This document shows, one piece after another, positions 1-64,000 of a stretch of DNA of 64,000 bases (its first letter is position 1; each line of letters begins with the position of its first letter). The translations under genes and the position numbers were made by a program. The notes beneath the pieces are model-generated. The model saw only the letters and a list, made by a program, of their open reading frames with translations. It did no database searches and was not told the origin of the DNA. This stretch comes from Ceratodon purpureus (taxonomy: Eukaryota; Streptophyta; Bryopsida; Pseudoditrichales; Ditrichaceae): positions 1,877,194-1,941,193 of the forward strand of contig CM026432.1 of assembly GCA_014871385.1 (NCBI GenBank). Reading direction: 5' to 3'.

Positions 1-745
1 CAAATTCCCGTAACTTCTTCAAACATTGTCCAAATTGGACTTATGAGATGTTTTTTGGCATCTACAGGAAATGTAGATGCCAAAAAACACCTCATAAGCC
101 CGATTTGGGGACGTTTTGAAGAAGTTATGAAGATTTTAAGATTCGGGATTTTTTTTTTTTAATTTGCGGCCGTCCCCGCGGCCGTCGCCGGGGACGGCCG
201 GCCGTCCCCACGGCCGTCCCCGGGGGTCGGCCCCCCGTCCCCGCCGACGGCCGACCCCTCAACTCCCCGAAATCTCCAAATTCCCGTAACTTCTTCAAAA
301 ATTGTCCAAATTGGACTTATGAGATGTTCTTTGGCATCTACAGGAAATGTAGATGCCAAAAAACACCTCATAAGCCCGATTTGGATACGTTTTGAAGAAG
401 TAATGAAGATTTTAAGATTCGGGATTTTTTTTTTTTAATTTGCGGCCGTCCCCGCGGCCGTCGCGGGGGACGGCCGGCCGTCCCCACGGCCGTCACCGGG
501 GGTCGGCCCCCCGTCCCCGCCGACGGCCGACCCCTCAACTCCCCGAAATCTCCAAATTCCAGTAACTTCTTCAAAAATTGTCCAAATTGGACTTATGAGA
601 TGTTTTTTGGCATCTACAGGAAATGTAGATGCCAAAAAACACCTCATAAGCCCGATTTGGAGACGTTTTGAAGAAGTTATGAAGATTTTAAGATTCGGGA
701 TTTTTTTTTTTAATTTGCGGCCGTCCCCGCGGCCGTCGCCGGGGA
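1..745. repeat. 276-bp tandem repeat, three units, each with a long palindrome
   Basis: Units start at 1, 277 and 553, giving a period of 276 bp; the third diverges after about 745. Each unit has an AT-rich half containing a near-perfect hairpin (in unit 1, arms 41-66 and 72-97). The hairpin is extended outward by weaker pairing of the stretch around 11-38 with that around 98-128. The other half is GC-rich and built on a degenerate GGCCGTCCCC motif. No coding function is likely. The array is cut by the left window edge, so the copy number is unknown. Confidence 0.9.
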
Positions 746-1394
746 CGGCTGCGTCTCCACGCGGTCGGCCACGTGGACGGCCGCGTCTCCACGCGGTCGC
801 CCACGCGGACGGCCGTGGGATCGGACGGCCCTCCGCGGCCAACCATGCCGGCCGCGGGCCGTCCGATCCCGCGGCCGTCGGCGTTGCCGACCGCGGGGAC
901 GGCCACGGGGACTGCCGCGGGATCGGATGGCCCGCGGTCGGCTGCGCCGCTCGAGCGGTCCCCGATGGCCTGCGCCGGGATCGATCCGGGCCGTCGGATC
1001 CCGCGGCCGTCCCCGAGGCCGTCCCCGCGGTCGGCCGCGGCGACGGCCGTGGGATCCGACGGCCCTGGAGGGCCGCCCACATCCGACGGCCCGCGATGTG
1101 CCAGCACGGCCGCATCTTGGCCGTCGGATCGACGTGCGGCCGTCCGCAACGACCCCGCGGCCGTCTCCGCGGCCGTTCCCGCGGCCGTCCCTGCGAACGG
1201 ACGGCCGAGATGAGGCGTGGTGGCGGGATCGGCCGATCGGACGGCTGGGGAATGTTTTTACCCCTCCGGAGTCGCAAAATTATTACCGCGGCGTAATTCT
1301 CGAGCGTCGGGGACGCCACGTCCGGGACGGGGGACGTCCGGGTCGGACGTCTTGACGTCCGGAGCCGGGTCGGACGTCTATTTGAACAACCCTG
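745..1394. repeat. GC-rich simple-sequence block ending in a hAT-like terminus
   Basis: About 500 bp of degenerate GCGGCCGTCCC-type repeats is open in several frames at once and gives only R/P/G/A-rich translations, so I do not treat it as coding. From about 1,310 the motif becomes GACGTCCGG-like. The block ends at 1,394 with CAACCCTG, whose reverse complement starts CAGGGTTG, like hAT-type ends and like the MITE at 1,902. The left end and any target duplication lie outside the window, so calling 1-1,394 one non-autonomous hAT-like element is an inference. Confidence 0.5.
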
Positions 1395-1545
1395 TTGAAA
1401 AGATTGGAATAATTTAAATGTGGATATTCTTTTGGTTATTTCAACTGGAGTATTCTATAATCTTCTATTTTGTGACGTCAAATTTATGAAACTATTCTTG
1501 TATATTCTTCTCTAGTGCTCTTAGACAAAATCCTATTATTGAGAT

Positions 1546-1581
<36 letters not shown>

Positions 1582-1893
1582 TTTTGGTTTGATGATTTTT
1601 TAAACAAAAAATAAATAGTTTTTAATTATTTTTATGAGAGAAGAATTATCTTCAAAATCACTAAGTTTTTGAAAAATGTGTTTTTTTTTTCTAATTATAT
1701 TATTGATTTTTTACTCTAAATACTTGGAAGGTATAAAAAAGCCTGATGGTTTCTCCATATATTGCATGTGAGATTTTGAATCCCTATAGTGCAATTAATA
1801 TTGAAATTTATATCAATTTAACTATCAAAAAGTCGCAAATCTCTTTAGGATGACACTTCTCTGTTTTCTTCAAATATTGTAAAATTCTATTAT
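1395..1893. other. AT-rich intergenic stretch
   Basis: No gene is seen. There is a run of about 30 A at roughly 1,548-1,577 and several shorter T runs. It separates the GC-rich repeat from the MITE. Confidence 0.6.
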
Positions 1894-1901
1894 ATAACAG
1901 T

Positions 1902-2151
1902 CAGGGTTTTCTATCCCGTCTGGTCGTGACTATCCCGTCGCGACGTCGGAATGGGTCGCGACGAGGGTCCTCCGACGTCATAATAGGTTTTGTAATGTAA
2001 AAATGAAAAAGTATAAATGAAAAGGTTGCATTTTGGAGTTGGGCCGTCACAATAAAGACCGAATGGGACGTCCGGACGTGACTCTAAAGCGTCGTGACGT
2101 CTCGACATTATGACGCAAGAGGGCCAAGTCACGACCGAATAGAAAACCCTG
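1902..2151. mobile_element. hAT-type MITE, 250 bp, 8-bp target duplication
   Basis: The ends are inverted repeats beginning CAGGGTTTTCTAT (1,902 onward) and ending ATAGAAAACCCTG (to 2,151); the pairing extends with mismatches through GGTCGTGAC. The element is flanked by the identical octamer ATAACAGT at 1,894-1,901 and 2,152-2,159. An 8-bp duplication with CAGGG-type ends is the hallmark of hAT superfamily elements. The interior has repeated GACGTC/CGTCGCGAC motifs and no transposase, so it is non-autonomous. Confidence 0.88.
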
Positions 2152-2159
2152 ATAACAGT

Positions 2160-3318
2160 TAAAAATGTAAAAAATGACCACCATTGAATTTCACATTTGA
2201 GTCCATCACAAGTTCACAACAGATTTTACCTACAATTTTGTTAGTAACTTCTATTTATCTAAGATGGAAACATATTTACATCTTACAGTTTCAAAAGTGA
2301 TTACAGATATTTGACCTAGATCTCATAGTGATAACTTGTACTAAAACATTTGATGCATGTACTCTCAGCAAGTGAATACAACTTACAAGATGAGACATTA
2401 GATACATTAAAACAAACATCTATAGAGTCTCCTCTATCACTGGACTCCGCCTAATCCATCACAATAGATAGTCATAGGAGTCACACCTTCACAAACCAAT
2501 CCTTCTTTCACCTTCACAAAGCAAACCATCTTTCAGACACAACCTATGACAAGAAAATGCATGATCTCTACACACATCCAGTAAAAGTTGCAGGAATTGC
2601 TCATTCTAAAACTGCACAACACGGGCCACTTAAGTTCAAAGTTCGTTAATTCGTACAACATACTTAAGCTAGCTCAAGCAACGAAATGCCATGGTCAGAT
2701 GATAATCGGCTCAACCTAGCTGAAGACAACCTTCATGATCAAAATTAGGAAGTTAGGTAAAGCTCCAAACGGGACTCGCATTCAGATGCTTTCCACATGA
2801 AACGCAACAACAACAGCAACACGTTTGAACTTTGAGAAGAATAAAATTGGAATCTTCAGATCTTCAGAACTGCCATCATGTTAACCAAAAAACTTGCAAA
2901 CGAAACACTAGGTAAAACCTGCAGAAAGTATGCATTCTATGGTTTACTTCGAAAGGACTACATCTAAAACAATACTCCGTCTCGAAGTGCTGCTATACCT
3001 TTAGACTTCCGCAGATGTAATAGTCTGCAGTTCTGAAAGTAAATACTTCTGTTTGAAAGCTCTAGAAGGTGGAGTAATACCTGTTTGAAACTACGGTGGT
3101 TATCTCAACCAAAGAATTATCATAATGTTATCCCATGATGTCGCTATCTCTGCTCATTGTATCCTAACACAGGCTACACTACGCCGGGTATCTGTGAACT
3201 GCAAAATATAATACATGTACGCTAAAATAAGTCCACAGGCATCGATGTTCAGCTGTCCTCACAAGCAGAAACCTGAACGGAATCCGTACTCAGGGTGATC
3301 AACGACTGCCTGCACTCC
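2160..3318. other. 3' flank of galactosyltransferase copy 1
   Basis: No reading frame stands out. From about 2,560 to 3,318 the sequence is recognisably but loosely similar, with many indels, to the 3' flank of copy 2 at about 41,330-42,140. Part of it (about 2,940-3,160) is similar in inverted orientation to 9,250-9,490. It probably contains the 3' UTR of the minus-strand gene. Confidence 0.5.
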
Positions 3319-4314
3319 TTAACTGAGCGCTACCGATCCATTACCAACCGCAGTAGACCCATTCAGACTGAAACGGCCACCCTCGAAATGCTGCAACACG
3401 TCCATCCACAGTTCGGTGCTCTTCATCTGATGAATCAAAATCGTCTCCGGCACCAGCTCATTCGGGCACCGGTTCTTGCCCATGTACTGCGGGTGGTCGT
3501 AAAACAACGGCTTCTTGCTCACACGATGCTTCGCCTTCTTGCCCTCGTTGAACCAGTCGGCCGTCATGCGATCCTCCTGGTATCCACCCGTCTTATTGAG
3601 CACAATCTCACTCGTGCTGATCCACTCGATCAAATCCCACGTGATCACGTAACCCATGCCCGCCATGTATCCCCAGTACGGATTCTTGTTGGCACAAGGT
3701 AAGATATAGCCGTAGTACAGATCGGTGCGGGACTCCTCGGCCAGCGAAGACGCAAGGTTGTTGATGCGGACGTACGAGTCGTCGTCCACCTTCATGACGT
3801 AGTCGTAGCGGACGCCCATCTCGAAGACAGTGGAGAAGAAGCGCCAAGTCTTGCCCGCGTTCATGTTCTCGTCCATGTCCAGAACGATGATGTCGCCGTA
3901 TCGGTGAGACTCCAACCCAATCTGCAGGGACTCGTTTCTATCCATGGGACGGCCGATGATGAAGCGAACCGTGACATTCGCGATGTCAGTGGATTGCATG
4001 CCGTAGGCGAGGCGGATGATGTTGCGTCGCTCTACTCGGGAAGCAGTGCTGAAAACGCCCATGATGATGGAGAACTCCTTCGCTGAGGGTGACGCCTGTA
4101 GAGGTGATACTGAGAAGGAGCTCGAGATCGCCGGAAGCACGCAGCCTGTCGAGTTCAGCACGAGTGGTGTGGCGACTAGAAGCGTGAAAACGACCAGCGT
4201 CGCGAGCATGGCGACGAGTCCGACTACCCACATGAGGAGGCACCATCGTTTAATCATTGTCTTCGAAGAGGCCCTGTTCTGAGCACTGAGAATGTGGGCC
4301 GTAGTTCCCATCAT
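3319..4314 (-). CDS. GT31 family beta-1,3-galactosyltransferase-like protein, copy 1
   Basis: Intronless 331-residue reading frame. The layout is that of a Golgi type II membrane glycosyltransferase: a short cytosolic N-terminus, one hydrophobic anchor at about residues 25-52, a Ser-rich stem and a lumenal catalytic domain. The catalytic part has the GT31 landmarks RVERRNIIRLAYG near residue 93, the metal-binding DxD motif in KVDDDSYVRI, and a late acidic motif YQEDRMTADWF. GT31 enzymes transfer galactose or a related sugar from a UDP donor in beta-1,3 linkage onto glycoproteins or glycans; the acceptor cannot be read from sequence. Copy 2 at 42,142-43,125 has an almost identical protein from the stem onward, differing at a handful of residues, with a different N-terminal dozen. 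Nothing looks broken. Two Met codons lie in tandem at the start. Confidence 0.88.
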   Translation of the reverse strand: MMGTTAHILSAQNRASSKTMIKRWCLLMWVVGLVAMLATLVVFTLLVATPLVLNSTGCVLPAISSSFSVSPLQASPSAKEFSIIMGVFSTASRVERRNIIRLAYGMQSTDIANVTVRFIIGRPMDRNESLQIGLESHRYGDIIVLDMDENMNAGKTWRFFSTVFEMGVRYDYVMKVDDDSYVRINNLASSLAEESRTDLYYGYILPCANKNPYWGYMAGMGYVITWDLIEWISTSEIVLNKTGGYQEDRMTADWFNEGKKAKHRVSKKPLFYDHPQYMGKNRCPNELVPETILIHQMKSTELWMDVLQHFEGGRFSLNGSTAVGNGSVALS

Positions 4315-4440
4315 TCGTAACCCCCAAAATCCTAAGTCAAGGTCTCTGATCTGACAAATTCCCTAAACACAAAATTCCCTCCACCTGCAACTCTAAAAGT
4401 ACATGATCGGAGATTCAGTTCTCCACAATGCGCGATCAGA
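4315..4440 (-). promoter_or_regulatory. Upstream region / 5' UTR of galactosyltransferase copy 1
   Basis: This stretch is virtually identical to the DNA just upstream of copy 2 (43,126-43,250). Beyond about 4,440 the two diverge sharply, although the flank at about 4,420-4,884 has a separate inverted relative at 8,738-9,206. Confidence 0.5.
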
Positions 4441-4884
4441 TACTGCAGTTATATGAGGCACGTCAACGCAAAAGCATGATGATGGATCAGAATGTATGGA
4501 GTCCCGACTCCCGAAAAGAAACTGGTTCACGTGCGTAGTCGATACAAGAGGTCCAAGTTTCAGAACTGCCGAAGCGCGCACGTACTAGTTGTGATGAGAG
4601 GGGGGGCATAGCTAGTGAATAACCAGCTTCCCCGAAGCTTAGTTCAAAACTGGTCCCCGCCCGCCTCCTACCAACCGGGACGAGTGACGACCTGAGGCTT
4701 GGTGAGTGGTGAACGTTTAATCAGTCACACTTTATTACCAGAATGGTGGAGGATGGAGGCCACCTTGCTAAACCGAGGGAGAGTGATGATCAACATCCTT
4801 CTACCATATCTTTATTCACAATGGGTTATGGAAATCAGGGCCCTCTCTCCTTTCGGTTCACTTTATAGAGGGAGGTCGCCTGCC
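4420..4884. repeat. Left arm of inverted repeat (partner 8,738-9,206)
   Basis: The sequence around the motifs CCCGAAGCTTAGTTCAAAAC, GGGACGAGTGACGACCTGAGG and GGTTCACTTTATAG is found in reverse complement at 8,738-9,206 with moderate divergence. It is the 5' flank of galactosyltransferase copy 1, so the partner marks an inverted copy of that gene's upstream region. Confidence 0.85.
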
Positions 4885-4893
4885 CTTGCGATA

Positions 4894-5202
4894 AACCTCG
4901 CCCTCGTCTTAATGACGAGGGCCCCCCAACCAGGGCTGTCATTGGAGGGGGCAAAAAGCCCCCTATATTTTGCATGTTGATGAAAAAAAAAATTAAAATT
5001 TTAAAATTTTTAAAAAATATATAAACTAACTAAAATTAATCTAGTGGATCCCCCTAGACTAATTCGGGGTCCCCGGTTTCATTAAAAATAAAAAAATTAC
5101 TAAAAAAGGGCCGCAGGGCCCCTAAAAATAGATCAGGGAGGAAAGGAGAAAGGAGAGGAGGAGGGGGAGGGCCCGCCTCGTCATTAAGACGAAGGCGAGG
5201 TT
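4894..5202. repeat. MITE-like element with 27-bp inverted ends
   Basis: Arms 4,894-4,920 and 5,176-5,202 are inverted copies of AACCTCGCCYTCGTCTTAAT plus GACGAGG, and each arm is itself partly palindromic. Between them lies an AT-rich stretch followed by a purine-rich stretch. I see no clean target duplication, so the termini are uncertain. Confidence 0.45.
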
Positions 5203-8114
5203 TAGAGCGAGGGGGTCGCCTGTTTAGCCTTGTGCATGGGCCCAGCTGCCCAGCTGCCAAAATTCTAAGTTCATGGTCTACAACTTCAATTTGTGCATTA
5301 TTGGCAAACCAATCCTCCTCCATGATGTACTTTACAACAATTTTGTCAAACACTTCCATTACAAATTTGGCACCTTGAGGTCTTAAGAGGGTGAAATCCT
5401 AGAAATATCACACATGATTTGAAAATGACACACAAATCATTTATTGTAGCATCTTCAACATGACGGCTACGATGTTGTTGAGAAGCAACAATCAACCACT
5501 TACTATAGGTCCCAAAATTGGCTCTAAGGTTGAATGTCCATACACCACTAGAAACTTTATAAGCAACACGTACCTCTTGCCAAAACTGTCACTTGCACTG
5601 TGAATTGTGGATCTGGTGTACCGTGTTTGGTTTAGGTTGCCAAGTGTAATAGTTTTATGTGTCATGCATTTTTAGTATGGGTGGCGCGTGAAATGGTTTT
5701 GGAGTGTAAAAGATATTGTTCAAAGTACTTGTCTGTAGGTAGAATTAGGGGATAAAAAATGTGGTTTTCCCATTTGGGCTACATAGTGAGTGGTTGGAGT
5801 ACGCACTATATAATACATGCTGCAGTCATATTTTCATATTCCAATTGGGCACACTTCTATCTGCACACGCTCTTTGAGGCCCGCGCCCCATTGTTCGACT
5901 TTGCGACGTCCAGCGCGATCCACGATGGGCCTAGAGGGGACCATGTCTGGCGTCAAGCCAGTGTGAATTTATTCACATTAAACCCTGCTTTCCATTCCAA
6001 GTTCCTTCAATGAAGTTCAATCCTATAAAGCCATCCCTAGAACACATCAATACAAGAAGAAAGAGGTTGTTCAGAGAAGGGCCCTGGAATGAGCTGTAGC
6101 AACGTCCTTATAGGGCAACAAAGTTAAGCATGACCTACTGGACAAGGAAAATGAGCGTGTGACACAGGGAGTAAGAGCGCGATGGACAAGAAGGACGTCA
6201 TGCGGGAGCCAACTCAACCAACATAGCTAGATGCACCTTCCAGTGCGGCAAGACACAGCAACGGGACAACCCCACTTAGGCATTTGAATGGGTGGTAACC
6301 ATTTTGGGTTGTGGTTACACACAAATTGAACTAGGTTAGGTAAGACGAGTTCAGAGATTTATTTGTATGGTACTTTTCATTTTAGTAGTAGAGTTTACGA
6401 TTTAAGGTAACTAGGATTCATGGTTTTCGGCGACTTCAAGAACAAGAGATAGTTGAGCATTATTTGGACAGTGGAAAACCTTTAAATCGGTTTCACATCA
6501 CGAAGTATTTTTGTCTTTGAAAATTTGTAACTATTTGAATATTTGAAATTTTTTGTCTTCTATGAGAAAAAATATTTTTTACATGAGAAAAATATACCCC
6601 AAAAATAACCCTACCAAAGAAAACTCAAAATCCTTATGTTGGTGGTTTCAGGACATCCAACCTTATTATAGAGACATTAGATTGCAAAGTCAATCAAGCT
6701 AAATTAAAATGAAATGGAGCCTGGTACCTCCTCTCCTACCTTCACGAATCATTCCTACCTTCACTCCACGATCTGTTCAGCATTAATTAAAAACTTCGAC
6801 CTCACAAGCTGATCTCGTCTCTTCTACATCCATCCAGATTGGACTTCAGTCTTACCACGCTGACCCAATTCAACTCTGCCCACTGGCAGCTGAGCCCATG
6901 CCAGCAACAGCTACCACAATTGGAAGAGATTTTTTTGCAATGATCCAAGAACAGTACCTACTACCGATGTAGCGAGAGAATCCGGCGGCACCTAGCCAGG
7001 ATCTAGCCGTCTGTCGGGATAGAGAAAGCTGGATTCTATAATGTAATGTGGCAGTCGCTAGTAGGTGGGATATGAAAATTGGTCCAGTGTTTTTATTTAA
7101 CGTAATCATAGTATTAGTTTGGAAATAGAAAATGCTTTGCGAAATTATAGATATACAATTTACCATATACCGTACACGGCAGTCCGCAAGTCAATTGTTC
7201 CTTCTCGTACCTGGGATTATGAAAGTACTGCTTTCAGCTCTTGGTCGTCACTCACTGCTGATTACAGTGAAGCGCCAAATCACAGTGAAGCGCCGAATTA
7301 CATTAAGTTACTCTACATGAATTTTAATCCGAGGAACCAGGAGCACATTCAACCGAATCATGGAGACGGAGCGTCGGAGGTGCTTTCTTTGCATGAGGGT
7401 CTGGAACAAGAAACTCATTTCTCATTAATACCGAACTTTGATCACTGAACATGTAGCAACGTTGCACCTTCTGACTCTGTTACTGCTGGAGCGCATAAAG
7501 TTTATAATAGATCTCAACCTTAACATCTCTATCACTGGTTCTGTGCGGCGCAAGTCATTGCTCACAGCAATGCACTCTCTTCAGCCATTGCTCGGGGGCC
7601 GGTATGCCATCCCTGACACGGTCGGCTCCAACTCATCTTCATTATTCAAACTGTCTCTGGTAGCTTCTGAGCTGTTCATGCATGCTGTTAAGTTGCAGGC
7701 TGTTAAGTTGCGACAATGACGTGCTGGACTCTATGCACGATAATAATTTAAAGTGTGAGTTGCAGAGAACGACTACGATACCAATTTCTGTTCATAGAAA
7801 TCAAGCTTCGCAATGTTCAAGCAAGAGCAGACAGATACCGGAAGGCAAGGCAACTAGAATCTGTACGAGAGTTGAGGAGGAACCAAAGGTTCCAAAACTG
7901 GCCAAAATTGTGATAGAAATGGCAACGAGACATCAGTTGACAGAGCCAATCAAGCTAAATGAAAATGAAACGGCCTGCTCCAGGAGCAGCAGTTCAGCAT
8001 TAATGATAATCCTTGACCTGACACTGGTTTCACGTCTTCTTCATCCATCCAGATTAGACTGAACGATAATACCATGCTGATCGGAACTCTACCCAGTGGC
8101 AGCTGGGCTCATAG
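5203..8114. other. Gene-poor stretch between the inverted repeats
   Basis: No supported gene. The 101-residue minus-strand frame at 5,054-5,359 runs through the MITE-like repeat, is partly simple sequence and is not recognised. A diverged direct repeat of about 200 bp is visible between about 6,690-6,900 and 7,940-8,110, sharing AATCAAGCTAAAT, TTCAGCATTAAT, CATCCATCCAGATT and CAGTGGCAGCTG-like blocks. Small direct repeats such as AGTGAAGCGCC occur near 7,268-7,295. Confidence 0.4.
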
Positions 8115-8330
8115 CAGGGCCACACCAAGCCCTCCAGCAGCCCCAGCTGGAGAAAGAATCACAAAACACCAGCTGGAGAAAGAAGGGCTGGAGCTGCTGG
8201 AGCCGCTGGATGCACCTCTCTCCCCTGCTTCCAGCCGCTCCAGTCACTCCAGCACCAGCCCTCCTTTCACGGGCTGGTGTTTTATAGTTTTGTCCTCGCT
8301 AGGGCTGCTGGAGGGCTTGGTGTGGCCCTG
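8115..8330. mobile_element. Small inverted-repeat element with perfect 29-bp ends
   Basis: Positions 8,115-8,143 and 8,302-8,330 are exact reverse complements, starting CAGGGCCACACCAAGCCC. The CAGGG start is hAT-like, but the 8 bases on each side do not match, so no target duplication is seen. The interior has repeated CAGCTGGAGAAAGAA and CCAGC-rich motifs. No coding content. Confidence 0.65.
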
Positions 8331-8336
8331 GTATCA

Positions 8337-8718
8337 GAGCATCTACAGCGATGGTCCACAAGCCATCAAACATGAGAGTTTGAAGGGGCCGCAGGCCAAA
8401 CTGTCCCACACCGTTGCTCCAAAGCGGGATTTAAGGATTGAGGGCTCGCTAAAATTCCTTCAAGGCTCTGGCACCTCCAGAGTCAAGCAAGGGCCCTTGG
8501 GCGTAATTAACAGCTCTCAGGAGCAGACTTTGAGACAAGAAACTCAATCTCAGGAGTCCTAGCCACGTATGTGTCATCACGTAGAAGCTTGAAAGTTGAA
8601 GGGTGAATGTTGAAGGGCACCACTGCGGGACTCTCAAGCTCGCCTCCCTCTCCACAAGTTGAGGCCGCGTCAAGCCTCCCTTGTGAGCCCGGCTTGAAGA
8701 CCACCACTGTAGATGCTC
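8337..8718. mobile_element. Tourist/PIF-Harbinger-like MITE with TCA target duplication
   Basis: The ends are inverted repeats GAGCATCTACAGCGATGGTC at 8,337 and its reverse complement (two mismatches) ending at 8,718. The triplet TCA flanks both sides (8,334-8,336 and 8,719-8,721). A 3-bp duplication and GAGCATCT-type ends fit PIF/Harbinger-type MITEs. It sits almost directly beside the preceding small element. Confidence 0.65.
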
Positions 8719-8737
8719 TCATGCACAATGCTGACCA

Positions 8738-9490
8738 GGTGACCTCCCCCTATAAAGTGAACCGAAAGGCGAGAGGGCCCTGCTTTCCATAATCCATGGT
8801 GAATGAAGACATGGTAGAAGCATGGTGATCATAACTCTTCCTCGGATTAGCAAGGAGGCCTCCTTCCTCTACCGTTCCGGTGGTAAAGTCAACTGATTAA
8901 AGACTCACCACTCTGACACTCCTCAAGCCTCAGGTCGTCACTCGTCCCGGTTGGTATGAGGTGGGCGGGGACCAGTTTTGAACTCATCAGCTTCGGGGAA
9001 GCTGGTTATTCACTAGCCATGCCAACTCTCATCACAACTGGTACGTGCGCGCTTCGACAGTTCTGTAACCCGGACCTCTTGTATCGACTAATGCACGTGA
9101 ACCACTTTATTCTCGGGTCTCCAGACATTCAGCTAATCCATCATCAAGCTTTTCCGTTGACGTACCTCGTATAACTGCAGTATCTGATCGCGCATTGTGA
9201 AGTACTGGTCCCATTTTGTAGTTTCAAAGTTGCATGTAGAGGGGTTTAGTGTTTTGGGAGTCTGTGAGCAGAGATGGCGACATTATGATATATCTGGTTG
9301 TGAGAACGACTGCATGTAGCTTAGAAGGTATTTTGAACCATCTTCAGATTGCGCCTTCAAACAGAAGTATTTACTTGCAGCAAAGCAGACTACGATGACA
9401 CCTCTAGATCAAGGTACGGCAGCACTTTGAAATGGAATCTTGTCTCTGGTGCATTTAAGAGTACTGTGCATCCGGTTAGTGATGAACGCA
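8738..9490 (+). pseudogene. Galactosyltransferase copy 3: flanks only, coding region lost
   Basis: Positions 8,738-9,240 are the reverse complement of the 5' flank of copy 1 (about 4,350-4,884). Positions from about 9,250 to 9,490 are the reverse complement of the 3' flank of copy 2 (about 41,650-41,880), including the shared block TTGCGCCTTCAAACAGA. The two flanks meet near 9,243-9,252, and the approximately 1-kb coding region present in the other two copies is absent. It is therefore a gene remnant in the opposite orientation, with no protein product. Confidence 0.75.
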
Positions 9491-10638
9491 TGTTTCACAC
9501 ACGTTTCGCCCTGTGTTTTGCGCCAGCTTCTGAGCTTGACTTATTCTAGGGATTATCTACGAGGTCGTGGCTCTTGCACAGGCTCTGATGAGGATTGGCG
9601 GTTTGTGTCCGATGGGCAAGCTGGGTGTGTCCATCTTCGTTTCTTTGGAGGTGGTTGCTGAGGTGACGTCCACAGTCCGTGGGCCGTGCTTTAGGTTATG
9701 GAGTTCGATTGCAAGGTCAGCACTTCACCAACTACTTACGTACTTACTAATATTGTGCACTGGGCTCGCCAATTTCGGATTCATGTACTACTGAAGATGT
9801 TTATGTTGGATACCTTGGATGTTAGTTTCACCATGATAAGTTTTGGATCACCATCAAATATAGTTTAAGTGTTGCATGAGAGCAAGGTTATGATTTAGTT
9901 AACACGTTAGACTTGAATGTGATTTTTTGGTCATGGCAATGCTGTTAAATAATAAATTGTAAATCTCATTTTTGTTTTTGAGCATTTTTCATGTACAGTG
10001 CAGAGAGCGTCCAGTAACTGTTCATAGTCATTGCCTGCCTTGGAAGCCATGGCGTTTATACCATTTGGTTACCATAATCAATAATTATTCATAATTATTT
10101 CAGGGAGAATCTATTTCAATATTCATAATTAATAAAGGTTCTAGGCTGCTTCAGCCTTCACTTAAAGCTTTGTTCTCTTATACTGCAGTTTTGAACTCCT
10201 TGAAAATTGCAGTAATTTATACCTGACCGGCTGGACGTTCATAGGTCAGAAGAAGAACTTCAGCCTTGAAGGAGCTGACATGAATATGGTGTTTGTTCAT
10301 TCTATTCTGACACTGTTTGGAGGTCAATTCAGATTGTAGTGTTTTTTGTTAGAGGCTAGTGGTATAATATTTTGATAGGTTTGAGGCATTTTAATGTAAG
10401 GACACTTATAAAGTGCAAAGAACAATGTAGTTATTTTCCCGTCAACATCCTCTTTGTTTGAATTTGTCCAATTTTGTTGTAGTTGAATATTAATCATTCA
10501 CACACTGAATTTTGAACTTTGAAGTGGTCAAGAATCAAAGCCAATTTTATCTATTTATATTGTTTTGAAGTTCATGAGGGCAAAGACAAAAATGTTGTAG
10601 ATGCAAATTAATTATGTAATAATAGATATCCTTACTAT
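9491..10638. other. AT-rich left flank of the giant transposon
   Basis: No gene is supported; the short plus-strand frames at 9,440-9,794 have no recognisable content. The last four bases, CTAT (10,635-10,638), are the left copy of the presumed target-site duplication. Confidence 0.5.
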
Positions 10639-10664
10639 GGGGGGAAGCACAATAAAGTGTACCA
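10639..10664 (+). repeat. Left terminal inverted repeat of the giant transposon
   Basis: 26 bp starting with six G, exactly the reverse complement of 39,781-39,806. A further short match (AAAGTG) follows a few bases inward in both arms. Confidence 0.9.
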
Positions 10665-13581
10665 AAAAAGTGCTTAACTATTTCCCAATTTCAGCCCCTT
10701 CCATAAACACTAGAGAAAGTGGGATCTACGTTATGTCGATGGAAGATTAAGTTTGAGATACGAAAAATAGACTTGATCTTCTTCAACTTCCCAAAGTTGC
10801 GGGAGAAGACGTTGAGTTTACAATAGAAAACGGAGACGTCGAACTCGGGTAAAGTGAATAGCCTCATTTGAAGAAGTGAACACAACGCTTTCAGGTTTAG
10901 ACCAAAAGTACTTTTAATTTCGCGGGGCCCTCCGCTTGTGAATGAGGGATCTAGAAATGCACCGGTTCGAGTACATCGCAACCAGCGGATTGGCTAGAAG
11001 TACCGTCGGAACGTTTTTGTGAGAGTGTTTTTGACGAAACTTTTGGTGCTCTTAAATTGATTTTTTTTGGTATTGGAATATTCCTTGAGGATGTTTTTGC
11101 AGACTGTGAGTTCTCGGAAAAATAAAAAGTGAAAAATAATTAAATTAAAAATAGACATTTCACGTTATATTCAGTGTGGGGAAAGTGCTAGTGGAATGCA
11201 AGTGCTGTACACTACTGCCACGTCGCAACAGCCAGCTGAACAGTTTCATGGGAACGTCATTACTGAACATCATTATTTTCACCCATAGAGTTCTGTGCAT
11301 AATGCGAGACCGCAAAGGAGGCTGTCAGTTCATGGTACAGTCGTCAATTACAGGATATGGATGGTGTGATTCCTAGGAATATGTTTCTGACAATCAATGC
11401 TGTTTGCCCTCGCGATGGAGAGCCTCGGTGGATCGGACCGTGACGTCGGAGGTGATGGAAATTTCAAATTTGGAGCGGAGCGGAATAATCGCCTGATGCC
11501 GACCGAATCAAGTGCCTTGCAGATCGAGGCTCCAACCGATCGGCCGACTAACGAGGAGAAGAGGTATCGATTTCTGGGTTTCAGTACTCCGGGAAATTAG
11601 GGTTTGAAGGTACAAGGCATGGATTGCGCACAGTGCATGGAATGCATGAAGACGGCTACTGATGGAGGGAGAGACGGCCGCATCTTCTATGCACATTAGG
11701 TGAGCAGCGGAGCAGGCAAGGAAATGCAAGTAACACGAATGTACTACCGCAATTGCAGGTAGTACCGTTTCTCCATATCCAAATTCGGGGCTACTTGTGA
11801 ATGCTGTGAATTTTTTACGCTGTTGGGTATGAAGGTTATAGATGCGAAGGAGTGATTGGGAGCAAGTTAATGGACTCTTATGCGGTCAGTATAGTCGAAC
11901 TCGAGAATTTAGGGTTCAGGTCAGGCTAAGGTTTAGGGAATTTTGTCAGATGTTGTTCATATTGAATATGTTGTTAGCGGCAGCATAAGTTGCGGGAAAG
12001 ACATGTAGTGATATGGGTGTTCCCGTCTCTGGGTGACTGTTGTCGTGATGGTCTTCCACGAGTGATTTTCAGGGCTTATAGAAGCGAATTCGCTATTATT
12101 CAGAGGCCGTTCCTAAGAACATGTTTAGGGTTTGACCTTCTGTAAGACATTGCACATTTTGGAAGTAGCACGCTCCATCAGAAGCATGACTTACTGGATT
12201 CAGAGTGTGAATGGATGCAGCCGGTGATTGCGATATCTCAGGGGACCTCGAAGGTTGCATTGGGAGAGCATGTGTAGCGCACTCGGATATTGACGTCGAG
12301 AGGCTGATTGTTCCATGGAAGCAGTCATGGCTGATCATCCAGTGCGGGCTTAATTTCAGGTACAAAGCACGGTCTTCAACATTCAGAGCTTTGGTATGTA
12401 TATAAGTATCGGAGTATAGTGAAAGAGCTCATTAGTCCTAGGATTACTGATCGTCGTACTCCATTGACGTACATGTCGTAAGTGTGGGTTTAGGGTGTAA
12501 GAGTCGAGGTGAAGAAATTGCTGATACGAATTGGCAGAAGCGTCGGCGATGTGCCCGCTGGGCACGATGTTGACGATGGTGGCACGCGTTCTCGGCCATG
12601 TCCATCACCGGGTGCAAAGTTAGCTGATCTACACTCCTGCATAGCGCGCTACGATGCGTTAGAACATCTGGCAGTGGCGAGCTTTCATTGAACTATACTG
12701 TGAGTAGTTTGTTTCCTTACGCTTGAACTTGCTGCTAGTCGAGGAATTGCGAACGTGTTCGACAAGTCATGGGAGCAATGCCGAAGCGGGACTTAAAGTA
12801 TGTATGCCGTTGAGTTCGTCTCTCCAAGACATGTGAAGTCCTGAATTTTCTCATTGGAATTGGGTTTCGGGTGGTGAAGCATTCACGGCGCATGCACACC
12901 TATCTTTTCTGGATGTTTTAGCGCTTTTGTGAGGTCCCAGCACCTGAAGAGCAGTTGCTAAGCACGGAGGACCTTATTTCTGAGTTTCGAGTTCTATGTC
13001 CTCGGGTTGAGAGGATAATTGTATTCTTAAAAGCACTTCCCTGATGCATGGAGAACTACTCACTGATACAGGATGAAGGATGATAAGATGTATCAGTGCT
13101 CTTCCTTGGCTGATATTTACGAACGTCGTGCAGGATTGTGATTGATAGAAGCCGACCCTGAGCTGCATGACGATGAGAAGAACGTGAGAAGAGTTTTACT
13201 CTCCCATGCCAATCAGCACGGAGTAGAAATCGCCGTAATATAGTTCTTCACGTCCTGCACCTTCCAGCTAGAAGAACAGCAAGAGATAGTTGAGTCTGAT
13301 CCGTATGTGATGCTGGGCTATCCTTAAATGTTCCATTGAAGTCATAGATCTTGAATCAGGGACCTGACATTTCACGAAGGATTCGGTACGTTCTAGATCT
13401 GGCAGAGTTGCGGACTGCGCATGTGGCTGACCTCGGCCCTCTGTGAGTGATCCGACTTTTGTTCGGAATAGTTTATCCTTTCAAGGTTTCGGTGGATTCC
13501 TGAAGGCACCAAGCGGATTGACACTGCTGCCAGGAGGAGAACTCCTTGTAACTGTCGAACGCTTCTGTTCCACGTTCACTT
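10665..13581 (+). promoter_or_regulatory. Left subterminal and upstream region of the transposase gene
   Basis: No long reading frame. Several AGGGTTT / TTAGGGTTT telo-box-like motifs occur (near 11,598, 11,912, 12,126 and 12,491), of the kind common around transcription starts of plant genes. GT/AG-rich spacing would allow 5' UTR introns, but I cannot place exons. I assign it to the transposase by position only. Confidence 0.35.
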
Positions 13582-16500
13582 ATGGGGAACCAGAAAAATA
13601 AGCGGTCCAGGCATGCAGCGTCTGCGCGGAGAGAACTAAGGCTGGAGGAGAGCCAGCGGCGGGAGATAGAGCTGAAAGCGAGAGCGGAGCAGGAACGCAT
13701 TCGGCTCTTGAGGTGCTGCTCATCAACTCAGCCGCCCATACTCATCCGTCATTCATGCTTCTTTCAGTGTGTGTGATTCTGAATTGTGTGTTGTCCAGAA
13801 CTTGGAGTATTTAAATGGATAGAGAGAATACTACAGAGGGGCGGCCAAACCAGAGAACATGAAGGATAAGTTCTTTGTGGCCATACTCATTGCAGGGCTG
13901 AACAACAGCGCGAGCACCGCAGGACATGGAGATCCCGGGTTCAGTCGGATCAGCTTAGGGTTGCAATTGAAAATGCAGGGCGTGAAGAACGTCCGCAGCC
14001 CTCTTTGGGAGAAGAGCCTCCCGTTGATTTGAACGGGGATGAAGAGCAGTGGGAGCCCATTCGGGAGGTGGAGAATAGAGGAGGTGAGGTGAGCGAGGCA
14101 GACACCGTGGACGAGGATTTGGAGGGCGTCACTCAGGCAACGGACTTTGCAGCTGATGATCTCAGGGACAATGACTGCACCAGAATGACACCACGCAACC
14201 GCAAGTGCTGGACTGCGACGAGGACGGGTGTCACTGCACTTATTCGCGTGCTGGATGCAAGTTTCACGGACGAAGAGAAGAAGGTGGTCCTGCATCGCTA
14301 CTTTGCGGATGACCGCATCAAGGCGCTGGACCCAGAGTGGTGCGAACAGGTGAATAATTTGCCAGTGGCCACTACAACGGTCCAGAGCCTTAGAGGGGCA
14401 TTGCAAAGAATCCGTTCCACATCTATTCAAGGAAAGGCCAAGGTAAGAAATATAGTGCTGACGGCAGCCGTCTCCAAGGGTGAGTCACAGCGAATGATTT
14501 GCGAGGCATTAGGGGCGTCACGGTACCTTGTTCGTAAGGCTTTCCTGCGGCGTGCAGAAGTTGATGAAACGGGTGAAAATCTATGGGCGGGGGGGGACAG
14601 AAAACGAAGAAGGGATGCACTCAGTGAAGAAGAACGCGGTACAGTCTGCTCTTGGTGGGAGACGGAAACCACAGTCTCTCCAAACAAGAAGGACGTTAAA
14701 CGCAGAAGAATTTCAGCAAAGGAGTATGAGACACACGCGACTCATTACTTGCAAACGTCGCAGGTATGCCTCAGTTCACCATAGCAGACACCGTCTGCTT
14801 TCAGGCATTTCATTTTTCAATTCATGGCAGTTGGGGGGTGCGGTTTAGGGCGGCGCGATGCTTGCATCATGACTATATTCGAATGCCTATGAATTATAAA
14901 CAGTCTGCTGTACGTTAGTTTCAGCTCCGGCTTCGTACTAATGCTTACCCGTGTATGCCCTGACGCCAATGCTCTTCCTCGCTGCGTTCCGGTGTATGCC
15001 CCAGATGCTGGTTGAACTGCCGCGAAGTAGTTGTGCAGAGTACATGATGTAGGAATGTGCGCTTCTATTACAATGGAAGTCACTGTACTCGGCTCTCTTC
15101 CAGGTGAGGGATAGGACGAGTGGGACGATTCCTGAATTAAGCTGAGTAGACGATTCGTGCGAGTGGTTCACTGGGCGACTGACCGAGAGGAGGTATACGA
15201 TGCTGGAATTTGCCTTCGCTCACGGCCCTCGGAAAGAGAAACCTAAGCATTCAGGAGCAGAGTGGTGGATTCAGGGTTTAGATTAGGAAGGGATAGCTGC
15301 GGCTGTTGCATTGTTTTCAATGTGACCTGCCCTGGTTGCTCCGTCAATCTCGGCACTCTAAGCATACATGGAGCAGGACTGACTTAAAGAGATTGGTCAC
15401 TTACTCCTACTTATTGCAAGCGTGAACGTCCTTCCGAAGGAGTGTAGCCATGAGGTTTGTGTCATGTAAGTGTGGATGTCTGATATCCATTTTTTATGTC
15501 CTACTTGTAGGGCCGTCACCTTGTTTGCAGCGCCACTGCTTTCGACCACTCAGGAACCTGTTCAACCAGATGTGTAAACCTTAGGGAAGGGGCACAGTTC
15601 CAACGTAGGCTCATTGTTGGGGCCATCGGGGCAGGGTGAAGGACTCGATGGAGCTTGTAGATGACTTCTAAAGTGGACACCGCCTGAGCTTTAGCATTTC
15701 TTTTTCAGCACTTTGCAATCTCAGTTACTTTTCGAATTCGTGTTCATGAGCGGTATGTCTATCAGTGCATGGCACTGAAATTGTACAGCCGAGGCATTGT
15801 CTATGACGGAAGTGCGGGTGCGATAGCACTTGCCCACGCCCGGGCAGTGTGTGGGGACACTTTTGCGCCGGTTCAATGAACTCTTTTCGTGTCATTCCGT
15901 TTTCCCGTTTGTCTACTTGACATCTGCTGTCACTTCGCTTTTCGGGCCCGCTTGCCTCAGTCGTTGCGTCGACTGAAGGTATTCTGAAAGCCTGCTAACT
16001 GACTGTGGGCAATAGAGCAGCTTCCTCTACTTCGAGCTCCTTATTAGTCGTGCTCATCTTAACTGCCTCTTGATTTGTGGCTCGCAGTTGGAGTTCCATG
16101 CCAGGTTTAGAGAAGCAAACGAACAAAGCCAGGTGGGGTTGCGGGCGTTCGAACTTTTGAAGCCATTTTTTGTCAGGCGTCTACTGGAAAGGAACACTTG
16201 TGCGTGCCGCTACCACTGCGAAATGGCGGAATTGAGAATGGGATGGAACAACATGAGAACAGCCACGAAGGGCATACACGGGCGACACTGCAGTTGTGAT
16301 TGCGAGGTCTGCGAGAGTCCACCAAGTGCAGCGACGACTTCATTGGGTCAGGGAGGGACTTGTCATGCAGAGCTGACGCATTTCACTGGATTGACGGATC
16401 TTTGGCATAGCGTCTTGTGCCCGGTAGAGGGGGACGGTTGGCATAATCCCAAGTGCATCAAGGGTGAATGCCAGCAATGCGGAGTGGACATGCTTCAGTT

Positions 16501-18774
16501 CTGTCCAAGGGAGATGGATAGCCAAGAAACTCTCATGGTACAGTGGCACAACTTCGAAATGGTGGTGCACGGCAGGACTAAGGCAGGTAAGGAGAACAAA
16601 GTGCTGCGGATGGCTTATCAGAATACTCCTGCTCCTGTCTACGTGGACTACTTGACGAAGAAGCTAAGAGCATTCATCGTGCATAACTACATAGCCAAAT
16701 GGCAGGCGGAGCGATTCAAAGAGTCCATCGACACCTTCCCTCCTGATTCTATACTGTCAGCTGTAGATTTCGCGGAGAACTACACGTTCCAGCCTTACCA
16801 GGAAATTCAGTCCATGCACTGGCTGCAGCACCAGATTACCATATTGGTCCATATCTGCTACAGGTGGAATCCGGCTTTCCTCGCAGATCCAACTTCAGAT
16901 GTCCCTAAGCTACTCACGGAGTATCACTACTATATTAGTGATGCCCCTGAGCACGACACGTTGTTTGTGCAGCACTGCTTTGCATTGCATTGGAGACACC
17001 TCACGGATAGGGGAATAAAACCTAATGAACATATAGTGTGGTCTGATGGGTGCGCAGCCCAGTTCAAGTCAAGGAGGTGTTGGTATCACGTGTCCAGGTA
17101 TTTACACCCCTTCAGCCACTCCTGTGTTTATTTTGTTGTCAATCTCTGTAAACTGATGAGGAAGTCTTTCATTCTTCATGTTCGTGGATCCTGTGCCGGT
17201 AGGTATCCTTCCACGACAGTCATGCCGGAGCTCCCGAACGGGTGTCGAATGGTGTGGTCTTACTTCGGGAGCGGGCACGGGAAGGGGCTCCATGACGGGG
17301 CAGGGGCAATGCTCAAGTGTGCTATCCGAAGCGAGGAGATGAATTTTGAGTCTCGTACCAAACTTCAGACTGCTGCAGATGTCGTAGCCTTCTGTAATCG
17401 TAAGGAGCAGGAAGAGCACAGGGCATATCCAAAAGCACGGGGAAGTCTTATAAGGTACTTCCATTTGATCGATGTAAATGCCGTGGACAGGACAAGGGAC
17501 CTCGATTGTCGAAGCATACCCGGCACTCGATCAGTACACTCAGTTTCATCTGTGTCGGCGACCAATGTCACGTTATTGCATATCCGACAGCTATCATGTT
17601 TTTGTCCTGAGTGCATGGACGACAACCCCATGTTCTGCACAAGGCAGAATCACGTACGGCAATGGGCCCTTACGGTCTTGCAACCTTTGACGCCATTTCA
17701 GGTGAGCCTGAATCGTTAGTACCGAAATTCAAGAGTCCTGTTGAACGTTTGAGAGCGTCTGCTAGGGATTGGTTGGGATGCTAGAGCGGTTTAGGGTCAC
17801 TGTCATACGTGGATTGAGAAGAGGGCAATGTGCTTTGTCGGGATTCCTGGATTTAGAGAAGTTTTGTAAGTGTCTGCATGCCGTCGACGACGCTTCCCTA
17901 AACGATTCTCGGGAATTTGCCGTGCGCGCTTGCGATAGTCCTCTTCCCTATGTCTGTTTCTGGCTACCCTCTGTCAGGGAACATACTCGGTTACAGAGGC
18001 AGCGTGCTTTGAGAAGGGCGCAAAGAGATGCTTGGTAGCTGGTCTCCCTTCTTCTGTGGAGAAGTTGGCAAAACAGTGAGATTTGGTGATTTCTGAGAAC
18101 TTGTATATACTCTGGAAAACCTTCATAGATTAATGTGACATGGGATCTGTAATGCACAGAGCATGGGCCCGGCGACGCGGCTACAGCGAGCGAGTGAGGG
18201 GTGCGCAGCGACGGGGGAGGCGGACGGTGTTCCCTCTCTGGAGGAGAGTCTGGAGAATGGGGAAGGAGTCCGGGTTGAGGGAACCCAGCCGGACTCAGGA
18301 CAAGGATCTGCTGAATTTCAAGACGACCTCATTGACGAGGGCGACGAGGACGAGGACGATGAATTGGACTCTGAGGCGCAGAGGGTCGAGGCTGGGGATA
18401 CATACGTTGTCTATACTGACCGGCCCGAACACGGAGACCGCTTCTTCTTGGTGCTCTGTGACATGCCTGTCCATAATAACAGCTCCACTTTCACAGATGG
18501 ATGGGGCTGCACTTGGCCAAAGGATACGATGCTGATCAGTGGAACCTATTATAGACGAATCCGTAGTGTGGGACGGGACGCTTCCTCCTTTAGGTACGAG
18601 CTCCTGGAAGATGAGCCGAAGGCATGGAACTATTCGCATCTCGTTGTGCAATCGAGGGTTGACCTCACGCAGTACAAGAGCAACAAAAAGAATCCTCGAT
18701 TCAAGATGTCTCCAGAAACACGAGAGACAATTCTATCCAATGTTGAGGAGAGGCAGGCGTATAATGCTCATTGA
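13582..18774 (+). CDS. Transposase of the giant element, four exons, 1,075 residues, DDD core
   Basis: Exons 13,582-13,712, 13,896-14,763, 16,088-17,701 and 18,160-18,774. Each junction has GT/AG sites and matching phase (2/1, 0, 0), giving one open frame with no stop. Visible parts: a charged helical N-terminus (1-60), an acidic stretch, a helix-turn-helix-like segment near residues 237-262 (SQRMICEALGASRYLVRKA), and a Cys/His-rich zinc-binding region near 370-500 (CACRYHC, HCSCDCEVC, CQQCG). The catalytic core has candidate acidic residues D560 (AVDFAENY), D653 (VWSDGCAAQFKS) and D736 (GHGKGLHDGAGA). This core resembles a family of uncharacterised DDD/E transposase-like proteins found in animals and plants. 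The last exon adds an acidic linker and a C-terminal domain. It would cut the element at its TIRs. The superfamily (Sola-like is my guess) is unproven. Confidence 0.85.
14764..16087 (+). other. Transposase intron 2, shares sequence with intron 2 of the right-arm gene
   Basis: A 1.3-kb intron, donor CAG|GTATGCC and acceptor CTCGCAG|TTGG. From about 14,884 to about 15,710 it is similar, in reverse complement, to about 36,412-35,590. The shared blocks include CTATGAATTATAAACAG, CTTACCCGTGTATGCCCTGA and CTCCGAAGGA-like DNA around GTAGCCATGAGGTT. The flanking exons of the two genes are not visibly related. Confidence 0.8.
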
Positions 18775-19800
18775 CAAGGAATTTCCCGCCCTTTCTTGGA
18801 GAGCGAGAAGCTAGATCAGGAATCCGGGTGCAGTAGTAGACAAAATCATTTCCATGGCCATCGTCGCTGTTGCGCGCTGGTGATGTCACAGAGCAAGCGA
18901 AGTGGGACTCCAGAGCTGCTGGTCGGATTCAGGAGGTACATTCTCATCTTCTTCTCTTGCAGGTTGAGTTCCAGATGGAGAGCTCTTGCGACTGCTTTGT
19001 ATGTTTGATGCCGTCATTACTGTGATTGTATGAAGTAGTAGTGTCTGAAGGTTGAGAGAGCATGTAGGTCTTGAGTGGGTAAGTTTACCGCATGTGATGG
19101 CACGTGGGTGTGCTATGGTGGACTTAATCCAGCTGAGGCTTTGAGGTTTGGGATTGTTTAGGTTTAGGAGCCTTTTCAGGATCGGTTAGTGTCTGTGATC
19201 CGGGGTTTGATGCAGCTGTGGGTTTGCGTTTGGTTGCTACGAGGGTAGAATTATGAGTAACTGATGTAAATTAGGTTTTGAATCAGATGCTGAGGATGAG
19301 TTTTTCCATATGCTACTGATGGGGAGAGATTTTGGGAAGTGAGCGCATTGAAGAGAATATCGTACATGAGTTCAATTTGAAATGATATCGTTCTCTGCTG
19401 TGTTGGCAGGGAAATTTGGCTCTGGAGCTTTGAGGATGGGCAATTGTTAGGAGTAAGGTGTAGTAATGTCGGCATTGGGAAACGGAGGGAGGGTGGATAC
19501 TGGATAAACAAGAGGGCATTGTAGGTTTAGGGTTATACACGAGCGGGTGGAATCAGTGTAGCGAACAGGTGGAGAGTTGGAGCGAGCTCGTGCAGTATGG
19601 TTGTGCTCACGTAAGGAGCCGGGCAGGGGAGCCATGAGAGGCGAGGGCGAGGGCCCATTCGGGGCAGGGGGGACGGCGGCGGGGGCAGGTTTTGAGCTCT
19701 GGACAGGGAGAGGGAGGGGCAAGTTTGGGAAGGAAGGAGGACATGCGGAGAGTCACAAGGACGGGGGTGATAGCGTCCGGAGGGTTGGCAGCTGTAGGGT
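18775..19800 (+). other. Spacer between transposase and polymerase epsilon fragment
   Basis: Noncoding. Telo-box-like TTTAGGGTT occurs at about 19,531. It may include the captured promoter of the polymerase epsilon gene, because the fragment starts near that gene's first exon. Confidence 0.35.
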
Positions 19801-22800
19801 ATGGCGGACCTCCGAGGTCGCTCTGGAGGCAAGCTTTGGGTACCAGATTTTCAGCGAAGGCGAGCCTCGTCTCGGATGGCTTCTGAACATGGTCTCGGTA
19901 TGTTAGTCTCCTTAATTCAATCTGTTAATCGGTGCCTCCTGCTGCACATTTCTATGTGCAGGCTATTCTATTTAGAATGGGATCCTCAATTTCTAGTTGG
20001 CCGTCCATTATTCTAAGATGGTTAGATAGACTGTGTAGTTTCACAGTTTGTCCTCTTCTTGTCGTTAACCATGGGGTCTGTACTCTGGCTCTATGGCTTT
20101 GGGCAGATTGTAACATTTTGGTTCTTCTGTTTAAGTGATTTGCACACTGTGTATTTTTTCTCTAGTTTACATTTCGAGTAGCCTTCTTTAGCGTTGCCCT
20201 GTGATGAAACGTGTGGAGTTTGCGGGTGAGGGTTTGTGAGTCTTGATGTATTATTTTTTTTGTTCTTGAATTTGGAGCCGTCGGCAATGGATGATCCCAA
20301 AAATGATAATACCACATATAGCTGTGTCAATCTCTACTTCATGTGCCAGGTATGCTGCACTTCTTATGCTAAACAGCTCTGGTTGTAGTGCGCAATGCCT
20401 TGAAGTGCAAGTGCTTTTTTTTCTCCCAGGATTCTAGCTGTATGTCATCGTGTAGTCATTCCTCGTCCACTTGTGGGATGTTGTCATCGGAAAGGGAATG
20501 TTTACACTGGCCATCATGCCAGCGAACATACTGTGGTGCTCATGAAGTTGTATATGTATTGAGGATGGATCTACATTCAAGGCACAAGTGAAGTTTGCCC
20601 CTTGCTTCTACCTGGGAACGAAGGTATTTTTTAGTTCTGGGCGGTAAAATTCGTTTCGCAGATTTTATGCAGAAAGCCTGAAGACACACCTAGGTGTCTT
20701 CCCAGTTGTACATGTAATTGACGTGCGAGAATAGCGTACTCCTTCTTGGGATCTTCTTCAAACTATTGAAAGTTACTGTAGGAAGTGTTGAAAGCCAAAA
20801 AATATCGCATTACCCTCTTCTATTCAGTTCATCAGGACTTATTTGTGTGATACTCATAATGGTTTACACTTGCAGGAAAACACGGAGTTAGAGGTTGATT
20901 CTTACCTAAACGGCGATATGAGGGGCAAATTGCAAATATTGAGGTAGTTAACAAAGAGGACCTGGACTTGGTGAGTGACGTTTTTTTGAATCCCCTGGCA
21001 AACAATATTGCATGTATGTGATTTTCTTGCTTAGAGAGAAGATTGAGAGACCTTTAATCGAATTTGCTTCTTTAAGATTACATTATGATACTTGTTTAAG
21101 GAGTCGTTTGTTCGGAAACTCTACTCCTATTAACTCCTCTTGTTAAATTCTGTTCTCGGTCGGGACTGCAATAGCTCTGCTGGATTGTTTGTAACGGCAC
21201 TTCCTTTTAGGATTAACTTAACAGCTCAATTTTTACAATCAGTTATCTAGGTATCGCAGAAAAATCACCTTCCAGAATTGCGACGTAAATACTTGAAAAT
21301 CAGCTTTAACACTGTGCAAAACCTGATGAGTGTTAAGAGTGAGTTGCTACCCTTAGTTGAGCGACATCAAGCAAAATTGGATGCCGCGGAGGCCTATGAG
21401 TCACTCTTCAACAATTCAGTGTAAGAGGATAGAATTTTAATCATGCCTTAGAATATTTTAGTTTGTATGAACTGTATTTAGTTTTTAAATGATCTTTGTT
21501 TTTTCTTAGAACACCACTTCCTGTGTTTTTTTAAAAGGCTTAGAGCTTGCATTTTTACTTGTGCAGTTCATCTGCAGAGGATTTGTAGGTCTCCCTGTGC
21601 ATGTGGTATCTGATGAAGTTAGTGGTGGGTTTCAGAACTGAACTGTAACCTGGAAAAATTCAAGACTACGTCGAAAATATGGTGGACTTCAGAGAGTGCG
21701 ATGTTCCGAACCTGGGTCCCTCTTCCAATTGATAATGGTGAGTCGTGATAGTCATGCCCTCGACCTTCACATGAGAAATTGGACCTTCTTTAAGCAATTT
21801 AGAGATTCTTACTGTGGCTCTGGGTATACTTCCCACAATGTTGGATACTATGTGAAACAATGTAGTGCCTTCTGCAGATATCAGGTGTGGTCTTTGGTAC
21901 ATGGTTAGTGTGGAATCCTCTCAGACAAAGTTGCAAAGAAGAACATATCTTTTGCAGCGTGCGAAGGTGCGGGTTTGTGCATTTGATATCGACACAACAA
22001 AGCTGCCTTTGAAGTTTACAGATGCAACTTATCATGACAGTGTGATGATGATTTCATACATGATTGATGGCCAAGGTTCTATTCAAGTTAATCGAGAGGT
22101 ACATTTTCATCCTCAATCATTCTCACGGGCATGAAGTTATTCAGCAAGTTGATCCTTTTAGTTTGAGCACAATTACTGGCCTAAAGTTTATTAAACGAAT
22201 TGAGTTTTGGTCCTTTCAGTATGTCCTTAGCAATGTGCAAGCTAGAACTGGACTGATAGCGTTTGTTGTGTGGTATACAGTGTGTTGGCGCCGAGATTGA
22301 AGACTTAGACTATACCTCAAAGCCGGAGTTCGAAGGTTACTTCAAGGTTACCAACACAGGAACTGAGGTGGGACATGCTTCAGTGATTGTCACAATGTAT
22401 GGTTCGCTATATGACCTCTGAACGACTATTTAAATGCTGAGCTTCTTTACTTGTTACGAAGTCCAACGTTGAGGATTTATCATATTGTCTACATTACACA
22501 GTCTTCTGATTGTCTAATTGTGAAAACTATGTCAATTTGAATATGAAGCTGTAGTCCTTGTCTGTGTAATTCGAATAATAAGGTATGATGCAAAACGAAC
22601 GCTACATAGTTGCATTGGGCTCGTGCAGCTTGGGGATCGTTTACTACAAGATCCGGACTGTCCTGGGTTCACTGACCTAGGTCACTGAGATTTGCAGAAA
22701 GAGCTGCTTGTTAGCTGGTTCTGTCACATGCGAGAAGTGAAGCCAAGTATCTACGTCACCTACAACGGTGACTTCTTCGATTGGCCTTTTATTCAAGCCC

Positions 22801-23211
22801 GTGCTCTTCATCATGGAATGAGAATGCACGACGTAAGTTTCTTTGGTAATGTACATTACATTTAGTCATGGACTGTTTTTCTCTTGAGTGGACTTCGTAA
22901 ACAAGCTCAGAAGTAGAACTTGCCAATTCTTATAATGTATTCCGCAAGTGCAGTAGTATCTATCTGTTCTGTGATATAAATGGTCAATTTGGGCACTGTA
23001 AAACTCTTTGGAGCACTGGCTACATTCTTTCTAGCAGTGTGAAAGTAGCACATCCATGCTGATGATAGTCGTCCTGACTCTGTAACAGGAGATAGGATTT
23101 CAACACAACGAGTAGCAGGGAGAGCGTTTCTGTAAATTCGCCTGTCACTTGGATTGCTTCGCCTGGGTGAAGCGCAACAATTACTTGCCGCAGGGAAGCC
23201 AAGGCCTCAAG
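19801..23211 (+). pseudogene. Captured DNA polymerase epsilon catalytic subunit fragment, copy A (ten exons)
   Basis: Intron-bearing N-terminal part of the plant POL2-type catalytic subunit. Exons are recognised near: end of exon 1 at 19,897 (EGEPRLGWLL), 20,279-20,349, 20,564-20,623, 20,876-20,970, 21,251-21,420, about 21,650-21,737, 21,878-22,098, 22,281-22,367, 22,698-22,832 and 23,089-23,211. The last exons include exonuclease-domain motifs VRVCAFDIDTTKLPLKF (the usual DIE triad reads DID) and YVTYNGDFFDWPFIQAR. The copy is broken: a one-base frameshift in exon 4 near 20,905-20,911, another in exon 6, and a TAG stop at 23,113-23,115 in exon 10. The gene stops after exon 10, so the polymerase domain is missing. 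The introns show that capture was from genomic DNA, not mRNA. Confidence 0.88.
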
Positions 23212-25080
23212 GTAGTGCCTTCCTTCAATATTTCTCCGTCATGGCTAATTGCTGAGGGGCCTTCTACATCTGAGTAGCCCCCCTTTTTAATTATGTCGAG
23301 GTTTTGCTTACAACATATTCCAGAATGCTGTGAGCTGGATCTTCCGCGACTCCTATGTTACGTTTTATATGTTCATCTGCAGTATCTCTTTTACACGAAT
23401 ATGTATATATTATGACAGGCACTGTGGAGACGCGGGCATGGCAGGGGAGCCCCTGCTTGACTGTGCCACGTCCTCCACGTCGGTGAGGGGACGTCATCCT
23501 CCGACTGGACTGTGGATTCCTGCAAGTTAGTAGATAACGAGTGGTGTTGCGAGAGCGGACACGGAGTTCTCAAGATGGCTCATTCGCAGTACAGAGCGAC
23601 ATGAAGCATCCATTTCCGGTCACTGCCCTACAGGTACGTGACAGTTACACACACATTCTCCCGTGGACTAGGCATTCTCCTTCTTTTGGTACCTCCTGTG
23701 GTAGTTGCTACCTTTTGCAACGCGACTGATACGACTTTGTATGGCCTCGAAGGTGGGCGTTTAAAAGTTCTTAGCACTTAGCAAAGACTTTCGTGATTGG
23801 AGTGTGCGTAAGTGGTCCCCCACGTAGTGTATATCACTGACGAAACGAGACTGATTCTCTGGAATTGTACTTTACCGCAGACTTGAGTTAGAGTAGGTCG
23901 TTTGAGAAGCACTCCCTTAACAGGTTTCCTTGCTTTGTACCCCGATGTTTAACAGATTTCGCTTACGAAGCACTTTTCCGTGGTCAAATCGCTGGCTCCA
24001 CTTGGTTCCTACGTGTTTCTTTAGACTCCTTGAGCAACTGCTTTCAATTACTTGCTTGTACCTGGGAAATCAGTGTAATCAACTTCGTTTGCCCGGTATG
24101 CTTTGTTGTACCCGCGAAGTGAGGTGACACACGGTTCTGTACTTCCAGAACACTGTGTTGTATACGATGGTAGCTGTCGACCTTGTCAGGACACTTATTT
24201 ATCCACTTAGAAAACAGTTCCCTTCACTAAAGCTGTCGAATTTCTTGTTAGGTACTTTCCTTGACATTGAAATTACCGTTTGTGGATTGAGCTCGCTGCA
24301 AGCGTCTTAGTTGTTTGCTTTTCACTTACAAAATACTTCACTGTACTGAAGCATTTGAGTCCACTTCAGTTGCCGTCTTATGATGTTAGATAATCGCAGT
24401 GACTTTCATAACACTATCTCTGACTGAAGGATCGGCGAACCTTGTTACTTTTGAAAAAAACACTGACAAACCACTTTATCATACTTTAGGCTCACAGAAC
24501 CTCCTTACGACACTTTTTTTCCACTTACATAACACTTCCATGTACAGAATCTCCTGAGGACACTTTTTTTTCACGTACATAACACTTCCCTCTAGAAAAC
24601 CTCCTTAGGTCACTTTTTTCCACTTACATAATACTTCCCTGTACTTGACGATTATTTTTAAGTGGTCATGGACGACATTCAACTTCGAAATCAGTTTGTG
24701 TTTACTACGGCTGGGGAAGTCAGTGTCACTGTAACAGCGAGCGCTGGTCCTTCTTGTAATGCAGTGTACTCGTTTTGAGCTCCGTGAATGCGTTCATGAT
24801 CCAGAATTCCATATACAAACCGCATGGGTCAGAGCATGCTCCTGCGGCAATCAGCAGGATTGTCCACAGCTTCTCCCGAATGTCCTATGTGATCAGTTCA
24901 TCCCTCGATTTACAGTACTGTCATTTGTGCATGTCAAGGAAGACACCGACGTCGAGTACGTCGAATACATCACGCATTGGGCTGATCAAGTGACGGATTG
25001 CTGTAAATTCACCAGGCACTAAGTACTGGGATTAGTGAACTCACTACGCACTAAGTGCTGGATTAGTCATTAGTAAGTTA
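23212..25080. repeat. Noncoding stretch with a decayed minisatellite
   Basis: Three clear units of about 50 bp lie at roughly 24,505-24,655, each built on CACTTTTTTTCCACTTACAT followed by AACACTTCC and CTCCTTAGGA-like DNA. Weaker echoes (CACTTACAAAATACTTC near 24,325 and similar) extend back to about 23,880. No gene is seen; the short frames at 24,759-25,022 are not recognised. Confidence 0.6.
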
Positions 25081-26075
25081 CCTCGGATTTGACATTCTCT
25101 GTGACCTCTGCTCATGATGTGGAACAGATTTTGTGGATCCCAGAGCCGACATTGTGCTCGCCCTTTTCCATAATCGACTGGACAGGTCGTGAAGGTGGTG
25201 GCTCTCGCACTCTGTCGCCAGTCATCCACATCAGGTCATCAGGAGATTTTTTTTCTCCCATTTTCGGCTCAGCCTCCAAACAAGTGAGTCTTCTTCTCTC
25301 ATGAGCCCCAGTTCCCTTCTCAAATTCCCTCGAGTCACTCCGGTCCCTACTGTGTGTGCATTCTGGCTTCCGCCATCCGCTCCGCATTTGCTCATTACTC
25401 TCCCGCCGAAGTAAGTTCTCCGCGTCTTCGATTGACCTCGACGTTCGACAGTTTTGTGTGCGTGGATTGATTAGGAGGTGATCGGAGTGGAGGAAGGTTC
25501 GGGTGCATTGGTTGGTGTGTTACACGTATTTATGTGAGGTTTCTGACTGGGGGAGGATGGAAGGAGAACAAGTGGGTGTTGTTGTTTGAAGTGTAGGTGT
25601 GTGTGAGGGGAAATGAATTTCAGTACGTGAGTTGTGTGAGGGGTCTGAGAGGAGGAAGAACGAATGGTTACACCTTTTTTCTATTACGAAGTGCTGTAGC
25701 TATGGCCGCATCAGTAGGACCAATTGGGCGATGTCGAGGTGGGAGTTTGTAGAAGGAGGTGCAGAGGAATTATTTTCCAACCGTTGCTGGTAGGTTGCGA
25801 GTCAGAGAGTGAGGGGGAATTGCTCATACGAATTCGGTCGTCATTAACAGTGTAGTCGTCAGAGTAGGTGGCCTGTCTGTGCTGAGGTTTCTTCTCCTGG
25901 TCGAGCGCCTGTCCGTGAAGTACTGCACTCCATGCCACTCTCCTGCTCACATGTGATTGTGCACTTATTACTCTCGCCGATCGCTTCATTTCGTGCTTAA
26001 GAGTAGGTGCCCAATTCGCCGGCAATCATGTGCGCACTCTCCTTGTACTGACTGTTCCTCTCTTTGTCGCCCCAG

Positions 26076-28301
26076 GATAATCCAGCCGTCGCCCCAGCCC
26101 CTGCCGCAGGACATTGTTCCACTTCCACGCAACCCATCTGCGAAACCAAGTAAGTTCTCCGCCACGCGAAGGCAGTTTGCCAAAGTCGGACACTGTTGCG
26201 TCCTCGACTGTGTATGATCGTTCAATGTCGGCGACGTCCTTCTTCATGTGCTTCTCTCGAGGTTACCCTATTCTGTTTCTGGCTATGGCGAGTTGTCATG
26301 CGCCACTTCTAATTCGTCGTCTCCTACCTCGTAGAGTAATCCAATTGCTTTCCATGTCTGCCGTGTTCAGGTACATTGTTCCTCTCCCTCGCATGGCTAT
26401 GCCGGAGCTCTCGTCGATCCCCTGGTTTGTAGTTTTTATGCGGCTACATAACCGGGGTGTCGTTCCGACTGTTACACCCAGCGAATTCATGCCAGGTCAC
26501 CGGGCACTTGCAGAGTTCTGGGGGCCGCGTTCATCCCTCGGGTACATATTCAGCGACCTCGGAATTCCCGCCTACGAAATATACGTGAAGCAGCTATTTT
26601 CGAGAGTTCTGCAGTTGCCATGGCCGACGTCTGGTGTACTGCCTTTCCACTTCGCACGTGGATTAGTGGTAGAAGCTTTGGGCGTGGAGGTGAACTGGGC
26701 AAAGTTTGGGTACCGCGTAACCCGTCCTCACCAGTCGCACTCCGGAATTCCTCGAGTCCTCCCCGAGTTCAGAGCCTTGGTCTTTCCACTGAGGGCATTG
26801 CCACTTGTCATGCCCCAGGCTCATATTTCGGTAAGTGTCTGCTGTCTGGCACCTCCTCTTTGATCACGTAGGATTGTTCGTATTGTGTGATTATTGCTGC
26901 TGTACCGTAATTGTCTTCCTGTGATGCTCACAGTGAACATCCGCATGGATTCCTGCAAACAACGTACTCTCGAATGGAAATTTCGACCCGAAGTGACTCT
27001 CGTTACTTGATGCTCGTCTTCTTTCTTCACTGCATTTGTTGACACTGTTGTGGAATGCTTGTGTGACGTTCCTGCGCCAGTCCCCCTTGGCGGCACGTAT
27101 CGCCGGCCACCTGAACGAACAGGGAGGTGGAATTGCGAACATGGAGAACACTCTGGACCTGGACGAACAGGGAGGAGGCATTACAAACATGGAGATAACT
27201 CTGCCGGACGAGGGGCAGAGCAGCCCAGTAGCCCCATTCACGCCCACGGTCCACGTCGCGGTATTTCTCCTCCCCTTCTGATCAACACCTCAATAACGAC
27301 TTTCGTCTTTGTTTTAATCATCTTCTTAGAATGCCTGAATTCAGATTTCACATATCCTCGCTCTCCCTCGATTTACAGTACTATAGTTCCGGTATTTCAC
27401 TCTGTCTTCTGCTCTCAAATGTTATCTTCTGTAGAAATAAAGTGCCATTGATGTGGGGATTTCTCAGCTGACATAGTAATTTCCGTTCCGGGTGCATACC
27501 CGTTTTCAGAGTAAATCAGCTGTCCAGGCCCAGACCATGCGGATCGTGATCGGAGGGGAAGGTTGTACCAGGGAGTGTACCATGCTGGCGCTTGAGTTGC
27601 CCAACACTCCAGCAGAGGATTCCCCCACGAATGTCCCTCCTGTGCCCGAGGCAGTACCCAACCTGGAACCTGCGGTGAAGACAGAATCTCCCGTCGACAA
27701 TGTTCCCAGTTCACCCCACCTGAGGAATGGCCAGAGGGAGACCGATGGCGACCTCCGAGGCGCTGTGACCTTCGACCACTCAGCGGTGTCGGCTATGCTG
27801 GTGCTCCGTCCAAGCTTCAAGGCTTCGGTAGATTACGAGTGCACGCGCCTCCACATGGCCAGCCGTGGCTTCAACAAACCAGTGAGTGAACTTCGGAAGT
27901 GCGTCGACGAGCAGCGACAGCGACTGAAATTGCTAGAGATAAAGGACAGCGAGAGGTCCCGCAGCCATGAGAAAGCCGCATCTGCGTTACGTCGAGCTCG
28001 GGATCAACTCAAGGCAGCTAAAGTGAACCAGAACATAGAGGGCAGGAAGGATGACATGGCGACCGGAAATTCCAATCTCAAGATGTGTGAGCAGCTCGTG
28101 GAGCTCAGGACAGAGAATGTGGTGTTCGCATCTACGCAGCTGGAGTCGTGGGAATTCAAACTGAATAGGCAGAAGGAACAACTGTCGAAGACACAGGATG
28201 ATCTCACTGCAGCTCAAGTTCTATTCAAGGAAAAGACGAAGGAAGTAGAGAAATCTCTAGCTCACCTCCACGCGCTCTCTACTGCCCTAGTCAGGTTGTA
28301 G
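26076..28301 (+). CDS. Second element gene, multi-exon, C-terminal coiled coil (5' end uncertain)
   Basis: Not recognised as a known family. Four exons fit with matching phases: 26,076-26,149, 26,433-26,830, 27,081-27,260 and 27,510-28,301 (stop). Earlier exons probably lie at about 25,100-25,283 and 25,311-25,412, where short open stretches end in GTGAG and GTAAG donors, but I could not fix a start. The second exon encodes a compact domain (FMRLHNRGVVPTVTPSEF through NWAKFGYRVTR). The third holds a 16-17-residue tandem repeat (DEQGGGITNMEITL-like, twice). The last begins with a Pro-rich acidic linker and ends in about 140 residues of charged, heptad-like coiled coil. The layout resembles plant transposon accessory proteins, possibly a structural or DNA-binding partner of the transposase. 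Reading frame and phase agreement support it as a real gene. Confidence 0.6.
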
Positions 28302-29499
28302 GACAGAGGACATGGGGAGGGGACATTCACAGTATACATTCCGGCTCTCTTCCTCTATGCCGTTTTGATTGGGCTCTGTATAGGTTTGTCATTGTGAAGG
28401 AGAGAGCATGGGCAAAGTTTGAACTCTGATTCACGGTGTGCGAGCAGCGGCCCAGGCCGTGTACTTGACGAGCTGAGTACTGTATAGACAGCTAATATTT
28501 TGAGACCCCCTTTCAGTTTTTTTTGTCACCGTTCTTGCACGTAGACTTCTTTGGACACTCTTGCAACACCATCAGGACACAAGCTGTAAGAGGGAACTGT
28601 GAGGAGAGCATGATAGGTTTGGTCCAATATTTCTCCGTCATTGTGCTCCTTGTTTGTTCGTTCAATGTTTTCAGATTTCGAAATGACTGTCCCTCAGTAA
28701 AGCTCCCTCGGACCTCGTGAGAAATTTCTAAGCCACGAAGGGAATACTCTCTTTCAGTAGACCTCCGTCCTAAACCTCGGTAGGATAGCTGTGATCACGT
28801 GGGATTCACTTCATTCCTTCTACCCTCATCGCTTCACTGCCTTCTCCCGTGTCCGGTCAGTGTGTGGTGAAAACACTTTTTTTCGGTAACCGGAGTGTGA
28901 CGTTGCTATTCCACTGAAGATCTGCTTTCGGACTTAGAGAAAGTGCAGCCGAAGTACAAGTGCAGTAACTAAACAGTTGACACTGGAGAGCACCGTGTGT
29001 TTTCACTTCCAACTTTACTGAATTTGGAATTGCGTTGCTACCCTTAGTTCTTTGCAACAACTATCTGCTACTATCCGGATTAGCTCTGTAATTCCATACT
29101 CACATCCAAACAAGATCATGTCCCCTGAATTAGCTGTACTCCTATGCGTAGGATTGGATGTCGCGTTTCCGAAACTGCACATGCTTGCCCATATTTAAAC
29201 TCCGCAGTGCGCCGTGAAGGTGCCTCCCGTTTGATATCCTGCATCTGTGTTCCGTGTTTTCGCTTACACTTTCTGAAAGACACAGAGGGTCCTGTTTCAC
29301 CAAATGACGTAATACAGGAATATAGGCAGAAATGTGGCACATGGCTGAAGAGCCCGGAGCGATCTGAAAAAGTGCAGCAAAATTTCGTCCATATTTCAAA
29401 GTCCCCTCGTGTTGCAGCATGGGAAGCTTGCCTAAAATGACTACGTCCTATCCAAGTCTATCTCCCGTAGAATCATCTATTATACACTCGAAGGCTACT
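28302..29499. other. Noncoding centre of the giant element
   Basis: No frame here is supported and no host-gene similarity is recognised. It separates the convergent plus-strand gene and minus-strand BOP1 fragment, so it would hold 3' ends of both. If two elements had fused tail to tail, their lost right ends would be expected near here, but no copy of the G6 terminal repeat is visible. Confidence 0.4.
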
Positions 29500-30199
29500 A
29501 CTTTCAGCAGCTGACGTCACCTCCGGCTTCGTACAATATGCAGTAGACTTCCTCGCAACACTGGCAGCTCAAGCACTTCCCGCCATCAGCAAATGAGTAG
29601 GGCATCACTGCTCGTGGAAGAAGCCCATCCACTACCTGGAAAATATTTCCACGCGCCAGGCTCCAATGAAGCATGAGGCAGGCCTTCAATGTCTAATGCA
29701 TATCTCCAATGATAACCACAATCATTGTGGCCAACAAGTGAAATATGGATTCCATCCGATCGAGAGGTACACAGCCTCTGAATTAAACATCTGTAAGATG
29801 TCAATAAAAAGGAGCAATGAGAGCAGAGCCCATCTCTTCAAGGCGCGGGAACAACTGGTCACGTAAACGAGCCCGCGGAGTCGAATTTCCTACTTCCAAT
29901 ATAGCTTCACAGTGGAATCAGCTCCTGAAGTGAATATCCATGGCTGCCTCGGATGAAACAAGCAGTCCATCACACCTGTTGCGGCAAGAAAGAAATCAGG
30001 TTCGTCAAGTTGCACTATTTTGTAGAGTCCGGCCAATATTTTCCAAACATGCATCACCACCTACCACGAAGATAGTACAATGGGGTTTCGAACTGGTCAA
30101 CCATACACAAGGCACTACGTAAAGTATCCGGAGGATATACTATGAATCCCAAGAATTCCGAGTGACTAAAAGGTGATTGAAGCCCACATAAAAATTCAA
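29500..30199. other. Presumed decayed 3' part of the BOP1 capture
   Basis: A 61-residue minus-strand frame at 29,504-29,689 and short neighbours have no clear match to the expected last WD40 repeat. No other feature is recognised. Confidence 0.3.
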
Positions 30200-32132
30200 G
30201 AGTCCACCTTCTCTCCAGCAGCCAACTTACCTTTGTGATTCACTGTTTTGTGGCCGAGTAATACTTTGAGCGGGACAAGTAGAGGATTCTGAAGAAGATC
30301 AGAATACAGCATGCCATGGAATACACTGGTGGTGCCATCATCGGAACAAAACTCTTTTCGGTGGGTACGTCGTGTGAAATGCTACGGCCCTGATGTCCTT
30401 CGTATGATTCCTGCATTTCAAAACCAGGTGAACATCGAATTAGGACACAAATCTCGACCTACTGGAAGCTGCAATGCAGAAGCAAATAACCACACAAGGA
30501 GAAGTACTGGGAAACGGTGGTACACAGCCGAATAAACTTACATAAACGCCTTATAAGGCTTCGTTGAAAGATCCATGTCAAAGCACACCGTCTTCGATTC
30601 TTGACTTCCCAAAATCAAATTATCACCTGCAAAGGAATGGAGATGCATTAAAATCGCTCTTCTATTGAAATCTCTACTTGCAGCAGCCCCTTGACAAGTA
30701 ATCCTTCACCCAAGGAATTGCATCACAGAAGGACAGACCTGAAGTGGGCGAACACGGACTTCAAAAAACCATCACCAATAACAGCGGAATTCATGAAAAA
30801 CTCATCTGATAAACTGAAGATTCAAAACCAACCAGCTCTAGGATTGCCATGGACGATATTTCATTCAGGCTAGTCATCAGCTTCTTCGAAAGCTGCTGCG
30901 TGGCGAAGTTGTAGATGTGCACATGCATCTTTGTTGCTACAAATAGGAAAGGCCGTTGTGGGTGGAATAATACTCGTACTACGCGTCCGTGATGTTTCCG
31001 GAATGGGTTCTGAGACTGTTGCTTCGAAAGCTGATGCACTAACACAGAGTTTGTAATACGTGCTGACGAAGGGTTAAGGAATAACTTCACCAAAATTTTA
31101 AGATTCCATCTTACTCTATTCACTCCAATGCAGAAGACAGGCAAACAGATAAACGCGACAAATTGAGGAGGATATTTTCAGGAGCGACGGTGGCAAAATA
31201 ATCTCCCTTGTGATGCCACAGGAATGACTGAACTTCCTGCGAAACCACAAAGTGCAAGATTATGTCACTAATTGAATATCAAATACCAGAGCCTACAGTT
31301 CAAAGGAGTTGATTTGAACATTCAGCCATTTTCTGCAGAAGAGCTCAGTCGAAAATATTCCAGAATTTCAGGACGTGCATTACCTCAATCCACAGCAAAA
31401 TATGATTGTTCGTCCCTTCCAAAAACCATAAGCAAGGAACATACAACCACATGCAGGCAAAAACAACCAATTCTGTTGTGCAAGGATAAGACCGTAGAAA
31501 TGGCTGTCCCACTCTTAAGCTCTTGAACTTCTCATCCAAACCCTAGGTAGCTAGTGGTGTCTCCTCTGCACCTGAAGCATACAAAGGTTCAAATGTAAAA
31601 CGCGGCATTCCACGCATAATATTAAAACTACAGCATTACAATGACATACAGTTCAAAGCATGTTCAAGATAAAATATTTGAGCCGAGAAGGACCCAGAAA
31701 GCATTACTGCTCCAATTGTGCGCCACTGTGCGCACGACTGTTTTAGTTTGCTTATGCGCTAACTGATGAGAAAGGTCAAGACTCACCTGCTTCTTTAAGT
31801 GTCAACAAGGAAGACACATTCGCAATGACTTCTTCCCCACCCAGCTCTGTTGATAACAACACCACATCTTTGTCCCTGCAATAGGGGCAACAGTTCGAGA
31901 TCCACCACTTTAGAAAGCAGCATAAGAAAAGCCGAGAAGATGAAATAGACTGGGTTTACGTAGACATATCAAATCCAAGATAGTGATTGGAGACATACAG
32001 TGCGAGTGGCCAACATATTGATCTGCGGATTAGGATTCCACTGCACGTTGTTGATCTTCAATCCGAAGTCCCACACTTTCCGACACCTTCCTGATTGCAC
32101 ATCCCAGAGCCGCACCGTGCCATCCATGGAAC
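30200..32132 (-). pseudogene. Captured BOP1 (ribosome biogenesis WD40 protein) fragment
   Basis: Minus-strand exon-like blocks follow the order of the BOP1 C-terminal WD40 propeller: 32,132-31,999 (GTVRLWDVQSGRCRKVWDFG), about 31,886-31,790 (DVVLLSTELGGEE), about 31,237-31,170 (HHKGDYFATVAPEN), about 31,060-30,840 (HQLSKQQSQNPFRKHHGR and FVATKMHVHIYN), about 30,632-30,540 ([10 protein letters not shown] and [10 protein letters not shown]) and about 30,365-30,215 ([13 protein letters not shown]). BOP1 acts in the PeBoW complex in 60S ribosome maturation. The N-terminal half and the very C-terminus are absent. The first two blocks do not join in frame, and the block near 31,520-31,560 is hard to read through, so it is a nonfunctional genomic fragment that keeps its introns. 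It lies immediately downstream of polymerase epsilon fragment copy B in the same orientation. Confidence 0.85.
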
Positions 32133-32344
32133 CTGCGCAATTGTTCCCATTATTACCTTGTTAAAACATAGATGTGTTGGCACTCACGTTGTACGAGTTC
32201 GCACAGTTAATCAACCATACCAAAACTCTGAACCTCACGCGACAATGCACCACGTTCAAGCATTGGAGCCGTAACAGGAGAACTTGGTCGAAATGGCGAC
32301 TATGCAACAAACAAAACTGGTGCAATCAGTTGATCTCAAACGCC

Positions 32345-33005
32345 TAAAAATTGCAACGAACATGGTACGGAACATCGTACTCTCTGAAGTCCACCATATT
32401 TTCCAGGTTGTTCAGTTCTAAATTCCACCATTAACTGTAGCGGATTACCATATATACAGGGAGACGTAAATATCCTCTGCAGATGAACTACACAAGTAGC
32501 AAAGCATATTCCAAGCAATTAAAAAAAAAAATACACAGTAAGTGGTATTCTAAGAAGAAGCAACGCTCGTATAAGAGATGAAATACAGTGATAAATTATT
32601 CTGAGGCATGACTTAAAATTCTATCCTCTTACATTGAATTGTTGAAGACTGGCTCATAGGCCTCCGGAAGCGCTCAATTTTGCTTGACTTCGCTCACCTA
32701 ATGGTAGCAACTCACTCTCAACACTCATCCGCTCTTCCACAGAGTTAGAGGCTGAGTATCAGGTATTTACGCTGCAAGCCTGAAAGGTGATATCTCTGCG
32801 ATACATAGAGAAGTACAACTGTGAAAAAGTTCACTCCTGAATTGATCCTAAAAGGAAGTGCCAGAACAAACGATCTAGCAGAGCTACTGCAATCCCAACC
32901 GAGAACAGAATAACTGACGCCGAACTAGAAATTCAGAATCCCATTCTAGATAGTATGGCCTGCAGATGGAAATGTGCAGCAAGAGACACCGATTATCAGA
33001 TCCCT
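32345..33005 (-). pseudogene. Captured polymerase epsilon fragment, copy B (inverted, internally deleted)
   Basis: On the minus strand, 33,005-32,915 matches intron 1 of copy A (about 19,925-20,014; shared block CTGCTGCACATTTC). It then jumps straight to sequence matching copy A at 21,145 (GTTCTCGG block) and runs through exon 5 and exon 6 to about 32,350. About 1.1 kb holding exons 2-4 is missing, and the junction falls at a short shared ATTCT. Exon 5 here contains stops; exon 6 (VDFREYDVPYHVR) is better kept than in copy A. Just after exon 6 the sequence changes to BOP1-linked DNA. Confidence 0.85.
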
Positions 33006-33882
33006 GTGCCAGGTCCCTGCACCTGGGGAGGCTTACAAATTTCGGTCCGTCCTCAGTAAACTAATCAATAAAGACATACTCTGCACAGAAAGGTCGGACC
33101 TAACCTGCGGCATGGCAAGATTTCTGTCATGTAATCCGAAAAGGAAGCTCTGGAGCTGCGACTTCGCTTCAATTGTAAACCTCAACCACCAACCCCATTG
33201 AATTCCTCGCATGGCTTAAAGATCTTTGTGGCACAACGTGGCAGAATCCTCCTTCGAGATACTAATCCTCATAATTCGCACCGTAGTGTCTCCCTCGATG
33301 CGCATGCCCGCCTACTTTCCAGTCACTATTCTGCAACATGCTCATATGATGCTTGGTCACACAGAAGAGAACGTTAATTTGGTTAGAACGTTTGCTAGAA
33401 GCCCGGTGACTAAGAATTTGAAATTGCCCATCTCCTACCCGCATGGGCGGTGCGCTTTGAAGCTACCCATGTCGCAAGCGTGAAACATGGAACTTCCCGT
33501 TTCCCTAAGATCACACAGTTGTTGTTCACGTGCACAGACAGCAATATTCCTCCCGCCAAACTTGAAAGAATTCTGCAAAAACGAATGACCCTTGCACAGC
33601 AATATCATACAGCCTTGCCTGTGATCATATACATATGGCCGGTAAGAAAACCATGCGCAATACATACACACGTACGGTCGGCAGCGTGGCCAACCCGTGA
33701 TAGTTCAGACCCCCTCTTAAATACAAATAGTACGGACTGAAATTTACAGTACCCTAATTCCGAACGAAGCCTACCCATCAAAATGGTCCAAATCTCCCCT
33801 GCAATGCACGGGACTCTCAGAACGTGCTTTCAAAATTTAACAGCTCCAGTGACTAATTGCTCATTGACAATGGACTGTCCTC
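33006..33882. other. Spacer between the right-arm gene and polymerase epsilon copy B
   Basis: I see no supported coding region; several short frames on both strands have no recognisable content. By position it corresponds to 18,775-19,925 in the left arm, but I could not see alignment here. Confidence 0.35.
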
Positions 33883-36800
33883 CTAAGTTCCTCCATCGCG
33901 CTTCCGCTTCGCTGGCTTCCCTCCACGGCCGCGTCCCTTCCCTGCATCACTAACCACGGCCGGTGCCTTGAATTTCTCTTGTAACCCAAAACTTGCGAGT
34001 GGCTTCATATTGCACTGTTTCTCTGCCCTGGCAGCGCTCTGCGTTCCTCGCCCTCGCCCCAGATTTAGCTTCTTCGTTGCAGCCTCCCTTCCTGCATCAC
34101 TTGTTCCACCGAGAGCGGCACCCGGGGACGGGCACAGTGTATTGCGCAGGGCGGCCACTCTAGCGCTTCTCTGCGGTGCTGTTCCTTGACGTGGTGCCTT
34201 CTCGGTACTTGGGGGTGACTCCGGATGAGCATTGATTTCAGGACTTCCCGTGTCCCCCTCAAGTGATTGGAATTCCGTGTCTGGCAAGGCCAACTCGTAG
34301 ACTCCCTTGCTAGGAGGCGACGTTTCCCTCTCCTTTCCGTCGCTGACGGCCTTGTCCAGAAGGATATTCTCAGTCGACCGTGTATCTGGGGTGTCTGCAT
34401 CGTCGTCCACGATGCCCAGCTTCTCTTCTGGCAGGGTCTCCGGGACCACAGTGTCGAGAATTTCTTTTTGTCCACGCTCACGGTTCGCATTAGGAAGCTC
34501 CTGAGCCTGGCTCAGGCAAATCTCCTCATTCTCGGGGAAGAGTATACTATCGTCGGATGTCCTCGTCGACAGAGCTGGCACCTTTGAAGGAGTCCCGGAT
34601 TTTGTCAGTGCTGGAGGGGTACCGAAAGCCAATGCCAGAGGACCTCCTACTCCTTGTTGACTAGCCACCCTTCCCGCACTTGACGTTGGCGTTTTCCAAC
34701 CTGCAGATGCAGGTGTCTTCACCTGTCCCGACGAAGGCGTCATTGCTCCCTTCTCCTTGTTCAAAGGTGGAGTCCCAGAAGCGGATCCCACATGAACTAC
34801 ACATGCGAACACATATGTCACACACAGTACTTAGCCTCCTTCCGCATTTTTAAGTACAAACGGAAGAAGTGGTTCGATCGAAGAGAGGCACTTAATTCAT
34901 TTTCTTGTGAAGTAAAAGTGAGTCAGTGAAAATTCAGGGTCCCCGAAGTGGACCAACCGCTGGTCACTTACTCAACGTGGGTTCACAGTGCTTATGAAGC
35001 GACAGTCATCTGAAAAGTGACCCCCTACCCCAGGAAGGTAACATCCCAGCACCCGAAAGCAAAAATAAAGCCTTCGTCGAGCTTGGCACCCGCTGATCAC
35101 TAGCACTCACTGCGGACAGCACTACCTCAGCGAAATGAAGCGAACGTGCAGCACCATCCCTCTGGTAAAGAGCACTTGCACCGGCCCACAGTGAATTATC
35201 ACGCTTTCAGAGTACCATCAGTCGACGTAACAGTTGAAGCAAGCACCCCCGAAAAGCGAAGTGACTCCACATCTCAAGGAGATAATCCGGAAAACGGAAT
35301 GACAGGACAAGAAAATAGTGAAGCACGGCACTTATGTGCCCGCACACTGCCGGGGCAGGGACAAGTGACTTCGCCGTCAAGCACAATGCCTCGGCAGTGC
35401 AACTTCACTGTCAGGCACTGATAGACATAGGCCTCGAGGACACAAAATCGAAAAGTAACGAACATTGCAAAGTGCGAGAAAATAAAAGCTAAATTATACA
35501 CTTACATGCCTTAGGTAAGAGCCCGACAGTGCTTATGAAGTGCGTAGCACAGGACACATGCCCATGCAACTGCGGCTCTACTGAAAGTACGCTTTTTGGA
35601 CGGCCAGATGCTGAAAATTACCTGGGCCGGTCTCGTCCACTTCAGAAGTCATCTACGAGCTCCATCCAGTCCTTAACTTTGCACCGATCGTCACGACAAT
35701 GACCCTACGTTCGACTTCTGCCCCTTCCCTGAAGCTTACACACTGGATTCAACAGGCTCCCCTGTCTGCGAAAGCAGTGGCACTGCGAAGAAGGTGACAG
35801 CCCCACAACTCTGCTACGAGAATTGGCTATCATAGATCGACAGCATCAGTAGAAACCTCATGGCTACACTCCTTTGGAAGAACGTTCACGCCTGCAATAA
35901 GTAGGACTCCATGAGCACTCTCTCTAAGTCAGTCCTGCTCCGTGTATGCTTAAAGCACCGGGATTCACGGAACAACCAAGGGAGAGCACTTCGAAAACAG
36001 CGCGACAGCCCCACCTATCCCTTGCTAAGGTAAACCCTAAAACTACCACTCCCAGGGCCCTGCTCAGGTTTCTCTTTCCTAATGCCTCAGTGAATGCAGC
36101 ATCAGATCGATCCATCGCTCAGTGAAACACTCGTGCGGATCTTCTACTCAAATTTAAGCAGGAGTCGTCCCCCTAAACTTCTCTCTATCCCGGAAGACAG
36201 GCAAGTACAGTGACTTCCCTTGTAAAAGAAGCGCAAATCCCTACATCATGTACTCTGCACAACCACTTCGCGGCAGTTCAATCCGAGTGTTCTGAGGCAT
36301 ACACCGGGACGCAGCCACGAGGTGCATTGGCTTCAGGGCATACACGGGTAAGCATTCGCCTGAAGCCTGGGCTGAAAGTAACGTAAATCATACTGTTTAT
36401 AATTCATAGGTGTTTGGGAGAGCAGAGTAAACGATTTCAGGCCGTGCGTTCTGTCTGCAGAGCACATCCTTGGCACATCTAAGAAGAAACCAAAACTAGG
36501 AACACACGTGACTCAGGCTTGTTTTCGAACTTACAGTTAGTTGACGCTGCCGCTGCTACATTCCCGCCACCATGCCTGTTGAGTCTACTTATTTGACCCT
36601 CTAGCTTTGGCACTCGAAGTGCTGGCGCCCTCACTTGATTGGCGCCGAAGCTGTCCAACCAGTCAGCACAGAATGTCTGTTCGCAGAACTCTTTTGCGCA
36701 CCTTCTTCTCCCGTCACTCAGCCAAGCAGCAAGACAGAAGTGATGATACGTACATCCACAGTCCGCAACGGAGATGTTATGGCACAGGAAATTAAAGCCA

Positions 36801-39082
36801 CACACCGGACAATTGGATACGCAGATCACCGTTTCTCGCCCCTCCTTAGCTACTCGGGGATTTCGTACTGGGAGTGGAGTGGTCCCCATTCCTGAGCCCA
36901 CGGCCATCATTTGCACCTGATCAGTCAGCTTTGCCACCCACGTCTCTAGCCGCGTTGACTGCATGCCTCGTAGCCGAATTTCGTGGTCAACCCCCCTTAG
37001 CTCTGACTGAAGCCTCTCCTGCTCCTGTCTAAGCTGCTCCGTCCTGGCACTCTCACGGTTAAGTATGTGGAGCCCAAATTCGAGGTCCTTGTCTGTCAGC
37101 CTCAACTGTTCCTCGTCCTCCGCACAGGTTTCTTCAACTCTTCCGTCGTCATTCTCCCCTGATCCCGTGCTTGTTCTTATAGAATTGAAGTGCGCGACCA
37201 GACTCTCCCGACGCCTCCTAATGTTGGCGCAGCTTAGCTCCTCCTCTCGCAAAGACTTCTGCCGTTCGGCTAGAGCGCCATCAAGTGCCTTGCACTGCTG
37301 CTGGAGCTCCCTGCACCTGTGTTCCAATACAGACCTGCATGACAAATCCCCCCCCCCCCCCCCCCCAAACTCAGATTAGAGGATACGGAAAGGAGCAATG
37401 GTGCTATCCGTAACCTAACACTGATCACAAATGCTCCTATTCTGCGGCGAGACCTTCTGACATCATGGAAAATGCACATGTTCGTAAACCTAGACGTAAT
37501 CCATTTTATGATCTGCCTCGCGGTGTTTGCAATGATGAGACCCACCAACGTCCAATAAAACTGATGGTGTCACTACTCTGCATGAAGGAATTGCCCAATT
37601 CAGAAACAGATCATGCATCCAGTCGCGCTACTTACTTCATGCTAATCTGAAATTCAGGGACAAATTGCAGGGAAGGACTCTCTTACACTTGCTCTCATAT
37701 ATACCTCACCGTAACCTCGACTTTTACCTCATCGGCAGCCCACCGAAATCATGGATTAAGCCCTCACTGTATGTCCATTTGTCCATGTGCTGAAACCGAA
37801 CATGTCGACTGACTATGCAGCCTCTTGAATCCCTCCATCGCTGATAACCATTGTGTGTGGAATTGGAAGGACACTAACAGTACACAGCACTTCTACGTGG
37901 ATATCACTATTTAATGTGTATACGAATTTCGAGTGTTCAAACTCTAAACATCAGACCCACACATGGACATGTCAGAAGGCGGAAAACATTATGTTGAACG
38001 CAAGATTTTGCAACCGACTTCTGTTACCGTACATGCACTACTGAGATATCCCCGACAGTCTTGCAAGGTTCTCCTCAGCAGTGCCACGTCCATGTGTAAA
38101 TTTCCCTCACCAAGACCATTTCGTGTTTGACCTCCTAGCGAAGACACTACTTAATTTCATCCAAGCCCTGTCTGGGACCCCAAATCCGCAATCTCATCTA
38201 CTTTCGGAATTTATTACTACGTTTACCATATCTAAATCGTGTATCTCACACGTTGTATATGGCCGCTCAAGCAAGTATGGAGTGCCGACTCACAGACGAA
38301 GAGTTCGTGCAGTTCCATGCCGAACCAAACGAGAAATTTCTGATGTCTGAGTCCAATACCTAATTTTCTAAACAAGAACTTGCAAAATATGAGAAGAGCG
38401 CCTTCACTTACAGCTTAGGCCCGACCCCGGCGCAGTCCGTCTCCGCATCCCCCAGCATCTCGAGCACAGCGTCGCTCTGTTCCTCCGTAAATCGAATTGG
38501 CTCACAAGTCGCTCCGATCTGACGTCGATCTCCCTGGAAACCTCCCTGCCCTAGGATGCTCGAGGTTGGAATTGCCTGCAGATCGTCCCACTTTGTTGCG
38601 AGAGCCTCCTCCACTCTCCCATCCTTCTCCCACGCAACATACTGTTTCCGGCAAATGTCATGGGCAAACTTCGCCCAATTTATCTTCGCCTTCCCCTCCC
38701 TTTCTGCCAACCAACTCCTCAAGAAATAACGAGCGTACTCTTTGTTCGGGGGTGGATGATTATACACTTCCAAATAGAGCTGGAAGACCATAGCGCACTC
38801 CTCCTCCGTAATGAATTCATTGGGCACTAAGCGGATTCCACTCCCACCCTTGTTCGGGAACACACGCTTGAAGTGATTTTCGGTGACGTGCGATAACCCA
38901 CACTCCGTTTTGCCGCAAATTCCGGCGTCCTCCTTGTTCAGCTTCTCCGCAAAATCCTGCACAGTCCAACGACAGCGTTCATGCAGAGCTTTCGCGAACT
39001 TAATCCTCTCAACATTCTTGCGATTTAGGTCAGGATCTGGTTTTGCTGCCGCAGTAGCCAATTGACGCCCCGCAGAAGCCAT
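33883..39082 (-). CDS. Right-arm gene: coiled-coil / RING-like protein, three exons, 794 residues
   Basis: Exons (minus) 39,082-38,412, 37,334-36,535 and 34,796-33,883. GT/AG junctions match in phase (2/1 and 1/2) and give one uninterrupted frame. Residues 1-223 form an unrecognised, well-folded-looking domain (Trp-rich, NWAKFAHDICRKQYVAWEKD). Residues 225-365 are a charged coiled coil. Residues 399-441 hold a RING-like zinc finger, C-x2-C-x14-C-x-C-x2-H-x2-C-x10-12-C-x4-C, with Cys in the usual fourth His position. The last about 300 residues are Ser/Thr-Pro-rich with TPS/TPP repeats and end in an RGRG box and a KPAKRKR nuclear signal. RING-like fingers in transposon proteins may act in ubiquitin- or SUMO-type transfer or simply bind partners; I infer only a nuclear accessory role. 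AAACCCTA-like telo-boxes lie upstream at about 39,166-39,195. No homology to the transposase exons is visible. Confidence 0.72.
34797..36534 (-). other. Intron 2 of the right-arm gene, shares sequence with transposase intron 2
   Basis: A 1.74-kb intron, donor ACT|GTAAGT and acceptor GTGTAG|TTC. About 36,412-35,590 aligns with 14,884-15,710 in inverted orientation. The rest (about 35,560-34,800) has recurring CACTT / AAGTG motifs and no frame of note apart from a 91-residue plus-strand frame at 35,146-35,421 that I do not support. Confidence 0.75.
37335..37385. repeat. Poly-C tract in an intron of the right-arm gene
   Basis: A run of about 18 C (plus strand) at roughly 37,350-37,367 lies just upstream, on the minus strand, of the exon 2 acceptor, so the intron has poly-G a few bases before TTGTCATGCAG. 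It is unusual next to a splice acceptor and likely to be length-variable. Confidence 0.7.
37386..38404 (-). other. Intron 1 of the right-arm gene
   Basis: About 1.07 kb between donor AAGCT|GTAAGTG and acceptor TCATGCAG|GTCT. No frame of note inside on either strand. Confidence 0.55.
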
Positions 39083-39780
39083 GCAGACCCAACTCTTTCA
39101 CTGTATTCTCTTCTGACCGATGGGCCGCACAAAGACTCCCTGAACCCACAACCCTGTCGACAGAGAACCCTAATTACAACTCTCTCAAACCCTACCGCAA
39201 CACGTATTACACAGACGGCAACTCTGAAGCTCAATTCCCTGTTCTCAGCGATCGGCGACGGATTGCAATTCACGACATTCAACCTCGCGTGCCTGCCACC
39301 ACTCAGAACACTCGGATTTTCCTCACGCCTCGCAAATTCCCTACTCTCCCTCGCAAACCTTCACGGCGCAACTTGATGAACAAAGCGAAAGTTTCCGGAC
39401 AGTGAAGTGTCCATCTCTCGTGATCCTGGATGCTACTTCGTGCACCCTACCCTGAATCCTCTACCGTAGACCGGCACAAGCATAAATGAAGTCGGGCACG
39501 CACCTGATTGCATCAATTTCCCATCCTTGGAAACCAAGGAGATTCCGCTTGGAGCCCTCAACTGGCTGCGCAGCATTCACAACCCCCGTCGCGGGATTCG
39601 CAACAATGAAGACATGTAACTCGGCTTCTGTGTCCACCCATAAACCTCTGCTCCAAGTGTCATCCCAAACCCCACTCAGTCATTTGGCAGTTGAGCAGCC
39701 CCCTACGTTCTCAAACGTTCCCTCAGTACCCGACCTCGCCACTTAGATTTCACTGCATTTTGGTCACATGTGTCACTTTG

Positions 39781-39806
39781 TGGTACACTTTATTGTGCTT
39801 CCCCCC
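39781..39806 (-). repeat. Right terminal inverted repeat of the giant transposon
   Basis: 26 bp, the exact reverse complement of 10,639-10,664, followed by CTAT (39,807-39,810), which matches the tetranucleotide left of the other end. Confidence 0.9.
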
Positions 39807-39862
39807 CTATATATTTTTTTATTTTTTTTTGAATGTCAGTTAAATTGGTAAGAATTAGGACA

Positions 39863-40282
39863 TGTCTCCATGGACCATTTAACTTTGCGTTTGGACTATA
39901 AAATTATTGTTTTGGGAGTTCAATCCAGTGTAAATTTAACCATCATGTAATGAAAGCTATTTGTAAACAAATGAGGATATAAAAATACAACAAGATTCAA
40001 TCATATTGTTTTGCATACATAATTCTACTGTAATTATATCATAAATGGACATGAGGTGAACAATGAGGATTGTGATATGAAGTATGGTATTGTACCTTTC
40101 TTGAATGGTAATTTTTGTTATTTGCATATTCAAGTCTTAAAATTATATTTATATGATTTGAGAAAATTCAATAGTAAAGTCAAGTCTTCAAATTGCATGA
40201 CCGGTTGGAGAATAGTGCTCTATTATTTTCAACATTGAAATCCAAGGTCCAAAATTGTCACGCCTAGTGGTCCATGGATACA
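39863..40282. repeat. Possible MITE in the right flank
   Basis: TGTCTCCATGGACCA at 39,863-39,877 and its near reverse complement at 40,268-40,282 (two mismatches) bound an AT-rich 420-bp stretch. No target duplication is seen. Weak candidate. Confidence 0.3.
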
Positions 40283-42141
40283 CTCTTATCATTTCTTTTT
40301 CCTGCAAGGTTAAAATCTCCATACTTAACTTCCATTTATATTTTAAGATTAAACGGTGATGTCAATTTAGTGATAGTGCAATTAACCATTTAGCTAATGA
40401 TAATCAGAGAAGCGAAAAGCATCAAAACACGATCAACCTGGGTTTCAAATCAGGGGCCGCAACTTTGTTGTGAACGTGCTATCTAGAATCAACCTACACT
40501 ACGTCGGTGAGTAAAAACCACGTTTGCAAAAGGCTTCCCTTGTTCACCAAATGGAAATAAATTCTTATTCAAACATTGACTTCAGTCTATCACCACAAGT
40601 CTTCCAATTTTTGAGACCTGTGTTCATGTGGACTATTCTAGCATGAATTGTGTATTTCAATTGACATACTTAAGTCATGCCAATGGGTTCAAGGCTTGAA
40701 ATGAATCTGATACGGACACAACAAAGTTGCCAAAGAAGAGCCAAGCGGAAGACATCCTTGGCCAAGTTCGGAACAGAGCGGGATTGGCGGAAGCGAACGC
40801 TCTGAAGGGAGATGTTAGGAAGGATTACAAATGGCTCGAAAGGCCGAATTCTGGTGACACGATTCCATATTCTTCAGATTGTAAACATGCAGTAATTGGC
40901 AATTAAGAGATTTTCCAAGGTTTCATCAGTCCCATGCAGCAGCAGACGCAAGCGGCTGGAAAGCTTGTGACTCGAGCCTAGGCTCTAGTAGGTAGATTGC
41001 TGAAATTGAATTATTCCGAAGAGAAATGCTGAAGTTTTGCCGGCTTGGTATGATTCCACCGTAATGGATTGCTTGAGCTGTTTAGTGTTCTGTGAAATTA
41101 AGCTTTGCTCGCGCTTATCCTTGAGTTTGCTGCATAGAGGTTTGTTCAGTAGGCAGATTCGATCTACTCCTTCCTAGCAGAAAAGTTGAAGAACTAAATT
41201 TGTCTCTTGAAGGGACCTACAGCTGCTCGAGTCCCTGCACAACTGATTCCCTAATTAATGATTACTACCAATTTCCGGACTCATGTGAAAATCGGAGACA
41301 ACACTCAGGATATACCCTGCACATTTTCCCCCAAAAAACAACCCAGAAACCGGAGACAATCTCCTCGTGCAACTTCAAACAAACGGACCGTTCAAGTCCA
41401 AAGTTCAACAATTCATAAACACTTAAACAAGCCCAAACAATGAAATGCCACCGAATATGCCCTGCTCAACCTGACTGAAGACAACCTTGATCAACCTCGG
41501 GAAAAACTCCCAACAGGAATTTGCACATAAGACGCAGCAGCAGCACATTTAGGAGAAAAATTGAAATACAATCATCATGTTAATCAAACAACTTGCCAAA
41601 CGATACGCCAGGCACAACCGCCACTGAGTATGGCCTTCCATGCTTTACATCATATGCACAGCACTCTTAACTGCATCGGAGGCAAGATTCCATTTCAAAG
41701 TGCTGCCATACCTTGATCTAGAGGAGTAACTGATCATAGTCTGCTTTCCTGCAAGTACATACGTCTGTTTGAAGGCGCAATCTGAAGATGGTTCAAATAA
41801 CCTTCTAAGCTACAGTCATTCTCACACCCAAAAAATTCATAATGTTGCCTCACAATGTCGCCATCTTTGCTCATTGAAATCTATCACAGGCTACGCTACG
41901 CCGTATGTCTGACACAGTGAAACTGTGCAGAATATAATGTACATGTTTACAAGCTAGCTAATTCCAGCGCTGGTCAGCTATTGGCACAAGCTGGAATCCC
42001 GAACCGTATCGACCTCTACGATGAATCCAAAACCAGGCCGCAAAACTTCGTCATTGAACCCTGAGATAACTTCAAAATTGGCCGTAGTGGGTGCAACCAA
42101 GTAGTTTCAGCCCCAGGGTGATCAACGACTACCTGCACTCG
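40283..42141. other. 3' flank of galactosyltransferase copy 2
   Basis: No gene. From about 41,330 the sequence is loosely similar to 2,560-3,318 (3' flank of copy 1), and 41,650-41,880 matches 9,250-9,490 in reverse complement. 40,283-41,330 shows nothing recognisable. Confidence 0.45.
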
Positions 42142-43125
42142 TTACATGAGAGCTACCGATCCATTACCAACCGCAGTAGACCCATTCAGACTGAAACGGC
42201 CACCCTCGAAATGCTGCAACACGTCCATCCACAGTTCGGTGCTCTTCATCTGATGAATCAAAATCGTCTCCGGCACCAGCTCATTCGGGCACCGGTTCTT
42301 CCCCATGTACTGCGGGTGGTCGTAAAACAACGGCTTCTTGCTCACACGATGCTTCGCCTTCTTGCCCTCGTTGAACCAGTCGGCCGTCATGCGATCCTCC
42401 TGGTATCCACCCGTCTTATTGAGCACAATCTCACTCGTGCTCACCCACTCAATCAAATCCCACGTGATCACGTAACCCATGCCCGACATGTACCCCCAGT
42501 ACGGATTCTTGTTGGCACAAGGTAAGATATAGCCGTAGTACAGATCGGTGCGGGACTCCTCGGCCAGCGAAGACGCAAGGTTGTTGATGCGGACGTACGA
42601 GTCGTCGTCCACCTTCATGACGTAGTCGTAGCGGACGCCCATCTCGAAGACAGTGGAGAAGAAGCGCCAAGTCTTGCCCGCGTTCATGTTCTCGTCCATG
42701 TCCAGAACGATGATGTCGCCGTATCGGTGAGACTCCAACCCAATCTGCAGGGACTCGTTTCTATCCTTGGGACGGCCGATGATGAAGCGAACCGTGACAT
42801 TCGCGATGTCAGTGGATTGCATGCCGTACGCCATGCGGATGATGCTGCGTCGCTCTACTCGGGAAGCAGTGCTGAAAACGCCCATGATGATGGAGAACCC
42901 CTTCGCTGGGGGTGACGCCTGTAGAGGTGATATTAAGAACGAGCCTGAGATCCCCGGAAGCACGCAGGTCGAGTTCAGCACGAGTGGTGTGGCGACTAGA
43001 AGCGTGAAACCGACGAGCGTCGCGAGCATGGCGACGAGTCCGACTACCCACATGAGGAGGCACCATCGTTCAATAATCGACGACTTCGAAGAGCTGCACT
43101 GAGCATCAAGAATTTGGGCCGTCAT
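42142..43125 (-). CDS. GT31 family beta-1,3-galactosyltransferase-like protein, copy 2
   Basis: Intronless, 327 residues, same architecture as copy 1: membrane anchor near residues 21-48, stem, then a GT31 catalytic domain with RVERRSIIRMAYG, KVDDDSYVRI and YQEDRMTADWF all kept. It differs from copy 1 mainly in the first 20 residues and in a few substitutions (for example Lys for Met before DRNES and Ser for Ala in YMSGMGY). At nucleotide level the coding regions and about 125 bp upstream are almost identical, whereas the 3' flanks are strongly diverged. Both copies lie on the minus strand about 38.8 kb apart, with the giant transposon between them. It appears intact. Acceptor specificity is unknown. 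Confidence 0.88.
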   Translation of the reverse strand: MTAQILDAQCSSSKSSIIERWCLLMWVVGLVAMLATLVGFTLLVATPLVLNSTCVLPGISGSFLISPLQASPPAKGFSIIMGVFSTASRVERRSIIRMAYGMQSTDIANVTVRFIIGRPKDRNESLQIGLESHRYGDIIVLDMDENMNAGKTWRFFSTVFEMGVRYDYVMKVDDDSYVRINNLASSLAEESRTDLYYGYILPCANKNPYWGYMSGMGYVITWDLIEWVSTSEIVLNKTGGYQEDRMTADWFNEGKKAKHRVSKKPLFYDHPQYMGKNRCPNELVPETILIHQMKSTELWMDVLQHFEGGRFSLNGSTAVGNGSVALM

Positions 43126-43250
43126 TCGTAACCCCCAAAATCCTAAGTCAAGGTCTCTGATCTGACAAATTCCCTAAACACAAAATTCCCTCCACCTGCA
43201 ACTCTAAAAGTACATGATCGGAGATTCAGTTCTCCAGGATGCGTGATCAG
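43126..43250 (-). promoter_or_regulatory. Upstream region / 5' UTR of galactosyltransferase copy 2
   Basis: Practically identical to 4,315-4,440; it diverges beyond about 43,250 except for small blocks such as GTACAAGAGGTC. Confidence 0.45.
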
Positions 43251-44486
43251 AGACAGGAATTCTGAGTTACGACGTTACAAGAGCTAGATGGAGAATTTAT
43301 GGAGGCCTTACAGCAGTACTGCGATTCACGTACATTAGTCGACAGTACAAGAGGTCTGACAGGCAGAGAGCGGGGCATTACAGTCTTACGAGTGTGGAGG
43401 CATGGCACAAGTACGTTTTGTTACAGGTATTGTCACCTAATGCCTGAGATCATATTGCCACAAGCAACGACCAACATGATGTAGACGAAGATCACTTTAC
43501 CGTGGCGAAAATCAATATTAACTTTACCGTGGCCAGAATGAAGATGTAATGGCCAAATTGAACATTTAAATAAGAACAATTCTTGTTAATATCATTATGT
43601 TTGAGGTTTTTTATTACATTTTGACCATTACATGAGATCTTTTGCAAGGACAAAGTGGTCTTTGGCTATGGCAGGATGGTCGTTGGATGTGCAAAACGGA
43701 CTTCAGCAATGACCATGGCAAGGCGGTTGAAAGGAGTGGTTTATTGCTGTGACAACATGGTTTTTTGGCACCGAGGCATTTTATTTATGTAACAAAAAAT
43801 AATCCATAAAAATTAAAGTACTATGCATGCTGCACCTCCTCATTCTTTGCAGCTGCAGTGGTACCTTCTCCGCTATGGTGCCACTCTCCGCTTCCACATC
43901 TCAATATGTTGAACCGGGCATGATGAAGCCAATCCCAATGCTCATAGCCATCACAAAAAATAGGTCAACGTTGCAGGAGAGCACAGAAGGAGCAGAAAGG
44001 CTGCGGCTGTGAGAGAGCAGAGAGGGAGACGGAGACGGAGCCGGAAACGGAGAGGGATCAAATGATAATGAGCTATCGTCCTGTCTCCGCTTTACTTGCA
44101 GACACTCCCGGTTTAACCTAACTTCCGCTTTCGAGACCGGTTCGAGGCGCTTCCACATCGATTCTGGCTCTTTCTAGAATCTATACCCTCTAGCTGTTTG
44201 CACGCTGTATTTGTTTGGTTCTGTCGCACGTCCAGCATGGCTACGGTGTTGCTTTAGTTGGGCGCCAGACTTGTCTCTTGCGTCAGCTGCTCTTGCGTCA
44301 TCTGCTACGTATTGTGCTTCCCGAATTGCTTCTCTGGGTACCGATCTGATCGATATGGCAGTCATTGGGCATGTGTACGTGGATGTAAACTGTTTGATAC
44401 ATTTCCAGGGTGTAACTTTGAGCTTTTTTGAGATTTTTACGGCTGTTGTGGAAAATTCTTGCTAGAGTGCATCAGAGATTCTTGCA
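43251..44486. other. Intergenic stretch
   Basis: No supported gene. It contains a short direct repeat AACTTTACCGTGGC-like near 43,495 and 43,520, and a polypurine GGAGACGGAGACGGAGCCGG stretch near 44,020-44,050. Confidence 0.4.
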
Positions 44487-44535
44487 TTGTCTCTGGTCTT
44501 GCCAGGTGCAGGTTGCAGAGTAGCTCGCAGTGGAT

Positions 44536-45000
44536 TCAAGATGGAAAAGCGCGGGCAGTCATTGATGAACATCCGGCGGATAGTCTCCATGTTGATGGCG
44601 CTGTTTGTACTATACTACTTCGGAGGGTTGTTGCTGCAGTATGGAGACGACAAGAAACCTAATAATGTTGAGTACGATGGTGTGGTGTGGAGCATGAAGG
44701 ACGAGAGATTTGAATATAGATTCACTGCACTCACATATCTGGGTTTCATAGTGGTACGGAAAGTACCACCATCGTATCAAACCGAGAAGGTAGACCTGGG
44801 GTCGGAACCATTCCTGGGTTATTCTTTGGAGACGACATATCGGCCCATCCGAATATCACCGCTGCCGAAGCGAGGGTGCTTCTTGCCAAAGGTGTGAAAC
44901 TTGCCGATGAATATGGCATCATTCACCTGGGCATCTGCAGAAATAGCATCGGCTCAGCATCCACCAGAACCACAAGCTCCAATCAATAAAGACCCGGGAG
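44536..45000 (+). pseudogene. Short membrane-anchored hypothetical protein, apparently frameshifted
   Basis: Not recognised. From the Met at about 44,541 the frame reads a basic start (MEKRGQSLMNIRRIV), one hydrophobic segment (MLMALFVLYYFGGLLLQY) and about 50 polar residues, ending at 44,897. From about 44,800 a different frame becomes protein-like (FFGDDISAHPNITAAEARVL, LADEYGIIHLGICRNS) and runs to about 44,985. This suggests one coding sequence broken by a frameshift near 44,805, or a missed short intron. It could be a decayed Golgi or ER enzyme gene; function unknown. Confidence 0.35.
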
Positions 45001-48000
45001 TTTGACCAGAGGTTAGTGCGATTTCGCTGATCTCGTCTTTTTTGCAAACCAAGTTCGATCCTTAGAAGTTCAAGCGCATCGTCCAGTTTGACCTAAGGTA
45101 TTCCTTAGCTGTGTTGCAGAGTTGCACAGGCCGAGAGCATCTATAATAAATTAGACATTGAACGAGTTCACTTCAGTACCGGGCTGAGCAGTGGGAAATC
45201 CTTGATTTTATCTTGCTGCCTCTCATGCTCCTTTTCTTATTGCACATTGCTAGTAGTAAATTGTAGCGTGCTCGCGCAAACATATGAAGTGACGGTACTC
45301 CCATACTACGTCATGCCTTGAGTTTAAACTGGCATACAGATATTCTTCAGTAGGTAATTAGGGTTTGCAGATTACGGGGCCGGTGTTAAACCATTGAACA
45401 TGACTTGTAACGCAGAATGATGAAATTGTGACCACTTTCGAATCCAGGGATCGATCATTAAGAATCCTTGTTCTAGGGGAATTCGGACTCACTGGAATAT
45501 GTCGTCAGTCATATTTGTGGTTCTGGTAGGCGGCAAACTCAGGTCCAAGGCTATTTGAGCTTGACAGAAACCAGTTCGTCACCGTCAATGTGCCTGTACT
45601 ATAACTGTACACAAGGGAACGGTAGAAACGATTTCACGGACTATATATTCAGGACCTTGGTGAAAGACAGGAACAAAAGGTGGCATCGAAAACACACAGT
45701 GACCTTGTGTTTGGATATCGAAGCTAACCACCGCCGACCTCCTGGAGAACGGCCTGTTTACTTCTAGACGGAATGCTTTGAGATTGCACGCAGCACATGG
45801 TGTGCTTTGTGTGCCGGAACATATCGTGCCGGAATAGATTACACTGGATTGTGATCACGAAGAATCTGCACAATATTCTCATACAAATGTTGGTGGGCCT
45901 AATACGAAAGCTCGCGAGTCGCGTTGTTGACAATGATGTTGAAGCTGCGAGGTTTGCGGGCACCTGAGCCCAGGCTTCCCGCTTCCAACAATGGAAAGTG
46001 GAAACGTTTCTCACCTGAGAGGCCTTCCGGCGTGAAAGGCTCAGGGTCCTACTATTTTACACTTCTATTTTGACGGCGACACATATGAACATGCAGACCA
46101 GGTGGAAAATATCGGGGCGTCGGCAGCACCTTGCAGAGCCCTGTGCATACCACTTCATTCAATGTTGGGAGAAATTAACTTATCCAAATATAATTTGGTT
46201 AGTCTTTCAACGTTTAAAAAATGAGTATTACCCTCATATTATATTGTTTCAATTAGCACTGGTTCAATACTTGAGACAAAAGCATCATGGAAAACTCTAA
46301 CATTGAATCAATTTACAATGGTTCAGTGTTCAGTACTACTTCGGTGTTGATATAATGTGTTCACATCAGTAACTCAATATTCAGAAGCAAATGAGAATTT
46401 TCAATTCGTAATGCCATTGATGTAGATTTTGAGAATATTCAAGTTCAATATGGACCTTTGAAAGCCCAACATGAGTGATTTCAAAAATGTTGCAATTTAT
46501 TATGTCTCTTCGTTAACTGCAGTCATGCATTTTGGGTGTGATCGAGAATCCTTCATAAATTTTCTGTCTGCCTGTCCACATGAACAACGTTGAAAACGTT
46601 TGAGCAGCCAAGATAGTAGTTGACTACTCTTCAGTTAAACCGGACGTTTGTGCTTCCATCCGTACTCAACGCGAGGTTAAACCTCATGGCCGAGGTTGCC
46701 TCATGATTTTTATTGCCGGAGTCAGAAGAACTTAACTACTCCCATGATTCACACAGAGCTCCGAGAGAAGTGGAGCGCCCTCACAGATTAGGGTTACAAG
46801 TGGTGAAGAGTGTATCCATGCTTTGTATACCAGGACTCCCGATTTAAACAATTGATAAAGCACAAAAACCACAACAAATTCAGCTACATTCATGCTAATG
46901 TTTACCCGAGGACTGCATGAGTAGTCACTACGTAGCGGTTGTTAATTCTCTCACGATGCTTCTTTGAGTTGCAACTTTTATGTAGACGCCAATTGTACCT
47001 TAAATTGAGCCTGGCAACTTTGTGTTACCAGCAATTTTCAATCTCGGTTCGATGTTGCTGCAAAGATTTAGTAGTCATGAAGTGCAAATGACCTTCTCAG
47101 TTCTCGCTTTGTTGAACTTGCAAAACATGCATTCGTGTGCAGTAGATTGTTCTTCATGTGCACATGCATCAACATAACTATTCTTTGTTAGTTTACAAAT
47201 GTCATCCAAAGATATGTAAAGTACTTATTGGAATTAGAATAAATTTATTCACAGAATTGATTCAAGTTAGCCTTTACAAAATCCAATCTGCTGATTAATA
47301 TCTAGAAGATACTTAGGTAACTAATTCTCTCGTGACAGCCTCTATCCCTAGCTAGCTAGCTAGCTTGCAATCAATCAATCATGTCTAACAACTCGGCTTA
47401 AGTGAGGAGACATTAGGTGCAAAATGGGGTCACAAAAAGGCCGTGTAAGTCTGCCCAAATTAGGTGAACCCCCTGTCCAAAGCCCAGAAGTAAAAGCACT
47501 TTGAGGGGGTTTTATTTCATGTATGATAATCCTCATGAGCTTACACTCATGGAAGATGGAGCTTTTGTTCATTGGAGTATGTTGCTACAGAATGTCAAGA
47601 TTCAACATTTTCGTTAGTCAGAATCTAAGCTCCACTCATATGGCAACCACACCATTCCTCCCGTATCTCGACCATAAAGTATCGATATCTTTGATGGGTG
47701 TGGCGTTTGCATCGAAAGTATGCCCTTCAACTAAATCCTAACTTCCCATTGAATGACTTCAAACCTCTTCACTGCAATCCACGGAGTTCATCAAGACACT
47801 AGAAAATTATGATTTCTCTACACTTCGATTCAGCTTTGTGCTCAAATCGGTTATGAGAGTTACCTTCTTTGCAGTAATATTAAGGTGTTACGTGTCTTCA
47901 AAAAAAAAAATTCGGTTATGAGATGCTGCAGAACGAGGAATCTGCAAGGGTCCTAGTTTCGCAAGATTTCAAATCAAGTGAACCAGTTAATTGTCACTCA

Positions 48001-49171
48001 CAAGTATCATAGTCTCTCAGCCTTCAGCGTGCAGAGTCTATACCAAGGCAGCCAAGAAATCGAGAGACAGATCATTGTCACCAGCATTATACCTATCAAT
48101 ATATATATTCCAGAGCTGGGCTAAATTAGGTCAATTTAATTACATTCCTCTTAGACGAAATAGGTGGAGACTAGCCGACTTGAGACCTACAACACTTATG
48201 TTGATAGAGCAACTTAGGCAGAAATACGGTAGAAGTGCTGCAAAATCTTGCAAAAATCCCGACCGAAAGAATCTGTTACAGGAGAATCTCGACTGAAAGA
48301 CGATGTTAGACTACGAGCGAGGTTGTAGAGACGCCTTCACATGAGAAGGATCATAAGTTCCGTGCTGTCAAGTGTAGGAGATACCGCTCTGCTGTAAAAC
48401 ATACACGCGAACTTGGGTGCAGTTGGCAAATAATCCTACTGTAGTACACCAATCGCTAAAAGTTACCTATCATTTTTTTATTGGCCAAGTTGCACAGGGA
48501 ATTCATGTTCTCTAGAACTTCATGCAGATTTCAAGGATTACACATGCTCGAAGGTGAATCGCATTGTGAATCAAACGCTGAAAGATGAGTTAATAAAACA
48601 AAAGACTTCCGAACATCAAGCATAAGTTGTCCTATATGGGCTTAGGGCATAGATTTGTTTGAATTCGTCAGTGTAGCACGCGTGCGGCCCTGAACATCCA
48701 AGGACGTCACCGAGCTGTTTTGGATCAAACTTTCATCGGCTAGTAAGTTGGCCGCAGTCGTACCTTGAATTCGTATTTTGAAATCCCAGAAACTTTTTCG
48801 AAAACAAAAACATCTATTAGACAAATACAATACATAGACTAGGGTGAAGGCTAAAAACTGTAACGCATACTTCAAAATGACATCCAGAGACTTGGACTGT
48901 TGTGTATTCTCAAGAACTATTACCAATCAGAGTTCCTCAGCAGAGGGCCCAATCAGTGAGCTAACTTCCAGGGATATGAAAACAATTATCTGCACCATTG
49001 TTGGATGGTGACCATCCAGAATCTCACACATGAAATAGCCCAAGGAATGGGCGCTCAAATTGACAGCCGCAGCAAAGCTAGAAAGTACCGTATAAGTGAG
49101 GTGACTTCTCTTCATGTTAATTCACAACGAGGAAAATTCATATTACTGAAAAAAAATATAAGTCATGTACT
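45001..49171. other. Gene-poor stretch
   Basis: No gene I can support. A 70-residue plus frame at 45,555-45,767, a 101-residue plus frame at 47,991-48,296 and a 94-residue minus frame at 48,642-48,926 are unrecognised. Simple repeats CTAGCTAGCTAGCTAG and CAATCAATCAATC occur at about 47,350-47,380. Confidence 0.4.
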
Positions 49172-50340
49172 TCACTTCTTGGACTTCTTCACTGGAGCAT
49201 CGCTCACTGGAGCCTGGGCAGGAGCGACATCGGGAATTCCTTGAGCCTGACGCTCCTCCCTCCTGGCAATCTTGCGCTCCCGAGTAGCCTTGTTCTTAGC
49301 CCGCCTGGCCTCGAACTGGTCAGATAGAGTTTTCTCACGAGCCTTCTCAGCCTTGGACTTGTGGATACTCTCCATCAAGACACGCTTGTTCTTGAAGACA
49401 TTACCCTTGACCTTCATGTACATGTCGTGGTACATGTGTTTGTCGATCTTCTTAGCATCACGGTACTTGCGCAGGAGACGTCTCAACACCCGCATGCGCC
49501 GCAACCACAGCACCTACACAATCGCCAATTCATTCATCGTGGGTCAATTCAACTACACATATATGTCCACACACATGCTCATATCCAACGAACGGCGATC
49601 TAATCAAAAATCCAAGACCAATATAACAAGACCAAAAATATCAAGTATCAAGGTATCAAAGTCGTGTTATTAGATTAATAAGCCTAACCTATTCAATCGC
49701 ATCAAATTAGAACCACTATTTCCAGGAACTTGAATTATGCTACACGGTGGTAGAATTTATGCCATTTCCATGAAAACCCTAATTATCACTCTGATTGCCA
49801 GTCCTCATACGCCTCCACATTCTGATAATGCGATTCTTTCATAGTATCCTGAAAATGTCACAGCTACCCTAAACCCTAACTAAACCCCAAAACACACAGG
49901 GACAAGAAAACCCTAACATATGCCATTCTACAAACTCTCCGAGAGCCAACGAAGAATACTAGCCACAAGAGAAACCAGGAATCCAGTCGAATCTCCCCAA
50001 CAACATACAATGCGCACAAATGACACCAACCAACACTAAACCCTGGAGACAATAAGAACCATACCTTGGTGGGAAGCCTGGCCTCACGGGTACCGCGGCG
50101 CTTTCCGTAACCGGAGTGACGGCCCTTGCGCTTGGCCTCGAGGGCGCGGCGAGCGCGCGCGCGCGAGTGGATCTTCTGGGGCTTGCGGATGACAAACCCG
50201 TCCTTCACAAGCTTGCGAATGTTCTGGCGGCTGTTAGCCATAGAGATTTCATTGACCTCATTAGGGTCCAGCCACACCTTGCGCTCACCGCACTTGAGCA
50301 CGCTGGCGGCCAGGCGCTTCTGCAGCTTGAGGGACACCAT
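49172..50340 (-). CDS. RPL19: 60S ribosomal protein eL19
   Basis: Two exons on the minus strand, 50,340-50,065 and 49,513-49,172, joined in phase 0 (AAG|GTATGG ... TGTAG|GTG) to give 205 residues, the usual length for plant eL19. The first exon encodes the conserved globular part ([72 protein letters not shown]). The second encodes [20 protein letters not shown], the [20 protein letters not shown] region and the long basic C-terminal helix (Lys/Arg/Glu/Ala-rich), ending APVKKSKK. eL19 is a structural protein of the large cytosolic ribosomal subunit that reaches across to the small subunit. Nothing is broken; this looks like a functional host gene. Confidence 0.97.
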
Positions 50341-50540
50341 GGCTGTAGCCTCTGGTGCGTGGTCTGTGGGTGTGTGGGAGGGGCGTGGCTATGGCGGAGC
50401 GGGCGTTGCCAAGGAGGGAGTAAACCCTACAACTCCAAAGAGAAAGGGAGCAAGGCCTTCGCCGCCCTCTTGAGGCTCCGCTCCCTCCGTCCTCTCCCCC
50501 ATCACGGGTTCCGCTCCTACGGCCCGGCCCGGTATACCAT
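50341..50540 (-). promoter_or_regulatory. RPL19 upstream region with telo-box
   Basis: The plus strand has AAACCCTAC at 50,422-50,430, about 85 bases upstream of the start codon. Telo-boxes (AAACCCTAA-like) are common in promoters of plant ribosomal protein genes and link them to proliferation-dependent expression. More telo-like AAACCCTAACTAAACCCC lies inside the RPL19 intron near 49,871. Confidence 0.6.
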
Positions 50541-53380
50541 GCCCTTTTTCCCCCAATGTTCATTTTTAATTTTATTTTTTTTCTTGCAGACTAACTTACT
50601 TGGATAGCATTTTTGATCACCTCAAATTGAAAAATAATAATAATAAATAAATAAATAAAAATTTAAAAAAAATTGAAAAAATGGTGTTCATCTTTTTTTA
50701 AATTTTTATTTTGATTTTTGTGTTTTTTAAAAATACTACAGATAGTCATGTTTACCACTAAAATAATTTCTCATATTTTTATTCTTTTGCATCTTTAATT
50801 TCTTTGAAATTTTCTATTATTTGGTTTTCATAATATGGAATTATCTATTCAATTGGAGTAGGATTGAACAATGTGCTTCTAAATCTAAATAAATCCAGTT
50901 TTTGACCCAAACCAAGTATAATTTGTCAGATGATGGTTATGATGGCCAAGGTTCAGTGCCATTTTTTCATTTTTTTTATTTCTTTTTTTTGGGTCCAAAA
51001 TTCATTTTGATTTTACTTTCTTGTTTTGTTTTCTTTAAAGAATGAATTGTGAGATGTATTTTTAGATTTGGCTAAATTTTGTTCTCTTATAAGAGAGTTT
51101 AGTTAATTAGATGATGGGTATGATAGACCTTGCTTTGTTTTCTTCCAAAAATACTCAAGTTTAGTGATATTCAAGGTTTTAATAGAATGAAGTGTAAAAT
51201 GTAGTAGTATTTTTTCAGATTTGACATTGTATCTAATACTATGGGAGAAAATTGGATGCGCAATTTTGTTAAAAAAAATTGTACACATCAATTATTTCTA
51301 TTATTAAAACTTCAAGATTAGAAGATAGAAAAAGTCATTTGTTTTTAAGTTCATCTTATAATTCATTTTTTTATTTTTTTTAATAAATTATTTATGCATA
51401 GAAATCCTTAATGATTTAATTTTTGTTTGACTTTTTAATTTTTATTTGGTTTATCATGATTTTGTGAAGATGGTTCCATTTTTAAAGTTGTCAAGGTATT
51501 TCAAGTTCAAGTACTTTGCACCTTGATGAAATATTGGTGGAATCGGATCTTCTTCAATGCCTCCAAACAAATTTGCAGCATTATCTTGGAATTGGAAAGA
51601 CCCTCTTTGATTGTTATTCATATTTTTGAGATTCATTTGCCATTTTCTTTGGAAGCACTTATGGCTCTAACAAGGTCAATTGCATCAACCGCCAAAGAGT
51701 ATGTCTTTTATATTTGCCTTTTAAAGTCCAATGCGACTTCATTTATAAATATGTTTGTTCTAAGATATTGTTGGAAGTTTAATACTAAAGAAGAAGAAAT
51801 CATATTATAAATAATATTTTGTCGTGAAGACAAAGGTCTGCGATATAACAAAAAGATATAAAAAGGTTTAGGCATCAAAGTTTTTGTAATGAAAAGATGT
51901 GTATTTTAATGGATACCTAATTGAATTGAAGTCCATCTACATTTGCAGGACAATCAATGGTCGTGACAAATCAATGATATCAAAACTTCATAACCTTTGA
52001 AAGCATGAAGGAAAAAAGACTTGCAATGTTGATAATCATTTATAAGGCTAATTTTGCAAAATATAATATATATATATATAGTAAAATTAAATACATGCAC
52101 CTTCAAAATATTGCTCCAAATTTGCAAGCAATCTAAGATAAACTTAGAGCATACTAAGAAAGCAACTTTTAGAAAAATAAAGTGTATGGTTATTCCACCA
52201 CCAAACCCAAGTTGTGGCTAAAAAAAGATAAGATATCGTGGCTCCAAAGGATCAAACCCGGGTCAGTGCATGATGGTCTGAATATATTTCAAGCAGTTAA
52301 AAATTGTATAAATTTGCAACTCATAGGCACCCACAGTAAATGCACTTAGAGCATCCCCAAGCTCATTGGAAACCAAAACCTATTTTTCTTAAAAATATAA
52401 ATATCTTTCCACACTCCCTCTAAATTTCACAAATAAAGAAGGAATAAAGGAGAATCATTCCATTTCTGTGTTTAAAATTTGAAAATGTGGTGATTTTAAT
52501 GAGGGATTTAACCTAAGTCAGATTCTTACAGTTTTTTTTCTTGAGAAATATCTCAACGTTTATTTAGATGTACTTTTAAGGATGGTAGTTTTACTCTATA
52601 ATTTTAGGTTAGTCTAAAGATAGATTTTGGTTTGTAGTAAACTTTACCATCTTGCATTGGAGATGCTTTAAAAGCCCATAGCAATTGCTCAAAATTTTGA
52701 GGTAAAATATTCTACTGCTCTTTCTTGGAGCATTGATAGTAGCAACTTTTATGTAAAGGCTCTGCAGTAATATCAAGGACTCTTCATTTTCACTATTAGT
52801 GCAAAATTAGAGAAGATTAAATAAAAAGATTATTGTTGAATTAATACAAATTTCCATCGTGGTCTTCATTAAAAAGAAACCAGATCCATTATAAGCGTTA
52901 TTAAAAGTTAACACTTTCACGTTCCCTTCATTGTCTATTTGGAACATTTGTTGGACTTAGACGTAAAGATTAACATTAATCTAATGAAGAAGAGAAAATA
53001 CGGAGAAGATATTAAAAATATTGTAGATTTTCATGAATGACAAGATTTTAAAAACTTGCAATAATCTATTTAGTGCATAGTGTTATGTAGAGAGTTTAAT
53101 TTTAGTAGAATAGAATCACATATTTTTCTTTTTTTTAATTCATTTATTATATCCATATGATTCCTCCTAGTAAGATGTGTATGTAATACCAATAAAATTT
53201 TATATCAATCTTATCTGAAACTCATATATGATTATGCTACAAATATCATGTAACTTTTGTTTGCATAATATATACATGTACATACTTTACATTTTAATAT
53301 AATATACCTAAAGATCATTCGTTCACAAGAATATGCAAATCAATCAAAATTGTTATATAATATAATTTCATTTTATAAAG
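50541..53380. other. AT-rich gene-poor stretch
   Basis: Long T and A runs and no supported gene apart from the MITE listed separately. Confidence 0.45.
52349..52667. mobile_element. Tourist-like MITE, TTA flanks
   Basis: Left end GAGCATCCCCAAGC at 52,349 and right end GCATTGGAGATGCT at 52,667 are inverted relatives of each other, and the pairing is extended by ACCAAAAYCTA in the subterminal region. TTA flanks both sides (52,346-52,348 and 52,668-52,670), a typical PIF/Harbinger target, with one base of end mismatch. It shares the AGCATCT/C start with the element at 8,337. Confidence 0.55.
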
Positions 53381-53460
53381 AATAAAATGAAAGTATAAAG
53401 AATAAAATGAAAGTATAAAGAATAAAATGAAAGTATAAAGAATAAAATGAAAGTATAAAA
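53381..53460. repeat. 20-bp tandem repeat, four units
   Basis: AATAAAATGAAAGTATAAAG repeats exactly at 53,381, 53,401, 53,421 and 53,441 (the last base of the last unit differs). Confidence 0.95.
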
Positions 53461-53658
53461 TAAAGGTAGAAAGTATGAAAATTTGATATTTTCATATTTT
53501 TATTGTATCGTTTCTAATCTTCAACATTTTTGTATCTATGTTCTTTCATTTACCCAGCTTATTGTTTGTCCTTCCAATCTTCAATCATTATTTGCTTTTG
53601 ATCTACATTTCAATCTTGCTAAATCAAATCCACACAAAGCTATTAAACAAATAATTCC

Positions 53659-53772
53659 CATTAAACAAATCAACAGATGATACAAATTTCTTATGAATCT
53701 AAATATTAATGAATTTACTTACGACAAGCGTGGTGGAGTTGGATGGAGAGATAAAGAAAAAACGATTTTCAA
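53659..53772. repeat. Direct repeat, first copy (second at 55,943-56,053)
   Basis: About 112 bp starting CAAATCAACAGATGATACAA is repeated with few differences 2.28 kb downstream. The two copies bracket decayed reading frames. Confidence 0.85.
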
Positions 53773-55942
53773 AATTGTATGTTTTGCTTTGTGCAAAAAC
53801 ATGCAATTTTGAATACTTTAAAAATATATTTTTAAATAAATCCATACATACGAAGCTGAAGGTCTTACGGAAACAACAATACTACATCCAATATTGTCCC
53901 AAAGTATGCCAAGATTGATTGACCAATTCAAAATCCACCTCACTGGAAGGATTTTTTCACATTTTTGTCGTTGAATGCAATGATGTGATAATTTTTGTTC
54001 TCAATCATTTATGGCTATGGCAAATTGCTGTGGAAAATATGTTACCCATGAGTTCAAAGAAATGTCTTCTTTTGCAGTAATGTATCCCAACTAAATTCCA
54101 TGATGATCATTTACTTATCTTCATGTTAATTTTTGGATTCCTTTCCAATTCGTTCGGCACTTTCTTCACGGCGATCATTGCTTGCCAAACTCCCAGAATT
54201 AACTTCTTCACCCATAATCTCACTTGCCCATTGATAAAGAAAGAATGATGTTATTAGAAGGAAACAATTAAAGCTCTAAATTTACAAAAGTAATCCCATG
54301 TGTGATGTCAAAATTATAAATTTTGATAATTACACATTTTGAATTTTCAATTTATCAATCATTCAAAATTAAAAAAAAAGGAGTTTTGAAGATTTTCATA
54401 ATTTATGTAAAAGTCTTCATCTCTATTTAGAAAGTAATTTAGGCCCTACTTCATCAAAAAACTAAACCAAGCAATCTCCGTTCACAGTCTTCAATTGCAA
54501 ATTTGAAAAAAAAGAAGTTTGTGAAAAACAAATATTGCAAAAAATGGGTATTAATAAAAAAAATAGAGGTCATGATTTTCTCTTCAAATATTCCGAACGA
54601 AGTGAAGTATAATTTAACTGGTGAATTACCTTTTTGAGAGAAGGAAAGTTTTGAAGAGAATTTGCAACAGTTTTTTGAGGATAATAATTTATTCTCATTG
54701 GTAATAAAAAAATTATTGACATTAAATGAACTTCATATCATTCAAAAAAACATCTTGAATATTGAAACCTTAAATTTTGATCAAGTTATATTAATATATG
54801 TAGCCAACATGTGGCAAAATGAACCTTTCTATAGAAATGTTTTAGTAGAGGCTAATCATTATTATGAAATATCTCCATATAAGGCTAAAAATAATCAAAA
54901 AAATCCAAAGCGAGGTAAATATAAATCCGTTAGCCATGGTTACCTTGCTCATGGTAGTTTAAGATAAAAAAACCATGTAGTGAAGTATCATCAAAGCAAT
55001 TTACTAGAAAATATACAAGAAAGCTTTAAAGACATTGGTGATAGTGTTGTTTCCTCAATTTGGCAACGCTTCAACAGTTTTTCATGAATAATTTTCTCCA
55101 ATGAATTTCGTTCTTATAGGAATAAAAGATTTCTCACAAAAATGCATCAAATGCACATTTCCAAAAATTCTTATATTAAACCTCACAGAGATAAATTTGA
55201 TGTCCTTAATATCTTGGTTTAGGAAAAAAAATCCAAAAAGATGCAACTTTGGAGTATTTCAGCAATGCCTGAAATTTGATATAAACAATAGAGCTAGAAT
55301 ATTTGTTTGCAACAAATATTATACTCATGAAACATCAAAGTTTGAAGGAAAACCATTGCAGCTTAATGTTTACAAAATGGGGGTAGCACTAGTTAATAAG
55401 CAACAACTTAGTACAAGGTGTAACTTAGTACGAAATGCAATAATTAATAAGCAACAACTTAGCAACTCCCGTAGTTGATCTAACGGTTGAGAAATTGCGA
55501 TAGAAAATTACAAACGCTCAATTGCTATTGGAACCTTTGAAAGACTCCATTAGTAATTACAGTGAAATTGAGAAAAAACAGAAGCAACAACTTGTTGAAA
55601 ATTTCATTACTTCATGTTTAGAGCCTGCAACATTTGAAAGGCCCAGTTTGATTAATATGCCTCGTCGAGGTTCTATATCCACTCAACAGGAAAATATTCA
55701 ACATACAAGAATGAGACACGGGCAAAAACGTGGAGTTTCAAAAATTGGTAGACAAAGTACGCCACGCCCACTTATCAAGCGGCCTTCCCATATGCTTGTT
55801 TCTTGTTCTAAACAAAAAAAGAGCTATTTTTTGCAAGCTTTCAAAGGTTACTTGTGACATTTGTGCCGCAAAGACACTAGTCGAATTAGAGGATGATTCT
55901 ATATTTCGCAAGAATTGTGAGCATGAGATATTTGTGAACGAG
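53773..55942 (+). pseudogene. Decayed transposon-like reading frames between direct repeats
   Basis: Plus-strand frames at 54,662-54,967, 55,101-55,478 and 55,522-55,857 are fragmentary. The last (LLEPLKDSISNYSEIEKKQK followed by a basic RRG/RHGQKRG stretch) vaguely recalls the C-terminal tail of plant transposase-derived proteins, but I cannot name a family. No intact gene. Confidence 0.3.
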
Positions 55943-56053
55943 CAAATCAACAGATGATACAAATTTCTTATGAATTTAAATATTAATGAAATTATTTACG
56001 ACAAGCGTGGTGGAGTTGGATGGAGAGGAGAAAGAATAAACAATTTTCAAGAA
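55943..56053. repeat. Direct repeat, second copy
   Basis: Matches 53,659-53,772, including ACGACAAGCGTGGTGGAGTT. The two copies have no shared TG..CA ends, so they are not evident LTRs. Confidence 0.85.
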
Positions 56054-59000
56054 ATATCAACATGGTAGATTGATGTTTACAAAATAGAGATAGCAATTGT
56101 TAATAAGGAACAACGTTGTACAAGATTTAGAAATTATTTAGGACAGAGGGCTGTCAAGAGGTTGAAGGATAATCATATAGATATAGAAGTGGGTCATAGT
56201 TATGAGTGAAAATTGTTGATAACTATTTATATAATTATATTTGGTTTTCTTCAGATTTTAATTCAATTATCGTTGTATGTGTTTTTCCACCAGTGTTTTA
56301 TTGATTTACAAAGAAATTTATATATATGCATAATTCCTAGATGAAATTTTTGATCTATGTTCTTTTTTCAATTTTTTTTTTTCATATCTTCATTAGATCT
56401 CAAATTCTCTCTTAGATTTTTTTCAAGTTCATCTTCTCAAGTCTCAATCTCCTGACCTTTAACCACAATTAATCTGTCAAAGAAGTAAAACAAAAATAAC
56501 CTCTACCCTATCGCTGCATTAAGAATACTCGCTGGAAAACGTATTTTTACAAATAAAAAGCCCCTCCCCTCACACAGAGCAAGCCCTATTGCAAAAGAAT
56601 TGCAAAAGAGGGCCGCGAGAAGATCTTGGACTCAACTCTCAGCTTAAAATTTCTAACCTCACTTAAAATTTCTACATTAATCACAATGACTGATCCGTCA
56701 ATTATGTGTAGTGTGTATTCTACTCTCATGTTTTTAGCCACATGAATTGGATCAGTTTCTCTCTCATCACAATGTTTTTCTTGAAGAGCACATGCTTGAC
56801 ACATTTTTTTTTTAAAGATTCTCGGCTCTCACCCTTACATTAAAATTCATGTCCCGGCAACGGAACCAAGATGAAACGAGGCAATTTGTAATATGACATT
56901 AAAAGTATCTTCACAGTAAAGCTCAGCCTGAATTTTTTACAAACAAGCCTCATATATTGATCCTTTCTCCCCGGTACAATGTAGCCTCGCTGGTCAGCCA
57001 CCTAGGCTCCGGGCGGTCTACATGAGCACTGGTAAACACTTGCCAAGTGCCCTTTAATGGCTAAGATTAGGCCAAAGTCCCGACACCCCCTCCCGCCTTC
57101 TCTAATGATCCCGTTAAAGCCCGTTATCGGAAGCTAATAAAGTATACGACGTGCTCAATCTAAAAATCTTATCTTGGATTAATAAATTGAAAATTTTAGA
57201 TGAGCAAGATGGAAGGATATTCATATAGCAATCCATTGAAGCAACAAGCCAATTGTGTTTGTGGCTAGACATACAATACTTGAGGTAACTTTGAAACCAA
57301 GTAGATATAGCTTTATTATGTTCACACTTCTTTCTAAAGAAAAATATAAATATTCTAATTTATGTTTTATTTTACAAATAATGAATGATCTTACTTCACT
57401 TTATTTTTAAATGAAGTCTAAATTATTTAAAAATATATTTGAAGACTAAAATTTATGGATTCTAGCTTTAATATTTTATGTTTTATACTTTGTAGAAGTT
57501 GTTATATAAATTCAATTTTGTTTGAAGTCTATCAAACCATTATGGATGAAAAAGTCAAGATTTCCATAATTCCATTACAGATGAAGAAGTTACGGTTTCA
57601 AAATGAATAACAAATTTTTATTTTGAATAACTATTTTTCATGCAAAAATCGTATAGATGATGAAGTTTTAAAATATCTTTGTTTATGAAGAATGTAATAA
57701 TTATTTATGTGTTCCTTGTGTACATGGAAAATTGCGTGAAAACATTCATTCCAAATCCAAGATTTGATCAAATGATGAAAGTAAATATTTGCAAGTACAA
57801 AAAATTACTAATTAAATTGCAATACATCTTGAAGAACAATAAATAAGCTGGGGTGACTTACTTTTAATGGGCATTCAAAAATTTAGCGTCAATAATATAT
57901 AAAATACATAATTGAAATCGAAAGATAAAGTAAATCTTCTTGGAAATGAACAATTGGAAAATCACAAAAAAAAAAAAAAAACTAGTCAAGAGTATTGTCA
58001 ATAATTATATAATAGATTAATAAAACTAAATTTTGTGGAAATTTAAAAGCGATTTTTTGTTCTTTGTAGTGTAGTCTAAGTGTATTAAAAAATTTAGAGG
58101 AATTAGATTCTCAATTATAGACAAATAAATTGGAAAAGAAAAATCCAGATTTGATTTTAAATGTTTTAAAAAAGATCTGCAGTTTGTGTTCTACCCTAAT
58201 GATGGTTGTTTCAGAGGCAGCTACAGTTTTGATGAAAATAAGGATAGAAAAAGTTAGTGAAGAGGATTTTCTTAATTTCATAGTAAAGTATACGCTTCAC
58301 AAATTAACCCTAATTGGCCAAGACCATTTCTCACCAAAAACACTCTAAAAATTATCATTTCAGAAGCAAGAGTGAAGAAGCCAAAAACAAAATTGTCTTT
58401 GCATTTGTAACCATAGGATTTGAATTAAGGCTTTTAGAAGATTATGCACAAAAAAATTCAATAAATTCGACCATGTGGATAAGAAGATTATAGAGTTTGA
58501 AGTAAAAAACATTGATTTTTTTAATTTTTTTTTTCAAAATAAGGATAAGCAAATTTTGACCTCTTTTTGTGTAAATGTTTTGCACCATACAAGTTGGAGG
58601 TTTTATACTAATATGATATACATGGTGTTAATTACTTGTGCATCAAACCTTACATTTAACAAAAAGGTGTAGCTTATGGAAAACGTTGTATAAGGAATAC
58701 GGGTTCATGTTATTGTTAGTACTCATTCAATTTTTTTGATAAACCGTTTTTTGTTAAAATACTAATGCATGCGGTCAAAACAAAGGTTTATATCTATCCT
58801 TGAAGTATAAAAAAAAAGAAAAAGAAAATCAAAACCTCTATCTTTTATGTGATAAAGAAAAACTTAGGTTTTTTTGTGCTTGCCAAAAAAAATGATAAAT
58901 CTTTGGCTCCTTATTGAATGAAAATCTTTCACATATAAGAATTTCTTTTTGATAATCTTAAAGCCAATCATAATGGTTACTTGAATAAAAAATCCCAATG

Positions 59001-60540
59001 GTACTTAAAGGGTGTATCAAAATTTTGGAACTACCGGAGAAGTACAAAAAACCGCTTTAGGCACCATAAATATTTTTTCAATGTCCAGGGGAAAAAAGTC
59101 CCGCGAAGTTCTTGCAATATCCTATTTTTACAAAAAAATTCAGAAACTCACATTCAAAATTGACATCGTAGGAACCTCCCCAATTTCAAAAATACATCTA
59201 GGACTTTGGTCGTTTACGTGCCCAAATAATTTAATTAATTTAAATGGCTATGAGTCATTTAAATTAATGGGAATAGGCACTACTCACCTGTGCTCAGTAA
59301 TGTTTTCTCATCATTGAAGAGTGGAGACAACACTGGAAATCTGGGTCTGCAACTGGAATTTCACTGAAAATCTGGATTGGGATGATGAAACAGGTACTTG
59401 TGAGATTGATGTTCAAGTTATTGCAGTGGGTTTGTATTCAAGAAGAAAGCCACACATCTATTCCTCAAAATACTCATGTGACACAGTAATTAGTCATGCT
59501 CATGCAGCCTTGTGATACATAAATGAGCATTGAATCCACTCTCATTGCAGGCAGGTACATTGAAATCGCCATATATATGGGGATTGAATACAGCGGGACT
59601 TTTGATTCATCCATTTTGAATGTGTTCACATTCACTGCAACCATAATAATTTATGTCAATATATTAGGTTCGTCCACAGTATATGCTGGCTTTGACATAG
59701 TGGAATTTCTAATGTCCGCAGCTCAGACACAATGAATGCTTAGCAACTGCATGTGATGCTTTCTATGTTCAATGCTAGTGCAGAGTCTGGCTAACTTATG
59801 GCTACTACTTACTGCCCTTTGTCATGTCTCCTTTTCCTACATTCGTAATGTTTGTCAGTTTTTGCGTTTCCCTCCAATCAGGGCAATTTCCCTTCTTCTG
59901 GTGCTCTGGCCAACCCACCAATGTTATTCATGTGCAACTTGCCATAAGAAATGTTGAGTTGGTTATGATGGTTGAGCCTTGCATGATTACCAAGCATAAG
60001 TGTATGACCCAGGCCGTCTCTCATAACTTGAGTTCTGATGCTCCATTGTTCACTTTGCATATTTTGCATTGAAAACTAATGTGAATTGTCCAGACGTGAT
60101 CTAAAATCCAGGGACTGTAAACTAAATACCTGAAAATTCAAACAAATATTTTAAAAACTGAATTTAACACAATACACACAGGTATATGGATCAAGGAAAA
60201 ATATGTATCATGTCAATACACGTATTGGGAAGCAAACAATTTTGAAACAAACAATATGAGACAAGTCAGATATTCAGCCATTGAACATTTGAAATTCACA
60301 GGTTGACCCGTCAGTCAACCTTGTATACCCACACAAAATTGGTTGCAACCATTTCAAATTCATTCAATACACAACTAATTACAAAGTATGATTACCAAGC
60401 ATGGAATTAAGTGATTATTAACCCCGGGTAAATATAGCCTTCCCATGAGTTACTGGTCAGCTCACACAGTGTGGTAATTCAGAGGAGCCCTCTCTTCCCG
60501 CCTATTAATCCACTGCCCAAGTTAATCACCTCCCCTTAAT
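56054..60540. other. AT-rich gene-poor stretch
   Basis: No gene is supported. A GC-richer island at about 56,965-57,130 stands out from its surroundings but gives no frame. Short plus frames at 58,130-58,348, 59,012-59,317 and 59,321-59,515 are unrecognised. Confidence 0.4.
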
Positions 60541-62069
60541 TGATCTCCAGCAAGCTCTCATGCTTCGTTATTATGGCAGTCTTCTTCTCGCAGCTGGCTT
60601 CCTGCAGGAGCAGGCTCGACGCTCCAATAATTTTCGCACCCTCTCAAGTGCCGGTGAGTTGAAAACTTGTGCTCCGAAGGCAGCTGGGAAGCTGTGTTCC
60701 AAGGTGCACAGCAGCTCCGTGCACAGCTCGTGCCCATGTTGCTGCAGCTCGGGTTCCTTGGTGGCTATGGCTGGATGAGTGGGTAGTACAGCTGCTGCTT
60801 GGGTGTCGTTTTCTAGCAGGTGAGGTGTCGGTGGTTGAAGCCAACTGCTTCAAGCGAAAGTGCAACTCTTGGTGCCGTTGGGATTGCTCTCCACTTGACG
60901 TTGGAGCTCAGCTGCAGCTTGGCATTGCACAGGTGGGCTGCTCAATGTCATTCATGTTTTTGTGGTTGAGAAAAGGGAGCTTGCTTCGGTGCACAGTACA
61001 GTACTAGCATTCCGTTTCTTCTGCAAAATGGGAGTTTGCTCGAGGTGAATATGTCATTTTTCTGGTGTCAGTGTGTGAACTTCGACATGGGCACTTCTTT
61101 TCTGTATACGTGATTGCTGTTTGGACGCCTTGTTTGGGCAGTATGTTGATGATATACTGCAGAAGATTCGTATGATACTGTGATAATGTTTTGTCTGTAT
61201 TGAGTATGAACAGCTCGTTCACAGCGCCTGCATTGGTGAGTGCTTGATAAGATATGATCATGGTGTTGTGTTTGACTACTTTAGCAGGTGCAAAATCCAG
61301 TGAATAGAATTGTGAGGTGCTCTTGCATTGCATTGGAATTAAGAGTCTTCGTATGGTCGACAATTTCTTGTGATGTTTATGTGGGAGCTTGTAGTACCCC
61401 TCCTTCAATGTAGGACGTTTGAAGGCATCAAAGTGAAACTGTTCAGATTTAAGTTCCTGCTCACCAATGATTGCTACAAATTGAAAGATGATTGATTCAA
61501 TGCTTGTACACGAGAAATGTGTCCTTTAAAATTTGGAACACAATCTTGCACCTTTGAAGCGTCTTACAAAATGGCCATGGAAGTGTCCCAACTATGATCT
61601 GTAGCAAAACTGTCATTGTGTGCTGCTTTGTTTCTCTGGTCAATCTGTATATATGCTCTAATCTTTAATCCCTAGCACTTGCAGTTCCGTTGTGGAACAA
61701 TTTTCTGAAAGCTCTGCAACTTGGGCAGTAAAATTTCTGACCACTTATAGGCCAAGTTTTCTATTGTGAGAAGAACGGCTACCGTCGCTTTTGCCACTAG
61801 AAATAAATGGATCATAGAGATCCCCTGTTTAACATGCTTTTGAGAATGCTAATGTGGCAGTTTTGTTATTGACGCAGGATTCTATCAAACTAGCAGAGAA
61901 AGCTAAGCCGACATACAAGTTCCTTGAAGGAGCGGCTCATGACAGACGAAATGATGTCTCCGGTTTGAAACTAGGCAAAGCCTATCAGACCCTAGCTATC
62001 AAGATGACCTCCCAACTCTGCCCAACCTTGTAAACCGCTGCCAACCTCCAGAAATGATGCACTGAAACC
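60541..62069 (+). promoter_or_regulatory. Upstream region of the receptor-like kinase
   Basis: Overlapping short frames on both strands (for example 60,669-61,007 plus and 61,004-61,408 minus) are not convincing proteins. By position it should hold the promoter and 5' UTR; a 5' UTR intron ending at GACGCAG (61,872-61,878) is possible. Confidence 0.3.
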
Positions 62070-64000
62070 ATGACTGGAGGCCAAGCATGGCCGACGGTGG
62101 CAATCACCACTTTCGTGGCCCTCTTCCTCTGCTCCCTCTCCGTACGCGTGGCGGGCCAAAACTTGGCAGCCGACACCCAAGCTCTCATCACATTCCGCAA
62201 CGTTTTTGATCCCAGGGGAACTAAATTGAATTGGACGAACACCACTTCAACGTGCAGCTGGAATGGAGTCGTATGCTCCAACGACCGGGTTACCCAGATT
62301 CGCTTGCCAGGTGAAGGGCTCAGGGGCCCCGTGCCAACAAATAGCTTAAGCTTGCTCTCGGAGCTTCGCGTCGTGAGTCTCCGAAACAACATGCTGACAG
62401 GTCCCTTTCCTGGCGAGCTGGGCAACTGCAACCATTTGCATGCTCTGTACCTCGGATACAATGACTTCTATGGACCGGTGCCGAACCTGACTGGCTTCTG
62501 GCCTCGCCTTACTCATTTGAGCTTGCAGTACAACAGGTCAGTACTACGTCTGAAATTGGATCTGAAGTTTATGTGAATCCATTTCATTTCACAGATGCAC
62601 CCGTTGCCGTGGAGAAGATCTTGCAATCTGAATTTTTAGATCCCATGAGCTTGTGATAGTTTAGCAGAGATTCTCAGAGCTTGCAAATAGTCGTGATGAT
62701 TTTGGCCATGGTGAGTGACTGATGGTTGAATTACAAATGGCAGGTTTAATGGCACCATTCCTTCCTCAATCGGCCTGTTCTCACATCTGTACATGCTCAA
62801 TCTCCGGAACAACTCGTTCTCGGGTCCCATCCCACCCTTCAACCTGGTTAACCTGACGCTTTTTGATGTCGCAGACAACAACTTATCTGGACCAATCCCT
62901 GCAACGCTCACCAAGTTCGGATTCGGTGCCTATCTTGGCAATCCAAACTTGTGTGGATTTCCCCTTGATACCGTGTGTTCTTCTTCTTTAGCACCATCTC
63001 CTGGTCCAATCTCGTCATCCCAAGAGCCCGGAGCTTCGAACGGAAAGCTCCTGACAGAGGGTGCAATTATAGCGATCATAGTTGGCGGTGTTGTATTGCT
63101 GATTCTGTTCAGTATCATGCTTTTCATTTGTTTTTGGAGAATATGTAGAGGATGGAATGGTTCACTGGTACCTGAAGGACGAGATTCCAAAGCGCGCGAT
63201 AAAGGCAAGGGTGTGGAGGAGCACGGACCGGAGGATTATTCCAGCTCGGTTGCAGGCGAGCTCGAACGCAACAAGTTGATGTTCTTCGAAGGGAAGCAGT
63301 ACTCATTCGACCTCGAGGATCTGCTGCGTGCTTCAGCGGAGGTTCTGGGCAAGGGCAGCGCGGGGACAGCCTACAAGGCGGTCCTGGAAGACGGCACCAT
63401 CTTAGCCGTGAAGAGATTGAAAGATGTCACCACCGGAAGAAAAGAATTTGAGACCCAAATTCAGTTAGTGGGCAGGCTGCAGCACCGAAACCTCGTCCCC
63501 TTGCGAGCTTTCTATTTCTCCAAAGACGAGAAACTCCTGGTTTACGACTACATGCCCATGGGCAGCCTATCAGTCCTTCTCCATGGCAACCGAGGTAGCA
63601 CCCGGACACCCCTGGATTGGGTGAGCAGGGTGCGGATCGCACTGGGAGCTGCACGGGGCCTTGCGTATCTGCACTCTCAAGGTGGCTCCAGATTCGCCCA
63701 CGGGAACATCAAATCCTCCAACATTCTCCTCACCAAAGATTTCGACGCTTGCATCTCCGACTTCGGATTGGCGCAACTTTTGACCTCCACAGCCGCTGCA
63801 TCCCGAATAGTCGGCTACCGAGCACCTGAGATCACTGAGACTCGGAAAGTGACCCAGATATCGGACGTCTACAGCTTCGGAGTGGTAAGTCTCATTTATA
63901 TGTGAAGAGCAATCCATCAAATCATCTGCATTTTTATGTGAACTTATATGGACTTTTTCGATTAACTGTTACGAATGTTGCTTTCTGGTTTTCAGCTCCT
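62070..64000 (+). CDS. LRR subfamily III receptor-like kinase (3' end beyond window)
   Basis: Exons 62,070-62,536, 62,745-63,884 and from 63,996 on. The phases agree at both introns (AG|G, then GTG|CTC giving the FGVL motif). Order of domains: signal peptide (1-28), LRR N-terminal cap (CSWNGVVCS), about five leucine-rich repeats, a Cys pair cap (NLCGFPLDTVC), a Ser/Pro linker, a membrane span (AIIAIIVGGVVLLILFSIML) and a kinase domain. The kinase has the Gly loop GKGSAGTAYKAV, the ATP Lys in LAVKRLKD and DFG in SDFGLAQ, but the catalytic loop reads HGNIKSSN instead of HRD. That is typical of LRR-III kinases such as RLK902/RKL1, which are atypical or pseudokinases working in immune or developmental signalling at the plasma membrane. 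It is cut by the window edge in subdomain IX; otherwise it is intact. Confidence 0.93.

Follow-up and report, generated by a model that had tools for sequence, protein, structure and literature searches.

Positions 10639-39806 of a 64-kb stretch of Ceratodon purpureus DNA (hereafter, the window) are occupied by an element of 29,168 bp that is, judged from its sequence, a single DNA transposon. A first-pass annotation had described it as a giant TIR transposon, flanked by a target duplication and containing genes of its own and captured host DNA, with perfect 26-bp inverted repeats as its ends, CTAT outside both, and an open transposase gene. Our re-reading of the window bears this description out, including the host DNA, which consists of pieces of POLE and BOP1. 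The genome that we searched comprises 362.5 Mb in 151 contigs, one of them longer than 110 Mb, and five other elements (C7, C1, C9, C5 and C12) were read beside that of the window, C9 and C12 only from the transposase to the right end. The ends and genes of the window element are as follows.

10635..10638, no strand: left target-site duplication CTAT
10639..10664, plus: left terminal inverted repeat, 26 bp, starting GGGGGG, identical to the right end
13870..14763, plus: transposase exon, N-terminal part, borders approximate; open frame with 57% amino acid identity to C7 and a donor-like CAG/GT at 14763
14886..16011, no strand: inverted copy of the RING-gene intron region (35184-36410), in a transposase intron
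16060..17097, plus: transposase exon with D251 and D344 (numbering of frame 16016-17716)
17098..17202, plus: 105-bp stop-free intron (GT...AG) within the long open frame
17203..17701, plus: transposase exon with the HGKGxxDG motif (D427)
18139..18774, plus: final transposase exon
26303..28301, plus: element gene or genes, coding stretches 26303-26851 and 27480-28301 (coiled coil), common to C7 and C1
33883..34821, minus: second exon of the coiled-coil/RING-like gene, with a basic low-complexity C-terminus
36482..37345, minus: coiled-coil and RING-like exon, with no stop in six of six elements
38408..39082, minus: 224-aa orphan gene 'G5', helical model
39781..39806, minus: right terminal inverted repeat, 26 bp, identical to the left end
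39807..39810, no strand: right target-site duplication CTAT

The left repeat is the reverse complement of the right one at 26 of 26 positions, and neither has a second occurrence in the window. Because the right end reads seven C, CTAT can be the duplication only if the tip is six bases long, and the same six-base tip, with its own 4-bp repeats, is found in three further complete copies (C7, C1 and C5). In fact, an exact 4-bp duplication in the same register borders all four full-length copies (CTAT, GAAG, TTGT and AATC). Among seven short copies (L002-L008, the best left-end matches), three have an exact 4-bp repeat, three have one if the tip is taken one base longer or shorter, and one has none. 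Independent copies thus combine inverted ends with a duplication of fixed length, the hallmark of class II TIR elements. No paralogous empty site was found in the 64-kb window.

Giant elements like the one in the window form a large family. A lone insertion is excluded by further copies of its ends in the genome, where the 200-bp left end has at least 40 scored matches (1524 candidates) and the 207-bp right end at least 41 (669 candidates), the window being included in both counts. The transposase exon recurs at no fewer than 77 scored places (1379 candidates), and the 224-aa gene has at least 145 matches, some of which are pieces of one gene. The complete large copies number four, with C7 (28,228 bp), C1 (28,489 bp) and C5 (28,521 bp) beside that of the window, while most short copies bearing both ends are about 0.73 kb long. 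When the 77 listed transposase places were set against 107 of the 145 rows for the 224-aa gene, the latter was found convergent to the transposase within 90 kb at 59 of the 77 listed places, at a median distance of 28.8 kb, as against 3 on the same strand and 2 on the wrong side. Furthermore, in 33 cases among the matches listed, the distance from the 224-aa gene outward to a matching right end is 495-758 bp. These counts point to a common order of left end, rightward transposase, variable middle, leftward RING-like and 224-aa genes, and right end.

It might be supposed instead that the element is a composite, built of two related elements of smaller size or grown from a single small one by nested insertions, and that the genes in its right half are passengers of host or foreign origin. 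Its long inner inverted repeats (14886-16010 with 35184-36410, and 21147-21712 with 32364-32911) would suit such an origin, as would the roughly 13.3 of its 29.2 kb for which the five other elements read show no match on the same strand. However, the same gene order recurs in C7, C1 and C5, which inserted independently, measure 28.2-28.5 kb and have 4-bp duplications of their own, and the 224-aa gene keeps its place near the right end in the 33 cases mentioned. The inner repeats are also accounted for, one by the copy of the RING-gene intron in the transposase intron, which has no match at the corresponding place in C7, C1, C9 or C5, and the other by two inverted POLE pieces. A composite origin is thus largely refuted and very unlikely, and we treat the element as a single transposon in what follows.

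All six elements read share three genes, which encode a DDE-type transposase, a coiled-coil/RING-like protein and the 224-aa orphan protein, and in pairwise comparison all three are under purifying selection. The transposase exons of the window copy contain no stop, with approximate borders at 14763, 16060 and 17701, and an additional exon is likely near 13582-13734. Homologues are without the residues of the 105-bp intron, and most stops of the other copies examined fall there. Similarity between copies stops at or just past the stop codon of the final exon. No Pfam transposase or integrase model matches the frame, and a Foldseek search with the structural model of the transposase gave no solved structure at E <=0.001 (best 0.0018). 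The best VIA-align matches of this model, which was built on the frame still containing the 105-bp intron, are retroviral integrases, and its predicted fold agrees with the RNase H-like DDE/D type. D427 is absent from the 90% list of the 60-sequence alignment. There are at least 99 homologues, including some from Ceratodon, Taxus and Elysia, and none among the matches listed is named Sola1.

Sola1 elements are said, since the work of Bao and colleagues in 2009, to make 4-bp duplications, the length found here. Ginger elements have ends TGT...ACA and match integrase models. The first-pass annotation had suggested a Sola-type element while leaving the assignment open, and Sola1 is probably the closest known kind and the best fit, given the 4-bp duplication, the predicted DDE fold and the listing of Sola1 for the moss Physcomitrella in the excerpted text of PMC9033089. 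The Ceratodon element could also belong to another DDE superfamily with duplications of about 4 bp (Ginger, Academ) or to an unnamed family, for which both the lack of a Pfam transposase or integrase match and the integrase likeness of the model would speak; yet neither Ginger-type ends nor a match to an integrase model is seen in it, and besides the moss listing, a giant Sola1 with an accessory gene appears in the excerpt of a report on the brown alga Ectocarpus (PMC12477816). We consider such a placement conceivable but rather unlikely, and keep to Sola1 below.

The coiled-coil/RING-like exon has Ka/Ks values of 0.10-0.39 in the 14 measurable of 15 pairs, and the exon at 33883-34821, which is joined to it in the C. 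purpureus gene models P0134-P0137, has values of 0.28-0.47 in 14 of 15 pairs and 0.71 for C7-C1. For the 224-aa protein, neither a Pfam family nor a fold match was found. The first-pass annotation had counted two multi-exon genes beyond the transposase, giving the set as transposase, coiled-coil protein and RING-like protein. This stands in broad terms, but the gene at 38408-39082 had been overlooked, and the coiled-coil frame at 27480-28301 is present in only three of the six elements (it was not found in C9, C5 or C12). The set was therefore incomplete, as the window copy has at least four genes and the constant set includes the 224-aa protein. Given its Ka/Ks of 0.51-0.62, the coiled-coil frame at 27.5 kb may be decaying. 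Annotators should be aware that frames of these genes are already filed as C. purpureus "hypothetical" or "RING-type domain-containing" proteins. Separately, among the matches listed, stops occur in 14 of the 29 long hits of the 224-aa gene on contig C6 but in only 6 of the 69 on all other contigs; this contig, the largest, is probably the sex chromosome, and the decay of copies on a little-recombining chromosome would fit the excess.

Host pieces sit in two variable stretches, which we call slots A and B.

18785..23396, no strand: slot A, with no same-strand match at 1e-10 in the five other elements
19343..23231, plus: captured piece of POLE (DNA polymerase epsilon catalytic subunit), exons and introns
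29285..33004, no strand: slot B, with no same-strand match at 1e-10 in the five other elements
29893..32160, minus: captured BOP1 (ERB1) pieces, several frames
32349..33001, minus: second POLE piece, inverted, in two parts, 82% identical to the contig C4 gene

Slot A also contains a weaker shared boundary match at 23242-23306. Its POLE piece is contiguous, with introns, from a provisional left border at 19343, and is 89-90% identical to its sole other genomic match, on contig C4, which we take as the host gene. The other elements carry different cargo. For instance, C7 and C1 have in common a QWRF piece on the plus strand of slot A, while slot B holds, on the minus strand, a TPR/MLP-like piece in C7, presumably NUA, and a DNMT1/MET1 piece in C1. 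The latter aligns over 2.9 kb at 94.2% with a stretch of contig C3 (taken as the host gene) and has four short matches at 80-90% elsewhere in the genome. C9 has a VPS8-like piece in slot A (plus) and a GCFC/PAXBP1 piece in slot B (minus), and in C12, where the slots are undelimited, a KIB1-4-like frame lies on the side of the RING-like gene (minus). The VPS8-like, KIB1-4, TPR_MLP1_2 and BAH hits and the WD40 hits of BOP1 lie below the curated Pfam cut-off; the BAH and BOP1 identities are backed by structure matches to DNMT1 and BOP1, and for the VPS8-like piece structure comparison gave no confirmation. Genomic sources were looked for and identified for POLE and MET1 only, both of which were copied as genomic DNA with introns.

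The nine pieces recognised, in five of the six elements, all run in the sense of the adjoining element gene (binomial two-sided 0.004), and so do all seven that are left without the second POLE piece and KIB1-4 (0.016), the cargo having been chosen by eye among frames of both strands. Only conserved genes are recognisable in this way, and the seeming preference for essential genes may therefore be a bias. Two further observations concern single pieces. The MET1/DNMT1 piece of C1 (L043 1996-4883 (-)) contains open frames of 259 and 232 aa with a replication-foci and a BAH domain; if expressed, it might disturb DNA methylation in the host. Slot B of C9 contains a 363-aa plus-strand frame resembling an element gene (L051 4846-5934 (-)), which is a distant relative of the window frame at 26303-26851 (26% over 117 aa); on visual inspection, part of the 224-aa protein looks similar to the two (FARGLLAEKMGFAVDWASFA / FLRSWLAEREGKAKINWAKFA), so that the elements may carry a small gene family.

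The blocks of the different copies stand in a mosaic relation to one another. Identity between C7 and C1 reaches 98.4% across 6.7 kb of the right arm and 96.9% across 8.9 kb comprising slot A and the middle genes, but their transposases are only 77% alike (74-81% in the exons) and their slot B contents unmatched; the switch occurs 248 bp past the transposase stop, where the two pass from unalignable to 98-100% identity within about 60 bp. The transposase of the window is nearest, among the six, to that of C9 (87.9% in DNA, Ks 0.36-0.47), and the right arm of C9 is nearest to those of C7 and C1 (87.9%, versus 84.5% to the window). When trees of the transposase and of the right arm were inferred by maximum likelihood, each part rejected the topology of the other (AU p 1.2e-4 for the transposase and 3.7e-14 for the right arm). 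Such differences might arise from unequal rates, with a transposase module evolving far faster than the right arm, and it is true that the transposase exons of the window and C7 are saturated at silent sites, whereas Ks in the right arm is 0.3-0.5. Nevertheless, the trees conflict and the two halves of C9 have opposite affinities, and a difference in rate neither alters branching order nor produces an abrupt change from unalignable to nearly identical DNA. We regard unequal rates as highly improbable and retain the exchange of blocks.

The same comparison bears on the origin of the cargo. The MET1 piece of C1 is 6% from its genomic source, whereas the blocks that C1 and C7 have in common differ by 1.6-3.1%. 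Fresh capture would thus suit these sequences less well than a transfer of existing cargo from element to element, or its loss, although cargo under relaxed constraint could have diverged more quickly. The mosaicism and the common orientation of the cargo go beyond the first reading of the locus, and neither is visible from the window alone.

Fixed ends, 4-bp duplications, a left-arm transposase, two right-arm genes, variable middles, host pieces and mosaic blocks are all directly observed, and we hold with good confidence that the window element belongs to a numerous family of very large cut-and-paste DNA transposons, which would work as follows. The transposase would bind the GGGGGGAAGCACAATAAAGTGTACCA ends, cut the element out and insert it with a 4-bp stagger, and would also mobilise the short copies of about 0.73 kb that bear these ends. 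The two right-arm proteins may help or regulate transposition, since their frames remain under selection. Host pieces would enter, and blocks would be swapped, during repair of the excision gap or of breaks within the element, when the repair polymerase could copy a related element or a host gene; judged from its products, this process would be SDSA with template switching. Gene conversion or unequal crossing-over between copies would leave similar mosaics. Beside copying during repair, selection may act on the cargo: given that all the recognised pieces run with the adjoining element gene, antisense cargo is probably weeded out or never acquired.

Several known systems share features with this family. 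Fungal Starships are tens of kilobases long, carry accessory genes and have a tyrosine recombinase, and they thus resemble the Ceratodon element in size and accessory genes but not in transposase. Helitrons and Polintons were rejected because TIRs and target duplications are present; the polymerase-like frames are not those of a Polinton but a cellular POLE piece with introns. The excerpted text of PMC12477816 describes giant Sola-1, KDZ and EnSpm elements from Ectocarpus, among them Sola1-1_Ec32, of 21.5 kb, with an accessory gene on the opposite strand, so that a giant Sola1 of this kind is already known. The accessory genes of the Ectocarpus Sola1 given there are ParB and a DNA methyltransferase, in contrast to the coiled-coil/RING-like and 224-aa orphan genes of Ceratodon, and the table in that text has a single Sola-1 family; as far as the excerpt goes, the Ceratodon family also differs in its host-gene cargo and in the exchange of blocks between copies. 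The algal giant EnSpm and KDZ elements are likewise tens of kilobases long with accessory genes, but have another transposase (same excerpt). Pack-TYPE elements (Pack-MULE, Pack-CACTA), in the part of PMC8903248 consulted, are likewise plant DNA transposons whose TIRs enclose pieces of host genes, but are non-autonomous by definition, whereas the Ceratodon cargo travels in elements with selected transposase and accessory genes; the window element would have the host fragments of a Pack-TYPE element but not its lack of a transposase gene, as its exons are free of stops. Pack-MULEs are reported to be mostly 1-2 kb in the excerpt of PMC6431247. We found no description of this family of giant transposons in the titles and abstract openings of the open-access papers that our searches listed (subscription papers lie outside these searches). 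The Ceratodon family is probably one of giant, cargo-bearing, Sola1-type elements whose modules are exchanged.

More tentatively, and as a possibility rather than an expectation, these elements could be modular vehicles with a fixed chassis made up of the ends, the transposase and the RING-like and 224-aa proteins, one docking slot per arm, host cargo in sense orientation only, and a phage-like exchange of cargo and transposase module. If this were true, antisense cargo would be selected against because it silences essential host genes; alternatively, sense cargo would shield the element, since silencing the cargo would also strike the host gene. Known plant TIR elements with host pieces are mostly small and non-autonomous. 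Ceratodon, in contrast, offers a numerous family of units of about 28 kb with selected transposase and accessory genes, sharp block exchange and host cargo. Two questions can now be tested: by what route host DNA gets into TIR transposons, and whether the silencing of element and host is influenced by the orientation in which essential genes were captured.

The surroundings of the element in the window also merit a brief description. Two galactosyltransferase genes (PF01762), at 3322-4314 (-) and 42145-43125 (-), flank it about 38 kb apart; they are 95% identical over 1.16 kb, and their surrounding flanks share little else. Positions 1-749 consist of 2.7 tandem copies of a 276-bp unit, 97% alike and with GC-rich repeats inside. 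The stretch from 51001 to 59000 is AT-rich (GC 0.25-0.34, compared with about 0.4-0.5 around it) and includes a perfect 20-bp tandem repeat at 53374-53459. Finally, an open frame of 370 aa at 62793-63905 (+) has a protein kinase domain (1.7e-30) and is perhaps a piece of a receptor-like kinase.
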